A stretch of DNA of 64,000 bases from Whitmania pigra (Eukaryota > Annelida > Clitellata > Hirudinida > Haemopidae). Location: the NCBI GenBank assembly GCA_021613335.1, contig JAJTWR010000431.1, forward strand, positions 310,001 through 374,000, in the 5' to 3' direction. Position 1 is the stretch's first letter. Each line of letters starts with the position of its first letter. The translations under genes and the position numbers were made by a program. The notes under the pieces were generated by a model, which ran no database searches, had not been told where the DNA came from, and saw only the letters and a list, made by a program, of their open reading frames with translations. Below are positions 1-64,000 of this stretch, one piece after another.

Positions 1-169
1 AGACGCCGCGCTCGCTCACGGTGAAGGCGAGGCAATACGGCCATTGGCCGGGCAGCGGTGTGAGCGCGAACCGTTCGCCGCCGAGCGACTCAAGCGTAAA
101 ACGCGCGGGCGGAGGCGACGACGCTGGTCGGCAAGCCACGAGTGCACCGAGGAGCAACCACCATCGCAT
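1..169 (-). CDS. Putative lipoprotein, N-terminal fragment (runs off left edge)
   Basis: Reading leftward from an ATG at 169, the first 13 residues are MRWWLLLGALVAC, a short basic start, a hydrophobic core and an L-V-A-C lipobox, so the mature protein should begin at Cys13 and be lipid-anchored. About 56 residues are visible before the window ends, with no stop codon. The visible mature part (Ser/Pro-rich, then a stretch around L-E-S-L-G-G-E-R-F) is not recognisable as a family. The start lies 24 bases after the stop of the AgmX-like gene on the same strand, so the two are probably co-transcribed. Function unknown. Confidence 0.6.
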   Translation of the reverse strand, partial: MRWWLLLGALVACRPASSPPPARFTLESLGGERFALTPLPGQWPYCLAFTVSERGV

Positions 170-193
170 TCAGGCAGTTGTAGCACGGACGAG

Positions 194-1057
194 TCAGGGT
201 GAAAGCGCAACTCCCACCTTCAAGGGCACGACGAGCTCCGTGCCCCGGCTGCTCGGAGGAAACGCGATGTGGCGCGCAGTCTCGACGATGCACTTTGCCC
301 ACGGCTGTTGCCGGTACCTCGACGGCGAAACGCTCGCACGCTGCACGACCCCCGATGCGCCGACGCGCAGCCGCAGTTCGACAACTCCAACCGCGAGTGC
401 CGGGTTGCGCTTCAACGCTGCGTCGACGCAGGCTTGAAACGCTTTTGTCTGCTCGCTCACGACGCGCAGCGCGGTCGCGGCTTCGAGTTTCTTGCCCTCG
501 GGATTCAACTCGCCGGACTCATCCGAGGTTGGAGACAACAACTGGCGCTCCTCGTTGCGGACCATCGCGGTCGCTGGCGCTCGCTTCTGCGACGACCGGC
601 TGCGCGTTCCGGTGCGCGTTCGCGGCATTTCCGCTGCGGGCGCCGCCTCGTGCTGCACCGCCGGTGGTTCCGGCGCCGGGGCTGCCTTCGGCGGCGCCGC
701 GGGCTCTTTCATCGCCTGTCGGTCGGCGACACCTGCCGCATACACGGCGTCACGTTGCTGCACTGGTATCGGCGCCCTCGCAAATCCAGCAGGAGCGAGC
801 TGCTTCGCCGAGGTACCGAGCAGCGTGGAGATGGCGTAGGCAAGGGCGACGAGCACGAGGAACGCGAAACCGAGGGCGAGCTGCCGTCGCCGCCCATCGG
901 GTCTTTCCACGGCCACACCGGGCACAGCGACGAGCGCCCACCCCTGCGTTGGGTCCACGGTCACGCCAGGCGTCAGCGGAGCGCCACACTCTGGACAGTT
1001 GCGCCAACGCTCGGTCGGCCCATGAAAGATCTCGCATTCACGGCAGCGAACGTACAC
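194..1057 (-). CDS. Zinc-ribbon, single-pass membrane protein with AgmX/PglI-type C-terminal domain
   Basis: Begins with a zinc ribbon (C-R-E-C ... C-P-E-C-G within the first 30 residues), then one membrane helix near residues 60-82, a long Pro/Ala-rich linker, and a C-terminal domain of about 85 residues with two spaced cysteines (F-Q-A-C and A-K-C-I) and a late F-P pair. That last pattern is typical of the AgmX/PglI C-terminal domain of gliding and TonB-like myxobacterial proteins. The start chosen is GTG at 1057, preceded by AAGGAGT six bases upstream; the reading frame remains open further upstream to about 1144 but without a ribosome site. A role in envelope energy transduction or surface machinery is inferred from family only. 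Likely first gene of a unit with the lipoprotein at 169. Confidence 0.65.
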   Translation of the reverse strand: MYVRCRECEIFHGPTERWRNCPECGAPLTPGVTVDPTQGWALVAVPGVAVERPDGRRRQLALGFAFLVLVALAYAISTLLGTSAKQLAPAGFARAPIPVQQRDAVYAAGVADRQAMKEPAAPPKAAPAPEPPAVQHEAAPAAEMPRTRTGTRSRSSQKRAPATAMVRNEERQLLSPTSDESGELNPEGKKLEAATALRVVSEQTKAFQACVDAALKRNPALAVGVVELRLRVGASGVVQRASVSPSRYRQQPWAKCIVETARHIAFPPSSRGTELVVPLKVGVALSP

Positions 1058-1175
1058 ACGAACTCCTTGAGTCCATGGTGTAACCACGCGCGCTGCGCAT
1101 TGCTGGTGGGACTTTTGTGACCTTGAGAGAATCGCGCCTTGCAACCACCATCGCTACACTTTGGAAGAGTGGGCG

Positions 1176-1204
1176 TTGACTTACCGCCACGTCCTCGCTA
1201 TCGA
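1176..1204 (+). promoter_or_regulatory. Candidate sigma70-type promoter for the FYDLN gene
   Basis: TTGACT at 1176-1181, a 17-base spacer and TATCGA at 1199-1204 sit in the divergent gap ahead of the ATG at 1228. The predicted transcription start is near 1211, leaving a short leader that holds GGAGGAAGC. The -35 matches the consensus at five of six positions; the -10 is weaker. Confidence 0.4.
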
Positions 1205-1227
1205 ACCGCCCTCGTTATGGAGGAAGC

Positions 1228-1512
1228 ATGCACGCCAAAGATCTTGGTAAAAAATTTACGTGCGTGAAGTGCGGCGCAAAGTTTTACGACCTCAAGAAGC
1301 CGGAGCCGGTGTGCCCGAAATGCGGCGCCGACCAACGGCAGGCGGCGAAACCGGCGGAGAGTCGGCGAAGTCGCCTGTCCGCCGCCGCGGCCGAGAAAAA
1401 AGCGAAGCCTCAGGAGCCACAACTTGAGGATGAAGAGCTTGAGGAAGTTGACCCGGAGGCTGAGGATGAAGATGTCGAGCTTGATGAAGATGCGGACGAC
1501 GAGCTTGCATGA
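1228..1512 (+). CDS. FYDLN acid domain protein (TIGR02300 family)
   Basis: A 94-residue protein with an N-terminal zinc ribbon (C-V-K-C ... C-P-K-C-G) containing the signature F-Y-D-L-K-K, followed by a short basic stretch and a strongly acidic tail rich in Glu and Asp from about residue 65. This is the architecture of the TIGR02300 (FYDLN acid) family, which is found in alpha- and deltaproteobacteria and has no settled function. The start is supported by GGAGGAAGC directly before the ATG. The stop overlaps the open frame of the next zinc-ribbon gene, so the two are probably translated from one mRNA. Confidence 0.85.
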
Positions 1513-1586
1513 ACCGCGACGGTTCCTCTTGGATGATGGTACCAAGTCCGCTACAGATGCAACGTCCGGTCGATTCGGAGGAATTC

Positions 1587-2321
1587 TTGCGGGATAAACT
1601 GCTGGCCTTGTCTGAGCTACAAAGAGTTGACCTAGAAACTGAGTCGCTGCGGAAGTCAGCGGAAGCGTTCCCCAAAGAAATTGCAGAGCATGAGCGCCAG
1701 CTCAAGGCGCTGCACTCCCAAGTGCAAGCGGAGCGAGCGAAGTTGAACGAGCTCGAAACGCAGCGGCAGACCATCGAACAAAACCTGAACGACGACCGCG
1801 ACAAAGTGCGGAAGTGGGAAGGCCGCCTCGCCGAGCAGCGCTCGACGCGAGAGTATTCGGCGCTCGCTCGGGAAATCGATATCGCCAAGAAGGGCCAACA
1901 GACGATGCAGGAAGAGATCGTCGCCCTCACCAAGCAAATCGCGATTCAGCAAGACCTCACCCGCACCAAAGAGCACCAATTCACCGAGCGCTCCTCCGAG
2001 TTGTCGTCGAAGCTCGATGAGCTGCGCGCGAAAATCGCCGACGCCGAAAAAGAGATTGCCCGGGTCAATTCCACCCGAGAAGAAATCGGCTCGCGCGTCG
2101 ATAGAGACCTCATGCGCCGGTACGATGCTATCCGGAAGAAACGCATGCCGGCGCTGGTGCCGGTCACCGCCATCGGCACGTGCACCGGGTGTCGCATGAA
2201 TCTCCGGCCGCAGATGTACAACCGGCTCCTATCGACCCAAGGCTACGACGTCTGCCCTTCTTGCTCGCGAATGGTGTATGCAGCAGAGGTGTTGGACGAA
2301 ACACGCACCGTTTCCACGTAA
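1587..2321 (+). CDS. C4-type zinc ribbon coiled-coil protein (zf-RING_7 family)
   Basis: A long alpha-helical coiled coil (roughly residues 5-175) ends in a C4 zinc ribbon with C-T-G-C and C-P-S-C pairs, the pattern of the zf-RING_7 / CT398-like family, proposed to act in transcription or secretion control depending on lineage. The start chosen is TTG at 1587: GGAGG lies at 1577-1581 with a five-base gap, and the protein then begins L-R-D-K-L-L-A-L-S-E-L-Q as family members do. An ATG at 1509 in the same frame overlaps the previous stop (ATGA) but lacks a ribosome site and would add 26 residues with no family match. Length 244 residues is normal for the family. Confidence 0.75.
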   Translation: MRDKLLALSELQRVDLETESLRKSAEAFPKEIAEHERQLKALHSQVQAERAKLNELETQRQTIEQNLNDDRDKVRKWEGRLAEQRSTREYSALAREIDIAKKGQQTMQEEIVALTKQIAIQQDLTRTKEHQFTERSSELSSKLDELRAKIADAEKEIARVNSTREEIGSRVDRDLMRRYDAIRKKRMPALVPVTAIGTCTGCRMNLRPQMYNRLLSTQGYDVCPSCSRMVYAAEVLDETRTVST

Positions 2322-2360
2322 GTTGCGTTTGAGCCATGCATTGAAAACCTCGACGACCTG

Positions 2361-2963
2361 ATGGAGAGTCCTCGAAAAGCGCTCGCGGGTAAGCCACTTC
2401 ACGCGGCGGTGTTGCGATTTCTCGCCCGAGAAGAGCCTCTCGTCATCACGCTCGGGGCCTTTCCCCAACTCGACCGTCAACAGCTCCGCCGAATCTTGGA
2501 GCGAGCCGCGACGATTCTCGAAGGCTCCGGCTACGAGCCCGAAGAGCAACCGAACCCTGTCGGTCGCATTCGCCTCTACTGCGACGGAGCGGCGCGCGGA
2601 AACCCGGGGCTCGCAGGCGCCGGTGCGGTGCTCGTCGAACCTTCGGGTCAAGTGATGTTCCGGCTGGGAAAATTCCTCGGGACCCAGACCAACAACTTCG
2701 CAGAGTACTCCGGGTTGCTCCTCGGTTTAAAGCACGCCTTTGAGATCGGCATCGAAGAGGTCGAGGTCTTCGCGGACTCCGAGCTCATGATTCGCCAGCT
2801 CTCCGGGCGCTACCAAGTCAAAAGTCCGACGCTGCGACCGCTCTATGACGATGCGGTGAAGCTCCTCAACCAGTTCAAACGAGTGAAGCTGGTCCACGTC
2901 CCCCGCGAGATGAACCGCTCGGCAGACGAAATGTCGAATCGCGCAATCGATGAACGGATGTAA
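2361..2963 (+). CDS. Ribonuclease HI family protein with N-terminal extension
   Basis: Residues about 68-197 form an RNase H fold that would cut the RNA strand of RNA:DNA hybrids. The four catalytic acids are visible: D75 (in L-Y-C-D-G-A-A-R-G-N-P-G), E115 (N-F-A-E-Y), D139 (V-F-A-D-S-E-L) and D189 (R-S-A-D-E). It belongs to the plant/archaeal-like RNase HI branch often annotated as reverse-transcriptase-like or RnhA-like, rather than classical E. coli RnhA. The first 66 residues are an extra helical segment of unknown role. The stop lies six bases before the next ATG, suggesting an operon. Confidence 0.85.
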   Translation: MESPRKALAGKPLHAAVLRFLAREEPLVITLGAFPQLDRQQLRRILERAATILEGSGYEPEEQPNPVGRIRLYCDGAARGNPGLAGAGAVLVEPSGQVMFRLGKFLGTQTNNFAEYSGLLLGLKHAFEIGIEEVEVFADSELMIRQLSGRYQVKSPTLRPLYDDAVKLLNQFKRVKLVHVPREMNRSADEMSNRAIDERM

Positions 2964-2969
2964 TCGCGA

Positions 2970-5900
2970 ATGCTCACCGAAGGGCTTCAGGTCATCGCAG
3001 GACTCGGCCCAGGAATACCTCTCATCATCTCCGGCATTTTGCTGGTGCTCCTCGCGATTGTCGGTGCCCTTGCGTACGCGCTCCGCCGTCGCGAAGCGAC
3101 CCGGGAACTGCAGTTTCAACGCCTCGCCCAAGGAAATCTCGCTTCTTTCGAAGGGGAGCTTCCAACCGACGATTTGGTCGTACGGACGTTCCGCACACTT
3201 CGACGCTCGCTGTACCAAATTCAGTCAGTGGCTCAGACCCTTGGCGGTGCCGCCGCTGAAGTGTCCCATCGAGTCATCAGTCTTGATGCGGCCACGAGGC
3301 AACACTTCGACGCCCTGCTCGCCCGCCTGAAACTCGCCCAAGAGCTTCCGACGCTCTTGAATAACGACAAGAGCGTCGGCGATGAACTCGACCGGACCAT
3401 CGAAGAACTGGTCGCTCGATTATCCTCGCTCGCGGATAGCGCCAAAGCTCTTACGCAGACCGAGAACTCGCCGGTAGACGTCGGCGCCCGCCTGAGCGAA
3501 CAACTCTCCGCAGCTCGCCAACACGCGCGGGACAGCGATCTCCTCGTCCAAGAACTCTCCCAGCGGGGCACGACGACCCGCGAGATGCTCTTGCAGAGTC
3601 CGTACATAGAGACCAAAGGGCGCGAACTCTCCTCATCGACGGCGAGCGCTGCAGCGACTGCCGATGCGCTTCGCCAAGAACTTCGCCGCACCTACGCATC
3701 GCTCCGCGACCCTAGGCCCGACGAAGTGCATCCAGAAGAGGCCATCGCGACTGCGAATGATCGGCTGCGCCGGGCCGCCGGGACACTCGCGGAGACAACC
3801 CAACACGCAAAGCTCGTCGCATTGAACGCGCAGATTTCCGCATCCAACACCGAGCAGCCGAGCAGCGGAATCACCGAAGTGCTTGCGCGGCAAATGGAGC
3901 GACTCGCAGCGCGTTTCATCGAAACCGAAACTGAGCTGTTTGCGCACCTACACCTCATCGGTCGGGCGATTGAATTGAGCAGCCAAGCGTACCGCGAAGC
4001 ACTGGAGAAAATCGACGCGAGCGCCACGCTCGTCGACCAAGGGCAGACGCTCGCCGAGAAACTCCTGCGCGACATTCGGCACGCTTCGCTCCTCGCCGAG
4101 GCGGTGTACCTCGAAGAGCAGTCGTTCCGCGGAGAACTTGAAGCAATGGCGAAGAGCGACAGCGAGACCGCGCGGCTCGCGAAGTCGACGAGCAGCCTCG
4201 CCGCCGCCCAAGTGGATGAGCTGCGCGACCTTGAATTTTCGCTGGAAGCCGTTCGCCGTGCACGCGACGAGCACACAGCCCGGGCAACCGAGCACTCGAA
4301 AGCGGCGGAAGCTGCGCGCGACCTCGTTCGGAAGCTCGCGAAGCACGCCGCCGACCGCAACAGCAGCTCGCGGGAGGTCGCCGAACTTGCTCGGAACGTG
4401 ACCCAAGGCCTCACAGCCCACACCAGCGAGGCTGCGAGCTTGCGGCAGATTTCCGATGAACTGAGCCGCTCATCATCGGAACTCATGAAAGACCAGGAGG
4501 CGCTCCGCGAAGAAGTGCTCCGCTACCGCATGCCCCAGCGGACCCCCGGCGGGCGCCTGCGCTACGGCTACCACCGCTCCGCGCTGCCGCAGCAGGGGTT
4601 CTCGTTGGACCCCATCCGGGTCAACGACGTGCAAAGCGCCGAAGTGGTCAGCGCGCTCTTTTCACCGCTCTTCCGTTTCGACGACGGCATCCGGAAACCG
4701 CACCTCGTCGCCACCTGGAATGTCTCCAACGATTATCGAAACTATGTGTTCACGCTTCGCGGCGAGGTGCTCTTTCACGACGGCGTCCGGCTGACCGCGA
4801 ACCACGTCGTCGCCCATTACGAGCGCCTTTTGCGGGAGCGGGTCTCTCGGTTGAACGAGGCGTTGTTCCTCGACATTGAGGGCGCCGAAGAGTTCCAGAG
4901 AGGCGAGCGCGACCACATCTCAGGGCTCAAAGTCCGCGGGCCGCTGACCCTCGAATTGAGCCTCGTGCGCCCGCTCGTCGACCTCCCGTCGATGCTCGCG
5001 CTACCCTGCACCGGAATCGCTCGGTTCGAAGGAGACAAACTCCTCGGCACTGGCCCTTTCCGTTTGCATGAGCGCACTGCCGATCGGCTCCTGTTGAAGA
5101 AGCACCGAGAGTACTTTCAAGTCGGTCTGCCGCTCCTCGATGAGCTCGAAGTGCGCACCTACCCTGCCCGCTCCGACACCCTACAGGCGTTCGAGAATGG
5201 CGAGCTCGACCTCGTCACGAACCTCCGAAGGAGCAACATCTCTCGCGAGCCCGTCACCACCATCGACGCGCTGCGCGCCTCCTACTCCGGGCTCACCTTT
5301 CTCGGCTTCAATGTGCGGATACCGCCCTACGACGACGTGCGGGTCCGCCACGCGATTCGCGCTGGCATCGACATCCCTGGATACCTCGCGCGCTTCCACG
5401 CCAACGCCTTGCTCGCCCGCTCCTTTGCTCCGCCGTCGCTCGGCTCTTCGGTGCCGGCCGAGTCCTCTCGTCCGCTGCCGGAGCTCGCGCGCAAACTCCT
5501 CGCCGAGGCCGGTCACAAGAAATTGAACATCCTCATCACCCACCCCAAGGACCGCGGTGTCGACGAGGAGAGTCGCGTGCTCTTTGCCCCGCTCCTCGAT
5601 GCCAAACTCATCGAACTTTCCCATGTCGCTACTGGAGAGTTCTGGGAGCGCGTCCGCGAAGGACAGCTCGGCATTTTCTTCGGCAATTGGCTCACCGACA
5701 TTCCCGAAATCGACATCTTCTACCGGCAGCTCTTTGGATCTTTAGGCCAGCAGCACTACCAATTTGGATACCAGAATCCGAAGCTCGACCACCTCATCCA
5801 AGAGGCGCGAGCGACGGCGAACCGGAACCAACACGCGCAGTTTCGCGACCAAATCGAAGCGCTGCTCGACGATGACTGCGTGGCGATTCCGCTCTTCCAC

Positions 5901-5999
5901 GAGCACTTTTACGCCTTGTCTTCGCCCGCGCTCCTCGGGCTGCGCCTCAACTTCTCGGCGCTCACCGCGCGCTTCGAAGAGCTGTGGATTGCCTCGTAA
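2970..5999 (+). CDS. Membrane-anchored MCP-like coiled coil fused to a family 5 solute-binding domain
   Basis: 1009 residues in three parts. One membrane helix at about residues 16-39 is followed by R-R-R, so by the positive-inside rule the rest lies in the cytoplasm. Residues about 45-515 are almost continuous helix, with a segment (A-K-L-V-A-L-N-A-Q-I, then L-A-R-Q-M-E-R-L-A) reminiscent of the signalling tip of methyl-accepting proteins. From about residue 520 to the end is a bacterial extracellular solute-binding protein family 5 (SBP_bac_5) domain, including the characteristic F-T-L-R-G-E-V-L-F-H-D-G region. SBP5 domains normally bind peptides or opines in the periplasm and carry a signal peptide; here there is none. 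A sensory role is inference. No permease or ATPase gene is nearby. Confidence 0.75.
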   Translation: MLTEGLQVIAGLGPGIPLIISGILLVLLAIVGALAYALRRREATRELQFQRLAQGNLASFEGELPTDDLVVRTFRTLRRSLYQIQSVAQTLGGAAAEVSHRVISLDAATRQHFDALLARLKLAQELPTLLNNDKSVGDELDRTIEELVARLSSLADSAKALTQTENSPVDVGARLSEQLSAARQHARDSDLLVQELSQRGTTTREMLLQSPYIETKGRELSSSTASAAATADALRQELRRTYASLRDPRPDEVHPEEAIATANDRLRRAAGTLAETTQHAKLVALNAQISASNTEQPSSGITEVLARQMERLAARFIETETELFAHLHLIGRAIELSSQAYREALEKIDASATLVDQGQTLAEKLLRDIRHASLLAEAVYLEEQSFRGELEAMAKSDSETARLAKSTSSLAAAQVDELRDLEFSLEAVRRARDEHTARATEHSKAAEAARDLVRKLAKHAADRNSSSREVAELARNVTQGLTAHTSEAASLRQISDELSRSSSELMKDQEALREEVLRYRMPQRTPGGRLRYGYHRSALPQQGFSLDPIRVNDVQSAEVVSALFSPLFRFDDGIRKPHLVATWNVSNDYRNYVFTLRGEVLFHDGVRLTANHVVAHYERLLRERVSRLNEALFLDIEGAEEFQRGERDHISGLKVRGPLTLELSLVRPLVDLPSMLALPCTGIARFEGDKLLGTGPFRLHERTADRLLLKKHREYFQVGLPLLDELEVRTYPARSDTLQAFENGELDLVTNLRRSNISREPVTTIDALRASYSGLTFLGFNVRIPPYDDVRVRHAIRAGIDIPGYLARFHANALLARSFAPPSLGSSVPAESSRPLPELARKLLAEAGHKKLNILITHPKDRGVDEESRVLFAPLLDAKLIELSHVATGEFWERVREGQLGIFFGNWLTDIPEIDIFYRQLFGSLGQQHYQFGYQNPKLDHLIQEARATANRNQHAQFRDQIEALLDDDCVAIPLFHEHFYALSSPALLGLRLNFSALTARFEELWIAS

Positions 6000-6002
6000 G
6001 GA

Positions 6003-7001
6003 TTACGGTCGTGTCCCAAGTCGCCAGCCGGCCTGGGCCGAAAGCGTCAAGGGCGAGCGACGTCCAGCTTCGTAGGCGAGAGTTCCGGCGGCGGCGATCA
6101 TCGCCCCATTGTCGGTACACCAGCGCTTCGGGGGCATGAGCACCTGCAACGCACCGCACCGCTCCTCCAACATCGTCCGTAGCCGAGAGTTGGCGGCCAC
6201 TCCTCCGCCGAGCACCACTTGGGTAAGGCCGGAGCGCTTCGAAGCGAGGAGGAGTTTGTCGACAAGGGTCTCGACGATCGCCTCTTGAAAGGAGGCGCAG
6301 AAATCTTTCAATGCCTCGTCGGCGAGAGGCTCGTGGGCCGCGAGGTACTGCGCCGCGGCGGTCTTGAGTCCGGAGAAGCTCCACTCCGACTCGCCGCGAA
6401 GCGCACGCGGGAAGCGCACCTTCGAAGCGTCGCCGCCCAGCGAGAGTTCATCGAGGCGGCGCCCGCCCGGATACGGCATGCCGAGGATGCGCGCGACCTT
6501 GTCGAAGGCTTCCCCAGCCGCATCATCTCTCGTCGAGGCGAGGCACTGGTATTCCCCCACCGCGTCCACTTGGTAGAGCGCCGTGTGGCCGCCGGAGACG
6601 ACGAGCCCTAAGAACGGCGGGCGCACCTCCGGCGCTATGAGCCGGACCGCGAAGAGGTGGCCTTCGAGGTGGTTCACGCCGACGAGCGGGATGTTCCGGG
6701 CAGCAGCAATCGCTTTCGCGGCGGAGACGCCCACGAGGAGCGCTCCCTGAAGACCGGGCCCTTGCGTCACCGCGATGAGCTCGACGTCGGCAAGGGTCAC
6801 CTTCGCACGTCGGAGCGCTTCGTCGATCACCGGAAAGAGGCTCATCAAGTGGTTGCGGCTCGCGAGCTCCGGCACCACACCGCCGAAGCGACGGTGAATG
6901 TCCACTTGGGTCGCCACGACATCTGCGAGCACCTCCGTGCCATTGTGGACAAGAGCTGCCGCCGTCTCGTCGCAGGATGTTTCGAGGCCGAGGCAGAGCA
7001 T
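6003..7001 (-). CDS. tsaD: tRNA N6-adenosine threonylcarbamoyltransferase TsaD
   Basis: Transfers the threonylcarbamoyl group to A37 of ANN-decoding tRNAs, acting in the cytoplasm with TsaB and TsaE. The protein starts M-L-C-L-G-L-E-T-S-C-D-E-T, the standard Kae1/TsaD N-terminus, and has the metal-binding pair H111 and H115 in N-H-L-E-G-H. Length 332 is typical. The start codon lies one base beyond the stop of the upstream receiver/DUF4388 gene, so the two are translationally linked. TsaB and TsaE are not in this window. Confidence 0.95.
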   Translation of the reverse strand: MLCLGLETSCDETAAALVHNGTEVLADVVATQVDIHRRFGGVVPELASRNHLMSLFPVIDEALRRAKVTLADVELIAVTQGPGLQGALLVGVSAAKAIAAARNIPLVGVNHLEGHLFAVRLIAPEVRPPFLGLVVSGGHTALYQVDAVGEYQCLASTRDDAAGEAFDKVARILGMPYPGGRRLDELSLGGDASKVRFPRALRGESEWSFSGLKTAAAQYLAAHEPLADEALKDFCASFQEAIVETLVDKLLLASKRSGLTQVVLGGGVAANSRLRTMLEERCGALQVLMPPKRWCTDNGAMIAAAGTLAYEAGRRSPLTLSAQAGWRLGTRP

Positions 7002-7002
7002 C

Positions 7003-8520
7003 TTACGGCGGAACGGTCCCCATGCCCGGCGCCTGCAACGACACCCACAGGTAGTAGGCGAATGGGGCGAGGAGCGAGAGCGTCACCACGAGGCAGAAGA
7101 GCACCGCTGGAGCCCGCCGACGGGGGACGACATCCACTTCCGCTTCCTGCGGAGCGCTGGCTTTCCCCAAGGTACTCCGAAAGAGAGTTTGCTCCTGCGG
7201 CGGGGGGACTTTCGGCAAGGGGAGCGGTTCGATGAGGCTGGCCATCCCCGGTATGGTCGGCCCGGATTTCTCAAAGGACTCGGCGATTGTCGGAAGCGTC
7301 GAGACGTCGACCAAGGAAGGGTCGGTCGTCGGCAGACCTTGGGGCCAAAAGTCCGGAAGCGTGGAGCGCGTCCACACCGATTGGTCAACCTTGGAGTCGG
7401 TATGGTCGCGCCGTCGTTGTCCGAGGAAGGTCCGCCGGGGTTTCAAGTTCGGCGGGTAGGCGAAAGCCCCGGTGTTCGTCTGATCCGCATGCGCCTCCGC
7501 ATTGCGGGTCGCGGATTTCCCCATGTGCAAGAGCCAGTCTTCAATGCTGAGTTTTGGCTTGCGGGCGAGTTCCGGGCGCGAGAGCTTTTCGCGGAGCAGC
7601 CCATCCTTGTTGGCCCGGTTCACGACGCCGAGCGCGCCTAAGTCGTCGATGTCGGAGTCGCGCACCACTTGGGAAGCGCTTCGCCGACCGTCAAAGAGTC
7701 GCAGGAGTTTTTGTTCGTCGTCCGAATAGTCCGCCGAAAGATTCAGCATTTTTTCGTGGTCGAGCTCAAAAATCGCCTCCAAGGCCGGCGCCGCTTCGAG
7801 CAGACGCCCCCACTCGTCGAGGCGGCGGAGGCCCTCCATGAGCAGTGCCTGGGTGCCGATTTCAATGGTGCGCTCCCGGAACGTCGGGCCGAAGGTCACC
7901 TCGAAGGTGCCCTCAAAGGGGGCGAGGAGCCGATAGAAAGCGTTGGCTCCGCGCAGCCGCCCGACCTCCGCGTCCACGAGTTGCCCGCTCTCGAAGTAGA
8001 GGGTGCCCGACTTCGCACCGTCGAGTTGCACCCGCCCGGTCTTGCGACCGATTTCGAAGGTCTGCACGAGGTCCACGACGCCCATGTCGGCGAGGCTGCC
8101 CGCAAAGCCGGAGCGCGCCGAATTGGGGACCTGCATGGTTCGCTGGAGGGCCATGCGCACCCGAGTGACAACTTCCCGCAGAAACAGGGGACGCGCGAGG
8201 TAGTCGTCGGAGCCAGCTTCGATGCCGCGCATCTTGGCGCTGGTATCTGCATCATCGGTGAGGAAAACGAAGGGGATGTGCGAATACCGAGGATCCGCCT
8301 TCAGTTTTCGGCACACCGTAAAACCGTCGATGTCCGGCAAGACGGTCTCGCAGAGGACAAGTTCGACGCCTCCTTCGGAGAGCGCAGAAAAGCCCGCCTC
8401 CGCGTCGGTCACGGTGGCGACTAAGAAGCCCGCACTCCTCAGCTCAACCTCTGTCGAACGAAGGTCGTCTTGGTTCGGGTCGATGAGGAGAATTTTTCTC
8501 TTCTTTTGTTGTGAAACCAT
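7003..8520 (-). CDS. Receiver plus DUF4388 (PatA-like) regulator with C-terminal membrane helix and degenerate receiver
   Basis: The first ~120 residues are a CheY-like receiver (K-I-L-L-I-D-P-N), followed by a DUF4388/PatA N-terminal domain (about 125 residues), a helical region, a long Pro-rich linker and one membrane helix about 20 residues from the C-terminus. The phosphoacceptor position is Glu (C-E-T-V-L-P-D-I-D-G) rather than Asp, and the conserved Lys of the last receiver strand is Arg (A-R-P-L-F), so ordinary phosphotransfer is unlikely. The conserved Thr (F-L-T-D-D) is kept. The start chosen is ATG at 8520, giving a normal receiver start; a TTG at 8571 in frame would add 17 residues but has no ribosome site. 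Operon with tsaD. Confidence 0.75.
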   Translation of the reverse strand: MVSQQKKRKILLIDPNQDDLRSTEVELRSAGFLVATVTDAEAGFSALSEGGVELVLCETVLPDIDGFTVCRKLKADPRYSHIPFVFLTDDADTSAKMRGIEAGSDDYLARPLFLREVVTRVRMALQRTMQVPNSARSGFAGSLADMGVVDLVQTFEIGRKTGRVQLDGAKSGTLYFESGQLVDAEVGRLRGANAFYRLLAPFEGTFEVTFGPTFRERTIEIGTQALLMEGLRRLDEWGRLLEAAPALEAIFELDHEKMLNLSADYSDDEQKLLRLFDGRRSASQVVRDSDIDDLGALGVVNRANKDGLLREKLSRPELARKPKLSIEDWLLHMGKSATRNAEAHADQTNTGAFAYPPNLKPRRTFLGQRRRDHTDSKVDQSVWTRSTLPDFWPQGLPTTDPSLVDVSTLPTIAESFEKSGPTIPGMASLIEPLPLPKVPPPQEQTLFRSTLGKASAPQEAEVDVVPRRRAPAVLFCLVVTLSLLAPFAYYLWVSLQAPGMGTVPP

Positions 8521-8663
8521 CTGGGCAAAAAACTTCGCTTCCTGGACCGTCTGTGCCTTTATGGAATCCAATTACTCGGCAACAGCTTCACTCTATCCAC
8601 TCTGAATGGTATCAAAGCGACTTAACGGCTGTTACTTCGGGATAATATACCTCAAATCACCTC

Positions 8664-9437
8664 ATGGAACTCGAGCTCGTCGGCAGCACTTCCGTGGGTA
8701 CCAAGCGTTCGAACAATGAGGACAGCTTCCTCCTCTTGGCGGACGAACGGTTGGCAGTCGTCGCTGATGGCATGGGTGGGCATTCTTCAGGCGAAATTGC
8801 CTCCGGTATAGCGGTAACGGAGATTGCGGAGTTTTTCCGCTTAAGTGCGCAAGATCCAGAGCTGACTTGGCCGTATAAGCTCACCCGCGAGAACACGTAC
8901 GAGGAAAATCGCCTCATCAACGGCATTCGCCTCGCCAATATCCGCATCTTCGAGCGCGCAGCGAGTGAGCCGCAACTGCGGGGCATGGGCACGACCATCG
9001 TCGCGGCCCATTTCGCTGACGATGAAACCGTGGTGGTGAGCCACGTCGGCGATAGCCGCCTGTACCTGTTTCGCAATGGCACGCTGAACCAAATCACCGA
9101 GGACCATTCGCTCCTCAATGACTACCTGCGCACGAAGCGGATGACTCCCGAGGAAATCGAAGCCTTCCCGCACAAGAATGTCATCGTCCGCGCCCTAGGA
9201 ATGCGCGAATCGGTGGAAGTCGATTTGAACCGCATTGAGCCGCAGGACCAAGACGTCTTCCTGCTCTGCTCCGACGGCCTCTCCGGGATGATTACCGACG
9301 AGCAGATCTGCGAATTTCTGCGCAGCGAAAATGAACTCGAAAAGTGCTGCAACGAGCTCATCACCGCCGCGAACATCGCCGGTGGCCTCGACAACATCAC
9401 CTGCGTTCTAGGCCGAGTGCACGTCGGCGCTTCGTGA
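8664..9437 (+). CDS. PP2C-family serine/threonine protein phosphatase
   Basis: A 257-residue bacterial PP2C (Stp/PrpC type) that dephosphorylates Ser/Thr in a metal-dependent way. Motifs are in order: R-S-N-N-E-D-S near residue 15, V-A-D-G-M-G-G-H, V-G-D-S-R-L-Y-L, L-L-C-S-D-G-L, and G-G-L-D-N-I-T-C near the end, giving the metal-binding aspartates. It is soluble and has no sensor domain. Divergent from the receiver/DUF4388 gene across about 140 AT-rich bases that probably hold promoters for both. No Ser/Thr kinase gene is adjacent. Its 3' end overlaps the convergent nucleotidyltransferase gene by 30 bases. Confidence 0.9.
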   Translation: MELELVGSTSVGTKRSNNEDSFLLLADERLAVVADGMGGHSSGEIASGIAVTEIAEFFRLSAQDPELTWPYKLTRENTYEENRLINGIRLANIRIFERAASEPQLRGMGTTIVAAHFADDETVVVSHVGDSRLYLFRNGTLNQITEDHSLLNDYLRTKRMTPEEIEAFPHKNVIVRALGMRESVEVDLNRIEPQDQDVFLLCSDGLSGMITDEQICEFLRSENELEKCCNELITAANIAGGLDNITCVLGRVHVGAS

Positions 9438-10433
9438 GAGCACGACGCCACCGGGGGCGATGAGCGCCTGTGTGAACCGCGCTCCCGCAGGAACGACTGC
9501 ACAGGGAAACACTGCCACATCCTCCAACACGGCGCCCGCACCCACCGATGCTCCTCGGCCAAGTGCCACATTGGCGCACAGGCGCGCCCCCGCACCGACG
9601 ACGGCCTCCGCATCGACAAAAGATACCCCCTCGAACTGCGCCTCCGCCGCCACGCGTGCGCTCTCGTGGCAGAAACTTCCTCCGCGCGCTTTGAAACCCG
9701 CACAGAGGTCGAGACCCGACACCCGGCCACCGCGCGCGAGGAGCTGCGCTTGCGCTTCGAGATAGCGCTCGGCCGTCCCCACATCGGACCAGAGCGGCCG
9801 CCGTTCCGAGAGCACATAGCCCCGCACGCGGCCGCCCCGGGCGAGCACGCGCGGGAGGAGGTCGTGGACGAGGTCAAAAGCTCCTTCCCCGGGAAATTCA
9901 GCCCTCACCGATGGCGACCACAGCGACGCACCGGGGAAATGCCACTCGTTGCCCTTGACGGCCTTCTCTGTGGCGTGGACGACGCGACGGAAGTTCCCGG
10001 CGTCGTCGAGTTCAATGCGGTTGAAGCCTTCGCGCGGAGGGGTGAGCACCAGCGTCGCATCTGCCCCAGAGGCGTTGTGCGCGGTCCAGACCGCCGACAG
10101 CTCTGCTTCAAAGAGGGTGTCCCCGTTCAGCAGGAGCAGCGGCTCGTCTCGGAGGAGACCGCGTAGTCCGCCGCCGGTCCCCTGCGGGGAACTCTCGTGG
10201 GACACCGTGAGTGGCAGTTGCAAACGCGCTGCTTCCTTACGGGCGACCTCTTCCATGGCCTTGGGCAAGTGGGCGACATTTACGCCCAACGAGGTAGCCC
10301 CGGCGCGCGCGGCGGTCGCGAAGGCGAAGCGCACGAGCGGAACTCCCAGGAGCGGCAGCGCTGGTTTCGGGGTGTGGTCGGTCAAGGGTGCCAAGCGGCG
10401 ACCCCACCCAGCACACAGGACTACGACGTACAT
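9408..10433 (-). CDS. murU: MurU-like nucleotidyltransferase with C-terminal left-handed beta-helix
   Basis: The N-terminal ~225 residues are a sugar-1-phosphate nucleotidyltransferase: signature A-G-W-G-R-R-L-A-P-L-T with K-P near residue 23, and N-G-D-T for the metal-binding Asp. It directly follows an AmgK-type sugar kinase with a 13-base overlap, the arrangement of the amgK-murU pair that recycles MurNAc to UDP-MurNAc and bypasses de novo MurA/B. Pseudomonas MurU is about 225 residues; this protein has about 115 more, with repeating small/hydrophobic hexapeptides typical of a left-handed beta-helix (F-V-D-A-E-A-V-V-G-A-G-A). An alternative call is a mannose-1-phosphate or glucose-1-phosphate transferase. 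The uridyl substrate is inferred from context. Confidence 0.75.
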   Translation of the reverse strand: MYVVVLCAGWGRRLAPLTDHTPKPALPLLGVPLVRFAFATAARAGATSLGVNVAHLPKAMEEVARKEAARLQLPLTVSHESSPQGTGGGLRGLLRDEPLLLLNGDTLFEAELSAVWTAHNASGADATLVLTPPREGFNRIELDDAGNFRRVVHATEKAVKGNEWHFPGASLWSPSVRAEFPGEGAFDLVHDLLPRVLARGGRVRGYVLSERRPLWSDVGTAERYLEAQAQLLARGGRVSGLDLCAGFKARGGSFCHESARVAAEAQFEGVSFVDAEAVVGAGARLCANVALGRGASVGAGAVLEDVAVFPCAVVPAGARFTQALIAPGGVVLSRSADVHSA

Positions 10434-11485
10434 AGCCCGAGTTCCGGGAGCTGCGCGTCGAGCGCCTGCGCGAGGCCCGCGAACTCTGGGCGCTTGCGCA
10501 ACACTCGGCCGACGTAGCGCAGCGAGGGAGCAATCGCCGGAAGAAAGTTGGGATTCCCCTTCACCCGGTGGATGTATTCGAAGCGGCCCGCGTCTTTGAG
10601 CTTCCGTTGGACGGTGAGCAAGTCGAACGTGGCCCGGAGGCTCGCCGCGTCGATGCGCTGGCCTGTGTGCGTTTGGAATTCCTGCACGTAGGTTTCAAGG
10701 AGCTCGTCGACAAGTGGCTCCGGAAGCTCGATGTAGCTATCGCGCAGCAGCGCCACGAGGTCGTACTCCCGCGGCGCGAGCAGCGCGTCTTGGAAGTCGA
10801 TGACGACGAGTTCCCCACCGTGCACCATGAGGTTGCGGCTCTGGTAGTCGCGGTGGGTGAAACCGACTGGCAAGGAAGCGAGTTGGTCGGCGAGCTCTTC
10901 GTAGAGCTTCGAGAGGACGCCCCGCGCCTCGGCAGTCACCGGCGATTTCACCCAATGGGTGAGTCCCTCGTCGTGGAAATGCCAGAGCTCCCACAAGTAG
11001 AGCGCTCGGTCGAACCGCCGCTGGTAGGCGCAGCAGCTCTCGTCGGGCTGCGCTTCGGCGAGCGCCCGCATCCGAGCCAAAAGTTTCACCGCTTGGACAT
11101 AGAGCGCCTTGTCCTGCGACTTGTTCCAGGCGACTTCCAGCGTCTCGTCGCCCAAATCTTCCAAGACAATCGCGCCTTTAGCCTCATCGACCCGGTGAAT
11201 GCGCGGCACCCGCACCCCGAGGCGAGACAAGTAGGCCTGCACGTCGACGAAGGGATTTGCCGGAGCAGCGCCGCCTTTGCCACCCTCCTCGCTCTTTCGC
11301 ATCGCCTCTGGGTCCATCGTCATGACGATGAATGGTCCCTTCGAGGTCGTCGCCCGGAAATACACCCGGTTACTGGCTTGGCCGGGGAGTTTTTCGACGC
11401 TCTGCGCCTTGACACCTACACCGGCTTTTACCTGGTCTGAAACGAGCTTTTTGAGCTTCTCCTCATTGGGCGGGCTTCGTTTCAT
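10421..11485 (-). CDS. amgK: AmgK-like anomeric MurNAc/GlcNAc kinase (aminoglycoside phosphotransferase fold)
   Basis: 354 residues of the aminoglycoside phosphotransferase/choline kinase fold. The catalytic loop reads F-T-H-R-D-Y-Q-S-R-N-L-M and the metal-binding segment V-V-I-D-F-Q-D-A, followed by Y-D-L-V-A-L-L-R-D-S-Y-I, which closely matches AmgK-type enzymes rather than antibiotic-resistance APH proteins. The predicted reaction is phosphorylation of the anomeric hydroxyl of MurNAc for the next gene product. A 13-base overlap with murU indicates one operon. It is unlikely to be a resistance gene despite the family name. Confidence 0.8.
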   Translation of the reverse strand: MKRSPPNEEKLKKLVSDQVKAGVGVKAQSVEKLPGQASNRVYFRATTSKGPFIVMTMDPEAMRKSEEGGKGGAAPANPFVDVQAYLSRLGVRVPRIHRVDEAKGAIVLEDLGDETLEVAWNKSQDKALYVQAVKLLARMRALAEAQPDESCCAYQRRFDRALYLWELWHFHDEGLTHWVKSPVTAEARGVLSKLYEELADQLASLPVGFTHRDYQSRNLMVHGGELVVIDFQDALLAPREYDLVALLRDSYIELPEPLVDELLETYVQEFQTHTGQRIDAASLRATFDLLTVQRKLKDAGRFEYIHRVKGNPNFLPAIAPSLRYVGRVLRKRPEFAGLAQALDAQLPELGLCTS

Positions 11486-11550
11486 AGCGCTGTGCGGAGG
11501 TATATGAAGATCCCTTGGGCAGTGCGACGATTTCTGCTAGCAGCATATGG

Positions 11551-12693
11551 ATGCGCTTTGAAACATTAGCTGTCCATGCTGGCCACGTACCCGATCCATC
11601 GACGGGAGCAATTTCAACCCCAATCTATCAGACTTCCACCTACGTCCAAACTGGGCCAGGTGAGCACAAGGGGTACATGTATGGGCGCTCCCGCAACCCG
11701 ACGCGCAGTGCGTTAGAGGGAAAACTCGCAGCCCTGGAAGGCGCAAAATACGGCTCGGTGTTTGCGAGCGGCTGTGCAGCGGTCGATGCGGCGATGCGCC
11801 TATTGAAGACCGGCGATCACGTGGTGGTGAGTGACGACGTCTACGGCGGCACCTACCGACTCTTCAACGCCATCTACACCAAGTTCGGCTTCGAGTTCAG
11901 CTTCGTCGACCTCACCAACACCGAGAATCTGAAGAAGGCGCTGAAGAAGAACACCACCATGGTGTGGCTCGAATCGCCGACCAACCCGACGCTGAAGATC
12001 CTCGACCTGGCGGCGAGCGCGGAAATTGCGAAGAAGCACGGCGCCCTCACCGTCTGCGACAACACCTTCCTTTCGCCCTTCTTTCAGCGCCCCTTGGAAC
12101 TCGGCGTCGACATCGTCTTGGAATCGACCACCAAATTCCTCAACGGTCACTCGGACGTCCTCGGCGGCTTCCTCGGGACGAACGACCAGCAACTCGGCGA
12201 GCGCATCGCCTTCATCCAAAATGCTGCTGGCGCCATCCCCGGTCCGATGGACTGCTTCCTGATCCTCCGCGGCCTCAAGACCTTGCACGTCCGCATGCGA
12301 CAGCACGCGGAGAACGCGATGACCATCGCCCACTACTTGAAGCGCCACCCGAAGATTGCTTCGGTCACCTTCCCGGGCCTGCCGAACCACCCCCAGCACG
12401 AACTCGCGAAGCGCCAGATGTCGGGCTTTGGCTCGATGATCTCCTTCGAGGTCAAAGGCGGTCTCGAACCGGCACGCCGACTGCTGCAGTCGGTGCGGCT
12501 CTTTGCCTGCGCCGAATCACTCGGCGGCGTCGGTTCGATGATTCAGCACCCGGCGATCATGACCCACTCGCACGTACCGAAAGAAGTGCGCGAGAGCGTC
12601 GGCATCAACGACGGGCTGATTCGCCTGTCCGCGGGCATCGAGCACGAGGCCGACCTCATCGATGACTTGGCGCGAGCGCTCGAAGCCGCGTGA
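11551..12693 (+). CDS. Cystathionine gamma-synthase/lyase family PLP enzyme
   Basis: A fold-type I PLP enzyme of the Cys/Met metabolism family. The N-terminus M-R-F-E-T-L-A-V-H-A-G is standard, the cofactor-phosphate site includes Y-G-R-S-R-N-P-T, and the Schiff-base Lys lies in E-S-T-T-K-F-L-N-G-H-S-D. It could make cystathionine from an activated homoserine and cysteine or cleave cystathionine; sequence alone does not decide, and no met or cys genes are adjacent. ATG at 11551 is chosen over an in-frame TTG at 11515 because the family start is matched there. 380 residues is normal. Confidence 0.88.
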   Translation: MRFETLAVHAGHVPDPSTGAISTPIYQTSTYVQTGPGEHKGYMYGRSRNPTRSALEGKLAALEGAKYGSVFASGCAAVDAAMRLLKTGDHVVVSDDVYGGTYRLFNAIYTKFGFEFSFVDLTNTENLKKALKKNTTMVWLESPTNPTLKILDLAASAEIAKKHGALTVCDNTFLSPFFQRPLELGVDIVLESTTKFLNGHSDVLGGFLGTNDQQLGERIAFIQNAAGAIPGPMDCFLILRGLKTLHVRMRQHAENAMTIAHYLKRHPKIASVTFPGLPNHPQHELAKRQMSGFGSMISFEVKGGLEPARRLLQSVRLFACAESLGGVGSMIQHPAIMTHSHVPKEVRESVGINDGLIRLSAGIEHEADLIDDLARALEAA

Positions 12694-12710
12694 CATCCCG
12701 GAACACGGGA

Positions 12711-13445
12711 CTAGCGAAACACCACGCCGATGCCGGCCTGGAACACGAACCGAAAATCTTCGGACGGCACAAGGCGCGTTGGAACGAGCGATAAGAAGGA
12801 GCCGTCGCGGGCCATACCTGCGGCGACATGAACCCCTAAAATCGCTCGGCCGAATTGGTGCTGGTAGCGGAGGATGAAGGCCCCGGCAGGAGCCACGGTC
12901 ACTTCGCCGCCGACAACCCACAACTGCACGCCAGCTTGGACGCCGATGCGAAAGCCTTTGATGGCAAATCGCACCTCGGAGGCAAGCCGCCCCGTTGACT
13001 GACTCGGAAGCCAAGTAAAGTTGAAGTCGGGGACCACTTCCAGGAAGCTCAGCACCTGGATGAGGCTGTCCGCGTCGACAGCAACCCCTCCTTCGACGTC
13101 CTTCTTCACCTTCGGAACCCGCCGTAGGCCATCCCACGGCTCAGCCAAAACCCCGCGGATGGAGGCACTCAGACGGTAGACGTCGGTAGAAAGAAACGTG
13201 TACCGGGCCCCGAGGTATCCTCCGCGGATAAAAGTATCGCTGTCGAGGTCGAAGGTGTTCCAGCCACCGACGGTCAGCGACAGGTTGCGCAGCACTCGCG
13301 CGGTAGCGTCGAGCTGAATCTGCTGGGCGAGCGCGAGCGAGGAGAAGTGCACCTCACCCTGCGGCTCAGGTCCAAAAGTCGAAATGTTCCCAGAACCCGG
13401 GAGCGTAGCCAAGGCCACTGACACCGCAATGAAATGGAAGCACAT
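12711..13445 (-). CDS. Hypothetical outer-membrane beta-barrel-like protein
   Basis: 244 residues starting with a plausible signal peptide (M-C-F-H-F-I-A-V-S-V-A-L-A-T). The rest alternates polar and aromatic/hydrophobic residues in short strands separated by turns, and ends in V-F-R, in keeping with a small outer-membrane barrel. No family is recognised. It lies downstream of astA on the same strand after about 107 bases and converges on the PLP-enzyme gene with 17 bases between stops. Confidence 0.55.
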   Translation of the reverse strand: MCFHFIAVSVALATLPGSGNISTFGPEPQGEVHFSSLALAQQIQLDATARVLRNLSLTVGGWNTFDLDSDTFIRGGYLGARYTFLSTDVYRLSASIRGVLAEPWDGLRRVPKVKKDVEGGVAVDADSLIQVLSFLEVVPDFNFTWLPSQSTGRLASEVRFAIKGFRIGVQAGVQLWVVGGEVTVAPAGAFILRYQHQFGRAILGVHVAAGMARDGSFLSLVPTRLVPSEDFRFVFQAGIGVVFR

Positions 13446-13552
13446 GCTGTACCTGTATGGGGCGCGAAGGTTGCTTCACAGCTCAGAATATTCGAAAGGG
13501 GCTACAGGAACTGCGGTGAAACACCAGTTTGGCGACCCAGGCGCATCCAAAC

Positions 13553-14587
13553 TCAGGATTCTTCATCAAACGGAATGACCCCGAGGGATGCCCCAGCGCG
13601 CACACCCAGCGCCGCGCGGGCTTCTTTTGAGATGAGCACTTCGTCACCTTCGAAACGAGCCTCCGTTGCCACTGCACGGAATCGGCTTCTCCCGCTGGTA
13701 TGCGCGGCGCCCACCAAGAATCGCGGTGCCTCTCCTGCGAAGGGCTTCGCTGAAAGCGTACAGCGCCGAAATTCGTTCACGAGGCGGATGTTGTTCACGT
13801 CGGCTTGGTAGTGCGGCCCGCCATCAAATGGGTCGATGTGCCGAATCCAGCGAAAACCGATGTTCTCCAGCATGCGCTTCGCCGGCCTTGCGCCTTTGCC
13901 GACTTCGCCGATGGCGCGCTGCACGCGCGGCGGAAAGAGCGCTGTGTAGAAGTCCGCCGCCGGGAAGAGCTCCTTGATGAATTCTTTGTTTTGCCGGGAA
14001 AGCGCATCGGCGGTTTTGTAGTCGAGCCCGGTGAAGCGCTTGCCGAGCGCCTCCCACAACAGCGAGCGCCCGTCGGGGAGCAGCGGTGGAAGCAGTTCGG
14101 CAATCACTTGTTCCCGGAAGCGCTCCCGGAACATCGCGATGTAGAGAAACCGCCCATAGGAGAGCTGCTTGCCGGGTTTTGCCTCGGTGTTTCGCGCCCG
14201 CGGAGAAACGACGAGGCCACCGATTTCGGTAGGGCCATCGTAGTTGTAGCCGAGGGACAGGATTTTGTGACGGAAGTGGCGATCGAGGGTCCGTGAGTAA
14301 CTCTCGGTCTCGGTGACGTCGAAGTACACATGCGGCGCTTCCTTGGTGCCGTGTTGAGCGACGAGCAGCGAGGTGCCGATGACGTCTTTCCGGGACGTAT
14401 CCTCAAGCACGAAGAGGTATTCGCGATTCCAAGGAGATTCAATTTTCTCCGTAAAACTCGCTACCGATACCTTGAGACGTGCGCGGATGACCGACTCGTC
14501 GTAGGGCAAATTGATGCTGTTGAGGACCTTTGCGACCCTCATCAGTCCTTGGAGATCAGCTGTGACTGCATCTCGAAAGACGAGCAT
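13553..14587 (-). CDS. astA: Arginine N-succinyltransferase
   Basis: First step of the AST pathway: transfers succinyl from succinyl-CoA to arginine. The 344-residue sequence shows family landmarks: an N-terminal M-L-V-F-R-D-A, the central G-P-T-E-I-G-G-L-V-V-S-P-R, G-R-F-L-Y-I-A-M-F, and N-I-R-L-V-N-E-F-R-R-C. The fold belongs to the GNAT-like acyltransferases. Genes for the later AST steps (astB-E) are absent here; in some bacteria the AstA homologue is encoded alone. The gene is divergent from map with a 77-base shared upstream region. Confidence 0.92.
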   Translation of the reverse strand: MLVFRDAVTADLQGLMRVAKVLNSINLPYDESVIRARLKVSVASFTEKIESPWNREYLFVLEDTSRKDVIGTSLLVAQHGTKEAPHVYFDVTETESYSRTLDRHFRHKILSLGYNYDGPTEIGGLVVSPRARNTEAKPGKQLSYGRFLYIAMFRERFREQVIAELLPPLLPDGRSLLWEALGKRFTGLDYKTADALSRQNKEFIKELFPAADFYTALFPPRVQRAIGEVGKGARPAKRMLENIGFRWIRHIDPFDGGPHYQADVNNIRLVNEFRRCTLSAKPFAGEAPRFLVGAAHTSGRSRFRAVATEARFEGDEVLISKEARAALGVRAGASLGVIPFDEES

Positions 14588-14664
14588 CTCTTCTCATAAC
14601 GAATCGCTTCGCCCCCGCCAAGCGATCTGGCGAGCAAGCCACAAGGTCAGGTATAGGAAAGAAA

Positions 14665-15654
14665 ATGAAATCCGTTGCCCCGTTGCGCACCACTGCTCCA
14701 CGTCGGTTAGGACCCAATGAGCCCTGCTGGTGCGGCTCCAACAAAAAGTACAAACGTTGCCACGCCGAGGAAGACGAGCGTCAAACTGGGGGCCCTGGCG
14801 GCCATATCCAGCGAGGAAAGCTCTCACCGGCGCGCCCGGTACCTGCGCACATCCCTCGCCCGGAGTACGCCACCACCGGCGTTCCCCGCAGAGGCGGCGA
14901 CGTCGGATTGTTTTCGGGTGAGCGCCTGGAGCGCATGAAACGCGCCTGCAGACTCGCCGCGCAGGTGCTCTCCGAAGCGTCCGCCTTGGTGCGCCCGGGC
15001 ACTACCACCGATGACCTCGACGCCTACGTGCACGAACGAGCTATCGCCCTCGGCGCCTACCCCAGCACGCTGAATTACCGCGGGTATCCGAAGTCGCTGT
15101 GCACGTCGGTGAACGAAGTCATCTGCCACGGCATCCCGGACAGCCGGCCGCTTGCCGACGGCGACATCGTCAACCTCGACATCACGCTTTTCTTCGACGG
15201 GATGCACGGCGACTGCAACGCGACGGTTCCCGTCGGCACTGTCGACGCCTCCTCGGCCACGCTCATCGCGGTCACCCGCCAATGTCTCGAAGCCGGAATC
15301 GCCGCCGTAAAGCCGGGAAGGCCCATCTCCGACATCGGCCGGGCTATTGAAGGACTCGCCACCGCGCACAGCCTTGGCGTCGTGCGCAGCTACTGTGGGC
15401 ATGGCATCGGCGAACTCTTCCACACCAACCTTCAAATTCCCCACTACTACGACTCCCACGCCTCCACGACGATGCTCCCCGGACTCGTCTTCACGATTGA
15501 GCCGATGATCTGCTTGGGTTCGCCGGACGAGGAACTGTGGGACGACCACTGGACCGTAGTGACCCGCGACCACAGCCGCTCGGCGCAGTTCGAGCACACG
15601 GTGCTGGTGACTTCCGATGGTGCTGAAGTCCTCACCGTTCCTCCCGCGGCCTAG
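14665..15654 (+). CDS. map: Type I methionine aminopeptidase with N-terminal SEC-C zinc motif
   Basis: Removes the initiator Met from nascent proteins. Residues about 17-33 hold a SEC-C motif (C-W-C-G-S-N-K-K-Y-K-R-C-H), a zinc element also found at the end of SecA and in mycobacterial-type MetAP proteins, thought to help ribosome binding. The catalytic domain follows: C-H-G-I-P, D-I-T-L-F-F-D-G-M-H-G-D metal aspartates, C-G-H-G-I-G histidine, F-T-I-E-P-M and F-E-H-T-V-L-V glutamates. AGGAAAG before the ATG supports the start. 329 residues fits this extended class. Confidence 0.93.
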   Translation: MKSVAPLRTTAPRRLGPNEPCWCGSNKKYKRCHAEEDERQTGGPGGHIQRGKLSPARPVPAHIPRPEYATTGVPRRGGDVGLFSGERLERMKRACRLAAQVLSEASALVRPGTTTDDLDAYVHERAIALGAYPSTLNYRGYPKSLCTSVNEVICHGIPDSRPLADGDIVNLDITLFFDGMHGDCNATVPVGTVDASSATLIAVTRQCLEAGIAAVKPGRPISDIGRAIEGLATAHSLGVVRSYCGHGIGELFHTNLQIPHYYDSHASTTMLPGLVFTIEPMICLGSPDEELWDDHWTVVTRDHSRSAQFEHTVLVTSDGAEVLTVPPAA

Positions 15655-15777
15655 CGACGTCGTGTCGCTCGCACTGTTAGCGCCGGACAAAATGTCAGAA
15701 ATCGCCGCTTTCGCGCCGCCAAGGTGCTGAATTCATGAGCGTTTCTTTGGCATTTCGTTTGCTTTCAACATGGCAGT

Positions 15778-16701
15778 GTGGACAGGCTTCTCCGTCATCA
15801 AATCTGGGCTGTGCATTTTCTCTTCATGCTCCTCGCGAGCATGTTGGTGATGCGTATTTTCGCAACGATGCTCGAAGTTCGGCTGCTGCCGCTGCCGTCG
15901 ATTTCGCTTCCGACCCCTTCTGCGCCCACTGCAGCGCCGGCGCTACCGCGTACTTTTGATATCGCCACCTTCGCACGGGTGACCGGTCTCCCCCTGCCGC
16001 CGCCGGAGCCGTTAGTGCTGGAGCCCACCCAGCGCCTCGATGCGTCGTCCGCAGCAGTGCACACGAGCCTCAAGGTGCGGCTGCTCGGAACCTTGGTCAA
16101 TATCGGCGCCTCCGCCTACTCGCTCGCGAGCATCCAAGATGCTGCAAGCCAGAAGGTCACGACCTACATGGAAGGCGACCTCGTGCTCGGGGCCCAAATT
16201 CTCTCCATCGAGCGCGACCGAGTCATCATCAACAACAAAGGACGCAAAGAATACATCGACGCCACGCTGGGCGACGGCGAAGCGCCACCGCCTCCACAGC
16301 CCGTCGCGCAAGCGCCAGCAGCGCAAGAGCAAGGGCCACCGGGGAATCTCGACCTCGGCCGCGGCATCAAGCAGCTCGGCGAGAATCGCTACCAAATCCC
16401 CCGCGGCGAGCTCGACCGGACCCTGTCGAACTTGAACGACGTCGCGCTGCAGGCGCGCATCATCCCCGCTTTTAAAGACGGCCAAGCCACGGGCTTCCGG
16501 TTGTTCTCCATTCGACCGGACTCGGTGTACTCGAGAATCGGGATGCAGAACGGCGACGTCATCCGGCGCATCAATGGCTACGAGATGAATAGCCCGGAGA
16601 AGGCGCTCGAAATCTACACGAAGCTCAAAGAGTCAACCCACATCGAAATCGACGTGGATCGCAACGGAACCAACGTCACCAAATCCTACAATATCCAGTG
16701 A
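15778..16701 (+). CDS. gspC: Type II secretion protein GspC
   Basis: Inner-membrane clamp linking the cytoplasmic platform to the secretin. A short basic start, one membrane helix at about residues 10-30, a Pro-rich linker, a homology region (about 95-170: V-R-L-L-G-T-L-V-N) that contacts GspD, and a C-terminal PDZ-like domain (I-R-P-D-S-V-Y-S-R-I-G-M-Q-N-G-D-V-I-R-R-I-N-G). Starts at GTG 15778; there is no strong ribosome site, but the topology fits. Opens the gsp operon after a 123-base gap from map, which should hold the promoter. Its stop overlaps the GTG of gspD. Confidence 0.9.
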   Translation: MDRLLRHQIWAVHFLFMLLASMLVMRIFATMLEVRLLPLPSISLPTPSAPTAAPALPRTFDIATFARVTGLPLPPPEPLVLEPTQRLDASSAAVHTSLKVRLLGTLVNIGASAYSLASIQDAASQKVTTYMEGDLVLGAQILSIERDRVIINNKGRKEYIDATLGDGEAPPPPQPVAQAPAAQEQGPPGNLDLGRGIKQLGENRYQIPRGELDRTLSNLNDVALQARIIPAFKDGQATGFRLFSIRPDSVYSRIGMQNGDVIRRINGYEMNSPEKALEIYTKLKESTHIEIDVDRNGTNVTKSYNIQ

Positions 16702-19301
16702 ACTCTACTTCTACGCGCCGAAGCGTCTTCCTCCTCTGTGCACTGAGCTCGGCGAGTGTCTTCGCCCAAACGGCACCTGGCGCTCCGGCGCCTCCGCCGG
16801 CTCCCCTTCCGGGCGCTGAACCCGCCGCTCCCGCAGCGAAGCCCGCGCAGACCATCGCGCCGAAGAAACGGCCGAGCTGTCTCGAAGCGCGGAACACCGG
16901 CCGCTACAACATCTACTTCGACAAGGTCGAGCTCGAAAAACTCGTGCAGACGGTGTCGGACGTCACCTGCAAGACCTTCATCGTCCCGGAGAATATCCGC
17001 GGCAAAATCTCGGTCATCGGCCCCGAGAACGGGAAGGTCGAGGTCAACGCCGATCAGTTCTACGCCGCTTTCCTCGCGGCCCTCGACTCGAACAATCTCG
17101 CGGCCTACGAGCAAGGGCGCTTCATCAAAATCATCGAGAAGCCGAAGGCGAAGCAGTCGCCAATTCCGACCATCGGTGAAGACGAACGCTTGCCCTCGAC
17201 GAACGAGCAGATGGTCACGAAGCTCTTCCGCCTCTCGAATGTCGACCTCGAGCCGGTGCGCGCGGTCCTCCAACAACTGGTCTCACCCGCGGGCGACACC
17301 ATCATCTTCGCGCCGGACATTCTCATCGTGAACGACCTCGCCTCGAATATCCCGCGCCTCGAAAAACTCCTGCAAAGGCTCGACACGAAGCTGCCGTCAG
17401 ACACGATGCGGGTCTTCCAAATTCAGTACGCACCGGTCACGGAAATCACCGAGCGACTGCAGAAAATCTTCGAAATTCGCAACCCGAAGCCCGGGCAGAA
17501 ACCTCCCCCGCTCAACCTGCCAGACAGCGTAAGCGCCCAGAGCGGCGCGTCGCTCACCCAGATGATCCCCGACGAGCGGACGAACCGCCTCGTGGTCATC
17601 GCGAATCCCGCCGGTCTTGCTCGCGTCGAGAGCCTCTTGGGTCAGCTCGATATTCCGGTCGTCGGCGAGGGGCGCATCAACGTCGTACCGCTGGAGAACG
17701 CCAGCGCCTCCGAAGTGGTCACCACCCTCCAGTCGCTCATCCAAGCGGCGAGCGCTCGCACCCGACCCGCCGCCGGCGGCGCTCCGCGCCCGGCCGGTTC
17801 CTCGGCAGACCTCTTCAGCGGCGAAATCAAAATCTCCGCCGACAAGCCCACGAACTCGCTGGTCATCGTCGCGAACCAGTCGGACCTCACGAACCTCCAG
17901 CGGGTCATCGACAAGCTCGACGTTCGCCGTCGGCAAGTCTTCATCGAAGCGGTGATTATGGAGGTGAACACCTCCCGCAACTCGAACATCGGGGTCAACT
18001 TCCACGGCGGCGTCCCGGCGAAAGACGGCCAGGGCAACACGCTCACCAACTTCTTCGGAACCCGCTACAGCGGCACCGGGCTGCCGCCCTCGGCGAACTT
18101 GACCAACAGCCTCACGAGCCTAGGCGGCTTCCTCGCCGGCATCCAAGGTCCGAACATGACCTTGAACGTCGGCGGCACCAACATCCAGATTCCCTCCTTC
18201 GGTGTCATCATCAACGCGCTGCAGTCCTCCAGCGACGTGAACGTCCTCTCCACGCCGCACATCCTCACCACCGACAACGAGGATGCAGAGATTGTCGTCG
18301 GCCAAAACGTGCCCTTCCAATCCGGATACACGACTTCGCTTTCGACCCTCGGCACGAACGCGCTCGGCGGTCAGCCCTACGGCACCATCCAGCGCCAGAA
18401 CGTCGAGTTGAAGCTCAGCATCAAGCCCCAGTTGAACAGCGCCGACTACGTGAAGCTCGTCATCAACGAGAGCATCGAAGAAATCGCCTCGACCGACCAA
18501 GTCCTCGGCCCGACCACCTCCAAACGCTCGGCGAAGACGACCGTCATCGCCAAGGATCAGGAGACCGTCGTCATCGGCGGCATCATGCAAGACCGGGTCA
18601 TCAAGACGGTCTCCAAGATTCCGTTCCTCGGCGACATCCCGATTTTAGGTCACCTCTTCCGCACCACCGACTCGCGCAAGGTGAAGGTCAACCTCCTGTT
18701 GTTCCTCACGCCGTACGTCATTCGCGACGCGAGCGACTTCCGGCGAATTTTCGAGCGCAAGATGAAGGAGCGGCAGTCATTCATCGAGCAATTCTACGGA
18801 GCGAGCACCACCTACGACGCGGCGATTGATTTCAGCCGCAAGCCAGGGCCGCTCGCGCGCATCGCCCAAGTGCTGAACCGCGAGGCGAATCGCGTGGAGT
18901 TCGGTGGGACCGGCTTTGGCACCAACGAAAAGCTCGTCGCGCCGAGCAATCCCGGAGCGCTCGAACTCCCGGCGAGCACCCGTCGCCAACCATCGACTCC
19001 CCCCGCCGCCACTCCTCCGCCCGCCGCCGCTCCCGCGACCCCGCCCGCCGGAGGTGAAAGGCCGAGCGCGCAACCGCCCCCGAATCCCCCGGCGCTCGTC
19101 GCGCCACCGGCCACCCAGCAGGCGGCACCTCCGCCCGCTGCCACCACGCCCCTGCAGCCCGCCCAACCGGGAGCGGCCCAACCGGGAGCAACGCAGCCAG
19201 GAACCCCACAACCTGGAATTCAGCTCGCGCCCGCGCCCACGCCGCCCGCGACGCCGCCGAACCCGAACGAGCCGCCTACCGAGCAGCCGAGGAGCCAGTG
19301 A
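16698..19301 (+). CDS. gspD: Type II secretion outer-membrane secretin GspD
   Basis: 867 residues that oligomerise into the outer-membrane exit pore. Signal peptide at residues 1-23, a short Pro/Ala linker, an N0 domain (about 65-145), N1-N3 repeats (about 165-420, each ending in I-V-N-D-L or L-V-V-I-A-N type strands), and the secretin core (about 470-690) with N-V-L-S-T-P-H-I-L-T-T-D-N and V-P-F. After L-F-L-T-P-Y-V-I-R-D the last ~130 residues are Pro/Ala/Gln-rich and low complexity, longer than in enterobacterial GspD. GTG start overlapping the gspC stop. No pilotin gene is nearby. Confidence 0.95.
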   Translation: MNSTSTRRSVFLLCALSSASVFAQTAPGAPAPPPAPLPGAEPAAPAAKPAQTIAPKKRPSCLEARNTGRYNIYFDKVELEKLVQTVSDVTCKTFIVPENIRGKISVIGPENGKVEVNADQFYAAFLAALDSNNLAAYEQGRFIKIIEKPKAKQSPIPTIGEDERLPSTNEQMVTKLFRLSNVDLEPVRAVLQQLVSPAGDTIIFAPDILIVNDLASNIPRLEKLLQRLDTKLPSDTMRVFQIQYAPVTEITERLQKIFEIRNPKPGQKPPPLNLPDSVSAQSGASLTQMIPDERTNRLVVIANPAGLARVESLLGQLDIPVVGEGRINVVPLENASASEVVTTLQSLIQAASARTRPAAGGAPRPAGSSADLFSGEIKISADKPTNSLVIVANQSDLTNLQRVIDKLDVRRRQVFIEAVIMEVNTSRNSNIGVNFHGGVPAKDGQGNTLTNFFGTRYSGTGLPPSANLTNSLTSLGGFLAGIQGPNMTLNVGGTNIQIPSFGVIINALQSSSDVNVLSTPHILTTDNEDAEIVVGQNVPFQSGYTTSLSTLGTNALGGQPYGTIQRQNVELKLSIKPQLNSADYVKLVINESIEEIASTDQVLGPTTSKRSAKTTVIAKDQETVVIGGIMQDRVIKTVSKIPFLGDIPILGHLFRTTDSRKVKVNLLLFLTPYVIRDASDFRRIFERKMKERQSFIEQFYGASTTYDAAIDFSRKPGPLARIAQVLNREANRVEFGGTGFGTNEKLVAPSNPGALELPASTRRQPSTPPAATPPPAAAPATPPAGGERPSAQPPPNPPALVAPPATQQAAPPPAATTPLQPAQPGAAQPGATQPGTPQPGIQLAPAPTPPATPPNPNEPPTEQPRSQ
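19161..19220 (+). repeat. Four 15-base tandem repeats in the gspD tail
   Basis: Four in-frame 15-base units encode A-Q-P-G-A, A-Q-P-G-A, T-Q-P-G-T and P-Q-P-G-I in the proline-rich C-terminal tail of GspD. The first two units differ at one base; the last two have drifted. Such repeats can change copy number by slippage and would lengthen or shorten the disordered tail without breaking the frame. Confidence 0.8.
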
Positions 19302-21066
19302 ACCGCATGGACGCCACGGCTCCCAAGCTCGCGTCTCCTGCGCCACCGTCACCGCACTTAGGCGCACCGCTCGGGGAGATTCTCGTCGCGCGCTTTGGCT
19401 TAGCTCCATCGAAGCTCGCCGATGCACTGGCGGTACAGGCCGAGCGCGGCGAGCGCATCGGCGAGGCACTCGTTTCGTTAAAGCATGTGACCGAGTCTCA
19501 GGTGGCAGAGGCTCTAGCGCTCCAACTCGACCTCGACTTCATCGAGCATTGGACACCCAGGCTGTCCCGCAAGACCTCCTCACGCTCATCCCGATTAACT
19601 TCGCGAAGGCGTCGTACATTCTCCCGCTCGCCCGCGACCCCTTGGGCATCGTCGTCGCAATCGCCGACCCGCTCGACGTGGCGCTGCTGGATCACGCGCG
19701 CTTGATGCTCAAGTCGAATCTCCTCCTCAAGGTCACCGCGCCCAGCACCATCATCGACGCTATCAACAGCCTCTACCAACGCGACATGAACGAGGCAGAG
19801 CAGGTCGTCGGCGAAATGGAGGCGCAAGACCTCGCCACCGCCGAGCAGGTGCTCGAAGAGCAGCAAGACCTCATCGACGCTGGCGACGAAGCGCCGATTA
19901 TCCGCCTCGTGAACTCCCTGCTCTTTCGCGCGGCAAAAGAGCGAGCCTCCGACATCCACATCGAGCCCATGGAGCGCGAACTCGTGGTGCGCTTCCGCGT
20001 CGACGGCGTGCTCCACAACATCATCAAGCCGCCGAAGCGCTTTCAAAACTCCATCATCAGCCGGGTCAAAATCATGGCCCAGCTCAACATCGCCGAGAAA
20101 CGGCTCCCGCAAGACGGACGCATCCGCATTCGCCTCGCGGGCCAAGACATCGACATCCGCGTCTCCACCATCCCGACGGTCCACGGCGAGAGCATCGTGC
20201 TGCGCCTCCTCGACAAGAGCGCGACGCTCCTCGACTTGGCGGAGATCGGCATGAACCCGACGCTGCTGACCTCCATCGACGAGCTCATTCGTCGCAGCCA
20301 CGGCATCATCCTCGTGACCGGCCCTACCGGCTCCGGAAAGACGACGACGCTCTACGGCGCGCTCACCCGCATCAACACGCCGGAGCTGAAGATACTCACC
20401 GTCGAAGACCCGGTGGAATACCAGTTGAAGGGCATCAACCAGATGGCCATCAACCCGAAGATTGGGCTCACCTTCGCCTCGGGGCTGCGCAGCTTTCTGC
20501 GGCAAGACCCCGACGTCATCATGGTCGGCGAAATTCGAGACCGGGAGACTGCCCAAATCGCCATCGAAGCTTCGCTCACCGGCCACTTGGTGTTCTCGAC
20601 AGTCCACACCAACGACTCTCCAGGAGCGTTGACCCGGCTTGTGGAAATGGGCATCGAGCCGTTCCTCGTCGCAAGCTCGCTGCTCGCGATTATGGCCCAG
20701 CGCCTCGTGCGCCGAGTGTGCTTCGAGTGCCGCGAGCTCTACACCCCGGCCGTCGAGGAGCTCGACAAGCTCACGATGACCCAGGAGTCCTTCAAGGCCT
20801 TGGGCGGCGACGGCACCGCGTACCGGGCGGTCGGCTGTGCCTCCTGCGGCCACTCCGGCTACCGCGGACGCACCGGCATCTACGAACTCCTGGTGATGGA
20901 CGAAGAGGTGCGCCGCCTCGTACTGCAAAACGCCGATGCGGGAAGCATCAAGAAATACGCGACGAGCCACGGCATGGTGAGTCTCCTCGGCGATGGAGCC
21001 GCCAAAGTTGCCGAGGGCGAGACCACCATCGCGGAAGTGCTCTCCGTGACCCAGGAGGACCTCTAA
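19298..21066 (+). CDS. gspE: Type II secretion ATPase GspE, interrupted by a -1 frameshift near 19546
   Basis: Hexameric cytoplasmic ATPase that drives pseudopilus assembly. Residues 1-83 (19298-19546) encode the N1E domain in one frame; the rest continues from about 19546 in the -1 frame through the N2E domain (L-L-T-L-I-P ... L-P-L-A-R-D), Walker A G-P-T-G-S-G-K-T-T, Asp box, His box and a tetracysteine zinc element (C-F-E-C ... C-A-S-C-G). Both halves match the family exactly up to the shift, and together would give about 589 residues. No slippery heptamer is present at the site, so a one-base loss or a sequence error is more likely than programmed shifting. GTG start overlaps the gspD stop. 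Confidence 0.85.
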
Positions 21067-21072
21067 GCCGCC

Positions 21073-22332
21073 ATGCCCTACTTTGAATTCAAAGGGCTCG
21101 ACGCTGGCGGAAAACCGATCGTCGGGATGCGCGAAGCAGAGACGCCCCGGACACTCCTCCAGCTCTTGAAACGCGAGGGGATCTTCCTCACCGAGCTCGT
21201 CGGTCGCCGCGAAGTCGCTCCGACCGCTCCCCGGGGGAAAAGCGCTGCCTCCCGGATGCTCTCCAAAGAAGTTCGCATCGCAGGAGCGCTGCGCAACCGC
21301 ATCACCCAGGCGGACATCGCAACCTTCACCCGCCAGCTCGCAACGCTCATGAAAGCGGGCGTCGCCCTCGTGGAGTCGCTGAACGCGATGATCGACCAAG
21401 TGGAGAGCGAGCAGTTGAAGCGCATCCTCAGCGAAGTGAAGCAGCAGGTGAACGAGGGCCGTTCGCTCGCCGACGCGCTCGCCGCCCACCAGAAGATTTT
21501 CGGCGTCCTCTACGTGAACATGATCCGCGCCGGCGAAAGCTCTGGCTCCCTAGACTCGGTGCTCCTCCGCCTCGCGGAGTTCACCGAGAACCAGGCGAAG
21601 CTCCGCGCGAAGATTTCCGGCGCGCTCATCTACCCGGCGCTTATGGCGATCATCGGCAGTGGCGTCCTCACGATGTTGATGACCGTCGTGGTGCCGAAGG
21701 TCACCAAAATCTTCACCGAAATGAAGATGGCGCTCCCCCTCACGACCCGCATCCTCATCGGCGGTTCGTCCTTCTTACAGAGCTACTGGTTCATCATCAT
21801 CCCGCTCATCGTCGGCAGCGTCATGCTGCTCGTCCGCTGGGCACGTTCCGAAGAGGGCCGCCCCAAATGGGACCGGATGGTGTTGCGACTCCCGGTGCTC
21901 GGCTCGCTCGTACGGCAGCTCTCCGTCGCTCGGTTCGCGCGCACGCTCTCCACGCTCTTGAAGTCCGGCGTTCCCATCCTCTCGGCGCTCGACATCGTGA
22001 AGAACGTCGTGACCAACTCGGTGATGTCGAAGATCATCGACGAAGCGAAAGACGCCATCCGTGAAGGTGAGAGCATTGCCGCCCCCTTGAAGCGCTCCGG
22101 TGAATTTCCCCCGCTCGTCTCTCACATGGTGGCTATCGGCGAGCGCTCAGGCCAACTCGAAGACATGCTCCTCAACGTCGCCGAAAGTTACGAGTCGGCG
22201 GTCGAGGTCCGGGTGGGCGCGCTCACGGCCCTCCTCGAACCACTGATGATCGTCGCGATGGGAGCCATCATCGCTTTTGTCGCCTTCTCCATCCTCATGC
22301 CGATTTTGCAGATGAACACCATGGTGCGCTGA
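21073..22332 (+). CDS. gspF: Type II secretion inner-membrane platform protein GspF
   Basis: 419 residues with the usual two repeats of the T2SSF domain (about 75-200 and 275-400) and three hydrophobic helices at about 180-205, 230-255 and 385-415. It forms the membrane platform contacted by GspE and GspL. Landmarks include F-T-R-Q-L-A-T-L-M-K-A-G and F-A-R-T-L-S-T-L-L-K-S-G, one in each repeat. Starts seven bases after the gspE stop. Length and order are normal. Confidence 0.95.
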   Translation: MPYFEFKGLDAGGKPIVGMREAETPRTLLQLLKREGIFLTELVGRREVAPTAPRGKSAASRMLSKEVRIAGALRNRITQADIATFTRQLATLMKAGVALVESLNAMIDQVESEQLKRILSEVKQQVNEGRSLADALAAHQKIFGVLYVNMIRAGESSGSLDSVLLRLAEFTENQAKLRAKISGALIYPALMAIIGSGVLTMLMTVVVPKVTKIFTEMKMALPLTTRILIGGSSFLQSYWFIIIPLIVGSVMLLVRWARSEEGRPKWDRMVLRLPVLGSLVRQLSVARFARTLSTLLKSGVPILSALDIVKNVVTNSVMSKIIDEAKDAIREGESIAAPLKRSGEFPPLVSHMVAIGERSGQLEDMLLNVAESYESAVEVRVGALTALLEPLMIVAMGAIIAFVAFSILMPILQMNTMVR

Positions 22333-22360
22333 CCCGCACCACTTTACCCACGAGGCATCT

Positions 22361-22768
22361 ATGAAAAAGCTTCAACGCCGCCGCTTCCACCGAGGAATGA
22401 CCCTCATCGAAATCATCGTCGTCATCACTATCCTTTCGCTCCTCACCGCTGCCGTCGGCGTCGCGGTGATTCCAAAGCTCAACGAAGCAAAGGTGAGCAA
22501 GGCCAAGCTCGACATCTCGACGATCATGGGCGCTCTCAAGATGTATTACGCAAAAAACGGGAAGTACCCGGAGAACGGAACCTCCCTTCAGAAGCTCTAT
22601 GATCAGCAATTCATCGAGCGACGGCCGGTGGACCCCTGGGATCACGACTACGTCTACATCCTCGAAAACGGTAAGCCGATTGTGAAGAGCTACGGCGAAG
22701 ACGGAGCCCCCGGTGGTACCGACTTGGCCGCGGACATCTCCTCAGCGGATCTCGACGTCCCCCGATAA
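22361..22768 (+). CDS. gspG: Type II secretion major pseudopilin GspG
   Basis: 135 residues. The prepilin peptidase site is R-G before M-T-L-I-E-I-I-V, with Glu at +5; the mature protein therefore starts with Met rather than the usual Phe. A hydrophobic helix follows, then the GspG C-terminal region with Y-P-E-N-G and D-P-W-D-H-D-Y. The calcium-loop area near the end is present (S-Y-G-E-D-G). ATG with a weak GAGG upstream. The prepilin peptidase gene itself (gspO/pilD) is not in the window. Confidence 0.95.
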   Translation: MKKLQRRRFHRGMTLIEIIVVITILSLLTAAVGVAVIPKLNEAKVSKAKLDISTIMGALKMYYAKNGKYPENGTSLQKLYDQQFIERRPVDPWDHDYVYILENGKPIVKSYGEDGAPGGTDLAADISSADLDVPR

Positions 22769-22770
22769 CC

Positions 22771-23400
22771 GTGCGCGTATTTCCTCCCAAGCGAGCTATC
22801 GGGATGACCCTGATAGAGCTCGTGGTCGCCATCGCCATCGTCGTCACCCTCTTTGGGGCGGTCGGCTTTGGCATCGGTGCACTCACCGGCGCGAAAGCGA
22901 AGACCGCGAGCACCGAGCTCGCTGCGTCGATGCGCGCGCTCTCGACGACCGCGACCTTGGGCGGAAAAACCTGCCGACTGGTATTCCAACTCCCGGCCCC
23001 CGACGCCCGGGACCGCGCCACGACCTATTGGGGTGAGTGCGCACCGGGAGACGTCACCGCGCTTACCAATGACGCCGAGCGCCGGAAGACCGACACCCTC
23101 TCGGAACTGGAATTAAAAGAGCAGGAACGCATCGAACGCGCGGTGGCCTTCTCGTCGTACACCGACGAGTACATCTCCAAGCACACGCTGCCAGAAAATG
23201 TGCACGTAGAGGTCTGGACTCCCCGGCGACGCGAAGTCGTGAAAGACGGGCTTGCCCCCATCTACTTCTTCCGCCACGGGGTCGCCGAACGCGCGTTGGT
23301 GTGGTTCCGGCAAGGCAGCAACACGTGGACGCTGCGCCTCGACCGGCTCACCGGGCAAACCAGCGTGACCGCCGAAGACCTTCCGGTGCCCTCCACATGA
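22771..23400 (+). CDS. gspH: Type II secretion minor pseudopilin GspH
   Basis: 209 residues from a GTG two bases after the gspG stop. Cleavage site A-I-G before M-T-L-I-E-L-V-V, with Glu at +5 and a standard hydrophobic helix. The rest is poorly conserved, as usual for GspH, and includes a single Cys-containing strand pattern (G-G-K-T-C-R-L-V-F) fitting the minor pseudopilin fold. The identity as H is taken from position between G and I. The stop overlaps the gspI start (ATGA). Confidence 0.85.
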   Translation: MRVFPPKRAIGMTLIELVVAIAIVVTLFGAVGFGIGALTGAKAKTASTELAASMRALSTTATLGGKTCRLVFQLPAPDARDRATTYWGECAPGDVTALTNDAERRKTDTLSELELKEQERIERAVAFSSYTDEYISKHTLPENVHVEVWTPRRREVVKDGLAPIYFFRHGVAERALVWFRQGSNTWTLRLDRLTGQTSVTAEDLPVPST

Positions 23401-24041
23401 GAGTGCGCGGCTTCACGCTCCTGGAGGTGGTCATCGCGATGGCTATCCTCGCGCTCTCGGCCACAGCCATTCTCGGCGCCGGTGCGCAGGCGCTCAACAC
23501 CCACGTCTACGCGAAGCGCATCTCCACCATCAGTTGGCTCGCCCGCTCCAAGATGACCGACCTGGAGCAGCGGCTCTACGACAAGCCCCTCAACACCACC
23601 GACGAAGAGTCGAATGGAGATTTCGAGGCCGAAGGCTGGCCCGACATCAAGTGGCGCGCGCGCATCCTCGTTCCCAAAACGACCAGCCTCGATCCGGCGC
23701 AGCTCGCTTCGGTGCTCTTTGGAATTCCGGCGGAAGCGCTGACGCTCGGACCTCGCGACGGTGGCAATGCCGATAGCCCCCCGCAAGCTCGCGATGGCGG
23801 CAGCAGTTCGTTAAGCGCCCTCGGCCCGCTCGCTTCGGTCGCAGAGACCCAAGGGACGAACGTGCTGCAGCAACTCGGCCGGTCCCTGCGTGAAATCCGC
23901 CTCATCGTGACCTGGAACGACGGCTCGCAAAACGACTCGCTCACGCTTGTGACCCACGTGCTTTCGAACGGTCCTGGGAGCGACTTGAACCGCTCCGCCT
24001 TCGGTGCCACGCCGCCAACGAACCCCGGGGGGCCGCAATGA
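23397..24041 (+). CDS. gspI: Type II secretion minor pseudopilin GspI
   Basis: Starts at ATG 23397, overlapping the gspH stop; the same frame is open further upstream but only through gspH. Prepilin site R-G before F-T-L-L-E-V-V-I-A-M-A-I-L. 214 residues, longer than E. coli-type GspI (about 125) because of a Gly/Asp/Ser-rich insertion around residues 120-155. Forms the tip complex with GspJ and GspK. Confidence 0.88.
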   Translation: MRVRGFTLLEVVIAMAILALSATAILGAGAQALNTHVYAKRISTISWLARSKMTDLEQRLYDKPLNTTDEESNGDFEAEGWPDIKWRARILVPKTTSLDPAQLASVLFGIPAEALTLGPRDGGNADSPPQARDGGSSSLSALGPLASVAETQGTNVLQQLGRSLREIRLIVTWNDGSQNDSLTLVTHVLSNGPGSDLNRSAFGATPPTNPGGPQ

Positions 24042-24700
24042 GCGCGCTCCGCCGTGGCTTCACGCTCATCGAGGTGATCGTCGCTGTGGCGATGACCGCG
24101 TTCATCGGGGTCGTCCTCGCCGCGACCTTCAACACCTCCGTCAACACCAAGATTCTGCTCGATGAAGAGAGCATGCGCGTCCGCGCCATCGACGTCGCCC
24201 TCTCCCGCTTGGCGTTGGAAATCGGCGCGGCCTATGTCAGCGACCGCTTCGACGCACGCCGCTTTCGCGACTTCTACAACCGCCCGACGAACTTCATCGG
24301 CACCCGCGACCGCGTGCAGTTCGCTACTTTTTCCCACGAGCGGCTGTACGTCGACTCCAAAGAATCGGACCAGCAGGTCGTCGAGTACTCCCTGCAGACC
24401 GGCGAGCGCGGAAAGCGCAATCTCCTCCGACGGGAGAAGGTGGTCTTCGACGAGAAAATGGACCGGGGCGGCATGGAAGAGGTGCTCCTCGAAGATGTCG
24501 CCGGCTTCGAGCTCTCCTACTGGGACTCCACCAAGCAAGCGTGGGAGAACGAGTGGGACACCCGCCGCGCGGAGAAGAAATCCCTTCTTCCAACGCGGGT
24601 GCGCTTTGCGCTCATCACCAGGAACGCGGAGGGCCGGGAGACTCGCTACACCACCCAAGCGCGGCCAATCCTCAACGTCGAATTCCCGAGGTTCCAATGA
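24038..24700 (+). CDS. gspJ: Type II secretion minor pseudopilin GspJ
   Basis: 220 residues, ATG overlapping the gspI stop. Prepilin site R-R-G before F-T-L-I-E-V-I-V-A-V-A-M. The later region has the GspJ-like F-E-L-S-Y-W-D-S and P-T-R-V-R-F-A-L segments. Part of the I-J-K tip that initiates the pseudopilus. Overlaps the gspK start by four bases. Confidence 0.9.
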   Translation: MSALRRGFTLIEVIVAVAMTAFIGVVLAATFNTSVNTKILLDEESMRVRAIDVALSRLALEIGAAYVSDRFDARRFRDFYNRPTNFIGTRDRVQFATFSHERLYVDSKESDQQVVEYSLQTGERGKRNLLRREKVVFDEKMDRGGMEEVLLEDVAGFELSYWDSTKQAWENEWDTRRAEKKSLLPTRVRFALITRNAEGRETRYTTQARPILNVEFPRFQ

Positions 24701-25980
24701 AGCGGAATCGCCGGGGCGTTGCGCTCCTCCTCGTGCTCATCGGCCTTGCGGTGCTCTCGCTCGTCACGCTGGAGACTCGCTCGAATAGCCTTGTCGAACT
24801 TCGGCTCGCCCAAAACCAACGCGACGAAATTCAGGCCTACTATCTCGCCCGCTCAGGGCTAGCCGTCAGCCGGGTGATGATGCGCGCCCAGCGCTCCATC
24901 GACGCGCTCCCCTTCGGCAACCTCACGAACCTCCTCGGGAGCAGCGGCATTCCGAAGGAGCTCATCGGCAGCTTGCTCCAGAATCCGAACCAGAAGCCGC
25001 TCTTGAACGTCGACGGGGGAGTGTTCACGCCGACCGGCTTTAACCTGCAGGTCTGGCGCGCCATGCGCATCGACTGCAACTTGTTGAAGCTCTTCCAAGG
25101 AGACCGGCGCAAAGAACCACTCCCCGACCCGAGCAAAGATGAGTTCGCCCAGGCTCGCTTTGGCGAAGTCGATGGGTGCTTCGAAGTGCGCATCTCCGAC
25201 GAAGAAGAGCGCATCAACGTTGCGCGGCTCGACGCTCCGCAGCTCACGTCGCGGGTGGCGGTGGCGCAGCTCCTGAGTCTATTCGGCGATAAGCGCTACA
25301 ACTTCCTCTACAACCAGGAAGACACCAACCGCGTGAAGCCGACGCCCGTAGACATCATCACGTCGATGCGCGACTGGATTGATGAAGACGAGGAGGGCAG
25401 CCAAATCAACCCGAAGCCCGAAGGCGAGCCGTTTCTCCGCGGCTTCGGCGATGAGAATGCTGCCTACGCACGCTTCAACCCGCCGTACCGGGCCAAGAAC
25501 GCTCGCTTCGACAGCCTCGACGAGCTCTACCTCCTCTACCCCATCGGCGATCGCATCATGGCCGCCTTCAAAGACCGGCTGACTGTTTATCCAGACGTCA
25601 ACTCCAACTTGAACATCAACACCGATGACCCGCTCCTCATCGAGCTCGCTATCCGCGCCATCGCCGACCCGCAGAAACCGGACCCCCGACTGCAAGACCC
25701 GGTATTCATCGATCTCCTCATCCAGCGCGTGCGTCAGGCGCGGTGGGTTTCGGTGGTGGGCCTCAACACCCAAGATTTCATCACCGTCATCGCGGGCGCC
25801 GGCGTGGCCGTGAATCAGTCCATCGTCGCGAACCTGCGCAACCAGCGCCTCATCGGGGACAAGAGCTCGACCTACCGCCTTCGCATCCGCTCGCAGGTCC
25901 GCGACGTGGAGAAGATGGTGACCACCGTCCTACGCCTCGACGATAACTACGGCACTTTGCAATCGTGGAGGGAAGACTAA
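24697..25980 (+). CDS. gspK: Type II secretion minor pseudopilin GspK
   Basis: 427 residues from ATG 24697. Starts M-K-R-N-R-R-G before V-A-L-L-L-V-L; like other GspK proteins it lacks the Glu at +5 of the mature protein. A large helical insertion (about residues 90-300) is typical of GspK, which caps the pseudopilus tip. Contains the family stretch Y-Y-L-A-R-S-G and N-L-N-I-N-T-D-D-P. Its stop TAA overlaps the ATG of gspL by one base. Confidence 0.92.
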   Translation: MKRNRRGVALLLVLIGLAVLSLVTLETRSNSLVELRLAQNQRDEIQAYYLARSGLAVSRVMMRAQRSIDALPFGNLTNLLGSSGIPKELIGSLLQNPNQKPLLNVDGGVFTPTGFNLQVWRAMRIDCNLLKLFQGDRRKEPLPDPSKDEFAQARFGEVDGCFEVRISDEEERINVARLDAPQLTSRVAVAQLLSLFGDKRYNFLYNQEDTNRVKPTPVDIITSMRDWIDEDEEGSQINPKPEGEPFLRGFGDENAAYARFNPPYRAKNARFDSLDELYLLYPIGDRIMAAFKDRLTVYPDVNSNLNINTDDPLLIELAIRAIADPQKPDPRLQDPVFIDLLIQRVRQARWVSVVGLNTQDFITVIAGAGVAVNQSIVANLRNQRLIGDKSSTYRLRIRSQVRDVEKMVTTVLRLDDNYGTLQSWRED

Positions 25981-27539
25981 TGGCCCGCTTTGTCGGCATC
26001 GACCTTGGGCACGCAGCGGTCAAAGTCGCAGCCATCGAGACGAGCTTGCGCGGCCCGTCGAGCTGCATCTTGGAGCGCGAAGCACTTCCCCCGGGTGAGA
26101 CGCTCCGCGCGCGCTGGTCGCTCGCCCTACAAGCGCTCGCCGCGCGAGGTGCCTTGAGCGGCGACGCCGTTGCTACCGCTGTGCCCGGCCTTGAGGTGGC
26201 GACCCACGTCTCGTCGTTCCCGTTCAGCGATCCCCGGAAAATCGCCGCGGCGCTGCCCTTCGAACTTGAAGGCCACATCCCCGACCCACTCGAAGAGTAT
26301 GCCTACGACTACCAACTCGCTCCCAGCGGGAACGTGGCTATTGCGGGCATCATTCGTCGCCCGCTCTTCAAAGAGTTCCTCGCGGACCTCGCGGCCGTTG
26401 GGGTGGACCCGCGCATCGTCACCCACCCGGCGCTTGCTCCCCAGAACTTGTTGTCGGTGATGTCGCGCAGCCTCGTTCCGGCCGACGAGGCCGTAGCTTA
26501 CGTGGACATCGGTGAAGAACAGACCATCGTGACCATCGCTCGCTGGGCGCGGGGCATCGATTTCCTCCGGGTGCTCCCCGGTGGTGGCCGTTCGCTGTCG
26601 CTCGCCCTCGCTGCGAGCTTCGAAGTCCCATACGAGAACGCCGAGCAATGGAAGATTCAACACGGCACCATCGGCGAAGACGCCATCGGCCCCGACGCCG
26701 AACGCGGTGCTCTTGCACTGCGCCAGGCGTTGTCCCGCATCCTGCGCGAGCTGCGCCTCACCTTTAAGGCGTACAATGGCACCTTCCAGCGCTCTCCGCG
26801 CCTCGTCCTGTTCACGGGCGGAACCTCGAAGCTCCGCGGGCTCACCGACTACTTCGCTTCGGAGCTTCAGGTTGAGTGCCGACTCGTCGCTCCTCCAAGC
26901 GAGCTCTTTGGCCCCGCGGAGGAGAATCGCCTCGAGTTTAGCCAGGCGCAGAGCCTGGCGCTGCGAGCGCAGACGAGCCGGGCGAAACGAGGGCAGCGCT
27001 TTAATTTTCGGCGCGGCGAGTTCGCTTCCAAGAGCGACTTTGCCGCCCTGCGCTCTCAGCTTCCAAAGCTGCTCGCGCTCGCCGGCATCCTCATCGTGCT
27101 GCTGCTCACGAGCGGGATGATTCGCAACTCCATCCTCCATCGCCGCGAACTCGAAGTCGATGCCCGCCTCTGCGAACTCACCCAAGCCGTCCTCGGGCGC
27201 TGCGAGAAGAACGCCGAGGCGGCCCTCGCCTCGCTCACCGATTCAACCTCCGCCGCGGAGCTCGCTCTGCCGAAGCAATCCGCCGCGACGCTCTTCGCCG
27301 AGCTCCAATCGCGCATCCCGAAGGACCTCGACCTGAAAATTGAGCAGGCGAGCATTGATGTGGATCGCATCTCCCTACGCTGCGATGCCTCCAGCTCGAA
27401 AGACTTGGAGACCTTCGTGACCGCCATGAAGACCTTCTCCTGTTTCCAGAAGATCACCGAGGGGAAACTCGAAAAAGCCCGCACGGGAAATCGGGTTTCG
27501 TTTCGCCTCGAAATCGACGTCGCCTGCCCGGCCAACTGA
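25980..27539 (+). CDS. gspL: Type II secretion GspL with PilM-like cytoplasmic domain
   Basis: 519 residues. Residues 1-345 are an actin-like PilM/GspL cytoplasmic domain (M-A-R-F-V-G-I-D-L-G, later A-Y-V-D-I-G-E-E-Q-T and F-T-G-G-T-S-K-L-R-G) that recruits GspE. One membrane helix is near residues 365-385, followed by a periplasmic ferredoxin-like domain that pairs with GspM. GGAGGGAAG just before the ATG supports the start at 25980. Length is normal for deltaproteobacterial GspL, longer than enterobacterial versions. Confidence 0.9.
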   Translation: MARFVGIDLGHAAVKVAAIETSLRGPSSCILEREALPPGETLRARWSLALQALAARGALSGDAVATAVPGLEVATHVSSFPFSDPRKIAAALPFELEGHIPDPLEEYAYDYQLAPSGNVAIAGIIRRPLFKEFLADLAAVGVDPRIVTHPALAPQNLLSVMSRSLVPADEAVAYVDIGEEQTIVTIARWARGIDFLRVLPGGGRSLSLALAASFEVPYENAEQWKIQHGTIGEDAIGPDAERGALALRQALSRILRELRLTFKAYNGTFQRSPRLVLFTGGTSKLRGLTDYFASELQVECRLVAPPSELFGPAEENRLEFSQAQSLALRAQTSRAKRGQRFNFRRGEFASKSDFAALRSQLPKLLALAGILIVLLLTSGMIRNSILHRRELEVDARLCELTQAVLGRCEKNAEAALASLTDSTSAAELALPKQSAATLFAELQSRIPKDLDLKIEQASIDVDRISLRCDASSSKDLETFVTAMKTFSCFQKITEGKLEKARTGNRVSFRLEIDVACPAN

Positions 27540-27543
27540 CCCT

Positions 27544-28113
27544 ATGCGCCCTCTCGATCAACTGAAGAAACTTTGGGAACGCGCCGAGGAAGCCTTCGAC
27601 GTGCTCTCAGTGCGCGAACGTCGGATGTTGATCCTGGCGATCCTCGCAGTCGCTGGCTTTCTGCTCTTCATCACCACGCTGCGCATCTCCCGCACCGAGA
27701 GCGCTATCCAAGCGCGAACGGCAGCCAAGCTCCGGGCCTTGGAAGAGATTCGCGGGCTTTCGGTGAACTACAAGGACAAGCGGGCGGCCCAAGCCTCGGT
27801 GGAAGCGGCGCTCGCCGGCTCGAAGATTCGGCTCCTTTCCTTCCTCGACGAACAAGCGACGAAAGCCGGCTTATCCCTGCAAACCCAGAATCCGAAGCCG
27901 GAGATGCCGGTCCCGGGCACCAGCATCATAGAGAGCGGCGTTGAAATCACCCTCACCGACGTGAAGCTCAATCGCCTCGTCGACTTTCTCAACAGCATCA
28001 CGCTCACGTCGAACTTCGTGCGGGTGAAGTACCTGCGGGTCGAAGCGCATCCCGAGAACGGCACCCTCACCGCTTGGGTCACCATCTCCGCCTACAGTTT
28101 GAAGGGATCATGA
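27544..28113 (+). CDS. gspM: Type II secretion GspM
   Basis: 189 residues with a single N-terminal membrane helix (about 25-45: M-L-I-L-A-I-L-A-V-A-G-F), a coiled segment and a periplasmic ferredoxin-like C-terminal domain. It stabilises GspL in the inner membrane. The sequence is divergent, as is usual; position between gspL and gspN is the main evidence. Overlaps gspN by four bases. Confidence 0.88.
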   Translation: MRPLDQLKKLWERAEEAFDVLSVRERRMLILAILAVAGFLLFITTLRISRTESAIQARTAAKLRALEEIRGLSVNYKDKRAAQASVEAALAGSKIRLLSFLDEQATKAGLSLQTQNPKPEMPVPGTSIIESGVEITLTDVKLNRLVDFLNSITLTSNFVRVKYLRVEAHPENGTLTAWVTISAYSLKGS

Positions 28114-29105
28114 CGAGTCCGCTCCGGCAAAAACTCGCCCAGTTCGCCCTGGCCTTGAAGACCCGCCTGCGCCGCCCATCGACGGGCGGCACGAAGCGCT
28201 CGCTGCGCCGGGTGGCGCTCTACGTGGGCATGGGGATTCTCGCCCTCATCATCGCGATATTTGTGACGTTCCCCTATGAGGCGCTCGGCAAACGCCTTAG
28301 CGCAGAAGCCGCAGCCGCAGGGTATGTGCTCCGCATCGGCTCCATCGGCCCCGGGTTCTTCTCGGTGCGCGCGAAACGCGTCGAACTTGTCGCGAAGGCG
28401 AAGGGGACCGAGGAGCCGAAACCGCTACGCATCTCGCTCATCACGATTCGTCCGTCGCTCTTTCCGCTCGGGGCTCGCGCCACCATCCATGCCCTCGGCG
28501 GCACGGTCCAGGTCGCTGTCGGAGGCCTCACCTCGCTGCGTGTTGCGGCAGAGCTTCGCCGCGTCGATTTTGCTTCCGGCGACTTCGAAGCCTTTACCGG
28601 GGTGAAGGCGCGGGGCACGCTCGATGGCGAACTCGACATGACGATTCCTCGGGTGAAACCTCCCGGTGGTAATACCGCGCTGCCGGACACCAGCGTTGCC
28701 TCGGGCACGCTGACCGTGAAGGGAAATAGTCTTCAGGTGCTCGGCGGTACGGTGTCCATGGCCCTCCCCATGTTCGGCCCCGAACCGGTGCCGCTCGACC
28801 TTCCACAGCTTGCCTTTGGTGCGCTCGACATTCGCCTCACGGCCAAGTCGGGAGCGGTCACCATCACTTCCTTCAAGTCGTCGTCCACCGACCTCGAAGT
28901 GCAGATAACCGGCACCGCCAAGCTCGGTCAGCGCATCGCGTACAGCGAGCTCGATTGCGGTGTTCGCTTCCACCTCACCAAAGAGGCCAAAGACCGCCTC
29001 GGCATGCTCTCGGCAGTGACCAATCTCATCCCAGTCGACCCGAAAGACTCTGAGTGGAACGCCGGTCGCCTCACCGGCTACCTCGGCCAACCGCAGTTCC
29101 GGTGA
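28110..29105 (+). CDS. gspN: Type II secretion GspN
   Basis: 331 residues from ATG 28110. One N-terminal membrane helix (about 35-57), then a periplasmic beta-rich domain of the GspN superfamily, with the repeated L-E-V-Q-I / G-T-L-D-G-E strands typical of AsmA-like and GspN proteins. GspN is present in only some T2SS operons, including myxobacterial ones, and its role is unsettled. Last gene of the operon; no clear terminator follows. Confidence 0.85.
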   Translation: MTSPLRQKLAQFALALKTRLRRPSTGGTKRSLRRVALYVGMGILALIIAIFVTFPYEALGKRLSAEAAAAGYVLRIGSIGPGFFSVRAKRVELVAKAKGTEEPKPLRISLITIRPSLFPLGARATIHALGGTVQVAVGGLTSLRVAAELRRVDFASGDFEAFTGVKARGTLDGELDMTIPRVKPPGGNTALPDTSVASGTLTVKGNSLQVLGGTVSMALPMFGPEPVPLDLPQLAFGALDIRLTAKSGAVTITSFKSSSTDLEVQITGTAKLGQRIAYSELDCGVRFHLTKEAKDRLGMLSAVTNLIPVDPKDSEWNAGRLTGYLGQPQFR

Positions 29106-29319
29106 TTGTCCTGCAGCGATACGCAGCTGAACGCTGGCAGCGCTTCTTCAGCCAGCGACTCCATAGAACAGGCCGTCGCCGTGGTCGAAAGCGGCCCCGC
29201 GGGGCTCAAGTACTTCTTACAACTTCGCCGCAACGCTCCTAGCATGGTCAGACACGTCAAAAGCTAATCGACCATATTGAAACAGGTTATAACGCCTTCC
29301 GCGCCCTCCGAGGTTAGGC
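29106..29319. other. Left boundary gap between T2SS operon and aryl polyene cluster
   Basis: 214 bases without a gene. A perfect 12-base palindrome lies at 29194-29205 but has no T tract, so it is a poor terminator. The last ~60 bases are AT-richer and include TATAAC at 29288-29293, a possible -10 for the ketosynthase gene, without a good -35 at the right distance. No tRNA end, integrase or insertion sequence is seen. Confidence 0.5.
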
Positions 29320-30513
29320 ATGTCCCCGCTGCTGCTTTCTGCTTCTACCGCCACCACTTGCCTCGGACGCGGCCTGGACGCGACTTGGGCTGCGCTGCGT
29401 GACAACCGCAGCGGCCTTGCCCCCTGCGCTTTTGAAACTGTCGTGCTCGACACTTGGGTTGGCGAAATCCCCGGCGTCGACGACGTCGCCTTGCCGAACC
29501 ACCTTGCCGACTACGATTGCCGCAATAACCGGCTCGCCCAATTCGCGCTGGAAGCCGACGGATTCACTGATAGCGTCCACAAAGCCATCGCCCGTTTCGG
29601 CAAGACGCGGGTCGGCGTCTTCCTCGGCACTAGCACTGCGGGCATTCTCCAGACCGAACTCGCATACCGCCGCCGCGACCCGGCCACTGGCGCCCTGCCC
29701 GACGACTTCAACTACCGCACTACGCACAATTTCTTTTCCGTGGCCGAGTTTGCCCGCAATTATTTCGGTCTTCAGGGCATGGCCATGACCATTTCCACTG
29801 CTTGTTCGTCCAGCGCAAAGGTCTTTGCCGCCGCCGCTCGGCAACTGGCCTGTGGGACCATTGATGCAGCACTGGTCGGCGGTGTCGACTCGCTGTGCCT
29901 GACGACTCTCTACGGCTTCTCATCCCTGCAACTGACCTCAGCGACGCCCTGCAAGCCCTACGACCCCGCTCGCAACGGCATCTCGATTGGCGAGGGTGCT
30001 GCCTTCGCTCTCCTCGAACGCGCTCCGGCCTCGCCCGTCGCCGGTTCTGTCCTGCTGCTGGGGACCGGCGAATCGAGCGACGCCCACCACATGTCGTCTC
30101 CGCATCCGGAAGGCCTCGGAGCGCGTCTAGCGATGGGAGCGGCCCTGCGCTCGGCGGACCTCCAGCCCGCCGACATCGGCTACTTGAACCTCCATGGTAC
30201 GGGTACGCCAGCCAACGATGCGGCGGAAGGCAAGGCGGTCGCCGCGCTTTTCGGCGACCGCGTCCCTTGCAGCTCGACCAAAGGAGCCACCGGCCACACC
30301 CTCGGAGCGGCCGGCGCCGTCGAAGCAGTGATCTGCGCCCTCGCCTTGAGGAATGACCTTATCCCCGGCAGTCCGCAGACCAACTACCGGGACCCGGCCA
30401 TCATCGTGGATTACGTCCTGCGGCCGCGTCCGGCCGCCTTTCGCCGCGCCCTGAGCAATTCCTTTGGCTTTGGCGGCAGCAATTGCAGCCTCATCCTGGG
30501 AGTCGCCGCATGA
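29320..30513 (+). CDS. Aryl polyene ketosynthase (ApeO-like beta-ketoacyl-ACP synthase)
   Basis: 397-residue type II ketosynthase that condenses the growing aryl-polyenoyl chain with malonyl-ACP. Catalytic residues are in place: C162 (S-T-A-C-S-S-S), H292 (H-G-T-G-T), K321 and H326 (K-G-A-T-G-H). It is followed, with a four-base overlap, by a ketosynthase-like subunit without catalytic Cys; this KS-CLF adjacency is why I call it ApeO-like rather than ApeR-like. First gene of the + strand arm of the cluster. Confidence 0.85.
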   Translation: MSPLLLSASTATTCLGRGLDATWAALRDNRSGLAPCAFETVVLDTWVGEIPGVDDVALPNHLADYDCRNNRLAQFALEADGFTDSVHKAIARFGKTRVGVFLGTSTAGILQTELAYRRRDPATGALPDDFNYRTTHNFFSVAEFARNYFGLQGMAMTISTACSSSAKVFAAAARQLACGTIDAALVGGVDSLCLTTLYGFSSLQLTSATPCKPYDPARNGISIGEGAAFALLERAPASPVAGSVLLLGTGESSDAHHMSSPHPEGLGARLAMGAALRSADLQPADIGYLNLHGTGTPANDAAEGKAVAALFGDRVPCSSTKGATGHTLGAAGAVEAVICALALRNDLIPGSPQTNYRDPAIIVDYVLRPRPAAFRRALSNSFGFGGSNCSLILGVAA

Positions 30514-31352
30514 ACCCGCCGCTCACCGCTTGGATCGAAGGCATCGGCATGATCGCCCCCGGCCTGCCCGACTGGCCCGCCGCACGCGCCGTGTTGCGCG
30601 GCGAAAGGGCTTATGTTGGCGAGCCCTCTGTGCTGCCGGCACCGGCCATCCTGCCGCCGGCGGAACGCCGCCGCGCCAGCCGCCTTGTCAAACTGACCCT
30701 CGGCATCGGACTGGAAGCCGCCCAAAACGCGGGGGCCGACGTCTCTACTCTGGCCACGGTGTTTTGCTCCTCCTCCGCCGATGGTTACAACTGCCATGCC
30801 TTGTGCGAACAACTGGCGACTGACGATCGCCAAATCTCGCCGACCCGTTTCCACAATTCTGTCCATAACGCTGCCGCCGGCTACTGGAGCATCGCCACCC
30901 ACAACATGGCGCCTTCCCAGGTGATTTGTGCCTTTGACGCCAGTTTCGGCGCCGGTCTGCTCGACGCGCTCGGCCAGGTCGCCGTCGATCGGCAACCAGT
31001 GCTGCTCATCGCCTACGACAGCGAATACCCCGAACCGCTGAACTCGAAGCGAACCACGCCGTGTTGCGGCGTTGCCCTGGTGCTGACGCCGACGCGCACC
31101 GAACGCGCGCTCGCGACTATGAACGTGCGTACCGACACCGAAACGGCCGAGCACCTTGACGACGCCGAGCTGGAAGGGCTGCGGCTCACCACCCCGTCCC
31201 TGCGCAGTCTACCCCTGCTGCGCCAACTAGCCCGTGGTGAGGCTGGCTGCGTTGTGCTCGACTACCTGCCACCGTTGCAACTGCGTGTTGACCTAGAGCC
31301 AGTGATCTTGCAATCCGTCGAAGATCAACCACGCGGGCTGCTGCCATGTTAG
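30510..31352 (+). CDS. Chain-length-factor-like ketosynthase subunit (ApeC-like)
   Basis: 280 residues, shorter than a full ketosynthase. The region matching the active-site loop reads C-A-F-D-A-S-F-G-A-G, so the catalytic Cys is absent, and the His-His pair is also missing. This is the pattern of the beta-ketoacyl synthase N-terminal-like/CLF proteins that pair with ApeO in aryl polyene synthesis and set chain length. ATG at 30510 overlaps the upstream stop. Overlaps the dehydratase gene by seven bases. Confidence 0.8.
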   Translation: MNPPLTAWIEGIGMIAPGLPDWPAARAVLRGERAYVGEPSVLPAPAILPPAERRRASRLVKLTLGIGLEAAQNAGADVSTLATVFCSSSADGYNCHALCEQLATDDRQISPTRFHNSVHNAAAGYWSIATHNMAPSQVICAFDASFGAGLLDALGQVAVDRQPVLLIAYDSEYPEPLNSKRTTPCCGVALVLTPTRTERALATMNVRTDTETAEHLDDAELEGLRLTTPSLRSLPLLRQLARGEAGCVVLDYLPPLQLRVDLEPVILQSVEDQPRGLLPC

Positions 31353-31789
31353 ACCGCGCCGCCATCGCTACCCGGATCCCGCACCAGGGCTTGATGTGCT
31401 TGCTCGATGCCGTGCTCGAATCTTCGGACACGAGCATCACGTGTCGGGCAAGCAGCCATCGCGATCCGGATAATCCGCTGCGGGCGAACAGTCGCCTCGG
31501 CGCCGCAAACGGCATCGAGTATGCCAGCCAAGCGATAGCACTGCACGGTGGCCTACTCGCCGGGGAGGATGTACCGCCGCGTCAGGGCTATCTCGCCAGC
31601 GTACGCAGCGTCGCGCTCCACGTAGCCCGTCTCGATGATGTGCCCGGCGACCTGATTGTCCGCGCCGAGCGCATCTCCGGTGACGACAACCATATCCTCT
31701 ACCAATTCTCGATAGAACACGACGCTCGCTGCCTCCTCGACGGACGCCTCGCGGTCATCCTCGATGCCAAGTCCCTCGCAAAGGAATAG
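31346..31789 (+). CDS. Hotdog-fold 3-hydroxyacyl-ACP dehydratase (ApeP-like)
   Basis: 147 residues. Begins with I-P-H-Q-G-L-M-C-L-L-D, the signature of ApeP/FabZ-like dehydratases in aryl polyene clusters, which remove water from the 3-hydroxyacyl-ACP to give the conjugated double bond. ApeP usually forms a heterodimer with ApeI; the ApeI-like partner here is the N-terminal domain of the fusion at 39777-41015. Tightly packed between the CLF and ketoreductase genes. Confidence 0.82.
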   Translation: MLDRAAIATRIPHQGLMCLLDAVLESSDTSITCRASSHRDPDNPLRANSRLGAANGIEYASQAIALHGGLLAGEDVPPRQGYLASVRSVALHVARLDDVPGDLIVRAERISGDDNHILYQFSIEHDARCLLDGRLAVILDAKSLAKE

Positions 31790-31792
31790 CTC

Positions 31793-32512
31793 ATGAAACG
31801 CGCACTCGTTACCGGCGGCAGCGGAGGTCTCGGCGCTGCAATCAGCCAGCGCTTAGCCACCGACGGACTGCACGTCTTCGTCCATGCAAACCGCAACCCC
31901 GACAAGATGAAGGCAGTGGTCGATGCCATCCGCACCGCCGGCGGCAGCGCCGAACCGGTGTCTTTTGACGTCACCGACCGCAGCGCCACCGCCGCAGCTC
32001 TCGAGGAACTGCTCACCTCGGGGCCAATCCAGATCCTAGTCAACAACGCCGGTATTCACGACGACGCCGTTTTCCCCGGCATGACCGGTGAACAATGGGA
32101 TCGCGTACTCGATGTTTCGCTGAACGGCTTCTTTCATGTGACCCAGCCGCTCATGTTGCCGATGATCCGCACCCGCTGGGGCCGCATCATCACGATTTCC
32201 TCAATCGCTGGCATCGTCGGCAACCGCGGCCAGGTCAATTATGCCGCGGCAAAAGGTGCCCTGCATGCGGCAACGAAGTCCCTATCGCTGGAAGTAGCCA
32301 GCCGTGGCATCACGGTCAATGCCGTGGCGCCCGGCATCATCGCGACCGACATGATCGAAGGCGCTTTCAACGCCGAGGCCATCAAAGCGCTGGTGCCCAT
32401 GAAGCGAGCCGGTCGTCCTGAGGAAGTCGCCGAGCTCGTTGCCTTCCTCGCATCGGAACGCGCCGCCTATATCTCCGGCCAGGTGATCTCGATCAACGGC
32501 GGGATGATCTAG
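31793..32512 (+). CDS. 3-oxoacyl-ACP reductase (ApeQ/FabG-like)
   Basis: 239-residue short-chain dehydrogenase. Shows the NADP site T-G-G-S-G-G-L-G, N-N-A-G, catalytic Ser (I-S-S-I-A-G) and Y-x-x-x-K (N-Y-A-A-A-K). Reduces the 3-keto group in each extension round. Last gene of the + strand arm; only 25 bases separate its stop from the convergent antiporter stop. Confidence 0.88.
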   Translation: MKRALVTGGSGGLGAAISQRLATDGLHVFVHANRNPDKMKAVVDAIRTAGGSAEPVSFDVTDRSATAAALEELLTSGPIQILVNNAGIHDDAVFPGMTGEQWDRVLDVSLNGFFHVTQPLMLPMIRTRWGRIITISSIAGIVGNRGQVNYAAAKGALHAATKSLSLEVASRGITVNAVAPGIIATDMIEGAFNAEAIKALVPMKRAGRPEEVAELVAFLASERAAYISGQVISINGGMI

Positions 32513-32537
32513 GCCGTCACAGCGGGACACCCGGCGT

Positions 32538-33734
32538 TTATTCCACGTGAATGAGCTCGCGCAGACGGGCGAGTTTCGGCGCTACCATCGGAACAGTCAG
32601 CATCGTGCTGGCGACAGCCATCAAGAGAAGAGCCGTGAAGGTTTCGCTGGTGATGATCTGCCTATCGAGCAGGATATTGACGAAAATAATCATGATCAGC
32701 GCTTTGGTCTGCAATAGCCAGCCAATGATGCTGGCTTCGCCCGGTGCCCAGCCGAGAATACGGCCTGCTAGCCGGATGCCGAGCAACTTGCCAGTGACCG
32801 ACGCGACCAACAGCACTGCCGCCGCGATGAACACCGCAGTGCCTCCGACGCTCCAGTTGGTACGGAGGCCGGTCGATAGGAAAAAGACCGGCATCACGAC
32901 GAGAAGCACGTGGTGGCGTAATTGGTCCATCTTTTCCTGGTTGAACCAATCGGCTTCCATACTGACGCCGGCAAGAAAGGCGCCGACCATGAAATGCAGG
33001 CCGGACCAGTCGGCCCCGAAGGCGACAGCGGCCAGCCAGATCAGCGCGGCGTGCCAACGATCGCGCTCGGCTAGGTGACGCATGAGTCGACGGAAGAGCA
33101 CTGCCGCCACGGCAAAAGTGAAGAGGAAGGCGAGCTGCCGACTGAGTCGTTCCCAGTCCATCAGGATCAGCGCCAATACGCCCCAGATGGCGATATCGTC
33201 GATGCTTGCGTAGCGCAGAATACGCTGACCCATTGGCTGGCGCAGGATCTCGAGTTTCTCCATCAACAGCATCAGGATCGGCAACGCCGTCACCGCGCAG
33301 GCCATTCCGATTCCGACGACGAATTGCCACGTCAGCGCCTTGGGTCCCATCCAACCATCGAAACCGAGCATCAGGACCGCCGCGACACAGCCGAAGAGCA
33401 GCGGCGTACCGAGCGCCAACCCTGCAGTGAGGCTGCTCTCGCGTCGATGCGTCCATGCCTTGCGGAGATCGAGCTCAATGCCAGCGATCATCACGAAGAG
33501 CATCGCCGCCCACCAAGCGATGCCGTTCAAGGACTGCACGACTGGCGGACTGAACACGAAGCGGTAATAGCTGGGGTACAAGTGACCGAGAATGCCCGGC
33601 CCGAGCAAAATGCCAGTGATGATCTGAACGACGACCAGTGGTGCAAAGTAATCGGTCTTGCCGAACCGCCAGATGAGGAAGGGCACAGTGAAGATGATCG
33701 TCATCGCGAGTAGGAAGATTTCGGTGACGTTCAT
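32538..33734 (-). CDS. Cation:proton antiporter (CPA2/Kef-type membrane domain)
   Basis: 398 residues, almost entirely hydrophobic, with about twelve membrane helices of the Na/H exchanger family (Pfam Na_H_Exchanger type). It ends after the membrane domain, with no TrkA-N nucleotide-binding tail. ATG 33734 overlaps the stop of the glycosyltransferase (ATGA) and matches a sensible helix start; the frame is open 69 bases further upstream. Its presence as the last gene of the pigment operon is unusual; ion or pH coupling to export is only a guess. Confidence 0.85.
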   Translation of the reverse strand: MNVTEIFLLAMTIIFTVPFLIWRFGKTDYFAPLVVVQIITGILLGPGILGHLYPSYYRFVFSPPVVQSLNGIAWWAAMLFVMIAGIELDLRKAWTHRRESSLTAGLALGTPLLFGCVAAVLMLGFDGWMGPKALTWQFVVGIGMACAVTALPILMLLMEKLEILRQPMGQRILRYASIDDIAIWGVLALILMDWERLSRQLAFLFTFAVAAVLFRRLMRHLAERDRWHAALIWLAAVAFGADWSGLHFMVGAFLAGVSMEADWFNQEKMDQLRHHVLLVVMPVFFLSTGLRTNWSVGGTAVFIAAAVLLVASVTGKLLGIRLAGRILGWAPGEASIIGWLLQTKALIMIIFVNILLDRQIITSETFTALLLMAVASTMLTVPMVAPKLARLRELIHVE

Positions 33735-34486
33735 GAAAACCTGCGAACGATCATGCGCGGCAAATGCAGCAGGAAACCCAGAAACAGCCGGGCATGCATC
33801 CACGTGAGGAGCGTGTTGTCGCGCAGGTAGCGGAAATGGGAAACGCCACCTTCATCAGCCCGGAAATAGCGAACCGGAGCATCGAGATTGACAGGTCGTA
33901 CACCCGCCCAGCACAGACGTACGACGGCTTCCGGATCGAAATCGAAGCGGCGCATGAAACGGTTCGTTCCCATGATGCGCAGTAGTGGTGCGATTGGATA
34001 GACGCGAAATCCATACAGCGAATCACCAATTCCTATCCACAGTGTCTCGAGATTGGCCCAGGTATTCGAGACCTTGCGACCGATGACTCGCAATGCCGGT
34101 GCATGGGCATCGAAGACCGGCTTACCGAGCACCATCGCCGTCGGATCGGACTGCGAGGCGGCCATAAAGGTGGGAATGAGGTCGGCTGGGTGCTGGCCGT
34201 CTGAATCCATGGTCAAGGCATGCGTGAAGCCCGCAGCAGCAGCCTGGGTGATGCCTTCGAGTACTGCGGCCCCCTTCCCGCGGTTTTCCGGAAGCACGAT
34301 AACCGTCAACCCGACGACCTTGCTCGCTAGGCTCTGAAGCTGCTCGGGACTGCCGTCGGTGCTTCCATCGACGACGACCCAAACCGGCGACCACTGTTCG
34401 AGGGCTGCGAGAACGGTACCGACCACCCTAGGACCGGGGTTGTAACTTGGAATAAGGACGAGGTGGGTTCTGGAAGGTTCAGGCAT
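33731..34486 (-). CDS. Family 2 glycosyltransferase
   Basis: 251 residues of the GT-A fold: P-S-Y-N-P-G at the start, V-V-V-D-G-S-T-D-G-S for the nucleotide, and M-D-S-D-G-Q-H-P for the metal-binding DxD. A C-terminal amphipathic/hydrophobic segment suggests membrane association. Glycosyltransferases of this kind recur in aryl polyene clusters, where they probably build the lipid or sugar carrier to which the polyene is esterified; the substrate is unknown. Confidence 0.82.
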   Translation of the reverse strand: MPEPSRTHLVLIPSYNPGPRVVGTVLAALEQWSPVWVVVDGSTDGSPEQLQSLASKVVGLTVIVLPENRGKGAAVLEGITQAAAAGFTHALTMDSDGQHPADLIPTFMAASQSDPTAMVLGKPVFDAHAPALRVIGRKVSNTWANLETLWIGIGDSLYGFRVYPIAPLLRIMGTNRFMRRFDFDPEAVVRLCWAGVRPVNLDAPVRYFRADEGGVSHFRYLRDNTLLTWMHARLFLGFLLHLPRMIVRRFS

Positions 34487-34495
34487 GCTGATCGA

Positions 34496-35260
34496 TCATA
34501 GAGCGGTGCACGCTAGCGCCTGGCGGAAGTAAGCGTCGAGCTCTCGAGTGAAGGTCACGACATCCTCCGGGGGCGCGAAACGGCGGCCGAGGCGGATGCG
34601 ACAATTGAGCGGCAGACTGGGCCTCCGGAATAAGGGCCAGTCCTTACCTAGGTAGGGCGTCGAATACTCGATCAGCAGGGTCTGCACGGGGATACCAGCG
34701 CGCTTGGCGATAAGGCCAGTGCTTGCCGTGCATGGATTGAGCGGAAAGGTCGTCGTCCGGGTCCCTTCGGGAAACATCAACAGGTGCGCACCGTCGCGAA
34801 GTTCATCGCGGGCGAAGAGGATCATCTTGAGGGGCGCATTGTTTCGGATATATCGAGCGAGCCGGGTGGCTGAGCCAAACAGGATGCTATCCATCAAGTT
34901 CGCCTTCATCACGCATACGGCATTCGGCAGGCAAGAAATGACGAGCACTGCATCGAGCAATGAGGGGTGGTTCGCTGCTAGGATCACCGGCCCCTCAGAC
35001 CTCAACGCCGCCAGTCCCCGGAGGTCGAAACGACAGGCACAGATCGTTTGCAACAACCCACAGTAAATTCGGGAACCGACCATCAACGCGAAGCGGCCAA
35101 GGCGCTGAGCGGCACGGCGCGGTAGCAACAGCTCACAGAGCAGTGAGACTGGTAACCAGACAAGACAAATGATAGCCAGTCCGGAAAGGCCGATCGCCAT
35201 AGCCAGCGACTCATACAGTCGCCACGCTGGCGACACGTCGTCCCGAATCCGGTCAACCAT
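34496..35260 (-). CDS. Lysophospholipid-type acyltransferase (PlsC-like)
   Basis: 254 residues from ATG 35260, overlapping the flavin-enzyme stop by eight bases. A hydrophobic helix at about residues 18-45 is followed by the LPLAT motifs A-N-H-P-S-L-L-D (HX4D) and F-P-E-G-T-R-T. It would acylate a glycerolipid-like acceptor at the inner membrane. Together with the second acyltransferase domain at 39777-41015, the cluster has two acyl transfer steps, in keeping with a polyene plus fatty acid ester lipid. The in-frame stretch upstream of 35260 overlaps the flavin gene and is not translated. Confidence 0.82.
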   Translation of the reverse strand: MVDRIRDDVSPAWRLYESLAMAIGLSGLAIICLVWLPVSLLCELLLPRRAAQRLGRFALMVGSRIYCGLLQTICACRFDLRGLAALRSEGPVILAANHPSLLDAVLVISCLPNAVCVMKANLMDSILFGSATRLARYIRNNAPLKMILFARDELRDGAHLLMFPEGTRTTTFPLNPCTASTGLIAKRAGIPVQTLLIEYSTPYLGKDWPLFRRPSLPLNCRIRLGRRFAPPEDVVTFTRELDAYFRQALACTAL

Positions 35261-36569
35261 CGATCGCGCGAATGTTGTACCGACGCTGCTTCCAGCCCAT
35301 GAAGGCACGCTTCGGCTGGACGATGTTGGCGATGTAGTAGAGCAGCTTGAACATCCAGACCGACCGCCAGATAGGCGTCTTTCCAAATATATCTCCAGCG
35401 AGGACGGACAGCAGCGCCTCTTTGACCCGGAAAATATTCTTCGGATACATGAAGAAGTCGCGCATGATCGGATTGGTCACGCGATAGATGAACCATGAGA
35501 ACTGCTTCGGGCCATGCTTCATCAGCTTGTCGAAACGCTTCATCGCTGCCTGTGCTGCGGCCGGGTCACGCAGGCAAGTATCGATAGCCTCAGCACCGAT
35601 GACACCGCTGTTCATTGCCAGCAGCACACCGGATGAAAACACCGGGTCAATGAAGGCGTAGGCGTCGCCGAGCAACAGGTAGTTCGAGCCGTGGTTGCGG
35701 TCCGATACATAGGAATAATTACCGGTCGCCTCGACCTCGTTGATGAGCTTCGCCGATTTCAACCGCTCCGCCAGCGCAGGGCACATGGCGATGCCGTCCA
35801 TCAGAAACTTCTCAATGCTGCGAGTGCTCTTGGATTTCGAAAAATAGGGCCAGGTCACCATGCCGATGCTGGTGACGTCGTTCGTCATCGGGATGAACCA
35901 GAACCAACCGTGATCGAACCAAAAAATGGTGATGTTGCCCTCGGCCGTGCCCTCATGCCGGCGGGCACCGGCAAAATGGCCGTAAAATGCCGCACTGTTA
36001 TGCTTTGGATTGCGGTGCTTGATCTGGAAACGGTTGGCGAGAAAGGTGTCGCGCCCTGAGGCATCCACGACGAACCGTGCATGCCATTCGGCTTTGCGGC
36101 CATCATCGTATTGGGCACGCACGACAGCCGAATTGTCCGGGAGAAAATCAACCGTCTCGGCCTTGCATTGCTCATGTACTTCAACGCCCTTGCGTTCCGC
36201 ATTGCGAATCAGGATGTTATCGAATTCGTCGCGTTTGACTTGGTAGGCGTAAGGCATGGATTTGTCCCAAGCTTCTGCAAAGTTGAAGACCTGCGACATG
36301 TTATGGTGTGGTGAAACGAACTCGGCGCCGGGCTTGACCATGCCGATGGCGCGTACTTCATCGGTGATGCCCATCCGCTCGAACAATGGAAGGTTCGCGG
36401 GCAACAGCGATTCGCCAATATGAAAGCGCGGGTGACGGTGTTTTTCCAACAAAACTACCCGATACCCTTTTTGGACTAACATCGGTGCCACCGTTGTTCC
36501 GGCGGGCCCCCCACCAATGACCAGAACGTCGCACTGACCGCGCGCCATGGTTTTTGCTTGCTCTTCCAT
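35253..36569 (-). CDS. FAD-dependent oxidoreductase with flavin-halogenase motifs
   Basis: 438 residues. FAD-binding G-G-G-P-A-G at residues 19-24, a G-E-S at 52-54 and Lys79 (M-V-K-P-G-A-E-F) in the position of the halogenase catalytic Lys, then W-F-W-F-I-P at 222-227, which satisfies the WxWxIP signature of flavin-dependent halogenases, and F-I-D-P-V-F-S-S-G at 306-314, matching their tunnel motif. A related aromatic hydroxylase is the alternative, as many cluster-borne members of this family are annotated only as NAD(P)/FAD oxidoreductases. The likely substrate is the aryl head group or ACP-bound chain. AAGGG precedes the ATG. A separate flavin reductase is not in the cluster. Confidence 0.75.
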   Translation of the reverse strand: MEEQAKTMARGQCDVLVIGGGPAGTTVAPMLVQKGYRVVLLEKHRHPRFHIGESLLPANLPLFERMGITDEVRAIGMVKPGAEFVSPHHNMSQVFNFAEAWDKSMPYAYQVKRDEFDNILIRNAERKGVEVHEQCKAETVDFLPDNSAVVRAQYDDGRKAEWHARFVVDASGRDTFLANRFQIKHRNPKHNSAAFYGHFAGARRHEGTAEGNITIFWFDHGWFWFIPMTNDVTSIGMVTWPYFSKSKSTRSIEKFLMDGIAMCPALAERLKSAKLINEVEATGNYSYVSDRNHGSNYLLLGDAYAFIDPVFSSGVLLAMNSGVIGAEAIDTCLRDPAAAQAAMKRFDKLMKHGPKQFSWFIYRVTNPIMRDFFMYPKNIFRVKEALLSVLAGDIFGKTPIWRSVWMFKLLYYIANIVQPKRAFMGWKQRRYNIRAIDG

Positions 36570-36859
36570 GAATCCCTTGACCCTCTACGTACCACTCTGG
36601 CGGTGAAGAATTGTAGCGGTTTCTTCCGCCTTTTCTATGGCCCAATGGGGCGGCGGCTGCAAGCGTGACGGAATGGAACTCCGTTCGCTGGGAGGCAGCA
36701 AGCTGGCGGCGGCGTGCGAGGCGATCGACAACCGAACGGCAGGACGGGGTTTCCAGCTACGCGACATGGGGTCAGGGGAACAGCGGGGGGCGAAAAGATG
36801 TTGGAGTGGGCACGACAGCCTCGGAGGAGTCCGCGCGGGGTGCGGCGCGAGCAGGCCGT
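36570..36859. other. Gap inside the minus-strand pigment block, with a candidate -10
   Basis: 290 bases between the MMPL exporter stop and the flavin-enzyme start, the only sizeable gap in an otherwise overlapping block. Read on the minus strand, TACAAT (complement of 36610-36615) lies 41 bases before the ATG and is a good -10, though the -35 is poor. The remainder is G/C-rich, with short open frames on both strands that have no ribosome sites or family features. Many aryl polyene clusters carry a small DUF3261 lipoprotein next to the exporter; none is seen here. Confidence 0.4.
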
Positions 36860-39211
36860 TCAGCCATCTGCGTGGGAATTCGATGATTCAAGGGCTCCTC
36901 GAGGTAGGAAGGCGGCGGACAGAATCAACACAATGATAGTGCCCGGCCCTACCGTGGCACCCACGGCGTGCAGTACCGGCACCTTGGACAGCGTCAGCGT
37001 TCCGAAGCCGATCGCTGTCGTCACGTTGGCGAGCAGCATTGAAGCCAACGTCTGCGGCTCAAGACGACCGTCATGCCCAGCCTTCTCGAAAAACAGCGCG
37101 TAATTGGAGCCGACAGCGACAATGAGCAGCATTCCGACCAAGTGCAGTAGGTGCAGCCGTTCGCCGAGTAGATGAAGAGCAGCGATGACGAACAGGATAG
37201 AAAGCCCCAGCGGCATCAGCACGCTGCCGAGGCGGCGGGCGGAGCGCAGACTGACGGCGAGCAACAGGGCAATCGCCAAGACACCACCGAGTGCCAAGGC
37301 TATCGCCTCTCGCAGATAACCGTCGTAGAGCCGGTTGACTTCGGCCTTCATGTCGATGAACAGGGCACCGGAGTTGGCCAGTGCCGTGCGGATCCGTGCC
37401 GGGTCGATATCCCGGGCGCTGGGGCGTAACGGCAGCAAGACACTCCAGCTTTCGCCATGGCCGACGAGCAGAGAATCGACGGCGAGCGCAAGGCTAGTGC
37501 CGGCCAGCGCCGGGCGATCAATCAGCGCTTCTCGGCGGGCCGACGCAACGTCGTCAAGAAAGCCGCCGACCTTGCCGATCGACAGTGGCGACCCGGCGAG
37601 TGCCCCACCCAGGGCTTGCTTCAGGTCGGCGGTTGCGGGCAGGCTCGCCCGCCGGGCTTCCTGGGTCCGCTTGCTCGGGAGGAATCGGACGGGCGTGTCG
37701 TATGCGGACAAGGCACCCTCCCCGACCAGCGCATCGAGCCGTGGCCCGACCTGCTCGGCCGCCTGCAATGCGCTTTCGCGGTCCGCCGCACGGACGACGA
37801 CCAGGTAACGCGCATCCGGTGCGCCGAGATCTTTGCGCAGCGCCATGTCCCGGTCCAACTCGGCTTGCGAGATGGTGCTCAAGGACGACAGATCAGAACT
37901 CCACAAACTGCCGTGCTGGAGGAGCAGCATGATGAGAGCGGCTATGGCGAGTATGAGCGTCGGCCAGCGCAAGACAGCGGCACCGCGCACGAGGCGTCCA
38001 CATTGGCGCCCGATAGGTGCTAGGTCGCGCAGGCGGGGTGTCGTGGTACTCAGCAGCGGCAGGACGAAGTACGTGACAAGCGCAGCGACGAGAACGCCGG
38101 TCAGGGCATAGAGTCCGAGTTGGGAGAGGCCCGGAAAGTTGGAGAGCAGCAGCACACCAAAGCCGAACACCGAGGTCAGCACGCCGAGGCGAACGGTGGG
38201 CCAGAAACGGCGACGCCAATCGACGAGTCCGCCGCTATTCGACTGGACGAAGTAATAGATGGCATAGTCGACCGATTCGCCGATCAGCGCCGTGCCGAAG
38301 CCGACGGTGATGCCGAAGATGGTGCCAAAGGCGAGGCTGACTGCGACGATGCCAGCGAGCGCGCCGGAAGCCACCGGCAGCAGGCTGAGCGCGAGCAGTC
38401 GGGAGGAACGGTAGACGAGCCAGAGCAGCACAACGATCGCGAAGGTGCTGATGGCCGACAAGCGGGTCACTTCCTCCTTGATCGTGGCGCGGGAATGAAC
38501 AGCGAACCCCCCGGGGCCAGACACCAGCACGTCCAGCGCCTGAAGACCGAGTGTTGTACGGGACTCGGCAAACGCGGCCTCTATCTGTGCGATGGCAGAT
38601 TCTTGGCCATCGGTGTCGGAACCGAGCGCTCGTGTCTGCACCAGCAATATTGCCCGCTCGCCGTCGTACGAGGCCCAGACGCCTTCCCGGCTATCGGGCT
38701 GGGCGTTGGCGTCGAGGCCACGCAGGATACTGAGCATCTCGCCGGTTGGGTCGCGCGGCAGCAACGACTTGAGCATCATGCCGAGGGGCGAGGCAATCAG
38801 TTCGACGCTTTCGGCGATCGCCTGGCGCAATCCGGCCTCCGTGAAACGCTGAGGAGTGACCGAGGGACTGAGCAGGTAGCGATGGCGGAACAGATAGTCG
38901 CGATCGACGGCTAGGTTGCTAGGTTCGCCGTTTTGGACGCTGAGATAGGCCGGATTGGCGGAGAGGCGCGACCGCAGCTCTCGCGAGAGTTCGGCGCGCT
39001 GCTGGGCGTTGCCGCCGCTGATGGCGATCATCAGCAAACGCGACACGACGCCCTCCCTCAATTGGTCCACGAGGACCTGCTGCTCTGCGGTCGGTTTGGC
39101 CGGCATGAAGAAGGACATGTCGGCCGTGAAGTGGCTATTCCAGACAACGGCCGCCCCGACCAGCATGGCCAAGAGCCAGAGAAGGAGGGCGCGACCGCGA
39201 GACATCGTCAT
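36860..39211 (-). CDS. MMPL/RND-family exporter (aryl polyene lipid transporter)
   Basis: 783 residues with the MMPL layout: one helix, a periplasmic domain (about 30-245), five helices (about 250-400), a second helix at about 420 and periplasmic domain, then five more helices to about 775. Such transporters sit in most aryl polyene clusters and are thought to move the lipid-linked pigment from the inner membrane toward the outer membrane. Its ATG overlaps the stop of the LolA-like gene by four bases, implying a shared job with that carrier. Confidence 0.88.
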   Translation of the reverse strand: MTMSRGRALLLWLLAMLVGAAVVWNSHFTADMSFFMPAKPTAEQQVLVDQLREGVVSRLLMIAISGGNAQQRAELSRELRSRLSANPAYLSVQNGEPSNLAVDRDYLFRHRYLLSPSVTPQRFTEAGLRQAIAESVELIASPLGMMLKSLLPRDPTGEMLSILRGLDANAQPDSREGVWASYDGERAILLVQTRALGSDTDGQESAIAQIEAAFAESRTTLGLQALDVLVSGPGGFAVHSRATIKEEVTRLSAISTFAIVVLLWLVYRSSRLLALSLLPVASGALAGIVAVSLAFGTIFGITVGFGTALIGESVDYAIYYFVQSNSGGLVDWRRRFWPTVRLGVLTSVFGFGVLLLSNFPGLSQLGLYALTGVLVAALVTYFVLPLLSTTTPRLRDLAPIGRQCGRLVRGAAVLRWPTLILAIAALIMLLLQHGSLWSSDLSSLSTISQAELDRDMALRKDLGAPDARYLVVVRAADRESALQAAEQVGPRLDALVGEGALSAYDTPVRFLPSKRTQEARRASLPATADLKQALGGALAGSPLSIGKVGGFLDDVASARREALIDRPALAGTSLALAVDSLLVGHGESWSVLLPLRPSARDIDPARIRTALANSGALFIDMKAEVNRLYDGYLREAIALALGGVLAIALLLAVSLRSARRLGSVLMPLGLSILFVIAALHLLGERLHLLHLVGMLLIVAVGSNYALFFEKAGHDGRLEPQTLASMLLANVTTAIGFGTLTLSKVPVLHAVGATVGPGTIIVLILSAAFLPRGALESSNSHADG

Positions 39212-39780
39212 TGGAGTTCAATCGGTTCGATGCTCATCACCGAACGGTCGCCGTCGGCTTGCAGAAACTCGATGCGCTGTACCTGACCACGGGCGCCGCT
39301 GACGATGATACGTTGCACGATAGCAGCAAGCTTCACGTCCTTCGGTTCCAGAGTGAGCACCCACTTCTCCGCCGTACCGACGAGGGAGAGCGTGAAGTTC
39401 TTTTCCAGTGTCGTCCGGTCGCCGGTCATCGTGCAGCGGATACTGTCGACGAAGGCAAGCACTTCCGGCTGATTGGCGAGGCGGATGGTCCGCTTCTGTC
39501 GCCCGCGCTCAATGGTCATCGTGCCCTTGTCGAGCCATAGGATTTCCGGTTTTGGACTGAGCGTCCGCTTTTCGAGGCGATCCGGCGCCGTGTAGCTCAG
39601 CTCGCCGCTCGAGACGACCGGCTTATCGAGCAGACTGATGTATTTCTTTTCAACAAAACGGGCGCGGCCGCCTTTGTGACGTGACAATTCGACCATGAGC
39701 TGGTCGATGTCGTCAGCAGCAAGAGCCGGAGTGCAATGCACCAAGTATATGAGGACTGCAAAGAGAGCGCTTCGGGTCAT
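39208..39780 (-). CDS. LolA-like periplasmic lipid carrier
   Basis: 190 residues with a signal peptide ending in P-A-L-A-A (about residue 21). The mature part matches LolA-type outer-membrane lipoprotein carrier folds, with an R-A-R-F-V-E-K-K-Y start and repeated beta strands. In aryl polyene clusters a LolA-like protein is paired with the MMPL exporter and probably shuttles the pigment lipid across the periplasm. Overlaps neighbours on both sides by four bases. Confidence 0.82.
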   Translation of the reverse strand: MTRSALFAVLIYLVHCTPALAADDIDQLMVELSRHKGGRARFVEKKYISLLDKPVVSSGELSYTAPDRLEKRTLSPKPEILWLDKGTMTIERGRQKRTIRLANQPEVLAFVDSIRCTMTGDRTTLEKNFTLSLVGTAEKWVLTLEPKDVKLAAIVQRIIVSGARGQVQRIEFLQADGDRSVMSIEPIELQ

Positions 39781-41015
39781 GGTGTGTGCCAGAAGTCGAA
39801 GAAATTAAACCAATTGTAGGGTGCGATGCGGCAATAATGGGCTAGGCGATCGACATACAACTGCTGTGCCGCCCGGATGGCCGCGTCGTGGTGTTCACGA
39901 GACGTGTCTGTGAAGTCGGCGAGCGGCTCGAAGTGGATCTGGTAGCGATTGCCGAACAGGTAGAGCCCGGTCATGAAGAACACTGGCCGTCGCAACATCG
40001 CAGCCATGCGGAACGGCCCGAGCGGAAACAGTGCCGGCTCGCCAAGGAAATTCCAGGCGACCATAGTATCGCCACCGAGTCCGCGATCGGCCAGCAGGCC
40101 AACGAGGTAACCGGCGTCCAGCTTGTCTCGTACCTGCAGCATCGAATCCATGCGGCCGAGCGAGATAATGTCCTCCGTAGCCGCCGGATGAATGGCCGCT
40201 AGCGTCGCGTTGATCTTGCGAGCGTTTTCTTCGACCATCAGCATGGCCACCTTGAGACCAGCCTGGGTGCGCCCTGCCGCGCGCAGGACTTCGAAACTTC
40301 CGAGATGTGCGCCAAACAAGAGGGCGCCGGACCCTTTGGCGAGGGCCGCTTGCAGCGCCTCCGATCCGATTATCTCGATATCGAACAACTCGAATCGACC
40401 GTTCAGCAAGTAGACGCGGTCGTGGATGGTACTCGCGAAACTCAACACGTGTCGGAAACCATCTGACCATTCGGCCGAGCGCCCGAGCGCCCGGCGCAGG
40501 TAGTCGCGGCTGTAGCGCCGCGCCCGCGGCGCAAACAACACGTAGTAGCTGGCAATGCCGTAGAGCACGAGACGGGCGATGCGGCGGCCGAAGGTTAACG
40601 AGATCCACGCCATCAACCTGAGGATGGCCTGATTGCTCTTTTCCTGCTGGCGCAGCCAATCGGCATTGCCCGGTTTTTCCCTGCCCCTGGTGTGTGGGGG
40701 CGCAAGGCTTATCTCGTGAACGGGCGACAGACTGCCGGAAGCGACGGCGCGATCCCCAGCGCGAACGGTGAAGGTGAGTGCCCCGCTGGATTTGGTGTCG
40801 ACAGTGAAGGTCAGCACTTCGCCGGGACCGACCGGGCTCAGAAACTTGGCGTTGCCGATCTGCCAGCGGGCGACGGAATGGCCGAGGGTCGTTTCGGCAA
40901 AACAGATTGCTTGGTCAAGCAGGACGACGCCGGGCACGATCGGGCGACCCGGGAAATGGCCTGCAAAGGCAGGATGATCCACCGGTACTTGCCAATAGAA
41001 GTCAACGGCCGGCAT
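39777..41015 (-). CDS. Fusion of ApeI-like dehydratase and LpxL-like acyltransferase
   Basis: 412 residues. Residues 1-105 are a FabA/FabZ-type hotdog domain with catalytic His20 in H-P-A-F-A-G-H-F-P-G and V-P-G-V-V-L-L-D-Q. After a short Arg/Gly linker, residues about 120-412 form an LPLAT of the LpxL/HtrB type, with F-G-A-H-L-G-S-F-E (HX4E) and L-L-A-D-R-G. In many clusters these are separate genes. The fused protein would couple the last dehydration with transfer of the polyene to a lipid, though that coupling is inference. The stop of this gene overlaps the LolA-like start. Confidence 0.82.
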   Translation of the reverse strand: MPAVDFYWQVPVDHPAFAGHFPGRPIVPGVVLLDQAICFAETTLGHSVARWQIGNAKFLSPVGPGEVLTFTVDTKSSGALTFTVRAGDRAVASGSLSPVHEISLAPPHTRGREKPGNADWLRQQEKSNQAILRLMAWISLTFGRRIARLVLYGIASYYVLFAPRARRYSRDYLRRALGRSAEWSDGFRHVLSFASTIHDRVYLLNGRFELFDIEIIGSEALQAALAKGSGALLFGAHLGSFEVLRAAGRTQAGLKVAMLMVEENARKINATLAAIHPAATEDIISLGRMDSMLQVRDKLDAGYLVGLLADRGLGGDTMVAWNFLGEPALFPLGPFRMAAMLRRPVFFMTGLYLFGNRYQIHFEPLADFTDTSREHHDAAIRAAQQLYVDRLAHYCRIAPYNWFNFFDFWHTP

Positions 41016-42345
41016 GGCCGATTTTCTCTTGGTAGAGTTGTTCTAGGCGATCTCGGGGCAATTTGCCGGTGCTGTTGCGCGGAATGGCATCGACCCGTAT
41101 CAGTGGCCGAGGCAGGAAGATCGGATCAATGCGTGGGCGCAAAGAGGCAATGATGTCTTGCGTGTCTAGGTCGGGAGCAACGACGAAGGCGCATAGCCGG
41201 GTGATGCCATTGGGTGCGGTGTCATCGGGGAGAAAGAACGCCGCATCGACGACACCGGGAATGGCGACGATCTGGTGATTGAGGTAGGCGATCGAGGTGC
41301 GCTTGCCGGCGATATTCACGACGTCTGCATGGCGGCCGTGCAGCAGGAATTGTCGGTCGTTGATCAACTCGATGATGTCAGACAACGGGATGCGCTCCTC
41401 GACGTGGCCATCAATCGCCGTCGTCATATCGTTCGTCTGTTCAAAACGCACACCGTCGAGCAGGGTCCAGACTGGTCCGTCCGTCGTGCGGCGGCTAGCT
41501 GTCTGGCCGGTCTCGGTAGAACCGTAGATTTCAAAAAGCGGCGCACCGAAACAGTGTTCCGCCTCCTCGGCAAGCTGCGCAGATAGCGGCGCCGTTGCCG
41601 ACAACACCAGTTTCACGGCCGGCAGTTCAAGGCCGGAGGATAGCAAGGTCGATAGGTGGAAAGGCGTCGTCACCAGCATGCGTGGTTCGGGGACCGCTCG
41701 GAGCGCAGCTACGATATCCTGTGGATAAAATGGAATGCCCGACCAGAAAGGCGCATAGCCCAGCAGCGCGAGCATCAAGGTCCATTCGAAACCGTAACTG
41801 TGCTGCGTCGGCACGGTGCCTACCACGGTATGACGGCTATCCAAGAGGCAGAGCCTCTGGGCGCCGATGCGGCCATTGCGGATGAAGCGACCCCAGTGCT
41901 TTACGTGCGGCATCGGGCGACCAGTCGAGCCGGACGTGAATAGAATGGCGACGATGTGCTCGGCAGGCACACTCGGAATCTCAACGATGGCGGCCGGATC
42001 GGCATCCGTCAGGGCCGGGAAGTCGAGGCACGGTAGGTCGAGACAGTCGAATTCTCCGTCGCGTAGACAGGTGACGTCGGGATAATCGGCTTTTATCTGG
42101 CGAATCGTTTCTGGCGATTGCGAGGACGGTTGCAGGCTAACCCGTTCTGATAACAACCCGGCCGCGAGACCGACTACGAAGTGGTACCGGTCTTGGCAGA
42201 CATTGAGCAAATATCGTCCGGGAGGCAGGCGCCGTTTCAGAGCGTGAACATCGGCGAGCATGTCGCGAACGAGTATTGGCCCTTCCTGGCGCCAGGCAAA
42301 AAGTGCGTCGAGGGAGTCGTGCCCGAGCAGCGGAATAACAGTCAT
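41002..42345 (-). CDS. Acyl-activating (AMP-binding) ligase, ApeH-like
   Basis: 447 residues of the ANL superfamily. P-loop-like motif F-T-S-G-S-T-G-R-P, the Y-G-S-T-E-T-G motif, G-R-H-A-D-V-V-N-I-A-G-K hinge region and C-terminal N-S-T-G-K-L-P-R-D with the catalytic Lys. It would adenylate 4-hydroxybenzoate or a related aryl acid and load it on an ACP as the starter unit. It is about 50-100 residues shorter than many acyl-CoA ligases, as is common for ApeH. No gene for making the aryl acid is in the cluster. Confidence 0.82.
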   Translation of the reverse strand: MTVIPLLGHDSLDALFAWRQEGPILVRDMLADVHALKRRLPPGRYLLNVCQDRYHFVVGLAAGLLSERVSLQPSSQSPETIRQIKADYPDVTCLRDGEFDCLDLPCLDFPALTDADPAAIVEIPSVPAEHIVAILFTSGSTGRPMPHVKHWGRFIRNGRIGAQRLCLLDSRHTVVGTVPTQHSYGFEWTLMLALLGYAPFWSGIPFYPQDIVAALRAVPEPRMLVTTPFHLSTLLSSGLELPAVKLVLSATAPLSAQLAEEAEHCFGAPLFEIYGSTETGQTASRRTTDGPVWTLLDGVRFEQTNDMTTAIDGHVEERIPLSDIIELINDRQFLLHGRHADVVNIAGKRTSIAYLNHQIVAIPGVVDAAFFLPDDTAPNGITRLCAFVVAPDLDTQDIIASLRPRIDPIFLPRPLIRVDAIPRNSTGKLPRDRLEQLYQEKIGHAGR

Positions 42346-43001
42346 GAATGATTACCCAGCGGCGCCTCACGTCGGCGCATGACGGTGCGAAAACCGCGAA
42401 TAGTGTCGGCGATTGTTGTGCGATCTTCCGGCGGCAGGAGCCAATGACGGCACAGATGTTCGCCGATGAACATCAGGGCAAGCAGCGGTACAGCCAACAT
42501 GTGGGAGAAGATCGACCAAACGGTCGGAGAGGTCAGCCAGAACAGGGCCGCTGAGACCAGCGCTGTGAGGAGAAAATACAGGGTCCAACCGACTGTCACA
42601 CGGCGGGTATACCGTTCCTTGACCGGTGAAATGACGCCGCCGTGCGCGGCTCGGGCGAAGCGAGTGATAAGCGCTACACGGCCGCCGAACAATGTTTGCC
42701 CGAACATCGCACCGAGCGCCAAGTTAGTGCCGACATGCTGAATGCAGTACACCATGGCGATATTGCCGCGCAACGCAGGCCAACACCAGGCAACCAATCC
42801 GCCGCCAAGAGCGAACCACAGCGGCTGACCGCTCCGCCATATCATCGTGCCAAAGATGGCGGCGAAGGGCGCTATGGCGACGGCTAGTGATAGATCCGGT
42901 GGTGCATCGCCGGCGCTGCCGACATGGGAAAGCACCGCCCAGGCCACCACCACAGCCAGCATCGCGAAGCTCCGCAAGATAGCGGCCGGCACCCAGTTCA
43001 T
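42342..43001 (-). CDS. COG4648-type membrane protein (ApeG-like)
   Basis: 219 residues with about five or six membrane helices, of the COG4648 family that recurs in aryl polyene and related resorcinol/lipid clusters. Function not established; a role in membrane assembly of the biosynthetic complex is possible. Overlaps the ligase and the ACP genes by four bases each. Confidence 0.75.
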   Translation of the reverse strand: MNWVPAAILRSFAMLAVVVAWAVLSHVGSAGDAPPDLSLAVAIAPFAAIFGTMIWRSGQPLWFALGGGLVAWCWPALRGNIAMVYCIQHVGTNLALGAMFGQTLFGGRVALITRFARAAHGGVISPVKERYTRRVTVGWTLYFLLTALVSAALFWLTSPTVWSIFSHMLAVPLLALMFIGEHLCRHWLLPPEDRTTIADTIRGFRTVMRRREAPLGNHS

Positions 43002-43282
43002 TTTGTCCGCTGGCTTGCGATGTAGGCAGTCAGTGCGCGCAGCGAGGAAAAAATGCGGACGTTGCCCTCATTGTCGGATTTGAGTTGGAATCCATAGCGC
43101 TTTGAGATTACCAGCGCGATTTCGAGAGCATCGATCGAGTCTAGGCCGAGCCCGTCACCGAAGAGCGGCGCATCCGGCGCGATATCTTCGGGCGCTATTT
43201 CTAGGTTGAGGGATTTGATGATCAAGCCGGCGACTTCCGGCAGCAGGGCATCGATGGTTTCGGGAGCGATTTCTGGGGCCAT
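42998..43282 (-). CDS. Acyl carrier protein with DSID site
   Basis: 94 residues of the phosphopantetheine-binding fold. Attachment Ser49 lies in G-L-D-S-I-D-A-L-E-I. One of two ACPs in the cluster; by position next to the membrane protein and ligase it may carry the aryl starter or the growing chain. No phosphopantetheinyl transferase is encoded in the cluster, so a host enzyme must modify it. Confidence 0.9.
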   Translation of the reverse strand: MAPEIAPETIDALLPEVAGLIIKSLNLEIAPEDIAPDAPLFGDGLGLDSIDALEIALVISKRYGFQLKSDNEGNVRIFSSLRALTAYIASQRTK

Positions 43283-43303
43283 GGCGTCTCTTCCGTTGGT
43301 GAA

Positions 43304-44548
43304 TTAAGGCGGCGCGCGGAAGGCTAGTACAGCATTGCTTCCGCCGAAGGCGAAGGAGTTTGAGAGTGCAGCCCGTAACCGCGGAGGGCGGCGGGCGCTG
43401 GTGACATGATCGACGCCGGCGCAGGCGGGATCGAGGGTTTCGAGGTGAGCAGTGGGCGGGATGGCACCGTCGCGCAGTGCAAGAATCGTGATGATTGCCT
43501 CAATGGCACCGGTTGCGCCCAGTTGATGCCCATGCATCGACTTCGTTGCACTCACTGGCAGGCGCTCTGCGCGATCGCCGAATACCTGTTTTAGGGCTTC
43601 GACTTCGATGGGGTCGCCTTCGCTGGTGGCAGTACCATGGGCATTGACGTAATCGATATCCTCCGGCACGAGGCCGCCGTCGGCTAAGGCAGCGGCGATC
43701 GCCCTCGCCTGCCCGGCCGCGTCTGGACGTACCAAGTGGGTGTGGTCGCAACTGGTGCCATAGCCGACCATTTCTCCATGGATACGAGCACCGCGCGCTA
43801 CGGCATGATCCCAATTTTCGAGCACCAGGGCAGCGCCGCCCTCGGCCAGTACGAGTCCGGAGCGATCGGCAGCGAACGGTCGGCAGGACCGCGCGGCGGT
43901 TTCCTCGTCGCCCGTTGCCAAAACGCGAAGAGCTTCCCAAGCTCGGGCAACGCCGTAGGCCTGCGGCGCATCCGAACCGCCGGTGACCATGACCGGCGCC
44001 TCACCAGTGCGAACGCGGCGGAAGGCTTCCCCTATGGCGATGGCAGAGGAGGCGCAAGCCACCGTGTAGCTCATGCTGATTCCGCCCAGCCCAAGTTGGA
44101 TAGATATGTGCGCGTTGGCTGCGTTATTCATTCCGAGGATAACGGAGAGTGGTGATAGCCGTTCGCGCCCGTTCTGCCACAATTCGCGGTAACCGCGTTC
44201 ATAGATCAATTGACCACCGAGCGCCGTCCCCCAGGCGACCCCCCAGTTGTCGCGACCTTCGGTCGGCCCGCGCGCAAAGCCGACATCAGTCCAGGCCGCA
44301 AAAGCCGCAGCGGTGCCCAGTTGCGCAAAGCGGTCCATGGTGCCGGCCAGCGGTCGGCCAAGGGTGGCATCGGCGTCGAAACCTGGACAGCCGACAAAGG
44401 CCATAGCTAGCGGTCGAGGGCGATCCTCCGTCCGCAAGTAACGAACGGCGGACTCGCCAGCCAGCACTCGTTTGAAGAAATCCGCGAGGTCGCCCCCGTA
44501 TGGGCTGACAAGACCCAGCCCGGTAATCGCAACCCGATGCTGGCCCAT
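43304..44548 (-). CDS. Second beta-ketoacyl-ACP synthase (ApeR-like)
   Basis: 414 residues of the FabF class. Catalytic C165 (V-A-C-A-S-S-A), H304 (H-G-T-A-T), K336 and H341 (K-S-M-H-G-H-Q-L-G). Unlike the + strand ketosynthase it has no adjacent CLF. In aryl polyene systems the stand-alone ApeR enzyme is thought to perform the first condensation on the aryl starter or supply short primers. Lies between the two ACP genes. Confidence 0.85.
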   Translation of the reverse strand: MGQHRVAITGLGLVSPYGGDLADFFKRVLAGESAVRYLRTEDRPRPLAMAFVGCPGFDADATLGRPLAGTMDRFAQLGTAAAFAAWTDVGFARGPTEGRDNWGVAWGTALGGQLIYERGYRELWQNGRERLSPLSVILGMNNAANAHISIQLGLGGISMSYTVACASSAIAIGEAFRRVRTGEAPVMVTGGSDAPQAYGVARAWEALRVLATGDEETAARSCRPFAADRSGLVLAEGGAALVLENWDHAVARGARIHGEMVGYGTSCDHTHLVRPDAAGQARAIAAALADGGLVPEDIDYVNAHGTATSEGDPIEVEALKQVFGDRAERLPVSATKSMHGHQLGATGAIEAIITILALRDGAIPPTAHLETLDPACAGVDHVTSARRPPRLRAALSNSFAFGGSNAVLAFRAPP

Positions 44549-44551
44549 GCT

Positions 44552-44803
44552 TCAGGTTTGCGTGTTCTGCAGTTGGTCAGTCCGTAGCTGATCCATCAAG
44601 GCCACCAATTCACGGACAGTCTTGGGTGTTTTCAGATTTGTGGACAGCGTAATTCCAAAATGATCCTCAAATTCGAACATTAATTCGAGCATCATCAGCG
44701 AGTCGACGCCAACGTCTGCCAACACGGCGTCTGGAAGCATGGCCTCCACATTCACCCCTGGGCGGTCCTTGAGAAATTTACGAATAAGCTCCATCGATTC
44801 CAT
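44552..44803 (-). CDS. Acyl carrier protein with DSLM site, first gene of the minus-strand operon
   Basis: 83 residues; the attachment Ser35 is in G-V-D-S-L-M-M-L-E. Divergent from the other ACP, so the two probably serve different partners. Start at 44803 or an ATG nine bases further in; neither has a strong ribosome site. The promoter should lie in 44804-44880, where an inverted repeat is seen. Confidence 0.88.
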   Translation of the reverse strand: MESMELIRKFLKDRPGVNVEAMLPDAVLADVGVDSLMMLELMFEFEDHFGITLSTNLKTPKTVRELVALMDQLRTDQLQNTQT

Positions 44804-44817
44804 AGCCCAGAAATTCT

Positions 44818-44840
44818 AACTGAACCCCCACCCTTCAGTT
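44818..44840. repeat. Seven-base inverted repeat upstream of the minus-strand pigment operon
   Basis: AACTGAA at 44818-44824 and TTCAGTT at 44834-44840 with a nine-base C-rich loop, 14 bases ahead of the first ACP start codon. It could be an operator, or the remains of a terminator for the broken dehydrogenase gene, although no clean T tract follows on either strand. Confidence 0.35.
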
Positions 44841-44874
44841 GTTAAAAAATGCAAAAAGCTTAGGATGAACCTCC

Positions 44875-45343
44875 CTAGGAACTCCACGAACCGAGCGAGC
44901 TCCCGGTAGCCCGCGCGAGCGCGTCGAGCAATTTCGTTTGGAATGCGAGATCACGGGCCGCAGGGTGAGGGGCGACGCGTTTTTGGTGGTGCCAGTGCCC
45001 TCCGCTCGTCGTGGCTTCAGCATCATCGCTCGTAGCGAGCCACTCCTGCGTGAGATGTCCAAGTCGCAGGTCGTCAGGGGCATTGGGGCCACCCATCTTG
45101 GTGGGCACCCAGCCAGGGGCGACGCTGTTGCTCAACACCCGGGGCCACAAGCGGGCGACAGCTGCAGCGAGCGCCGTGACGAAAAGCTTACTGTCCGAGT
45201 ACGATCCGGACTCCCGCTGCCCACCCCAATCCATGCCATCAACTGCGGCATGACCGCCGCGGTGCATGCCGCTGCTCAAGGAGCGAATGCGCCGCTGCAC
45301 GGCCCAGACCATCTGCTGAACCGGTGACGAAGACCCTTGCCAT
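44875..45343 (-). pseudogene. Short-chain dehydrogenase remnant with internal deletion
   Basis: From ATG 45343 the first ~20 residues match an SDR start (M-A-R-V-F-V-T-G-S-A-D-G-L-G-R), then the sequence jumps, out of frame, into the second half of an SDR: S-S-G-M-H-R-G-G, Y-S-D-S-K (the Y-x-x-x-K catalytic pair) and N-S-V-A-P-G-W-V-P-T-K. Around one hundred codons are missing and the frame changes at about 45261-45280, where the two ends share the string GCGGCATGC. Not functional. The C-terminal end reaches a stop at 44875, 72 bases from the pigment operon. Confidence 0.7.
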
Positions 45344-45621
45344 CCCTACGCTCCGTTCTTCAATTTTGCGAGACGAGCGGTCTCCGAGATGAACTGTCCT
45401 GCGCTAGGGAACTCCAAGGTTGTTCTCATGTTGGGCGCTGGAGTTCGTTCAATATTTCTGTACTTGCAACATATCAGCGATGGAGCAAAGGAAGTACCAT
45501 TCGCATGCTCCCGGAGAAGTCATTCTGTATGTCTTTCGCACCGCACACCCAGACATCCCTAGTAGCCTTCTCGCCCAAGAGCGTTTGGCCTCCAAGCCTC
45601 ACGAGTTCCCCCTGCCTGTTG
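45344..45621. other. Non-coding stretch between two gene remnants
   Basis: 278 bases of lower GC than the flanks. No reading frame with a ribosome site or family match, no tRNA and no insertion-sequence ends were seen. Probably decayed sequence. Confidence 0.4.
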
Positions 45622-46336
45622 TCATACGCTGATGCGTACCTGGGTTTCTCCAACACGAGTTCTCCAATTCAGCAGTTCGCTTTGCAAACGCTCTGCCGCC
45701 TCCTTCGCTCGCTCGGGATGGGACTTCAGATCGATGTACGCCTGTACTGGGTGAACGCAGCGCAATCCGTCCACTTCTGCAGTCCCCTGGAAGACGCCGG
45801 AATTAAGCGTGCCGCGACATATCCCGGGAGCAGTTCATGCTGTCGAAGCGGTAGTCCGCACGCCATGCCTCAAGCAGGAGCGACGGGGCCTTCACGCGCA
45901 CGGCCCCCCCTGGCTCCCGCAGGACATAGTTCTCGGTTTCTAGGCGAGAGACTATTCGGCTGACGTAGCCGTCGGTCATGTGTGTGGCGCGCGCGAGTTC
46001 CCGCTGTTTGAGGTTGCTGCCGTAATTCTCCAGCAAACAACGCACCACGCGAGCACTCTTCGGAGCAAAAATGCTCGCTTTGCGGCCAGACCCCAAGAAT
46101 CGATTCGGTCGCCCGTCGATAAGGATTCGGATCTGGGGGGCCACAATATGAGCGTTCCCACTCAGGTCAAACCACGAGACGCTAGCGGTCTCGCAAACCT
46201 TTCGACCAGCTTCGCTCATGAATGGCACCACGAGGAGCGGAACAGCTTTTCTGCGCTGGCCTCGGGCAGCGAGCGTCAAAACACGATCGGCCACCAAACC
46301 AGCAGACGCCTCCATAGAGAAGTGCGGCACGAACAC
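45622..46336 (-). pseudogene. AbiEi-like winged-helix regulator remnant with internal deletion
   Basis: The upstream part (46336-45803, 177 codons) has F-D-L-S-G-N-A and F-A-P-K-S-A-R followed by a winged helix (Q-R-E-L-A-R-A-T-H-M-T-D-G-Y), as in AbiEi-like antitoxin/regulator proteins of about 350 residues. Shortly before its stop the family sequence breaks off; the family's C-terminal end resumes in another frame (G-V-F-Q-G, C-V-H-P-V-Q-A-Y, then E-R-A-K-E-A-A-E-R-L) and stops at 45622. The N-terminal nuclease-like part also looks shortened. Inactive by inference. No AbiEii-type partner gene is seen. Confidence 0.6.
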
Positions 46337-46654
46337 ATGGCCGAGAAGGAAATGAGTGATACTTTACAGCCTGGCAGTTCAAGTTTTCTTCAACATCCCG
46401 ACCTCACTCGAACTGAGGTTTTTTGCGAACCTCCCGCCAGGCAAACATCGGCCTCATTCGGCGGTACAGTACGTACGTGTTGACGTGCTCACACGAGGTG
46501 CCGTGCCAGAAAGCTATCGGGCGACTGTGCTTGGGGAGGCTCGGCCGGTCGGAGCCGTGGGCGCAGGATTTCTTCGCGATGGCATGCATGCGGTAAGCGC
46601 CCCAGACGTATGATACTGCGTCCCGCTTGTTGGAGCCTCGCGGAGCAATAAGCC
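46337..46654. other. Gap before the Bat operon, with a terminator-like hairpin
   Basis: 318 bases without a convincing gene. ACCTCA at 46401-46406 and TGAGGT at 46414-46419 form a six-base stem with a seven-base loop followed by a run of T to 46424, a weak rho-independent terminator reading rightward, although no intact + strand gene ends there. The last 60 bases should contain the promoter of the next gene; a GGAG lies 20 bases before its TTG. Confidence 0.35.
46402..46424 (+). terminator. Weak rho-independent terminator-like hairpin
   Basis: Stem C-C-T-C-A with T-G-A-G-G, loop of seven, then six T. Short stem and no gene ending upstream on this strand, so the call is weak; it may be left over from a deleted + strand gene. 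Confidence 0.3.
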
Positions 46655-47566
46655 TTGCCAAACGTCCTTTTGACAGCGCTCGTTTTGTCGGCCGCCCTCG
46701 ATGGCGGCTTGGAGGTCCGTGTACGCGTGACCCCTCCCCAAGTTCACCTGGGGGAACCGGTTGAGGTCGAACTCACCGTGGAGAACAGTGGGAATGAACG
46801 GGTCGAACTCGTCAAACCCGAATCCACGAAGGACTTCGAGTTCCTCGGCGATGAACGCCTCCGCGAAAAAGAGACCACCATCCTCAAAACCCGTTGGTCC
46901 GGCTTCGCCTTCGGCACCTTACAACTCCCGCCATTAACCCTCGAAGTGACCCGCGACGGCGGCTCGACCAAACAGCAGTTCGACGCAGGCACGGTCGAGG
47001 TGGTGCGGGCCATTCCCGAGGACAAGGGCGCGCAGCTCGCCGACTTGAAGCACCCCGAAGAGCTCCTCGTGCACACGCTGCGGGTGGTCTACCTCCTGTT
47101 GGCGATAGCCGCCGTCATCGCCGGCCTCATCGCCTACCGTCGCTACCGGAACCGCCCCAAGCCCGCACCTGCGGTCCCTCCACCCTCACTGGAGGAGCGC
47201 ACCCTCGCCCTGCTGGTCGCGCTGGAGCGCGAAGACCTGATAGCAGCGCGGAAGTACCGGGAGTTCTACTTCCGGCTTTCCGAAGTGCTGCGAAGCTACC
47301 TCGGCGAGCGCTTCAACTTCGAAGCCCTAGAGCAGACGACGCCCGAACTCCTCGCCTACCTCCACAAGCATCGCTTCCCGGGCATCTCGCTTGAGAACTT
47401 GGAAGACTTCGCGCGCCTCTCCGACTTCGTGCGCTACGCGAAGAGCGAACCCAACGCCCAGGAGGCGAGCGACCATCTGGCCCTTGCCCACCGCATCGTC
47501 CGCCAGACGACCCCCCAAGTAAAACCCAAGCCCAAAGAGAGGACTCCAGCGAATGGGTCCGCTTGA
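46655..47566 (+). CDS. DUF4381/BatD-related membrane protein at the head of the Bat operon
   Basis: 303 residues from a TTG with a short signal-like start (V-L-L-T-A-L-V-L-S-A-A-L). A beta-rich domain with V-T-P-P-Q-V-H-L-G-E-P-V-E-V (BatD-like Ig fold, about 20-115), one membrane helix (about 145-165) and a cytoplasmic helical domain (Y-R-E-F-Y-F-R-L-S-E-V-L-R-S-Y-L). In related operons this slot lies after moxR and a DUF58 gene; both are absent here. Overlaps batA by 14 bases. Role in the Bat complex is inferred from context. Confidence 0.7.
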   Translation: MPNVLLTALVLSAALDGGLEVRVRVTPPQVHLGEPVEVELTVENSGNERVELVKPESTKDFEFLGDERLREKETTILKTRWSGFAFGTLQLPPLTLEVTRDGGSTKQQFDAGTVEVVRAIPEDKGAQLADLKHPEELLVHTLRVVYLLLAIAAVIAGLIAYRRYRNRPKPAPAVPPPSLEERTLALLVALEREDLIAARKYREFYFRLSEVLRSYLGERFNFEALEQTTPELLAYLHKHRFPGISLENLEDFARLSDFVRYAKSEPNAQEASDHLALAHRIVRQTTPQVKPKPKERTPANGSA

Positions 47567-48560
47567 GTTCGCTTCTCCCCGCGCCCTCTGGTTGCTGCTC
47601 CTCGCGCCGGTGCTCATCGCCGGAGCAATCTTCGAGCGCCGCCGTCGCGCCCCCTTGCGCTTCTCAGCCGCCGAAGCACTCGGTCGCTTCGCCGGGCAAG
47701 GCCGCGCCCGCTACTTAAAGCTCCTCCCGGCGTTGCGGGTGGTCGCGTTTGTCCTCGCCGTCATCGCGCTCGCCCGCCCACAAATCCGCGATGCTGGTCG
47801 ACAGGACTTGAGCGTCGAAGGCATCGACATCCTCATCACCCTCGACCTCTCGACCTCCATGGAGGCCGACGACTTCAAACCGAAGAATCGCCTCTTCGTC
47901 GCAAAGGAAGTCCTCGCGGACTTCATCAAAAAGCGCCCGAACGATCGCCTCGGACTCGTCGTCTTCTCCGGCGAGGCCTTTACCCAATCCCCGCTCACCT
48001 TCGATCACACCGCTCTCATCGACCTCGTCGGCCGCCTGCGCACCCGCGTGCTCCCCGATGGAACGGCTATCGGCGACGCACTCACCGCTGCACTCAACCG
48101 CCTGCGTGACTCCGACGCCAAGAGCCGCGTCGTGCTCCTCATCACCGACGGCGACAACAACGCCGGAAAGATGTCGCCCATCGACGCTGCCAAGGCCGCC
48201 GAGGCGCTCGGCATCAAAGTCTTCACCATCTTGGTAGGCAAAGGCGGCAAAGCCCGCATTCAAGTGGGCGCCGACTTCTTCGGCAATCCGCTCTTCAAAG
48301 ACATCGACATGCAGGTCAATCCTCAGCTCTTGCAGGAGATCGCCGCGAAGACCGGCGGCGAATTCTTCCTCGCCACCGACAAGAAGAGCCTCGAAGAGGG
48401 CCTCCAGAAAGTTCTCGACGCACTTGAGCGCTCGAAGCTCGTCGAGGGCGGCATCATCGCCAACTACCGCGAAGAATACTTCCCCTACTTAGGCGCCGCG
48501 ACGCTGCTGCTCCTCCTAGAGTTTCTCCTCTCCGCAACCATCCTCCGGGTGTTCCCATGA
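47553..48560 (+). CDS. batA: BatA-like VWA-domain membrane protein
   Basis: 335 residues: two N-terminal membrane helices (about 10-27 and 60-77), a von Willebrand A domain with intact MIDAS (D-L-S-T-S, T at D-G-T-A-I-G-D and D-G-D-N-N), and a C-terminal helix (about 310-330). Bat proteins are linked to aerotolerance and envelope stress in Bacteroides and Leptospira; the mechanism is unsettled. Overlaps batB by four bases. Confidence 0.85.
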   Translation: MGPLEFASPRALWLLLLAPVLIAGAIFERRRRAPLRFSAAEALGRFAGQGRARYLKLLPALRVVAFVLAVIALARPQIRDAGRQDLSVEGIDILITLDLSTSMEADDFKPKNRLFVAKEVLADFIKKRPNDRLGLVVFSGEAFTQSPLTFDHTALIDLVGRLRTRVLPDGTAIGDALTAALNRLRDSDAKSRVVLLITDGDNNAGKMSPIDAAKAAEALGIKVFTILVGKGGKARIQVGADFFGNPLFKDIDMQVNPQLLQEIAAKTGGEFFLATDKKSLEEGLQKVLDALERSKLVEGGIIANYREEYFPYLGAATLLLLLEFLLSATILRVFP

Positions 48561-49609
48561 GCCCCTGGCGCTTCACGCTGCTCGGCTACCACCTCGCGTT
48601 TGCACGCCCTCTGCTGCTCCTGGGCTTCCTTGCCCTGGGCTTTCTCGCCTTCCTCGTTCTCCGGCGAGCACTCTCGCGCAAGGAGCGCGTAGGCCGACTT
48701 GTCCCCACCCGCCTCGTCTCCTCGCTTGCGCCCGGAGCAAACCCGCTCCCGCTCACCATCAAATCCTCTTCGGCAATCCTCGCGCTCGCCTGCTTCACCT
48801 TCGCGTTGGCACAACCCCAATGCGGACAGCGCACCGAACTCGCAAAGCGCAAAGGGCTCGACATCGTCGTCGCGCTCGATGTTTCGCGCTCGATGCTCGC
48901 ACGCGACATCCGTCCCTCGCGCCTTGAGCGCGCTCGCCTCGAATTGGACGCGCTCCTCGAAAACCTGCGCGGCGACCGGGTCGCGGTCGTCACCTTCGCT
49001 GGCGACGCCTTCCTCCAGTGCCCGCTCACCCACGACTATGCGGCGGCCAAAACCTTCCTCCGAGCGGCAGACCCACAGTCCATGCCCCAGGGCGGCACCA
49101 ACATCGGCGCGGCGCTCGCACTCGCGAAACAAACCTTCGAGAACGCCGAGCGCGGCGCGAAGGAGCGTATCGTCGTGCTCCTCACCGATGGCGAAGACCT
49201 CGAAGGAAACATCGACGAAGGCTTAGCCGGGCTCCGCGAACTCGGTGCCCGCATCTACACCATCGGCATCGGCAGCGAGGCCGGTGAGCCAATTCCGCTT
49301 GTTGACCGCGACGGGAACGTGACCGGCTACCAGACCGACGACGAAGGTAAAACCATTTTGAGCCGCCTCGACTCGGCAAGCTTGAAGCGCCTCGCAGAAG
49401 CAAGCGGCGGTGCTTACTTTTCCGATCCCCGCGGAGTCGCCGTGGGCGGCGTCATCGACGCCATGGCCAAACTCGAAAAGAGCGAATTCGAAAGCCGCCT
49501 CACCGTGAAATATTCGGAGGCCTTCCGGGGCTTCGTCTTTGCCGGAATCCTCTTCTTGCTCGCGGCGGGCTTCCTGCCGTCGACCTGGCGACGAGGTGCC
49601 AACGCATGA
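48557..49609 (+). CDS. batB: BatB-like VWA-domain membrane protein
   Basis: 350 residues with the same layout as BatA: N-terminal helices (about 18-35 and 70-87), VWA domain with D-V-S-R-S, G-G-T-N-I-G and L-T-D-G-E-D, and a C-terminal helix near residues 325-342. Probably pairs with BatA in the membrane. Overlaps the TPR gene batC by four bases. Confidence 0.85.
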   Translation: MSPWRFTLLGYHLAFARPLLLLGFLALGFLAFLVLRRALSRKERVGRLVPTRLVSSLAPGANPLPLTIKSSSAILALACFTFALAQPQCGQRTELAKRKGLDIVVALDVSRSMLARDIRPSRLERARLELDALLENLRGDRVAVVTFAGDAFLQCPLTHDYAAAKTFLRAADPQSMPQGGTNIGAALALAKQTFENAERGAKERIVVLLTDGEDLEGNIDEGLAGLRELGARIYTIGIGSEAGEPIPLVDRDGNVTGYQTDDEGKTILSRLDSASLKRLAEASGGAYFSDPRGVAVGGVIDAMAKLEKSEFESRLTVKYSEAFRGFVFAGILFLLAAGFLPSTWRRGANA

Positions 49610-50442
49610 ACCTGGCGCATCTCATGACGCTCCTGTTGTCGTTCCACCCGTTCCTTCGGAACGACCCGGCGACGGTTCGCGGCACAAAGCACCTCGAAGC
49701 CGGCCGCAACGAAGAGGCTCTCGCCGATTTCGAAAAGGCCCTCGCCATTAATCCCAAGAGCGGCGAAGCCCACTACAACAAAGCCCTCGCGCTCGCGAAG
49801 CTGGGCCGCACTGCCGAGGCCCAAGCCTCCTTCGCGCAAGCCCAGGCGCTCGACCAATCGCTCTCCGCGAAGGTCCACTACAACTTGGGCACCATCGCCG
49901 CCCAGGAGCGGCGCATCCCTGAGGCACTCAAGGAATACCGGCAGTCGCTGCGCATTGACCCCCGCGACGAGGATGCTCGCCGAAATTACGAACTGCTCCT
50001 GCGCTACCCGGATGCTGGCCCGCCCGACGGCGGCGCCCCCGACGGCGGGAATCCCGACTCGGGAGAGCCCGACGGAGGCAAACCCGACGGTGGTTCGCCC
50101 GACGGCGGCAGCTCCGACGGCGGCGAGGGCGAAGGAAAGTCTTCCCAAGGCGATGCTGGCAACAAGCCGGACAACTCCGAGAAGGATGGCGGCTCCAAAG
50201 GCAAAGATGCCGGAAGCTCTGGCGATGAGAAAAAAGACAATAAGGACAACGGCCCCGATGCGGGAGGAAGCGACGCAGGCCGCGCCGGTGAGCTACAACA
50301 AGGCGGACGCAAAGACGGCGGCTTGACCCCCGACGAAGCGCTGCGCATGCTCGATTCAGAGAAACCTTCCGAGCGCTTCGTCCAACCTTGGCAATTCGAC
50401 AACCGCGAGCGAAAGAAAACCACCAATGGCAAAAACTGGTAG
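49606..50442 (+). CDS. batC: BatC-like TPR protein with Asp/Gly-rich tail
   Basis: 278 residues. An N-terminal hydrophobic segment, three TPR-type repeats (about 25-130: G-E-A-H-Y-N-K-A-L-A-L, K-V-H-Y-N-L-G-T-I-A), then a low-complexity tail made of xPDGG pentapeptides and Lys/Asp/Gly-rich sequence (about 135-235), ending in a short conserved D-E-A-L-R-M-L-D segment. The tail may be periplasmic and disordered. Overlaps batD by 17 bases. Confidence 0.78.
   Translation: MNLAHLMTLLLSFHPFLRNDPATVRGTKHLEAGRNEEALADFEKALAINPKSGEAHYNKALALAKLGRTAEAQASFAQAQALDQSLSAKVHYNLGTIAAQERRIPEALKEYRQSLRIDPRDEDARRNYELLLRYPDAGPPDGGAPDGGNPDSGEPDGGKPDGGSPDGGSSDGGEGEGKSSQGDAGNKPDNSEKDGGSKGKDAGSSGDEKKDNKDNGPDAGGSDAGRAGELQQGGRKDGGLTPDEALRMLDSEKPSERFVQPWQFDNRERKKTTNGKNW
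50020..50124 (+). repeat. Seven 15-base tandem repeats encoding xPDGG
   Basis: Seven consecutive in-frame 15-base units in batC encode P-P-D-G-G, A-P-D-G-G, N-P-D-S-G, E-P-D-G-G, K-P-D-G-G, S-P-D-G-G and S-S-D-G-G. Units have diverged mainly at the first and third codon positions, so the array is not freshly expanded. Confidence 0.85.
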
Positions 50443-52192
50443 CCTCGCGCTCTTCCTCGCCTTCGCGGTAGCGGGTACCGCCGTCGCGCAAGAGCTCGAA
50501 TTCACCATGAATACCGAGGCGACAAAGGTCGGCGAAGACGACCCCTTCAACGTCGTCATTTCCATCACGAATGCGCCGGACGGCGCGAAGCTTGAGCTGC
50601 CCCAATCCCCCGACTTCCAGACCTTGGGCCGCAGCGAGTCCACCCAGATGAGCATCAGCGCGGGCTTCGGCTCAGGAAGCAACGTGCGCAAAGTGCGGCT
50701 CTACACGCTGACGCTCAAGTCTCGGCGGGTCGGCACGCTGGTCATCCCCCGGGCGGTCCTTCGCTGGCCGGGCGGTTCCTCTGAAACCAAAGAGCTCACG
50801 GTACAAGTCGTGAAGGGCAGCATCGCCCCGCAGCGCGCCCGCAACGCTCCGAAGGGCATCTTCGATCTCTTTGGCTTCCCCGAGCCTCCCGCCGAACTCG
50901 ACGAGGAAACAGCCGCCCCGAGCGGCGAGGAAGCAGTGCTCCGGGGCACTTTCGACAAGAACGAAGTCTACGTCGGCGAACAAGTCACCTACACGACAGC
51001 GCTCTACGTCCAGGGCGACATCGCGTCGGTCGATGGGCTGAAGCTCCCCAACTTCGATGGCTTCAGCAGCACCACGCTGCGCGCCCCCACCAACCTCACT
51101 CCCGAGCGCGGCACCTACCAGGGCCGCCCCTACCGGGTCTTCACCCTGCAGTCGAAGGCGCTCTTCCCGCTCCGAGCGGGGACCATCAAACTCGACCCCT
51201 CAGAAGTCGAGTTCACGAGCTTTGGCTTCTGGGGCGGAAAGCGCATCAAGCGCGCCTCGTCGCCGCTCACCCTGAAGGTGAAACCGCTTCCGCCGGGCGG
51301 CGACTCAAACCTCGTCGGTCAATGGACGATGACCCGCGAAGTGAGCGCCACCACGGTCGTCTTGGGCGAGCCATTGTCGGTGAAGCTCCGCATCGACGGG
51401 CGAGGAGCCGTCGGCAACATCCCGGCGTTGAAACTCCCGGAATTGAAGGGCGTCAAAGCCTACGAAGCGACGAGCAAAGACACCACGACTCCCCAGGGTT
51501 CGTACCTCTCCGCAACGCGCACTATCGAGTACACGCTCATTCCACAGACCACCGGCACCATCGAGCTACCCGGCCAACGCCTTTCCTATTTCGACCCTAC
51601 CGACGGTCGCTGGGAGACGACCAGCGTCCCGCCAGTGACTCTCCAGGTCATCCCGAGCAACCGCACCGCCGACTCCTCGTCGCCGGGCGCCCAGGAGCCG
51701 AGCGCCAAGAACCAGCTCAGCGCCTCCAATCCTCGGCCGCTTCGCTACGCGATGAGCCCTCGCCCAGCGCCGCCGTCGCCGGTGCGCCAGAATTGGTTCT
51801 GGGGCGCAACGGCCCTCCCGCTCATTCTGGGACTCATCGGCTTTGGCTACACCAGCGTGCGCCGCCGCGGCCCCGGCGGGACCAGCCCAAAGGAGCGCCT
51901 CAAGAAACTCGAAGCCACAAGCGCGTCCCTCTCGCCCCAAGCGTTCTTCGCTGAGCTCGAAGCCCTGCTGCTCCAATTCCTTGAGGGCACTACCGGCACC
52001 GCGCTCGGCAGCCATACCCGCGCAGACATCAACGCTGCCGTCTCCAAGGTGTTCTCTGAGCCAGCCTTGCGCAACATCGCTCGCCTCCTCGACGCCTGCG
52101 AGACAACTCGCTTCGCACCCGGGTTAGGTGAAGCGCTTCCCCGCGCGGAGGCGCTGCGGCTTGCGTCGGAGCTGCTGGAGGGTAAGCGATGA
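50426..52192 (+). CDS. batD: BatD-like oxygen-tolerance membrane protein
   Basis: 588 residues: signal peptide (A-V-A-G-T-A-V-A-Q, cleaved near 21), several Ig-like beta domains (about 25-430), one membrane helix (about 455-475) and a cytoplasmic helical tail related to the C-terminal domain of the first gene of this operon. Matches the BatD architecture. Overlaps batE by four bases. Confidence 0.82.
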   Translation: MAKTGSLALFLAFAVAGTAVAQELEFTMNTEATKVGEDDPFNVVISITNAPDGAKLELPQSPDFQTLGRSESTQMSISAGFGSGSNVRKVRLYTLTLKSRRVGTLVIPRAVLRWPGGSSETKELTVQVVKGSIAPQRARNAPKGIFDLFGFPEPPAELDEETAAPSGEEAVLRGTFDKNEVYVGEQVTYTTALYVQGDIASVDGLKLPNFDGFSSTTLRAPTNLTPERGTYQGRPYRVFTLQSKALFPLRAGTIKLDPSEVEFTSFGFWGGKRIKRASSPLTLKVKPLPPGGDSNLVGQWTMTREVSATTVVLGEPLSVKLRIDGRGAVGNIPALKLPELKGVKAYEATSKDTTTPQGSYLSATRTIEYTLIPQTTGTIELPGQRLSYFDPTDGRWETTSVPPVTLQVIPSNRTADSSSPGAQEPSAKNQLSASNPRPLRYAMSPRPAPPSPVRQNWFWGATALPLILGLIGFGYTSVRRRGPGGTSPKERLKKLEATSASLSPQAFFAELEALLLQFLEGTTGTALGSHTRADINAAVSKVFSEPALRNIARLLDACETTRFAPGLGEALPRAEALRLASELLEGKR

Positions 52193-52914
52193 TTGCCCTC
52201 GCGCTCGCCCTCGCCTTGGGCTCCTACACTCCCGACGAGGCGAAAGCCTTGTTTGACGAGGCCCGCGTCGCCGCGAGCAATGATCACAACGACGTCGCCA
52301 TGGAAAAGCTCGGCAAGCTCGTGAACAGCGGCTACGCCAACGCCGACGTGCTCTACAACTTGGGCACCGTCGCACTCCGCAACGGCAACCTCGGCGAAGC
52401 GATGCTCTACCTCGAATGGGCGCGCCGGCTCGGCGGCGGCGAAGACGTAGACGCGAACCTCGCGCTCGTCCGCGAGCGTCAGATCGATCGTCTCCTCGGC
52501 GAAGCATCCGGCACCTCGCTTCGGGAGCGCATCGCTGCGGCCACCGACGTTCACTCCATCGCTATCTTCTTCCTCATCACCTGGTGGATCGGCATCGGCT
52601 GCTACATCGCCGGTCGATACCTGCGGCGCCCCACCCTTCGGCTTTTTGGCGGTCTATCGCTCGGCCTCGCCGCCCTCACCTTTGCACTGACGGTCAACGC
52701 TGCCCTCCTCCCGCGACGCGACGCAGTCGTCATGGTGCAGACGACCCAGGTGCGGGATGCACCAGACAGCGACGCCAAAGTGAGCTTCGAAATTCACGAA
52801 GGGCTCATGGCCCGCATCCGTGAAGAAGCGAATGGCTACGCGCGCATTCGCCTGCCCAACGGCCTTGAAGGGTGGGTCAAGAGCTCTGACCTCGCAGACA
52901 TTCCACGCCCGTAA
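52189..52914 (+). CDS. batE: BatE-like TPR and SH3 membrane protein
   Basis: 241 residues. Signal-like start (M-I-A-L-A-L-A-L-A-L-G), TPR segment (about 20-95), two membrane helices (about 122-142 and 150-172) and a C-terminal bacterial SH3-like domain (V-R-D-A-P-D-S-D-A-K ... N-G-L-E-G-W-V). Last gene of the Bat operon; followed by the 6S RNA promoter region. Confidence 0.8.
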   Translation: MIALALALALGSYTPDEAKALFDEARVAASNDHNDVAMEKLGKLVNSGYANADVLYNLGTVALRNGNLGEAMLYLEWARRLGGGEDVDANLALVRERQIDRLLGEASGTSLRERIAAATDVHSIAIFFLITWWIGIGCYIAGRYLRRPTLRLFGGLSLGLAALTFALTVNAALLPRRDAVVMVQTTQVRDAPDSDAKVSFEIHEGLMARIREEANGYARIRLPNGLEGWVKSSDLADIPRP

Positions 52915-52966
52915 CAATTCTGCGCATTTCACTCGAAAAATCGCGATTGTACCCACCCTCACTTCG

Positions 52967-52995
52967 TTGCAACGCCTAGGCGAATTGGGTACGGT
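52967..52995 (+). promoter_or_regulatory. Promoter of the 6S RNA gene
   Basis: TTGCAA at 52967-52972, a 17-base spacer and TACGGT at 52990-52995, five bases before the predicted 5' end of 6S RNA at 53001. The hexamers are imperfect, but the spacing to both the -10 and the RNA start is exactly as expected. Confidence 0.5.
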
Positions 52996-53000
52996 TAACT

Positions 53001-53183
53001 GTTCCCTGCTAGGCAGGTGCTTGGCAGCCACATCTGAACCGATATTTGGAAATCATGGGGTCTGGTGCGTTCATCTGGTGTGCAAGCCCTCACGCTTTGA
53101 GAGGGAAGCCTAAAAAATGACCAGTGGACCCCACCTGAACCTGAGGGTTCAGTGACGGTTACCACACGGCTATGGCGGGGGAC
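53001..53183 (+). ncRNA. ssrS: 6S RNA (SsrS)
   Basis: Binds the housekeeping RNA polymerase and down-regulates transcription when nutrients run low. Three conserved stretches are in order and spacing: CTGAACCGATATTT at 53034, GAGGGAAGCCTAAAAAATG at about 53101, and CCTGAACCTGAGGGTTCAG near 53133, all close to the bacterial 6S consensus. The ends pair: GTTCCCTGC (53001-53009) with GCGGGGGAC (53175-53183), a nine-base closing stem with two G-U pairs, followed by TTTTTC. About 183 bases, a normal size. It precedes the 5-FCL gene, as ssrS precedes ygfA in Gammaproteobacteria. Confidence 0.85.
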
Positions 53184-53741
53184 TTTTTCAATCTCAAGGG
53201 CACCCTCCGCAAAGAAGCGCGGAGGCGTTGCGCCGAGCGCAATCTGCCCACCCTCGCTCCGGCAGTTGCGCACAACCTTTCGAGCTTCCTCTTCGCCGCG
53301 CGTCCGCCCGGAACCCTCGCGTTTTACGCGGCGCTGCCAACCGAAATTCCCCTCGATGCGACCTTCGACGAAGCGCGCGCCCGAGGAATTCGCTGCGTCT
53401 TTCCGCGCTGCTTGCCCGGCCAGCGCATGCTCGAATTTCGCGAGGTCCTCTCGCTCGCGGACCTCGAAACATCGGGCTCCCTGCGCGAGCCAAGCAGCAC
53501 CGCCCCGCTCGTCCCGCTTGGGGCTATCGACGCGCTCCTGATTCCCGGGCTCGCCTTCACTCGCGACGGCGCACGCCTCGGCCGCGGCGGCGGCGCCTAC
53601 GACGCAACCCTCCCGCTGCTCGGTGAGGCCCTCAGCATCGGAGTGACCTCCGAGTCGTGCCTCTACCAAGCGCTCCCGCTCGAAGAGCACGATGTCGTGC
53701 TCCGCGCGGTCGTCACTGAAAAGTCCGTGTATTCTAAATGA
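53172..53741 (+). CDS. ygfA: 5-formyltetrahydrofolate cyclo-ligase
   Basis: 189 residues converting 5-formyl-THF to 5,10-methenyl-THF with ATP. The N-terminal basic K-G-T-L-R-K-E-A-R-R-R and the C-terminal L-G-R-G-G-G-A-Y-D loop are family landmarks; the usual second Tyr of the last motif is Ala. The ATG at 53172 lies inside the 3' arm of the 6S RNA closing stem, so 6S and this gene overlap by 12 bases and are probably co-transcribed. Converges on pdhC with an eight-base overlap. Confidence 0.88.
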   Translation: MAGDFFNLKGTLRKEARRRCAERNLPTLAPAVAHNLSSFLFAARPPGTLAFYAALPTEIPLDATFDEARARGIRCVFPRCLPGQRMLEFREVLSLADLETSGSLREPSSTAPLVPLGAIDALLIPGLAFTRDGARLGRGGGAYDATLPLLGEALSIGVTSESCLYQALPLEEHDVVLRAVVTEKSVYSK

Positions 53742-54984
53742 GCAACCGGAACGGGTGCTCCAAGAGCCCGCGGAGTTCCAAGAGGAACTGCGCGCCGACG
53801 GCGCCGTCGACGATGCGGTGATCCGCCGAGAGCGTCACCTTCATCATCTGCCGAATGACGATAGCGCCGTCGCGAACCACTGGCCGCGGCTCGACTTTCC
53901 CCGCCGCGAGGATGCAGGACTGCGGCGGGTTGATGATGGCGCTGAACTCGTCGATGCCGAACATTCCCAAGTTCGACACCGTAATGGAGCCGCCTTGGTA
54001 CTCGTCGGGCTTGAGCGCGCGCTTCTTCGCACGCCCGGCGAGTTCGCGGATTTCTGCGGCAATCGCCGACAAGCTCTTCGCATCGGCGTCCTTGACGATG
54101 GGCGTCACGAGCCCATCTTCAATCGCCACCGCGACCCCGACATCCACATTGTGGAGTTGCTGAATCTTGTCGCCGAGGAACACTTGGTTCACGCGCGGGT
54201 AGCGTCGCACCGCCACCGCTACCGCTTTCACAATGATGTCGTTGACGGAGACCTTGGTCCCCATGGCCGTGGCCTCGTCCTTGAGGGCGAGGGCCTTGTC
54301 CATCTCCAAGTCGCAGGTGAGGTAGAAGTGCGGAACGCCGCGTTTCACCTCGCCTAAGCGCTGGGCGATGGTCCGACGCATGCCACTGACTTCAAGCTCG
54401 GTCGGCGGCAACCGCACCCCGGCGACATACGGCGTCGGGCTTGCGGGAGCAGCAGCGGCTGCTTTGCCTGCTTCGACATCGCGCTTCACGATGCGGCCTT
54501 GCGGGCCCGACCCGGTGATGCTGCGCAAGTCCAAGCCCTTCGCGTCGGCAATACGTCGCGCGAGGGGCGAAGAGCGCACCCGAGCATCTCCGCTGGCGGC
54601 GGGAGCGGCGGCAGCCGGAGGCGCTGCCACGGGAGCGCTTGGCACCGAGGGCTTCGCTGCCGGTTTTTCTGCGGGAGGCTCGGCCGGCTTCGCGGCCGGT
54701 GGAGCGGCGGCGGCAGCAGGCGCAGGGCCATCCGGCACTTTTTCGCCGGGCTTCCCCAACCAACCGATAGTCCCACCGACGGGCACGCGCCCACCTTCCG
54801 GGATGACAATTTTGATGAGGGTCCCGGCGTCGGTCGATTCGATTTCGAGGTTCGACTTATCCGTCTCGCACTCGGCGATGGCCATCCCAGGGGTGATTTG
54901 ATCGCCTTCCTTCTTCAGCCACTTGTTGATGCGCCCATCCTCCATGGTGGGCGAAAGCGCCGGAAGTTGAATTGCCACTGCCAT
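53734..54984 (-). CDS. pdhC: Pyruvate dehydrogenase E2 (dihydrolipoyl acetyltransferase)
   Basis: 416 residues. One lipoyl domain (1-80) with the lipoylated Lys in E-T-D-K-S-N, an Ala/Pro linker, an E1/E3-binding domain (about 140-175: S-S-P-L-A-R-R-I-A), a second linker and the catalytic domain with S-A-D-H-R-I-V-D-G. The single lipoyl domain and the mitochondrial-like A-L-S-P-T-M start place it with the alpha2beta2 E1 type of PDH. GGGAG before the ATG. Third gene of the pdh operon. Confidence 0.93.
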   Translation of the reverse strand: MAVAIQLPALSPTMEDGRINKWLKKEGDQITPGMAIAECETDKSNLEIESTDAGTLIKIVIPEGGRVPVGGTIGWLGKPGEKVPDGPAPAAAAAPPAAKPAEPPAEKPAAKPSVPSAPVAAPPAAAAPAASGDARVRSSPLARRIADAKGLDLRSITGSGPQGRIVKRDVEAGKAAAAAPASPTPYVAGVRLPPTELEVSGMRRTIAQRLGEVKRGVPHFYLTCDLEMDKALALKDEATAMGTKVSVNDIIVKAVAVAVRRYPRVNQVFLGDKIQQLHNVDVGVAVAIEDGLVTPIVKDADAKSLSAIAAEIRELAGRAKKRALKPDEYQGGSITVSNLGMFGIDEFSAIINPPQSCILAAGKVEPRPVVRDGAIVIRQMMKVTLSADHRIVDGAVGAQFLLELRGLLEHPFRLLI

Positions 54985-55019
54985 AGGTAAGCACTCCCAT
55001 CACAATTTCTGCGTTTTGT

Positions 55020-56000
55020 TCAGCGATAACATACCTGCTGCACACCCTCGATGACCCGCTCAACAGAGGGTTGGGTCGCACGCTCCAAATTCGCCGCGTA
55101 GGCCATGTTGATGTCGAGGCCATGCACCCGAGCGACCGGCGCATCCAAGTCGTCGAAGCACTCGCGTTGAATGAAGTCGGAGATGTGCGCGCCGAAGCCC
55201 GCCCAGCCCCACCCCTCTTCGACAATCACCACGCGGTTGGTCTTCTTCACCGAAGCGCGCACGGCCTCTTCATCGAACGGACGCAGCGAGCGCAGGTCCA
55301 GCACGTCGGCGTTGACGCCCTGCTCTGCGAGCTTCGCGGCCGCCGGCAACACACAGGAAGTCAGCATGCGCGACCAAGTGATGATGGTCACATCGCCGCC
55401 CTCGCGCTTCAAGTCCGCAGCGCCGATGGGCACCACGTGCTCGCCGTCCGGGACTTCTCCCTTGAGGCCGTAGAGCAACTCCGCTTCGATGAAGATGACC
55501 GGATTGTCGTCGCGGATAGCTGCCTTGAGGAGCCCCTTGGCATCGGCCGGGGTTCCTGGCGCAACCACCTTGAGCCCCGGGTAGTGAATGTAGTTCGCTT
55601 CCAACGCCTGCGAGTGCTGCGAGGAGAGTCGACCGCCAGCGCCGCCCGGGCCGCGGAAAACAATTGGGCAGCGCAACTGGCCGCCGGACATGTGCCGAAT
55701 CTTCGCTGCGTTGTTCACTATCTGGTCCATCGCCAGAATCGCGAAGTTCCATGTCATGAACTCCACGACCGGGCGCAGACCGGCCATCGCCGCACCGACC
55801 GCGATGCCCGCAAACCCAAGCTCGGAAATCGGCGTGTCGATGACCCGCGCGCTGCCGTGCTTCGCGAGGAGGCCCTTGGAGACCTTGTACGCGCCGTCGT
55901 ATTGAGCGACCTCTTCCCCGAGGAGATGCACGCGCACGTCCCGGGTCATTTCCTCATCGAGCGCCTGTTGGAGCGCTTCTCGGTAATGAATCTCAGCCAT
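55020..56000 (-). CDS. pdhB: Pyruvate dehydrogenase E1 component, beta subunit
   Basis: 326 residues of the transketolase beta-type fold: Y-R-E-A-L start, P-I-S-E-L-G-F-A-G, F-M-T-W-N-F and L-R-P-F-D in the C-terminal domain. Forms alpha2beta2 with the next upstream gene product and decarboxylates pyruvate with TPP. ATG 56000 is chosen because GGGGAGC lies just before it; the frame stays open another 42 bases into pdhA. 35 bases separate it from pdhC. Confidence 0.93.
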   Translation of the reverse strand: MAEIHYREALQQALDEEMTRDVRVHLLGEEVAQYDGAYKVSKGLLAKHGSARVIDTPISELGFAGIAVGAAMAGLRPVVEFMTWNFAILAMDQIVNNAAKIRHMSGGQLRCPIVFRGPGGAGGRLSSQHSQALEANYIHYPGLKVVAPGTPADAKGLLKAAIRDDNPVIFIEAELLYGLKGEVPDGEHVVPIGAADLKREGGDVTIITWSRMLTSCVLPAAAKLAEQGVNADVLDLRSLRPFDEEAVRASVKKTNRVVIVEEGWGWAGFGAHISDFIQRECFDDLDAPVARVHGLDINMAYAANLERATQPSVERVIEGVQQVCYR

Positions 56001-56001
56001 C

Positions 56002-57180
56002 TCAGCTCCCCTTTCCTGGCGCCGCGCCGTTCCTAGGCTCAAGTTCCCAGGTCACGCTGAACTTCTCCTTGTGCATCGGCCAATCCACTTTCACCCCGCG
56101 CACCCGCTCTCGTGGATGTTCATCCGGCTCACCTGGTTCAACGTAGGTGTGCCGCGCGAGTTCCCCGAGCTCCGGCTCCGGCGACTCGTCCGCGAACGCG
56201 AGCGCAGCATTGATTTCCGCCGCAATCTTCGCTTCGAGGGCTTCCTTCGCCGCAGCGTTCAAGTGCCCTTCTTTTTCGAGCTTCGCGCCCAGCGTCTCGA
56301 TGGGGTCGCGGGACTTCTCCTCTTCGACCTCGGCCTTGGTGCGGTAGGTGGCCGCGTCGGACATAGAGTGTCCGCGGAACCGGTAGGTATAGGCCTCCAG
56401 CAGCGCCGGGCCGTTCCCGCCGCGGATTTCGGCGATCATCTCCTTCGACTTCTCGTACACCGCGAGCACGTCCATGCCGTCGACCGAGTCGCCGCGCATG
56501 CGGAACGCCGCCATGCGCTTGTGGATGTCGGGCTCGGCAGACACGCGGTGGATGTCGGTGCCCATGCCGTACTTGTTGTTCTCGACCACATACAGCACCG
56601 GCAGCTTCCACTTGGAGGCCATGTTGAAGGTCTCCCACATCACTCCCTGGTTTGCCGCCGCGTCGCCGAAGCTGCAGACGACGACTTGGTCTTCGCCGCG
56701 GTATTTCGCCGCGAAGGCAATGCCCGCGCCGAGCGGTATCTGCCCGCCGACGATGCCATAGCCACCATAGAAGCGGTGCTCGATGTCGATGAGGTGCATG
56801 GAGCCACCCTTGCCGCCGCTGTAGCCGGTGGCCTTCCCGAACAGCTCCGCGTACAGCATGCCCGGGTCGGCACCACGGATGAGCGGGTGAACGTGGTCGC
56901 GGTAGCCGGTCAGCACAGCGTCGGTAGGACGCAGCGCTTCGTTGATGCCGACCGCCACAGCCTCTTGTCCAATGTAGAGGTGGCAGAAGCCCTGTATCTT
57001 GCGCTGCCCGTAAGCTTGTCCGGCACGCTCTTCAAAGCGGCGCGCCAAGAGCATCTTCGAGTAGAGCCCCAACAAAAAGTCTTTTTCGTACACGGACGAC
57101 CTCCTCCTCTTGTGCAGCGGCGCTTGTTTCTTTACTGGCACTTTTTTCCGAGCGCTGCTGCGGTTCCCACCTTTTCCCAT
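56002..57180 (-). CDS. pdhA: Pyruvate dehydrogenase E1 component, alpha subunit
   Basis: 392 residues with a Lys/Arg-rich N-terminal extension of about 30 residues, then the E1alpha fold. The TPP motif begins G-D-A-A-A-N-Q-G and ends with E-N-N; the phosphorylation-loop-like R-F-R-G-H-S-M-S-D is present. ATG at 57180 is preferred to one 18 bases upstream because it leaves a small gap after the HAD gene. Stop lies one base from the pdhB start. No E3 gene is in the window. Confidence 0.92.
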   Translation of the reverse strand: MGKGGNRSSARKKVPVKKQAPLHKRRRSSVYEKDFLLGLYSKMLLARRFEERAGQAYGQRKIQGFCHLYIGQEAVAVGINEALRPTDAVLTGYRDHVHPLIRGADPGMLYAELFGKATGYSGGKGGSMHLIDIEHRFYGGYGIVGGQIPLGAGIAFAAKYRGEDQVVVCSFGDAAANQGVMWETFNMASKWKLPVLYVVENNKYGMGTDIHRVSAEPDIHKRMAAFRMRGDSVDGMDVLAVYEKSKEMIAEIRGGNGPALLEAYTYRFRGHSMSDAATYRTKAEVEEEKSRDPIETLGAKLEKEGHLNAAAKEALEAKIAAEINAALAFADESPEPELGELARHTYVEPGEPDEHPRERVRGVKVDWPMHKEKFSVTWELEPRNGAAPGKGS

Positions 57181-57187
57181 GACCGCC

Positions 57188-57922
57188 TCACCAGGCAAAG
57201 TGCGGAATACTCACTGCCCTATCGTCCAACGGCTCTGGATGCCCGGAGTAGTCGGTCACAACGTGAAAAACCGTTGCCTGCGGAAATGAACGCAAGAATG
57301 CGTTGACATGGCGCGGCTCGTTCTCGAACACACCCAGCACCTCGCCGAGGGCTGGCGCGCGCGCGTGTTGCCCGACTTTGAAGGCGAAATCGTCGTCGCC
57401 CTTGGCGGGCTTCATCCACAAGTGCACGGCTTTTCCATCAGGCACCGGAAAGCCGCGCCCGGCGAGGCGCGCCACGGTGCCGCTGCGCATCAGCTCCATG
57501 CGCCCGGTGAGGTAAATAATCCGGGTGCCGAAATTGGCGACCTTGCGCACGAAGTCCGGTGCGCCCAAGACCTCGACATCCTCCTCGCTGTACTCGGAGG
57601 TGAAGAACCGCTCCTCCCAGAAGCGCCAGAGGGCGGGCTCATGCTTCTCTCGCTCCGCCTTCGAGTAGCCGAAGAATTCAATCGGCGCCCCGATGTCCCA
57701 GCCGTCCTCGAAGTGCCAGGCCTCGCAGGCGCGCAACTTCGGCAGCCCGTGCGCCTCGCCATATTCCCGCAGAATCCGCGCCTGCCGGGGGCGGTTGTCG
57801 AAGACTGTGGAGTCGAGGTCAAAAATGAAGGCGCCACTGGAGCCGCGCTCGCGCGCACGCGCCAGGCTCGCCTCCATGCGCCGCGTCCAGTCGCGGCCAA
57901 TGCGTTGTAGCGGTGACTTCAC
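57188..57922 (-). CDS. HAD-superfamily hydrolase
   Basis: 244 residues. Motif I is F-I-F-D-L-D-S-T-V-F-D-N with both catalytic aspartates; motif II Thr is in I-I-Y-L-T-G-R; a later Lys and acidic pair (G-V-F-E-N-E-P) complete the site. The cap region is between. Substrate unknown. It lies directly upstream of the pdh genes on the same strand and may be their first cistron. Confidence 0.8.
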   Translation of the reverse strand: MKSPLQRIGRDWTRRMEASLARARERGSSGAFIFDLDSTVFDNRPRQARILREYGEAHGLPKLRACEAWHFEDGWDIGAPIEFFGYSKAEREKHEPALWRFWEERFFTSEYSEEDVEVLGAPDFVRKVANFGTRIIYLTGRMELMRSGTVARLAGRGFPVPDGKAVHLWMKPAKGDDDFAFKVGQHARAPALGEVLGVFENEPRHVNAFLRSFPQATVFHVVTDYSGHPEPLDDRAVSIPHFAW

Positions 57923-57958
57923 TTAGGCCCTCACTACTGTCGCTTCCATGGAGCTACT

Positions 57959-58031
57959 TGGAGCTAAGCGGGATCGAACCGCTGACCTCCTGAATGCCAT
58001 TCAGGCGCTCTCCCATCTGAGCTATAGCCCC
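57959..58031 (-). tRNA. tRNA-Ala (anticodon GGC)
   Basis: 73 bases on the minus strand. Acceptor GGGGCTA pairs with TAGCTCC (one G-U), D arm with AGCTCAGATGGGAGAGC, anticodon stem CCTGA/TCAGG with loop ATGGCAT, T arm with GGTTCGATCC. Discriminator A; CCA is not encoded. Reads GCC codons. Confidence 0.93.
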
Positions 58032-58144
58032 CAACTTCCTCAATGTACTGCACCTGCCAACGAGCGCTCGGCTACAGCGCCGCCGCCTCTGTAGCTACTT
58101 CGCGAGGCCTCTGCCAGCGCTTTTCTTCGCCGGATTTCTTTCCA

Positions 58145-58228
58145 TGGCCCACCCCGGACTCGAACCGGGACGCCCCAGAGGGCGGCGGATTTTGAGTCCG
58201 CTACGTCTACCAATTCCGTCAGAGGGCC
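58145..58228 (-). tRNA. tRNA-Leu (anticodon CAA)
   Basis: 84 bases on the minus strand with the long variable arm of class II tRNAs (GCCCTCTGGGGC region). Anticodon stem GCGGA/TCCGC, loop CTCAAAA, so anticodon CAA for TTG codons. T arm CCCGG/CCGGG with TTCGAGT. The acceptor stem GGCCCTC/GTGGGCC has a T-T mismatch at the sixth pair. CCA not encoded. 113 bases from tRNA-Ala. Confidence 0.92.
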
Positions 58229-58310
58229 TGGGAAGCCGTCCTTAACAAATTCTCAAACCGGCGTCATGTGTCCGTGATTCTCGGCCCCTGATTCGCTATG
58301 GGGCATCAAC

Positions 58311-59057
58311 ATGTACAACCTTCTACTCTCCCTCGCCGGTGGCGGTCTCGTCGCGGGGGCGGTCTATTACGCGGGCTACGGTGTAGCTGCGACCGCTATC
58401 CCCGGGGTCCTCATCGCCATCGGTCTCTACGTTCTCCTCGCTCGCCGCAGCATCAACCAGCTCCAGAAGATCGCTACCCAGGTGCAGGCGGAGCTCACCT
58501 CCATGACCGCGAATCGCCGGGAACAGCAGACCAAGGTCGACCGCGCCGTGAAGCTCCTCGAAAGCACCCTGCCGCTCGGACGCTGGCAATTCCTCGTCAC
58601 CTCGGAAATCCACGGCCAAATCGGCATGCTGAAGTACCTCTTCAAGGACATCCCGGGAGCGATGGCCTCCTTCAAGCTCACGAGCAACCGCAACGCGCTC
58701 GCGCGGACGATGCAAGGGGCTATCCACTACCAGCGCAAGGAGTACGCGGAAATGGAGCGCGCCTTCGAGGCCGCCGTGAAGTCCGGCCGCAAAGAAGGGC
58801 TCTATTGGGCCACCTACGCCTGGTGCCTCATCCACTCCCAACAGTCTTCGAAGGCGGTCCCGGTGCTGACCCGCGCCGTGGCGGCAAACCCCTCCGACGA
58901 TAAATTGAAGAAAGCCCTCTCGGCGGTGCAGAACGACAAGCGCTTGAAGATGAACGCCTGGGAGCCGCAGTGGTGGCAGCTCGGCCTCGAAGCGCCTCCG
59001 GCGCAGCAGCCCCAACACCTGCCCGGCTCACGACGTCGGATGCTCCGCGGCCGGTGA
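58311..59057 (+). CDS. Membrane-anchored TPR-like protein, function unknown
   Basis: 248 residues. Two N-terminal membrane helices (about 5-22 and 28-44), a coiled segment (about 45-85), then helical repeats of TPR type (about 105-210: Q-G-A-I-H-Y-Q-R-K-E-Y-A-E-M) and a Pro-rich C-terminal end. No enzymatic motifs. Divergent from the tRNA genes; its 3' end overlaps the convergent miaA by 30 bases. Confidence 0.6.
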   Translation: MYNLLLSLAGGGLVAGAVYYAGYGVAATAIPGVLIAIGLYVLLARRSINQLQKIATQVQAELTSMTANRREQQTKVDRAVKLLESTLPLGRWQFLVTSEIHGQIGMLKYLFKDIPGAMASFKLTSNRNALARTMQGAIHYQRKEYAEMERAFEAAVKSGRKEGLYWATYAWCLIHSQQSSKAVPVLTRAVAANPSDDKLKKALSAVQNDKRLKMNAWEPQWWQLGLEAPPAQQPQHLPGSRRRMLRGR

Positions 59058-59951
59058 CGCAGCGTCGCTCGCCTGCCAGCGGGCGAGTTCCTTGCGAAAC
59101 CACGTCCACTGCCGCTTCGCGTAGCGGCGCGTCTCCTGCGCGGTCTCGGCGATGGCCGCCTCCTCGGTGAACTGTCCGTCGAGCACTGCCAACGCCTGCC
59201 GGTAGCCGATAGCGCGCATCGGCGCAGTCTCGCGAAAGCCCCGCGCCACGAGCGACTCCACCTCCGCCACGAGCCCGTTGCGGAACATCTGCTGCACCCG
59301 CGCGTTGATGGTCGCGTACAGGGCCGCGCGCGGCGGCGAGAGAAAACGGTACGTGAAACGGTAGCGCGGCGTCTGAAACCCGTGGGCTTCGCGCACCTCG
59401 CTCGCCCGTCGCCCGGAGAGCAACGTCATCTCCAGGGCGCGAATGATGCGGGTCGTATCCGACGGTGGCAGCCGCGCGGCGCTCGCCGGGTCGAGCGTCG
59501 CGAGGCGCGCATGGAGCGCCCCCACGCCCTGCTTCTCCTCCTCGGCGCGCAATTCGGCGCGAAGCGCTTCGCTCGACGGCGGCGTATCCACGACTCCGTA
59601 CAAGAGCGCCCGCACGTAGAGCCCCGAGCCGCCCACGACGACGGCGGGCTTCTTCCGCAGAGCGAGGGTCGCGAGCACCGAGTCGGCGCTGCGCGCATAG
59701 GCCGCCGCCGAAAACGGCTCCTTCGGATCGACGAACGACACCAGGTGGTGCGGCACCGCTGCCAGTTGGGCGGCGCTCGGCTTCGCCATGCCGAGGTCGA
59801 AGTGCCGGTACACCTGCTGCGAATCCGCACCCACGACTTCGCCAGTCAAGCGGAGCGCCTCTTCGACGGCGAGCGCGCTCTTCCCGGAGGCCGTCGGCCC
59901 GACAATCAGAACGAGCGGGGGAGCCTCTTTCAACTTCGTGCGGTGAGCCAC
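59028..59951 (-). CDS. miaA: tRNA dimethylallyltransferase MiaA
   Basis: 307 residues that add a dimethylallyl group to A37 of UNN-decoding tRNAs. P-loop G-P-T-A-S-G-K-S near residue 17, D-S-Q-Q-V-Y-R at the tRNA/substrate site, and A-I-G-Y-R-Q near residue 250. Start overlaps hisS by 22 bases. The neighbouring tRNA-Leu (CAA) is one of its expected substrates, if A37 is followed as the loop shows. Confidence 0.93.
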   Translation of the reverse strand: MAHRTKLKEAPPLVLIVGPTASGKSALAVEEALRLTGEVVGADSQQVYRHFDLGMAKPSAAQLAAVPHHLVSFVDPKEPFSAAAYARSADSVLATLALRKKPAVVVGGSGLYVRALLYGVVDTPPSSEALRAELRAEEEKQGVGALHARLATLDPASAARLPPSDTTRIIRALEMTLLSGRRASEVREAHGFQTPRYRFTYRFLSPPRAALYATINARVQQMFRNGLVAEVESLVARGFRETAPMRAIGYRQALAVLDGQFTEEAAIAETAQETRRYAKRQWTWFRKELARWQASDAASPAAEHPTS

Positions 59952-61216
59952 TCTCGCAGCGAGGCGAGCGGCACTTCGACGCTCGCGGAGGTGCTCAGCT
60001 CCTTCAACGAGGCACTTCCGCGCTCAAGCTCTGTCGAGCCCAGCACCATGAAGTAGCGAGCGCGGGCCTTATCGGCGCGTTCGGTTTGCCTTCCGACGCG
60101 TCCGGGTTGCGCGAAGTCGACCCGCAGCCCTTGTCCGCGGAGCTGCATCGCCAAGACAAACGCCTCTTCCTGGGCGGTAGCGTCTTCGGTGTGGCCGATG
60201 ACGAGGAGCGGGCTATTCGGCTCCACGGCTCTCGTCGCCTGCAACAGCAACACGAGGCGGTCGAGGCCAGCGGCGAAGCCGATTGCCGGACGAGCCGGTC
60301 CACCGAGCACTTCGACGAGCCCGTCGTAGCGACCACCGCCGCAGACGGTCCCGGCGGTGCCGAGGGCATTGCCGGTTTCCTGTGGCGACTCGTAGATGAA
60401 TTCGAAGGTGGTCCGCGTGTAGTAGTCGAGGCCGCGCACGAGCTTCGGCGATTCCCGGAAAGGTATCCCGAGCCGCGTCAGGAGGCGCCGCACTTCGTCG
60501 TAGTGTGCGCGGGCCGGTTTATCGATGAAGTCGATGAGCGACGGCGCCGACGCCACGAGGCCGTGGAGCGCTGTCTCTTTGGTGTCGAGGAGGCGCAGCG
60601 GATTGCGTGCGAAGGTCGCGCGCGCCTCTTCGGACATGCTCGGAATGGCTTCCGCGAAGTGTGCGCGCAGCGCTTCGATGTAGCTTGGCCGCGTGCCCGG
60701 ATCTCCGAGGGTGTTGAGGTGGAGCTTAACGTCCGGGACGCCCAAGCGGCGCAGCAGCTCGTGGGCGAGCCCAATCAGTTCGACGTCTTGGGAGGCTTCC
60801 CCGCTGCCGAAGGCCTCAGCGCCGATTTGGTAAAATTGCCGGTAGCGGCCGGTCTTCATGCGCTCGTAGCGGAACATCGGCCCGAGGTAGAACCAGCGGG
60901 TCAGCGACTCAGTGCGAGCGATGCCGTGCTCGATGTACGAGCGAACGGCGGGTGCCGTCCCCTCAGGGCGCAGGCTGATGCTGCGGCCCGAGCGATCGTC
61001 GAAGGTGTACATCTCCTTCTGGACAATCTCGGTCTGCTCGCCGACGCCGTGGATGAAGAGGCCGGTCTCTTCGACGATGGGGGTGCGAAGTTCGCCGTAG
61101 CCGTACGCGTGGAAGAGCTCGCGCGCGACCTTCTCCACTTCGCACCAGAGATTCGAGACCGACGGGAGGATGTCGTACATCCCCTTCACTGCTGCGTGGC
61201 GCTGTTTCATCGCCAA
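59930..61216 (-). CDS. hisS: Histidine--tRNA ligase
   Basis: 428 residues of class II synthetase. Motif 2 region with R-P-E-G-T-A near residue 83, G-P-M-F-R-Y-E-R, the His-specific L-V-R-G-L-D-Y-Y-T and C-G-G-G-R-Y-D-G-L, and a C-terminal anticodon-binding domain (about 335-428). Start GTG/ATG choices at 61216 or 61210 differ by two residues. Overlaps psd by ten bases. Confidence 0.95.
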   Translation of the reverse strand: MAMKQRHAAVKGMYDILPSVSNLWCEVEKVARELFHAYGYGELRTPIVEETGLFIHGVGEQTEIVQKEMYTFDDRSGRSISLRPEGTAPAVRSYIEHGIARTESLTRWFYLGPMFRYERMKTGRYRQFYQIGAEAFGSGEASQDVELIGLAHELLRRLGVPDVKLHLNTLGDPGTRPSYIEALRAHFAEAIPSMSEEARATFARNPLRLLDTKETALHGLVASAPSLIDFIDKPARAHYDEVRRLLTRLGIPFRESPKLVRGLDYYTRTTFEFIYESPQETGNALGTAGTVCGGGRYDGLVEVLGGPARPAIGFAAGLDRLVLLLQATRAVEPNSPLLVIGHTEDATAQEEAFVLAMQLRGQGLRVDFAQPGRVGRQTERADKARARYFMVLGSTELERGSASLKELSTSASVEVPLASLREWLTARS

Positions 61217-62061
61217 CTCCCGATGCGCTCGCCGCAGCGCACGAAGAGCCCCGGTGAAAGCTTCGGGTCCCAGGCGACGCTCCCCTTGGGGAAGAGCGCG
61301 ACAACTGTCGAGCCAAGCTCAAACGCGCCGAGGAGGTCGCCCTTGGCGCAGGGCTTCGGCTGCGGGAAGCGGACGTCGGCGCGCTCGCCGCCGCTGTTGG
61401 TGACGACATCGTCGTAAGCCGCACGGATGCGCGCGACGCAGGTGGCGCCCACCGCGACGAAGGCTACGAGGCCGCGCGGGGTCCGCAGCCACGTCACGAG
61501 GCGCTCATTCACCGCGTAGAGCGCGTCGATGGTCCGCACTGCGGGAGCATTCACCGGCCAACACTTGCCGGGAAGGTAGGTGTAGCCCTCAATCTGCCCG
61601 GCCACCGGTGAGTGGAAGCGGTGGTAGTCGCGCGGCGACAAGTACAGGGTGATGAACTCGCCATTCTGGAATTCCCGCGCGCGCTCTTCGTCGCCGAGGA
61701 GCTGCGCTGCCGGGAAGGTGATGCCCTTTGCCTGCACGAGCATTCCGTCGCTGTCGAGGCTGCCCACCTGCGACACTCGGCCATCGACCGGCGAAGCGAG
61801 CGAGTCCGTGGCCGCATCGATGGGGCGCATCCCCGGCTTCAGTGGCCGGGCGAAGAAGTCGGCGAAGGTCGCAAAGTCGGTGAGTTCGCCATCGACTTCC
61901 GACAGATCGATGCCGTAGCGACGGATGAAGAGTCGCAGCGCCGCCTGGTGCATCGACCGCGGCGCGCCAACGCGCGCGAGGCGCCCCACCAGCGATGAGA
62001 GCGTGGATTTGGGGAGCAGGCGCAGAAGGGTGATGTAGGCTCCGTCCGAAAGCGCGCTCAC
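61207..62061 (-). CDS. psd: Phosphatidylserine decarboxylase
   Basis: 284 residues. Makes phosphatidylethanolamine at the inner membrane. The self-cleavage site is E-L-G-S-T-V, where Ser becomes the pyruvoyl group; upstream are D-G-R-V (catalytic Asp) and Y-H-R-F-H-S-P (His). The layout is that of the proteobacterial type I enzyme. Overlaps the lipoprotein gene by four bases. Confidence 0.93.
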   Translation of the reverse strand: MSALSDGAYITLLRLLPKSTLSSLVGRLARVGAPRSMHQAALRLFIRRYGIDLSEVDGELTDFATFADFFARPLKPGMRPIDAATDSLASPVDGRVSQVGSLDSDGMLVQAKGITFPAAQLLGDEERAREFQNGEFITLYLSPRDYHRFHSPVAGQIEGYTYLPGKCWPVNAPAVRTIDALYAVNERLVTWLRTPRGLVAFVAVGATCVARIRAAYDDVVTNSGGERADVRFPQPKPCAKGDLLGAFELGSTVVALFPKGSVAWDPKLSPGLFVRCGERIGSWR

Positions 62062-62789
62062 GGATTTGAACTCGGCGGTGCATCGGGGCGCGGCGCACCG
62101 GGATAATAGAGCTGCATCTGCGGCTCTTGCGGCTTTGCCGCTGGCGGCGGCGTGGGGCGACCAGCGTCGATGATCACTCGGGTGCGCGTCTCGGTGGCCC
62201 GCTCCGCGAGCACGCCCTGCCGGAAGACGAAGGTGACGCTGGAACCAGCGGGGAGCGAGTACTTGTCGCGACAGTCGCTGCTATCGATGTTGTGGTAGCG
62301 CACCTCATCCGGGGCGCTGGAACCAATGTTCGTCATGCAGCTTCCGTGCTCCTTCTGAAAATCCTCAATCGGCATGCCGCCGTAGGGCACTTTGGGGTCT
62401 GGCTTTTGGACCACCGGCGCCGGAGCCTGTCCCGGGGCTCTCGGCGCGGGCGACGGCGTCGGCGGCAACCGCGCAGTGGCGGCCGCCGCAGCCTCTTGGC
62501 GCTGTCGCTCTAGCTCGCGCTCTTGGCGCTCGCGCGCGATGCGGGCCATCTCACTTTTGATGCTCTGAGAGAGCGCCTTGGCCTTCGGGCCTTCGTAAGC
62601 ACTCTCCGGAATCCCGTCGATCTTCGTGAGGAGCTGCTTGAGCTCCGGAAGATCGTAGGCGTCATCCCCCTCTTGGGCGATGAGCACGGTCACCCGCGAT
62701 TCCCACTCGTAGAACTCTGGATACGAGCGTTTACGACAGCCCGCGAGTACGAGGAGAGCAGCAAAAAAGTACAGCGAACGCTTCGACAT
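62058..62789 (-). CDS. Putative lipoprotein with coiled-coil and Pro-rich linker
   Basis: 243 residues from ATG 62789. Starts M-S-K-R-S-L-Y-F-F-A-A-L-L-V-L-A-G-C, a clear lipobox ending at Cys18. A short helical domain, an Arg/Glu/Gln coiled coil (about 85-108), a Pro-rich linker and a globular part with two or three Cys (S-C-M-T-N-I, D-C-R-D-K). No family recognised. A GTG 18 bases upstream is possible, but AAGG favours the ATG. Linked to psd by overlap. Confidence 0.65.
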   Translation of the reverse strand: MSKRSLYFFAALLVLAGCRKRSYPEFYEWESRVTVLIAQEGDDAYDLPELKQLLTKIDGIPESAYEGPKAKALSQSIKSEMARIARERQERELERQRQEAAAAATARLPPTPSPAPRAPGQAPAPVVQKPDPKVPYGGMPIEDFQKEHGSCMTNIGSSAPDEVRYHNIDSSDCRDKYSLPAGSSVTFVFRQGVLAERATETRTRVIIDAGRPTPPPAAKPQEPQMQLYYPGAPRPDAPPSSNP

Positions 62790-62842
62790 GAATGAATGGA
62801 CCTTCACGGGCGGTGACTTTACATCATTTCTTCAACGAGCCT

Positions 62843-63574
62843 TCAAATCCCGTGGAAGAGGCGTTTCGCAAAGTTCGTCGCGAGCTTCGCGTCGAGAATT
62901 CGTCGCGCGGCGCTGCGGATGTCGTAGTCGACGCGCTGGTACTCCATGGTCTTCGCCTTGCTGTCGTAGAGCACGAAGCACGCGCGGTTGTCGTAGTCCC
63001 GCGGCTGGCCGACCGAGCCCACCGATAGGATGTACTGATGACCTTTGCGAAACTTCACGAAGTTGGATTCGACCTCGGTCACTCCGCGCTTCCCGAGAGC
63101 GAAGATTTTGCAGAGGTGGCTGTGTCCGATGAAGGTCGCTATGGGCAGCACTTGGAGAAACGGCGTGAGCTCCTGCGCCTGCGCCAACGCGAAGATGTAA
63201 TTGTATGCGCGCGGATCCACCGGCGAGCCGTGGCTGAAGCCCACTTCGCCGAGGCGGTAGGTGAGCGGCAGGCTCTTGAGCCAGCGCATGTTCTTCGCGG
63301 AGAGGCTCGCGATGGACCAGTCGATCGCCTTGCGGGCAGCGTCGTAATAGAACGAGTAGTCCATGCGCCCGGAGACGGCCGCATCGTGGTTCCCGAGCAG
63401 CGTGACTTCGGCGACTTCGCGAATGATGTCGCAGCAGGCATCCGGCGACGCGCCGTAACCGACGATATCACCGAGGCAAATAATCCGATCGGGCTTCAAG
63501 GCATCAATGGCCTTCATGACCTCGGTCAAGGCCTCGATGTTGCCGTGGATGTCAGAGATGATGGCTATTCGCAC
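62843..63574 (-). CDS. Metallophosphoesterase family protein
   Basis: 243 residues of the calcineurin-like phosphoesterase fold (YfcE/MJ0936-like branch). Metal ligands: D-I-H-G-N at residues 8-12, G-D-I-V-G-Y-G, G-N-H-D, F-S-H-G-S-P and G-H-S-H. Cytoplasmic, no signal peptide. Substrate unknown; phosphodiesterase activity is expected from the family. Confidence 0.85.
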   Translation of the reverse strand: MRIAIISDIHGNIEALTEVMKAIDALKPDRIICLGDIVGYGASPDACCDIIREVAEVTLLGNHDAAVSGRMDYSFYYDAARKAIDWSIASLSAKNMRWLKSLPLTYRLGEVGFSHGSPVDPRAYNYIFALAQAQELTPFLQVLPIATFIGHSHLCKIFALGKRGVTEVESNFVKFRKGHQYILSVGSVGQPRDYDNRACFVLYDSKAKTMEYQRVDYDIRSAARRILDAKLATNFAKRLFHGI

Positions 63575-63822
63575 GTCGGTTCTTCAAGCATGGCCCGAGG
63601 CATCGCTTTACTTCAAATTTCTTAGGAAATGGAAGCGGCTTCCTAGCATGCGACTTACTACTATGCGCAGTACGAAGTAAGCATTGCGCGTGGAGGATTG
63701 TCCCGCTCAACAAATGCGCGGCGAGCTCGCCGCCCGCTGGATATCTGAACAAAAGCTTAGTATCTATCGACAGCAATTTTCGCATCGTTGATGACGCCAA
63801 GCCGTTTGGGAGTGCTCCTACA

Positions 63823-64000
63823 TTGAGTATTGGCTCAGAGACAGCTCGACCCGTTTCGACGGACCTACCGGCGGCTGCCGCGCCGGAGGAAACCCTGGAA
63901 GGGGTGCTGGAGCGCATCACCTACGTCGCCGACAAAGACGCTTGGAGCGTGGTGCAGGTGAGTATCCCCCAGCGCGCCGAGCCGATAACGGTTGTAGGGA
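63823..64000 (+). CDS. RecD2-like ATP-dependent helicase, N-terminal fragment (runs off right edge)
   Basis: From a TTG at 63823 about 59 residues are visible. After a Ser/Ala/Pro-rich lead, the sequence E-G-V-L-E-R-I-T-Y-V-A-D-K-D-A-W-S-V-V resembles the N-terminal OB-like domain of RecD2/TraA-type helicases. GGGAG lies ten bases before the TTG, and no ATG or GTG is available in frame upstream. The helicase core is beyond the window, so the call rests on this short segment. Confidence 0.55.
   Translation, partial: MSIGSETARPVSTDLPAAAAPEETLEGVLERITYVADKDAWSVVQVSIPQRAEPITVVG

Follow-up and report, generated by a model that had tools for sequence, protein, structure and literature searches.

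The question raised by this locus is how an assembly line for an aryl polyene (APE) pigment came to lie in a myxobacterial-type chromosome, and from where it would draw its aromatic starter. The window (the whole stretch analysed, 64,000 nucleotides, positions 310,001 to 374,000 of contig JAJTWR010000431.1 in the Whitmania pigra assembly GCA_021613335.1) carries a contiguous APE gene set at 29320-44803, a single locus of 15.5 kb holding 16 ORFs, all of them open (16/16). The features of the locus and its borders are listed here, percentages being identities.

28110..29105, + strand: left neighbour GspN, intact (TIGR04411 matched to its last position, 280/280, E 1.6e-54)
29320..30513, + strand: KS_R, ApeR/ArcK-like ketosynthase (Pfam ketoacyl-synt; NCBIfam NF006618 over cut-off; 74-80% to relatives)
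30510..31352, + strand: half-length chain-length factor (CLF), ApeC/ArcJ-like (Pfam Ketoacyl-synt_2; 65-75% to relatives)
31346..31789, + strand: dehydratase, ApeP/ArcI-like (Pfam ApeP-like E 0.0044, below cut-off; 64-73% to same-position relatives)
31793..32512, + strand: ketoreductase, ApeQ/ArcH-like (Pfam adh_short; NCBIfam FabG over cut-off; 69-82% to relatives)
32538..33731, - strand: Na+/H+ exchanger family protein, ArcG-like (Pfam PF00999; 72-84% to relatives)
33731..34486, - strand: family 2 glycosyltransferase, ArcE-like (Pfam PF00535; 76-85% to relatives)
34496..35260, - strand: PlsC-like acyltransferase, ArcD-like (Pfam PF01553; 60-68% in 17/20 relatives, one partial)
35253..36548, - strand: flavin-dependent halogenase-like enzyme, ArcA-like (Pfam Trp_halogenase; PDB halogenase 3e1t_A, E 1.2e-61)
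36699..36767, - strand: ArcN-like polysaccharide deacetylase gene, cut to a 5' stub of about 23 codons (MSRSWKPRPAVRLSIASHAAASL)
36860..39211, - strand: MMPL/RND-type exporter, ApeM/ArcP-like (Pfam MMPL; 52-66% in betaproteobacterial loci)
39208..39780, - strand: LolA-like carrier, ApeL/ArcQ-like (Pfam LolA_3)
39777..41015, - strand: fused dehydratase (ApeI/ArcS-like) and LpxL-like acyltransferase (ArcR-like) (Pfam FabA, ApeI-like below cut-off, Lip_A_acyltrans)
41002..42345, - strand: AMP-dependent starter ligase, ApeH/ArcT-like (Pfam AMP-binding; 53-71% in betaproteobacterial loci)
42342..43001, - strand: membrane protein, ApeG/ArcU-like by position (39-59% to betaproteobacterial same-position genes)
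42998..43282, - strand: acyl carrier protein 2 (Pfam PP-binding)
43304..44548, - strand: KS_O, ApeO-like ketosynthase (Pfam match; 75-82% to Dechloromonas/Azonexus loci)
44552..44803, - strand: acyl carrier protein 1 (Pfam PP-binding)
44875..45403, - strand: degenerate remains of short-chain dehydrogenase type at the right edge (two weak adh_short matches, colinear and in different frames, Pfam E 0.036 and 0.11)
47553..48560, + strand: right neighbour, BatA-like (NF047508 E 1.1e-59, below the model's cut-off)

The reading that we favour, and regard as probable, is that an arcuflavin/xanthomonadin-like APE cluster passed into a Myxococcota chromosome from a betaproteobacterium of Dechloromonas/Azonexus type, with one block inverted, the deacetylase gene reduced to a stub and the chorismatase lost, so that the aryl acid would come from outside or be another one of the cell.

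Judged from its genes, the cluster is of the aryl polyene type, with an APE as the predicted product class; an earlier sequence-only reading had proposed this class, and family scans, gene order and motifs bear it out. That reading counted 17 genes: the cluster content (ligase, ACPs, ketosynthases, CLF and others) stands, but the count is 16 ORFs, with a dehydratase and the LpxL-like acyltransferase joined in a single ORF, and the halogenase-like enzyme and the Na+/H+ exchanger had gone unnamed. The two fused parts are separate genes in different frames in 20/20 relatives examined. A ketosynthase with its active-site Cys (in TACSSS, a motif kept in 16/16) adjoins the half-length CLF, which carries the conserved Gln within SQVICAFDASF and matches PDB entries 7f28_A (E 3e-10) and 6qsp_B (E 3.3e-7), as is typical of an APE type II PKS. 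The APE core is present with ketoreductase, two dehydratases, two ACPs, a second ketosynthase and the AMP ligase, where the ApeP-like dehydratase is counted on orthology together with a weak Pfam hit; its sole match in a PDB search was 6qsr_B (E 0.14), and the ApeG/ArcU-like membrane protein gave no Pfam match at E 0.1. LolA-like carrier, MMPL exporter and acyltransferases supply the APE transport and tailoring functions. Those catalytic motifs that were checked are kept, the relatives' rows at the fused ORF consisting of the acyltransferase gene only, without the ApeI-like dehydratase half. Promoter and terminator predictions were not in excess (3 found against 4.3 expected, and 13 against 15.9).

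Linked to the PKS are the halogenase-like enzyme, the family 2 glycosyltransferase, the PlsC-like protein and the Na/H exchanger, as in the arcuflavin/xanthomonadin-like subtype, while the XanB2/ArcB-type chorismatase of that subtype is absent. The halogenase-like protein has 81-88% identity to the best 120 relatives among the matches listed, those named by organism being mostly Rhodocyclales, and it carries the motifs of flavin-dependent halogenases: among 64 sequences GGGPAG occurs in 63 and WFWFIP in all 64, and a Lys that aligns with the Lys of 3e1t_A is present in the six commonest variants, which make up 57 of the 64. We take these to be the FAD motif, the WxWxIP motif and a Lys near the substrate site. 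Halogenating activity is only putative, since arcuflavin is reported as non-brominated despite the halogenase gene in its cluster (PMC3949708).

The gene set is arcuflavin/xanthomonadin-like, a type known from Rhodocyclales (PMC3949708). By domain annotation and order, the window holds counterparts of arcA, D, E, G, H, I, J, K, P, Q, R, S, T, U and V of the arcuflavin (arc) clusters of Azoarcus sp. BH72 (Rhodocyclales), and shares with them the halogenase, the Na/H antiporter and the half-length CLF. Arcuflavin itself is a polyene-dialkylresorcinol hybrid, for which dar genes would be expected in the genome. Set against arc as described there (PMC3949708), the 16 ORFs lack the arcB chorismatase, arcC (MipA), arcF, arcL, the arcM methyltransferase and arcO; arcN is a stub, a dehydratase and an acyltransferase are fused, and everything lies in one 15.5 kb locus in another phylum. 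The xanthomonadin cluster of Xanthomonas and the yellow pigment cluster of Lysobacter enzymogenes, as described in PMC3691225, likewise have a half-length CLF beside a ketosynthase, two dehydratases, LolA and an exporter; Xanthomonas has a halogenase gene, as does the window, and Lysobacter has none, whereas both carry the XanB2-type starter gene that is absent here, and their gene order differs. The E. coli APE cluster shares the core (KS, CLF, KR, DH, ACP, ligase, LolA, exporter) and also takes its starter from outside the cluster, but there UbiC supplies 4-HBA, an enzyme not found in this assembly, and the excerpted description (PMC8253772) mentions neither halogenase nor Na/H exchanger.

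The cluster differs from its relatives by loss, as judged from the ORFs and family searches, so the description of the cluster as complete did not hold. The halogenase/PlsC join (35253..35260, - strand), where the PlsC start overlaps the halogenase stop in a clean stop/start overlap, is the site at which relatives carry the ArcB/XanB2-type chorismatase: in 15/15 relative genomes the chorismatase match lies 24-187 nt from that of the halogenase, and a hydroxybenzoate-making chorismatase was found in 43/43 relatives searched (20/20 + 26/26, three shared). The PlsC gene was considered as a foreign replacement and this was rejected, as with correct gene ends it has 60-68% identity to relatives, matching its neighbours. 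No chorismatase remnant was detected in the window (best E 1.2), nor a chorismatase in the whole assembly by a family search that finds it in 20/20 relatives. UbiC was likewise not found in the assembly (the same search recovers it in 16/20 relatives and in E. coli), nor was the Rv2949c-like lyase (PF01947; recovered in 3/14 control genomes), and a search limited to the cluster's contig yielded no aromatic ammonia-lyase (PF00221). The deacetylase is cut to a 5' stub with up to 14 of 23 residues identical to relatives' starts; the 25 best of 24,515 Met-started 23-mers in loci L001-L053 all share an M..xWxP start, and the two genes among them that were tested against Pfam are deacetylases. The DUF1615, hydrolase and methyltransferase genes of relatives are not among the 16 ORFs. 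A candidate C-terminal remnant of DUF1615 upstream of KS_R was discarded, the sole match of at least 9/20 in loci L001-L128 being the window's own DNA.

In operation, the ligase would charge an ACP with an aryl acid, the polyene would be built by KS/CLF together with the ketoreductase and both dehydratases, acyltransferases and glycosyltransferase would link it to a lipid, and the LolA- and MMPL-like proteins would carry the lipid-linked polyene to the outer membrane, where it may give protection from oxidants and light. The head group may be halogenated by the flavin enzyme. Since the assembly yielded no recognised enzyme that forms hydroxybenzoate, the aryl acid is most likely external (from prey, host or neighbours) or another one of the cell. 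The importance of the starter is evident in Lysobacter, where deletion of the chorismatase-like gene lowers pigment by about 90% and feeding 3-HBA restores it (PMC3691225); ArcB itself produces 3-/4-HBA (PMC3949708).

A starter made in the cell by an unrecognised enzyme, or encoded on unassembled DNA, would leave the pathway self-sufficient and ordinary; we consider this possible but doubtful, and it partly overlaps the favoured reading. The contig carries two chorismate-binding enzymes, ArcT is loose in vitro (PMC3949708), which may leave room for further aryl acids, 4-aminobenzoate for instance, and the assembly may be incomplete. A starter enzyme may be missed if the contig is not complete, and family searches may miss the source because unrecognised lyases escape them; yet searches of the whole assembly for three lyase families came back empty, whereas they do match 20/20 and 16/20 relatives and 3/14 controls.

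As the cluster appears to have arrived without a starter-making gene, the bacterium that carries it may need the aromatic building block of this yellow, protective pigment from elsewhere. The bolder form of this idea, which we put forward only tentatively, is a starter auxotroph: a pigment line that crossed phyla and would make APE solely from hydroxybenzoate of prey, host or neighbours, or from a new aryl starter giving an unseen head group. Should the starter synthase truly be lost, the locus would bear on whether a pigment of the outer membrane can be fed by the aryl acids of other organisms, and on a possible change of substrate in the loading ligase. The locus also suggests that APE calls by core genes can overstate function, as here an intact core goes with a missing starter gene.

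The pigment is predicted to need an imported or alternative aryl acid, with decay as the main rival. Under decay, starter and tailoring genes are gone, no pigment is made and the remaining ORFs are merely unbroken so far. Loss of chorismatase and deacetylase, absence of the relatives' DUF1615, hydrolase and methyltransferase genes and the long window branch in the trees are what it would predict. We nevertheless think decay unlikely, as, with proteins that differ by 15-42% from the nearest relative, all ORFs are open and no checked catalytic motif is lost, and as the halogenase/PlsC join is clean.

Arrival from another phylum, the other part of the favoured reading, is well supported by sequence comparison, the root issue described below aside. 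Gene content, gene order and protein relatedness tie the cluster to betaproteobacterial relatives, its codon usage is unlike that of the flanks, and the flanks are Myxococcota-like. Relatedness that is discordant between cluster and flanks is characteristic of a horizontally acquired locus; horizontal arrival, inferred earlier from gene order and broken flanks, is upheld on this basis. The closest relatives are Dechloromonas/Azonexus (KS_O 75-82% among the matches listed; D. aromatica RCB is named in PMC3949708), whose APE clusters have the same blocks at 43-85% identity by gene, mostly 55-85% with the ApeG-like gene lowest. Gene order is the same in 13 of 15 relatives and the KS_R-to-halogenase block is inverted in the window, where the chorismatase and several other genes are missing. 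The convergent arms and the added tailoring genes, once singled out as special, are inherited features, ordinary in these relatives (13/15) and among arc genes.

A 13-protein tree (X_Halothiobac omitted; protein rows kept at 0.75-1.25 of the window's length, gene by gene) joined the window cluster to a Dechloromonas MAG with UFBoot 99. Rows of four genomes had been dropped before tree building; some KS_R rows had been paralogues. Grouping the window with 8 other betaproteobacteria, apart from 11 mostly Azonexus/Dechloromonas genomes, was rejected (AU test, 2.6e-70), the two genome sets having been drawn after the tree was seen. With one distant outgroup (rows kept at 0.7-1.3 of the window's length, gene by gene), a root on the window branch was not rejected (AU p 0.069). 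The window branch measures 0.318, compared with 0.121 for its sister. Such a long branch could mean relaxed selection. The pooled codon usage of the cluster lies at a distance of 0.269 from the flanks, where 500 flank subsets reach no more than 0.136, and of 0.230 from donors, although gene by gene 6 of 16 are nearer to the flanks than to donors.

An old Myxococcota APE, vertically inherited, is very improbable. APE clusters are reported in Enhygromyxa and Plesiocystis (PMC6226438), in Polyangiales and Palsa-1104 (PMC11821767) and, as accessory clusters, in Myxococcus/Pyxidicoccus (PMC9684338), which by description share phylum and product class with the window, and their occurrence in Myxococcota is not as unexpected as the earlier reading had it; the outgroup test also does not reject a root on the window branch. 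However, the gene-by-gene matches, the tree and the AU placement all point to Dechloromonas/Azonexus, codon usage differs from the flanks, and no Myxococcota appear among the 80 titles of matches listed, a listing that may omit records closest to the window's own genome. One of the reported clusters resembles the E. coli/Vibrio type, and a second, in Enhygromyxa, was unlike any known cluster. In the literature searched, largely without subscription papers, an APE cluster of Rhodocyclales type was not seen reported from Myxococcota. Gene for gene, the locus documents a lipid-pigment assembly line present in Betaproteobacteria and Myxococcota alike, its rearrangement scars still legible.

A chimeric assembly of betaproteobacterial and myxobacterial DNA is scarcely credible even though the assembly is large and, by its two full bacterial 16S genes, includes DNA of more than a single bacterium. 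A single contig, at least 2.9 Mb long, has Myxococcota-like genes to the left and to the right of the cluster, none of the flank genes tested is betaproteobacterial, and next to the 15 relatives whose gene order was compared the cluster is differently arranged and short of genes.

The myxobacterial-type chromosome of the earlier reading is supported by two flank proteins: among the best 120 matches listed, organism-named GspF relatives are Myxococcota, and those of PDH-E2 are Myxococcota except one (Comamonas sp. JC664); one GspF match reaches 94%. Short repeat pairs were found on searching for insertion ends, none bracketing the cluster. Its placement between a type II secretion operon (GspD, GspE, GspF and GspN above their cut-offs) and a Bat-like operon is confirmed, the BatA-like match being strong but below cut-off. 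Of the two flanks described as broken, the left is intact up to the end of GspN and only the right is degenerate, where 44804-46654 carries, besides the short-chain dehydrogenase pieces, a MarR-like fragment (E 6.5e-6, below cut-off).

The sequence-only reading of window positions 29320–44803 as an aryl polyene (APE) cluster proved right, as judged by family content and retained catalytic motifs. The interval contains 16 open reading frames in two arms:

29320–44803, + strand arm: ketosynthase, half-length chain-length factor, ApeP-like dehydratase, ketoreductase (family and structure matches)
29320–44803, − strand arm, first genes: Na+/H+ exchanger, GT2, PlsC-like acyltransferase, halogenase-like flavin enzyme, MMPL exporter, LolA-like carrier
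29320–44803, − strand arm, remaining genes: dehydratase fused to an LpxL-like acyltransferase, AMP ligase, membrane protein, ACP, second ketosynthase, second ACP

Catalytic motifs are kept in the proteins checked (KS, CLF, ACP, KR, ApeP-like DH, LpxL-like, PlsC, ligase, GT2 and halogenase). The halogenase-like enzyme has solved halogenases as its best structure matches, and its WFWFIP motif occurs in 64/64 aligned proteins. The dehydratase-acyltransferase fusion is found only in the window, since each of the 20 relatives compared encodes the two proteins by separate genes that are not in the same frame; a sequencing indel could imitate such a fusion.

An APE cluster in Myxococcota, which that reading had considered less expected, is already on record: APEs are reported from Enhygromyxa and Plesiocystis (PMC6226438), from Polyangiales and Palsa-1104 bins of activated sludge (PMC11821767) and from accessory genomes of Myxococcus/Pyxidicoccus (PMC9684338), and the arc (arcuflavin) gene set is likewise published (PMC3949708). 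What is new, as far as the literature searched shows, is that a Myxococcota chromosome carries a cluster of the Rhodocyclales type, with a readable rearrangement and an absent starter synthase.

The best 80 loci were taken from a search of genome contigs with the ApeO-like ketosynthase (KS_O). Of these, 54 (L001–L053 and L065; 47–82% identity) carry at least one further cluster gene beside KS_O, while the remaining 26 are FabF-like (39–44%) and have no cluster. Record titles place 45 of the 54 in the betaproteobacteria as formerly defined (with Thiobacillus and Hydrogenophilales counted in), and the titles of the other nine are different or broader (L005, L013, L016, L020, L026, L035, L036, L050 and L052). 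Myxococcota are absent from the titles of the best 80, a listing from which the window's own genome or very near records may be missing. The best 120 relatives of the halogenase-like protein are 81–88% identical; those named by organism (82–84%) are mostly Rhodocyclales (Azonexus, Dechloromonas, Quatrionicoccus, Rhodocyclales bacterium, HGW-Betaproteobacteria), with one labelled Bacteroidota, and the top relatives (85–88%) rank above them. In an Aromatoleum tolulyticum genome (G017, L042), KS_O and a chorismatase are present but the best halogenase match is at 25%, so the APE core can occur apart from the halogenase block.

Gene order was compared in 20 further stretches from 17 genomes behind the KS_O loci, with both blocks on one contig in 15 genomes. 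In 13 of these 15, the first block reads ACP, KS_O, ACP, ApeG-like, ligase, DH/LpxL, LolA, MMPL, followed by KS_R (the ApeR/ArcK-like ketosynthase), CLF, DH and KR, head-on to Na/H exchanger, GT2, (PlsC), chorismatase and halogenase. G008 matches except for KS_R, which lies outside the stretch taken, and Hydrogenophaga (G018) deviates; PlsC is present in 17 of 20 relatives' genomes. The window, on the opposite strand, has the first block as in the relatives and the second inverted. Convergence and tailoring genes are therefore inherited, and it is the inversion that sets the window apart; the two convergent arms and added tailoring genes, previously taken as special, are ordinary among relatives. 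The arc loci of Azoarcus BH72 contain the same genes but split over two unlinked loci (PMC3949708). The Hydrogenophaga cluster (L044 11301–14648; G018:C28) also contains a KS/CLF pair that is divergent (45%, 35%) plus another halogenase-like gene (25–27%) between KS_O and ACP2.

A further trace lies in the MMPL-halogenase gap (36549–36859). After the MMPL gene, relatives carry either an alpha/beta hydrolase and then a polysaccharide deacetylase (L001) or the deacetylase directly (L036/L122); in the window about 23 first codons of such a deacetylase remain, with up to 14/23 residues identical to L001. Among the 24,515 23-mers of L001–L053 that start with Met, the top 25 all begin M..xWxP, like the stub.

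The flanks are Myxococcota-like. Organism-named sequences among the best 120 relatives are all Myxococcota for GspF on the left (Archangium sp., Myxococcaceae, Archangiaceae, Myxococcales, Myxococcota bacterium), and for PDH-E2 on the right all but one, labelled Comamonas sp. JC664. Their nearest relatives, among the best 120 each, are at 94% and 88%, and the next at ~70% and 67%; this suggests that the host belongs to the Myxococcales or a neighbouring group, on a branch with few sequenced members. Broken genes had been proposed on both sides, and this holds for the right, where degenerate pieces (44804–46654) precede a Bat-like operon, and fails on the left, where the type II secretion operon closes with an intact GspN (TIGR04411 to position 280/280). 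Between a dehydrogenase remnant and the Bat-like operon, an open stretch of 186 codons (45803–46363, −) weakly matches a MarR-like winged helix, and tRNA-Ala(GGC) and tRNA-Leu(CAA) (57959–58228, −) lie 13 kb off the cluster, away from its borders.

In a concatenated tree (13 proteins, 20 taxa, 6 to 13 proteins per taxon, the sister with 9) the window joined Dechloromonas MAG-190 (G019) with UFBoot 99. On 12 proteins, a topology grouping the window with 8 further genomes (among them one with the title Azonexus hydrophilus), apart from a set of 11 made up of Azonexus, Dechloromonas and a single Accumulibacter, was rejected (AU 2.6e-70), the sets having been drawn after the tree was inspected. 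The single-gene halogenase tree agrees with the concatenated one: the window falls inside 12 sequences (support 0.97), among which are G019 and a protein named as Dechloromonas, and its nearest neighbour is P0121, an 88% relative (support 0.858). A root with the window outside all 19 betaproteobacteria was not rejected (AU p 0.069), in a test with one distant outgroup (Halothiobacillaceae, 7/12 proteins), 5000 replicates (too few per program) and weak deep nodes (UFBoot 42–63). We regard transfer into the myxobacterium as the simpler reading, because 26 of 150 genomes from a single family of betaproteobacteria have the halogenase and no Myxococcota title appears among the best 80 loci. Horizontal arrival as originally proposed is supported by the flanks, gene order, the trees and codon use, and the failure to reject a window-outside root speaks against it.

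Codon usage, a comparison suggested by the earlier reading, does distinguish the cluster: the pooled genes lie at a distance of 0.269 from 29 flank genes, compared with at most 0.136 in 500 flank subsets. The distance to 28 cluster genes of the putative donors (G019 and G001) is 0.230, and that between flanks and donors 0.351; per gene, 10/16 are closer to the donors and 6/16 to the flanks. GC3 is 0.716 in the cluster, 0.781 in the flanks and 0.779 in the donors. These values agree with a cluster of foreign origin that has partly adapted.

The window spans positions 310001–374000 of contig C360, which has a bacterial 16S gene and, given a KS paralogue at 2,902,201, a length of 2.9 Mb or more. 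In the assembly (178,173,256 bases, 381 contigs), bacterial-type 16S matches lie on C360, C4, C235 and C184, complete on the first two and partial on the others, so it apparently combines a larger, eukaryote-sized genome with at least two bacteria. Family matches with identical scores across contigs (C53/C76/C262; C90/C105/C232; C4/C79; C38/C213) suggest duplicated or near-identical contigs.

Judged by homology, with enzyme roles taken from PMC8253772 and PMC3949708, all enzyme and transport steps can be proposed: the ligase would load an aryl acid, the KS/CLF, KR and DH set would build a conjugated polyene, the acyltransferases and GT2 would attach it to lipid, and the LolA- and MMPL-like proteins would bring the product to the outer membrane. 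The predicted halogenase may halogenate the product, but arcuflavin was found non-brominated (PMC3949708).

The weak point of the pathway is starter supply. An FkbO/Hyg5-like chorismatase (PF21168), the type forming the hydroxybenzoate starter, matches 24–187 nt from the halogenase match in 15/15 relatives' genomes; in the window, the halogenase and PlsC genes overlap stop to start, and no chorismatase was found in the window or its assembly. The enzyme is present in 20/20 genomes picked by KS_O and in 26/26 picked by the halogenase (all with a match of at least 51% among the 150 drawn from the family of G002, a relative's genome), or 43/43 overall, three being common to both sets. In 22 of these 26, chorismatase and halogenase are no more than 260 nt apart; the distance is ~1.8 kb in G033 and G094 and ~78 kb in G140, and the two are on separate contigs in G048, so not all of the more distant members keep the linkage. 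UbiC gave no match in the assembly, the same search finding it in 16/20 relatives and E. coli, and neither did an Rv2949c-like lyase, which was found in 3/14 control genomes. The aromatic ammonia-lyase family has no match on C360 and 29 across the assembly; two chorismate-binding enzymes are on C360.

Deletion of a XanB2-like gene in Lysobacter lowered pigment by ~90%, and 3-hydroxybenzoate restored it (PMC3691225); we therefore expect that the myxobacterium would depend on an outside aryl acid or use another one, the latter being possible because ArcT specificity is loose in vitro (PMC3949708). The main rival is that the function of the cluster has decayed. Four relatives (G004, G011, G014 and G018) have cluster and chorismatase with no UbiC found, and there the pigment chorismatase may feed ubiquinone too; XanB2 is stated to supply ubiquinone as well as pigment (PMC3949708).
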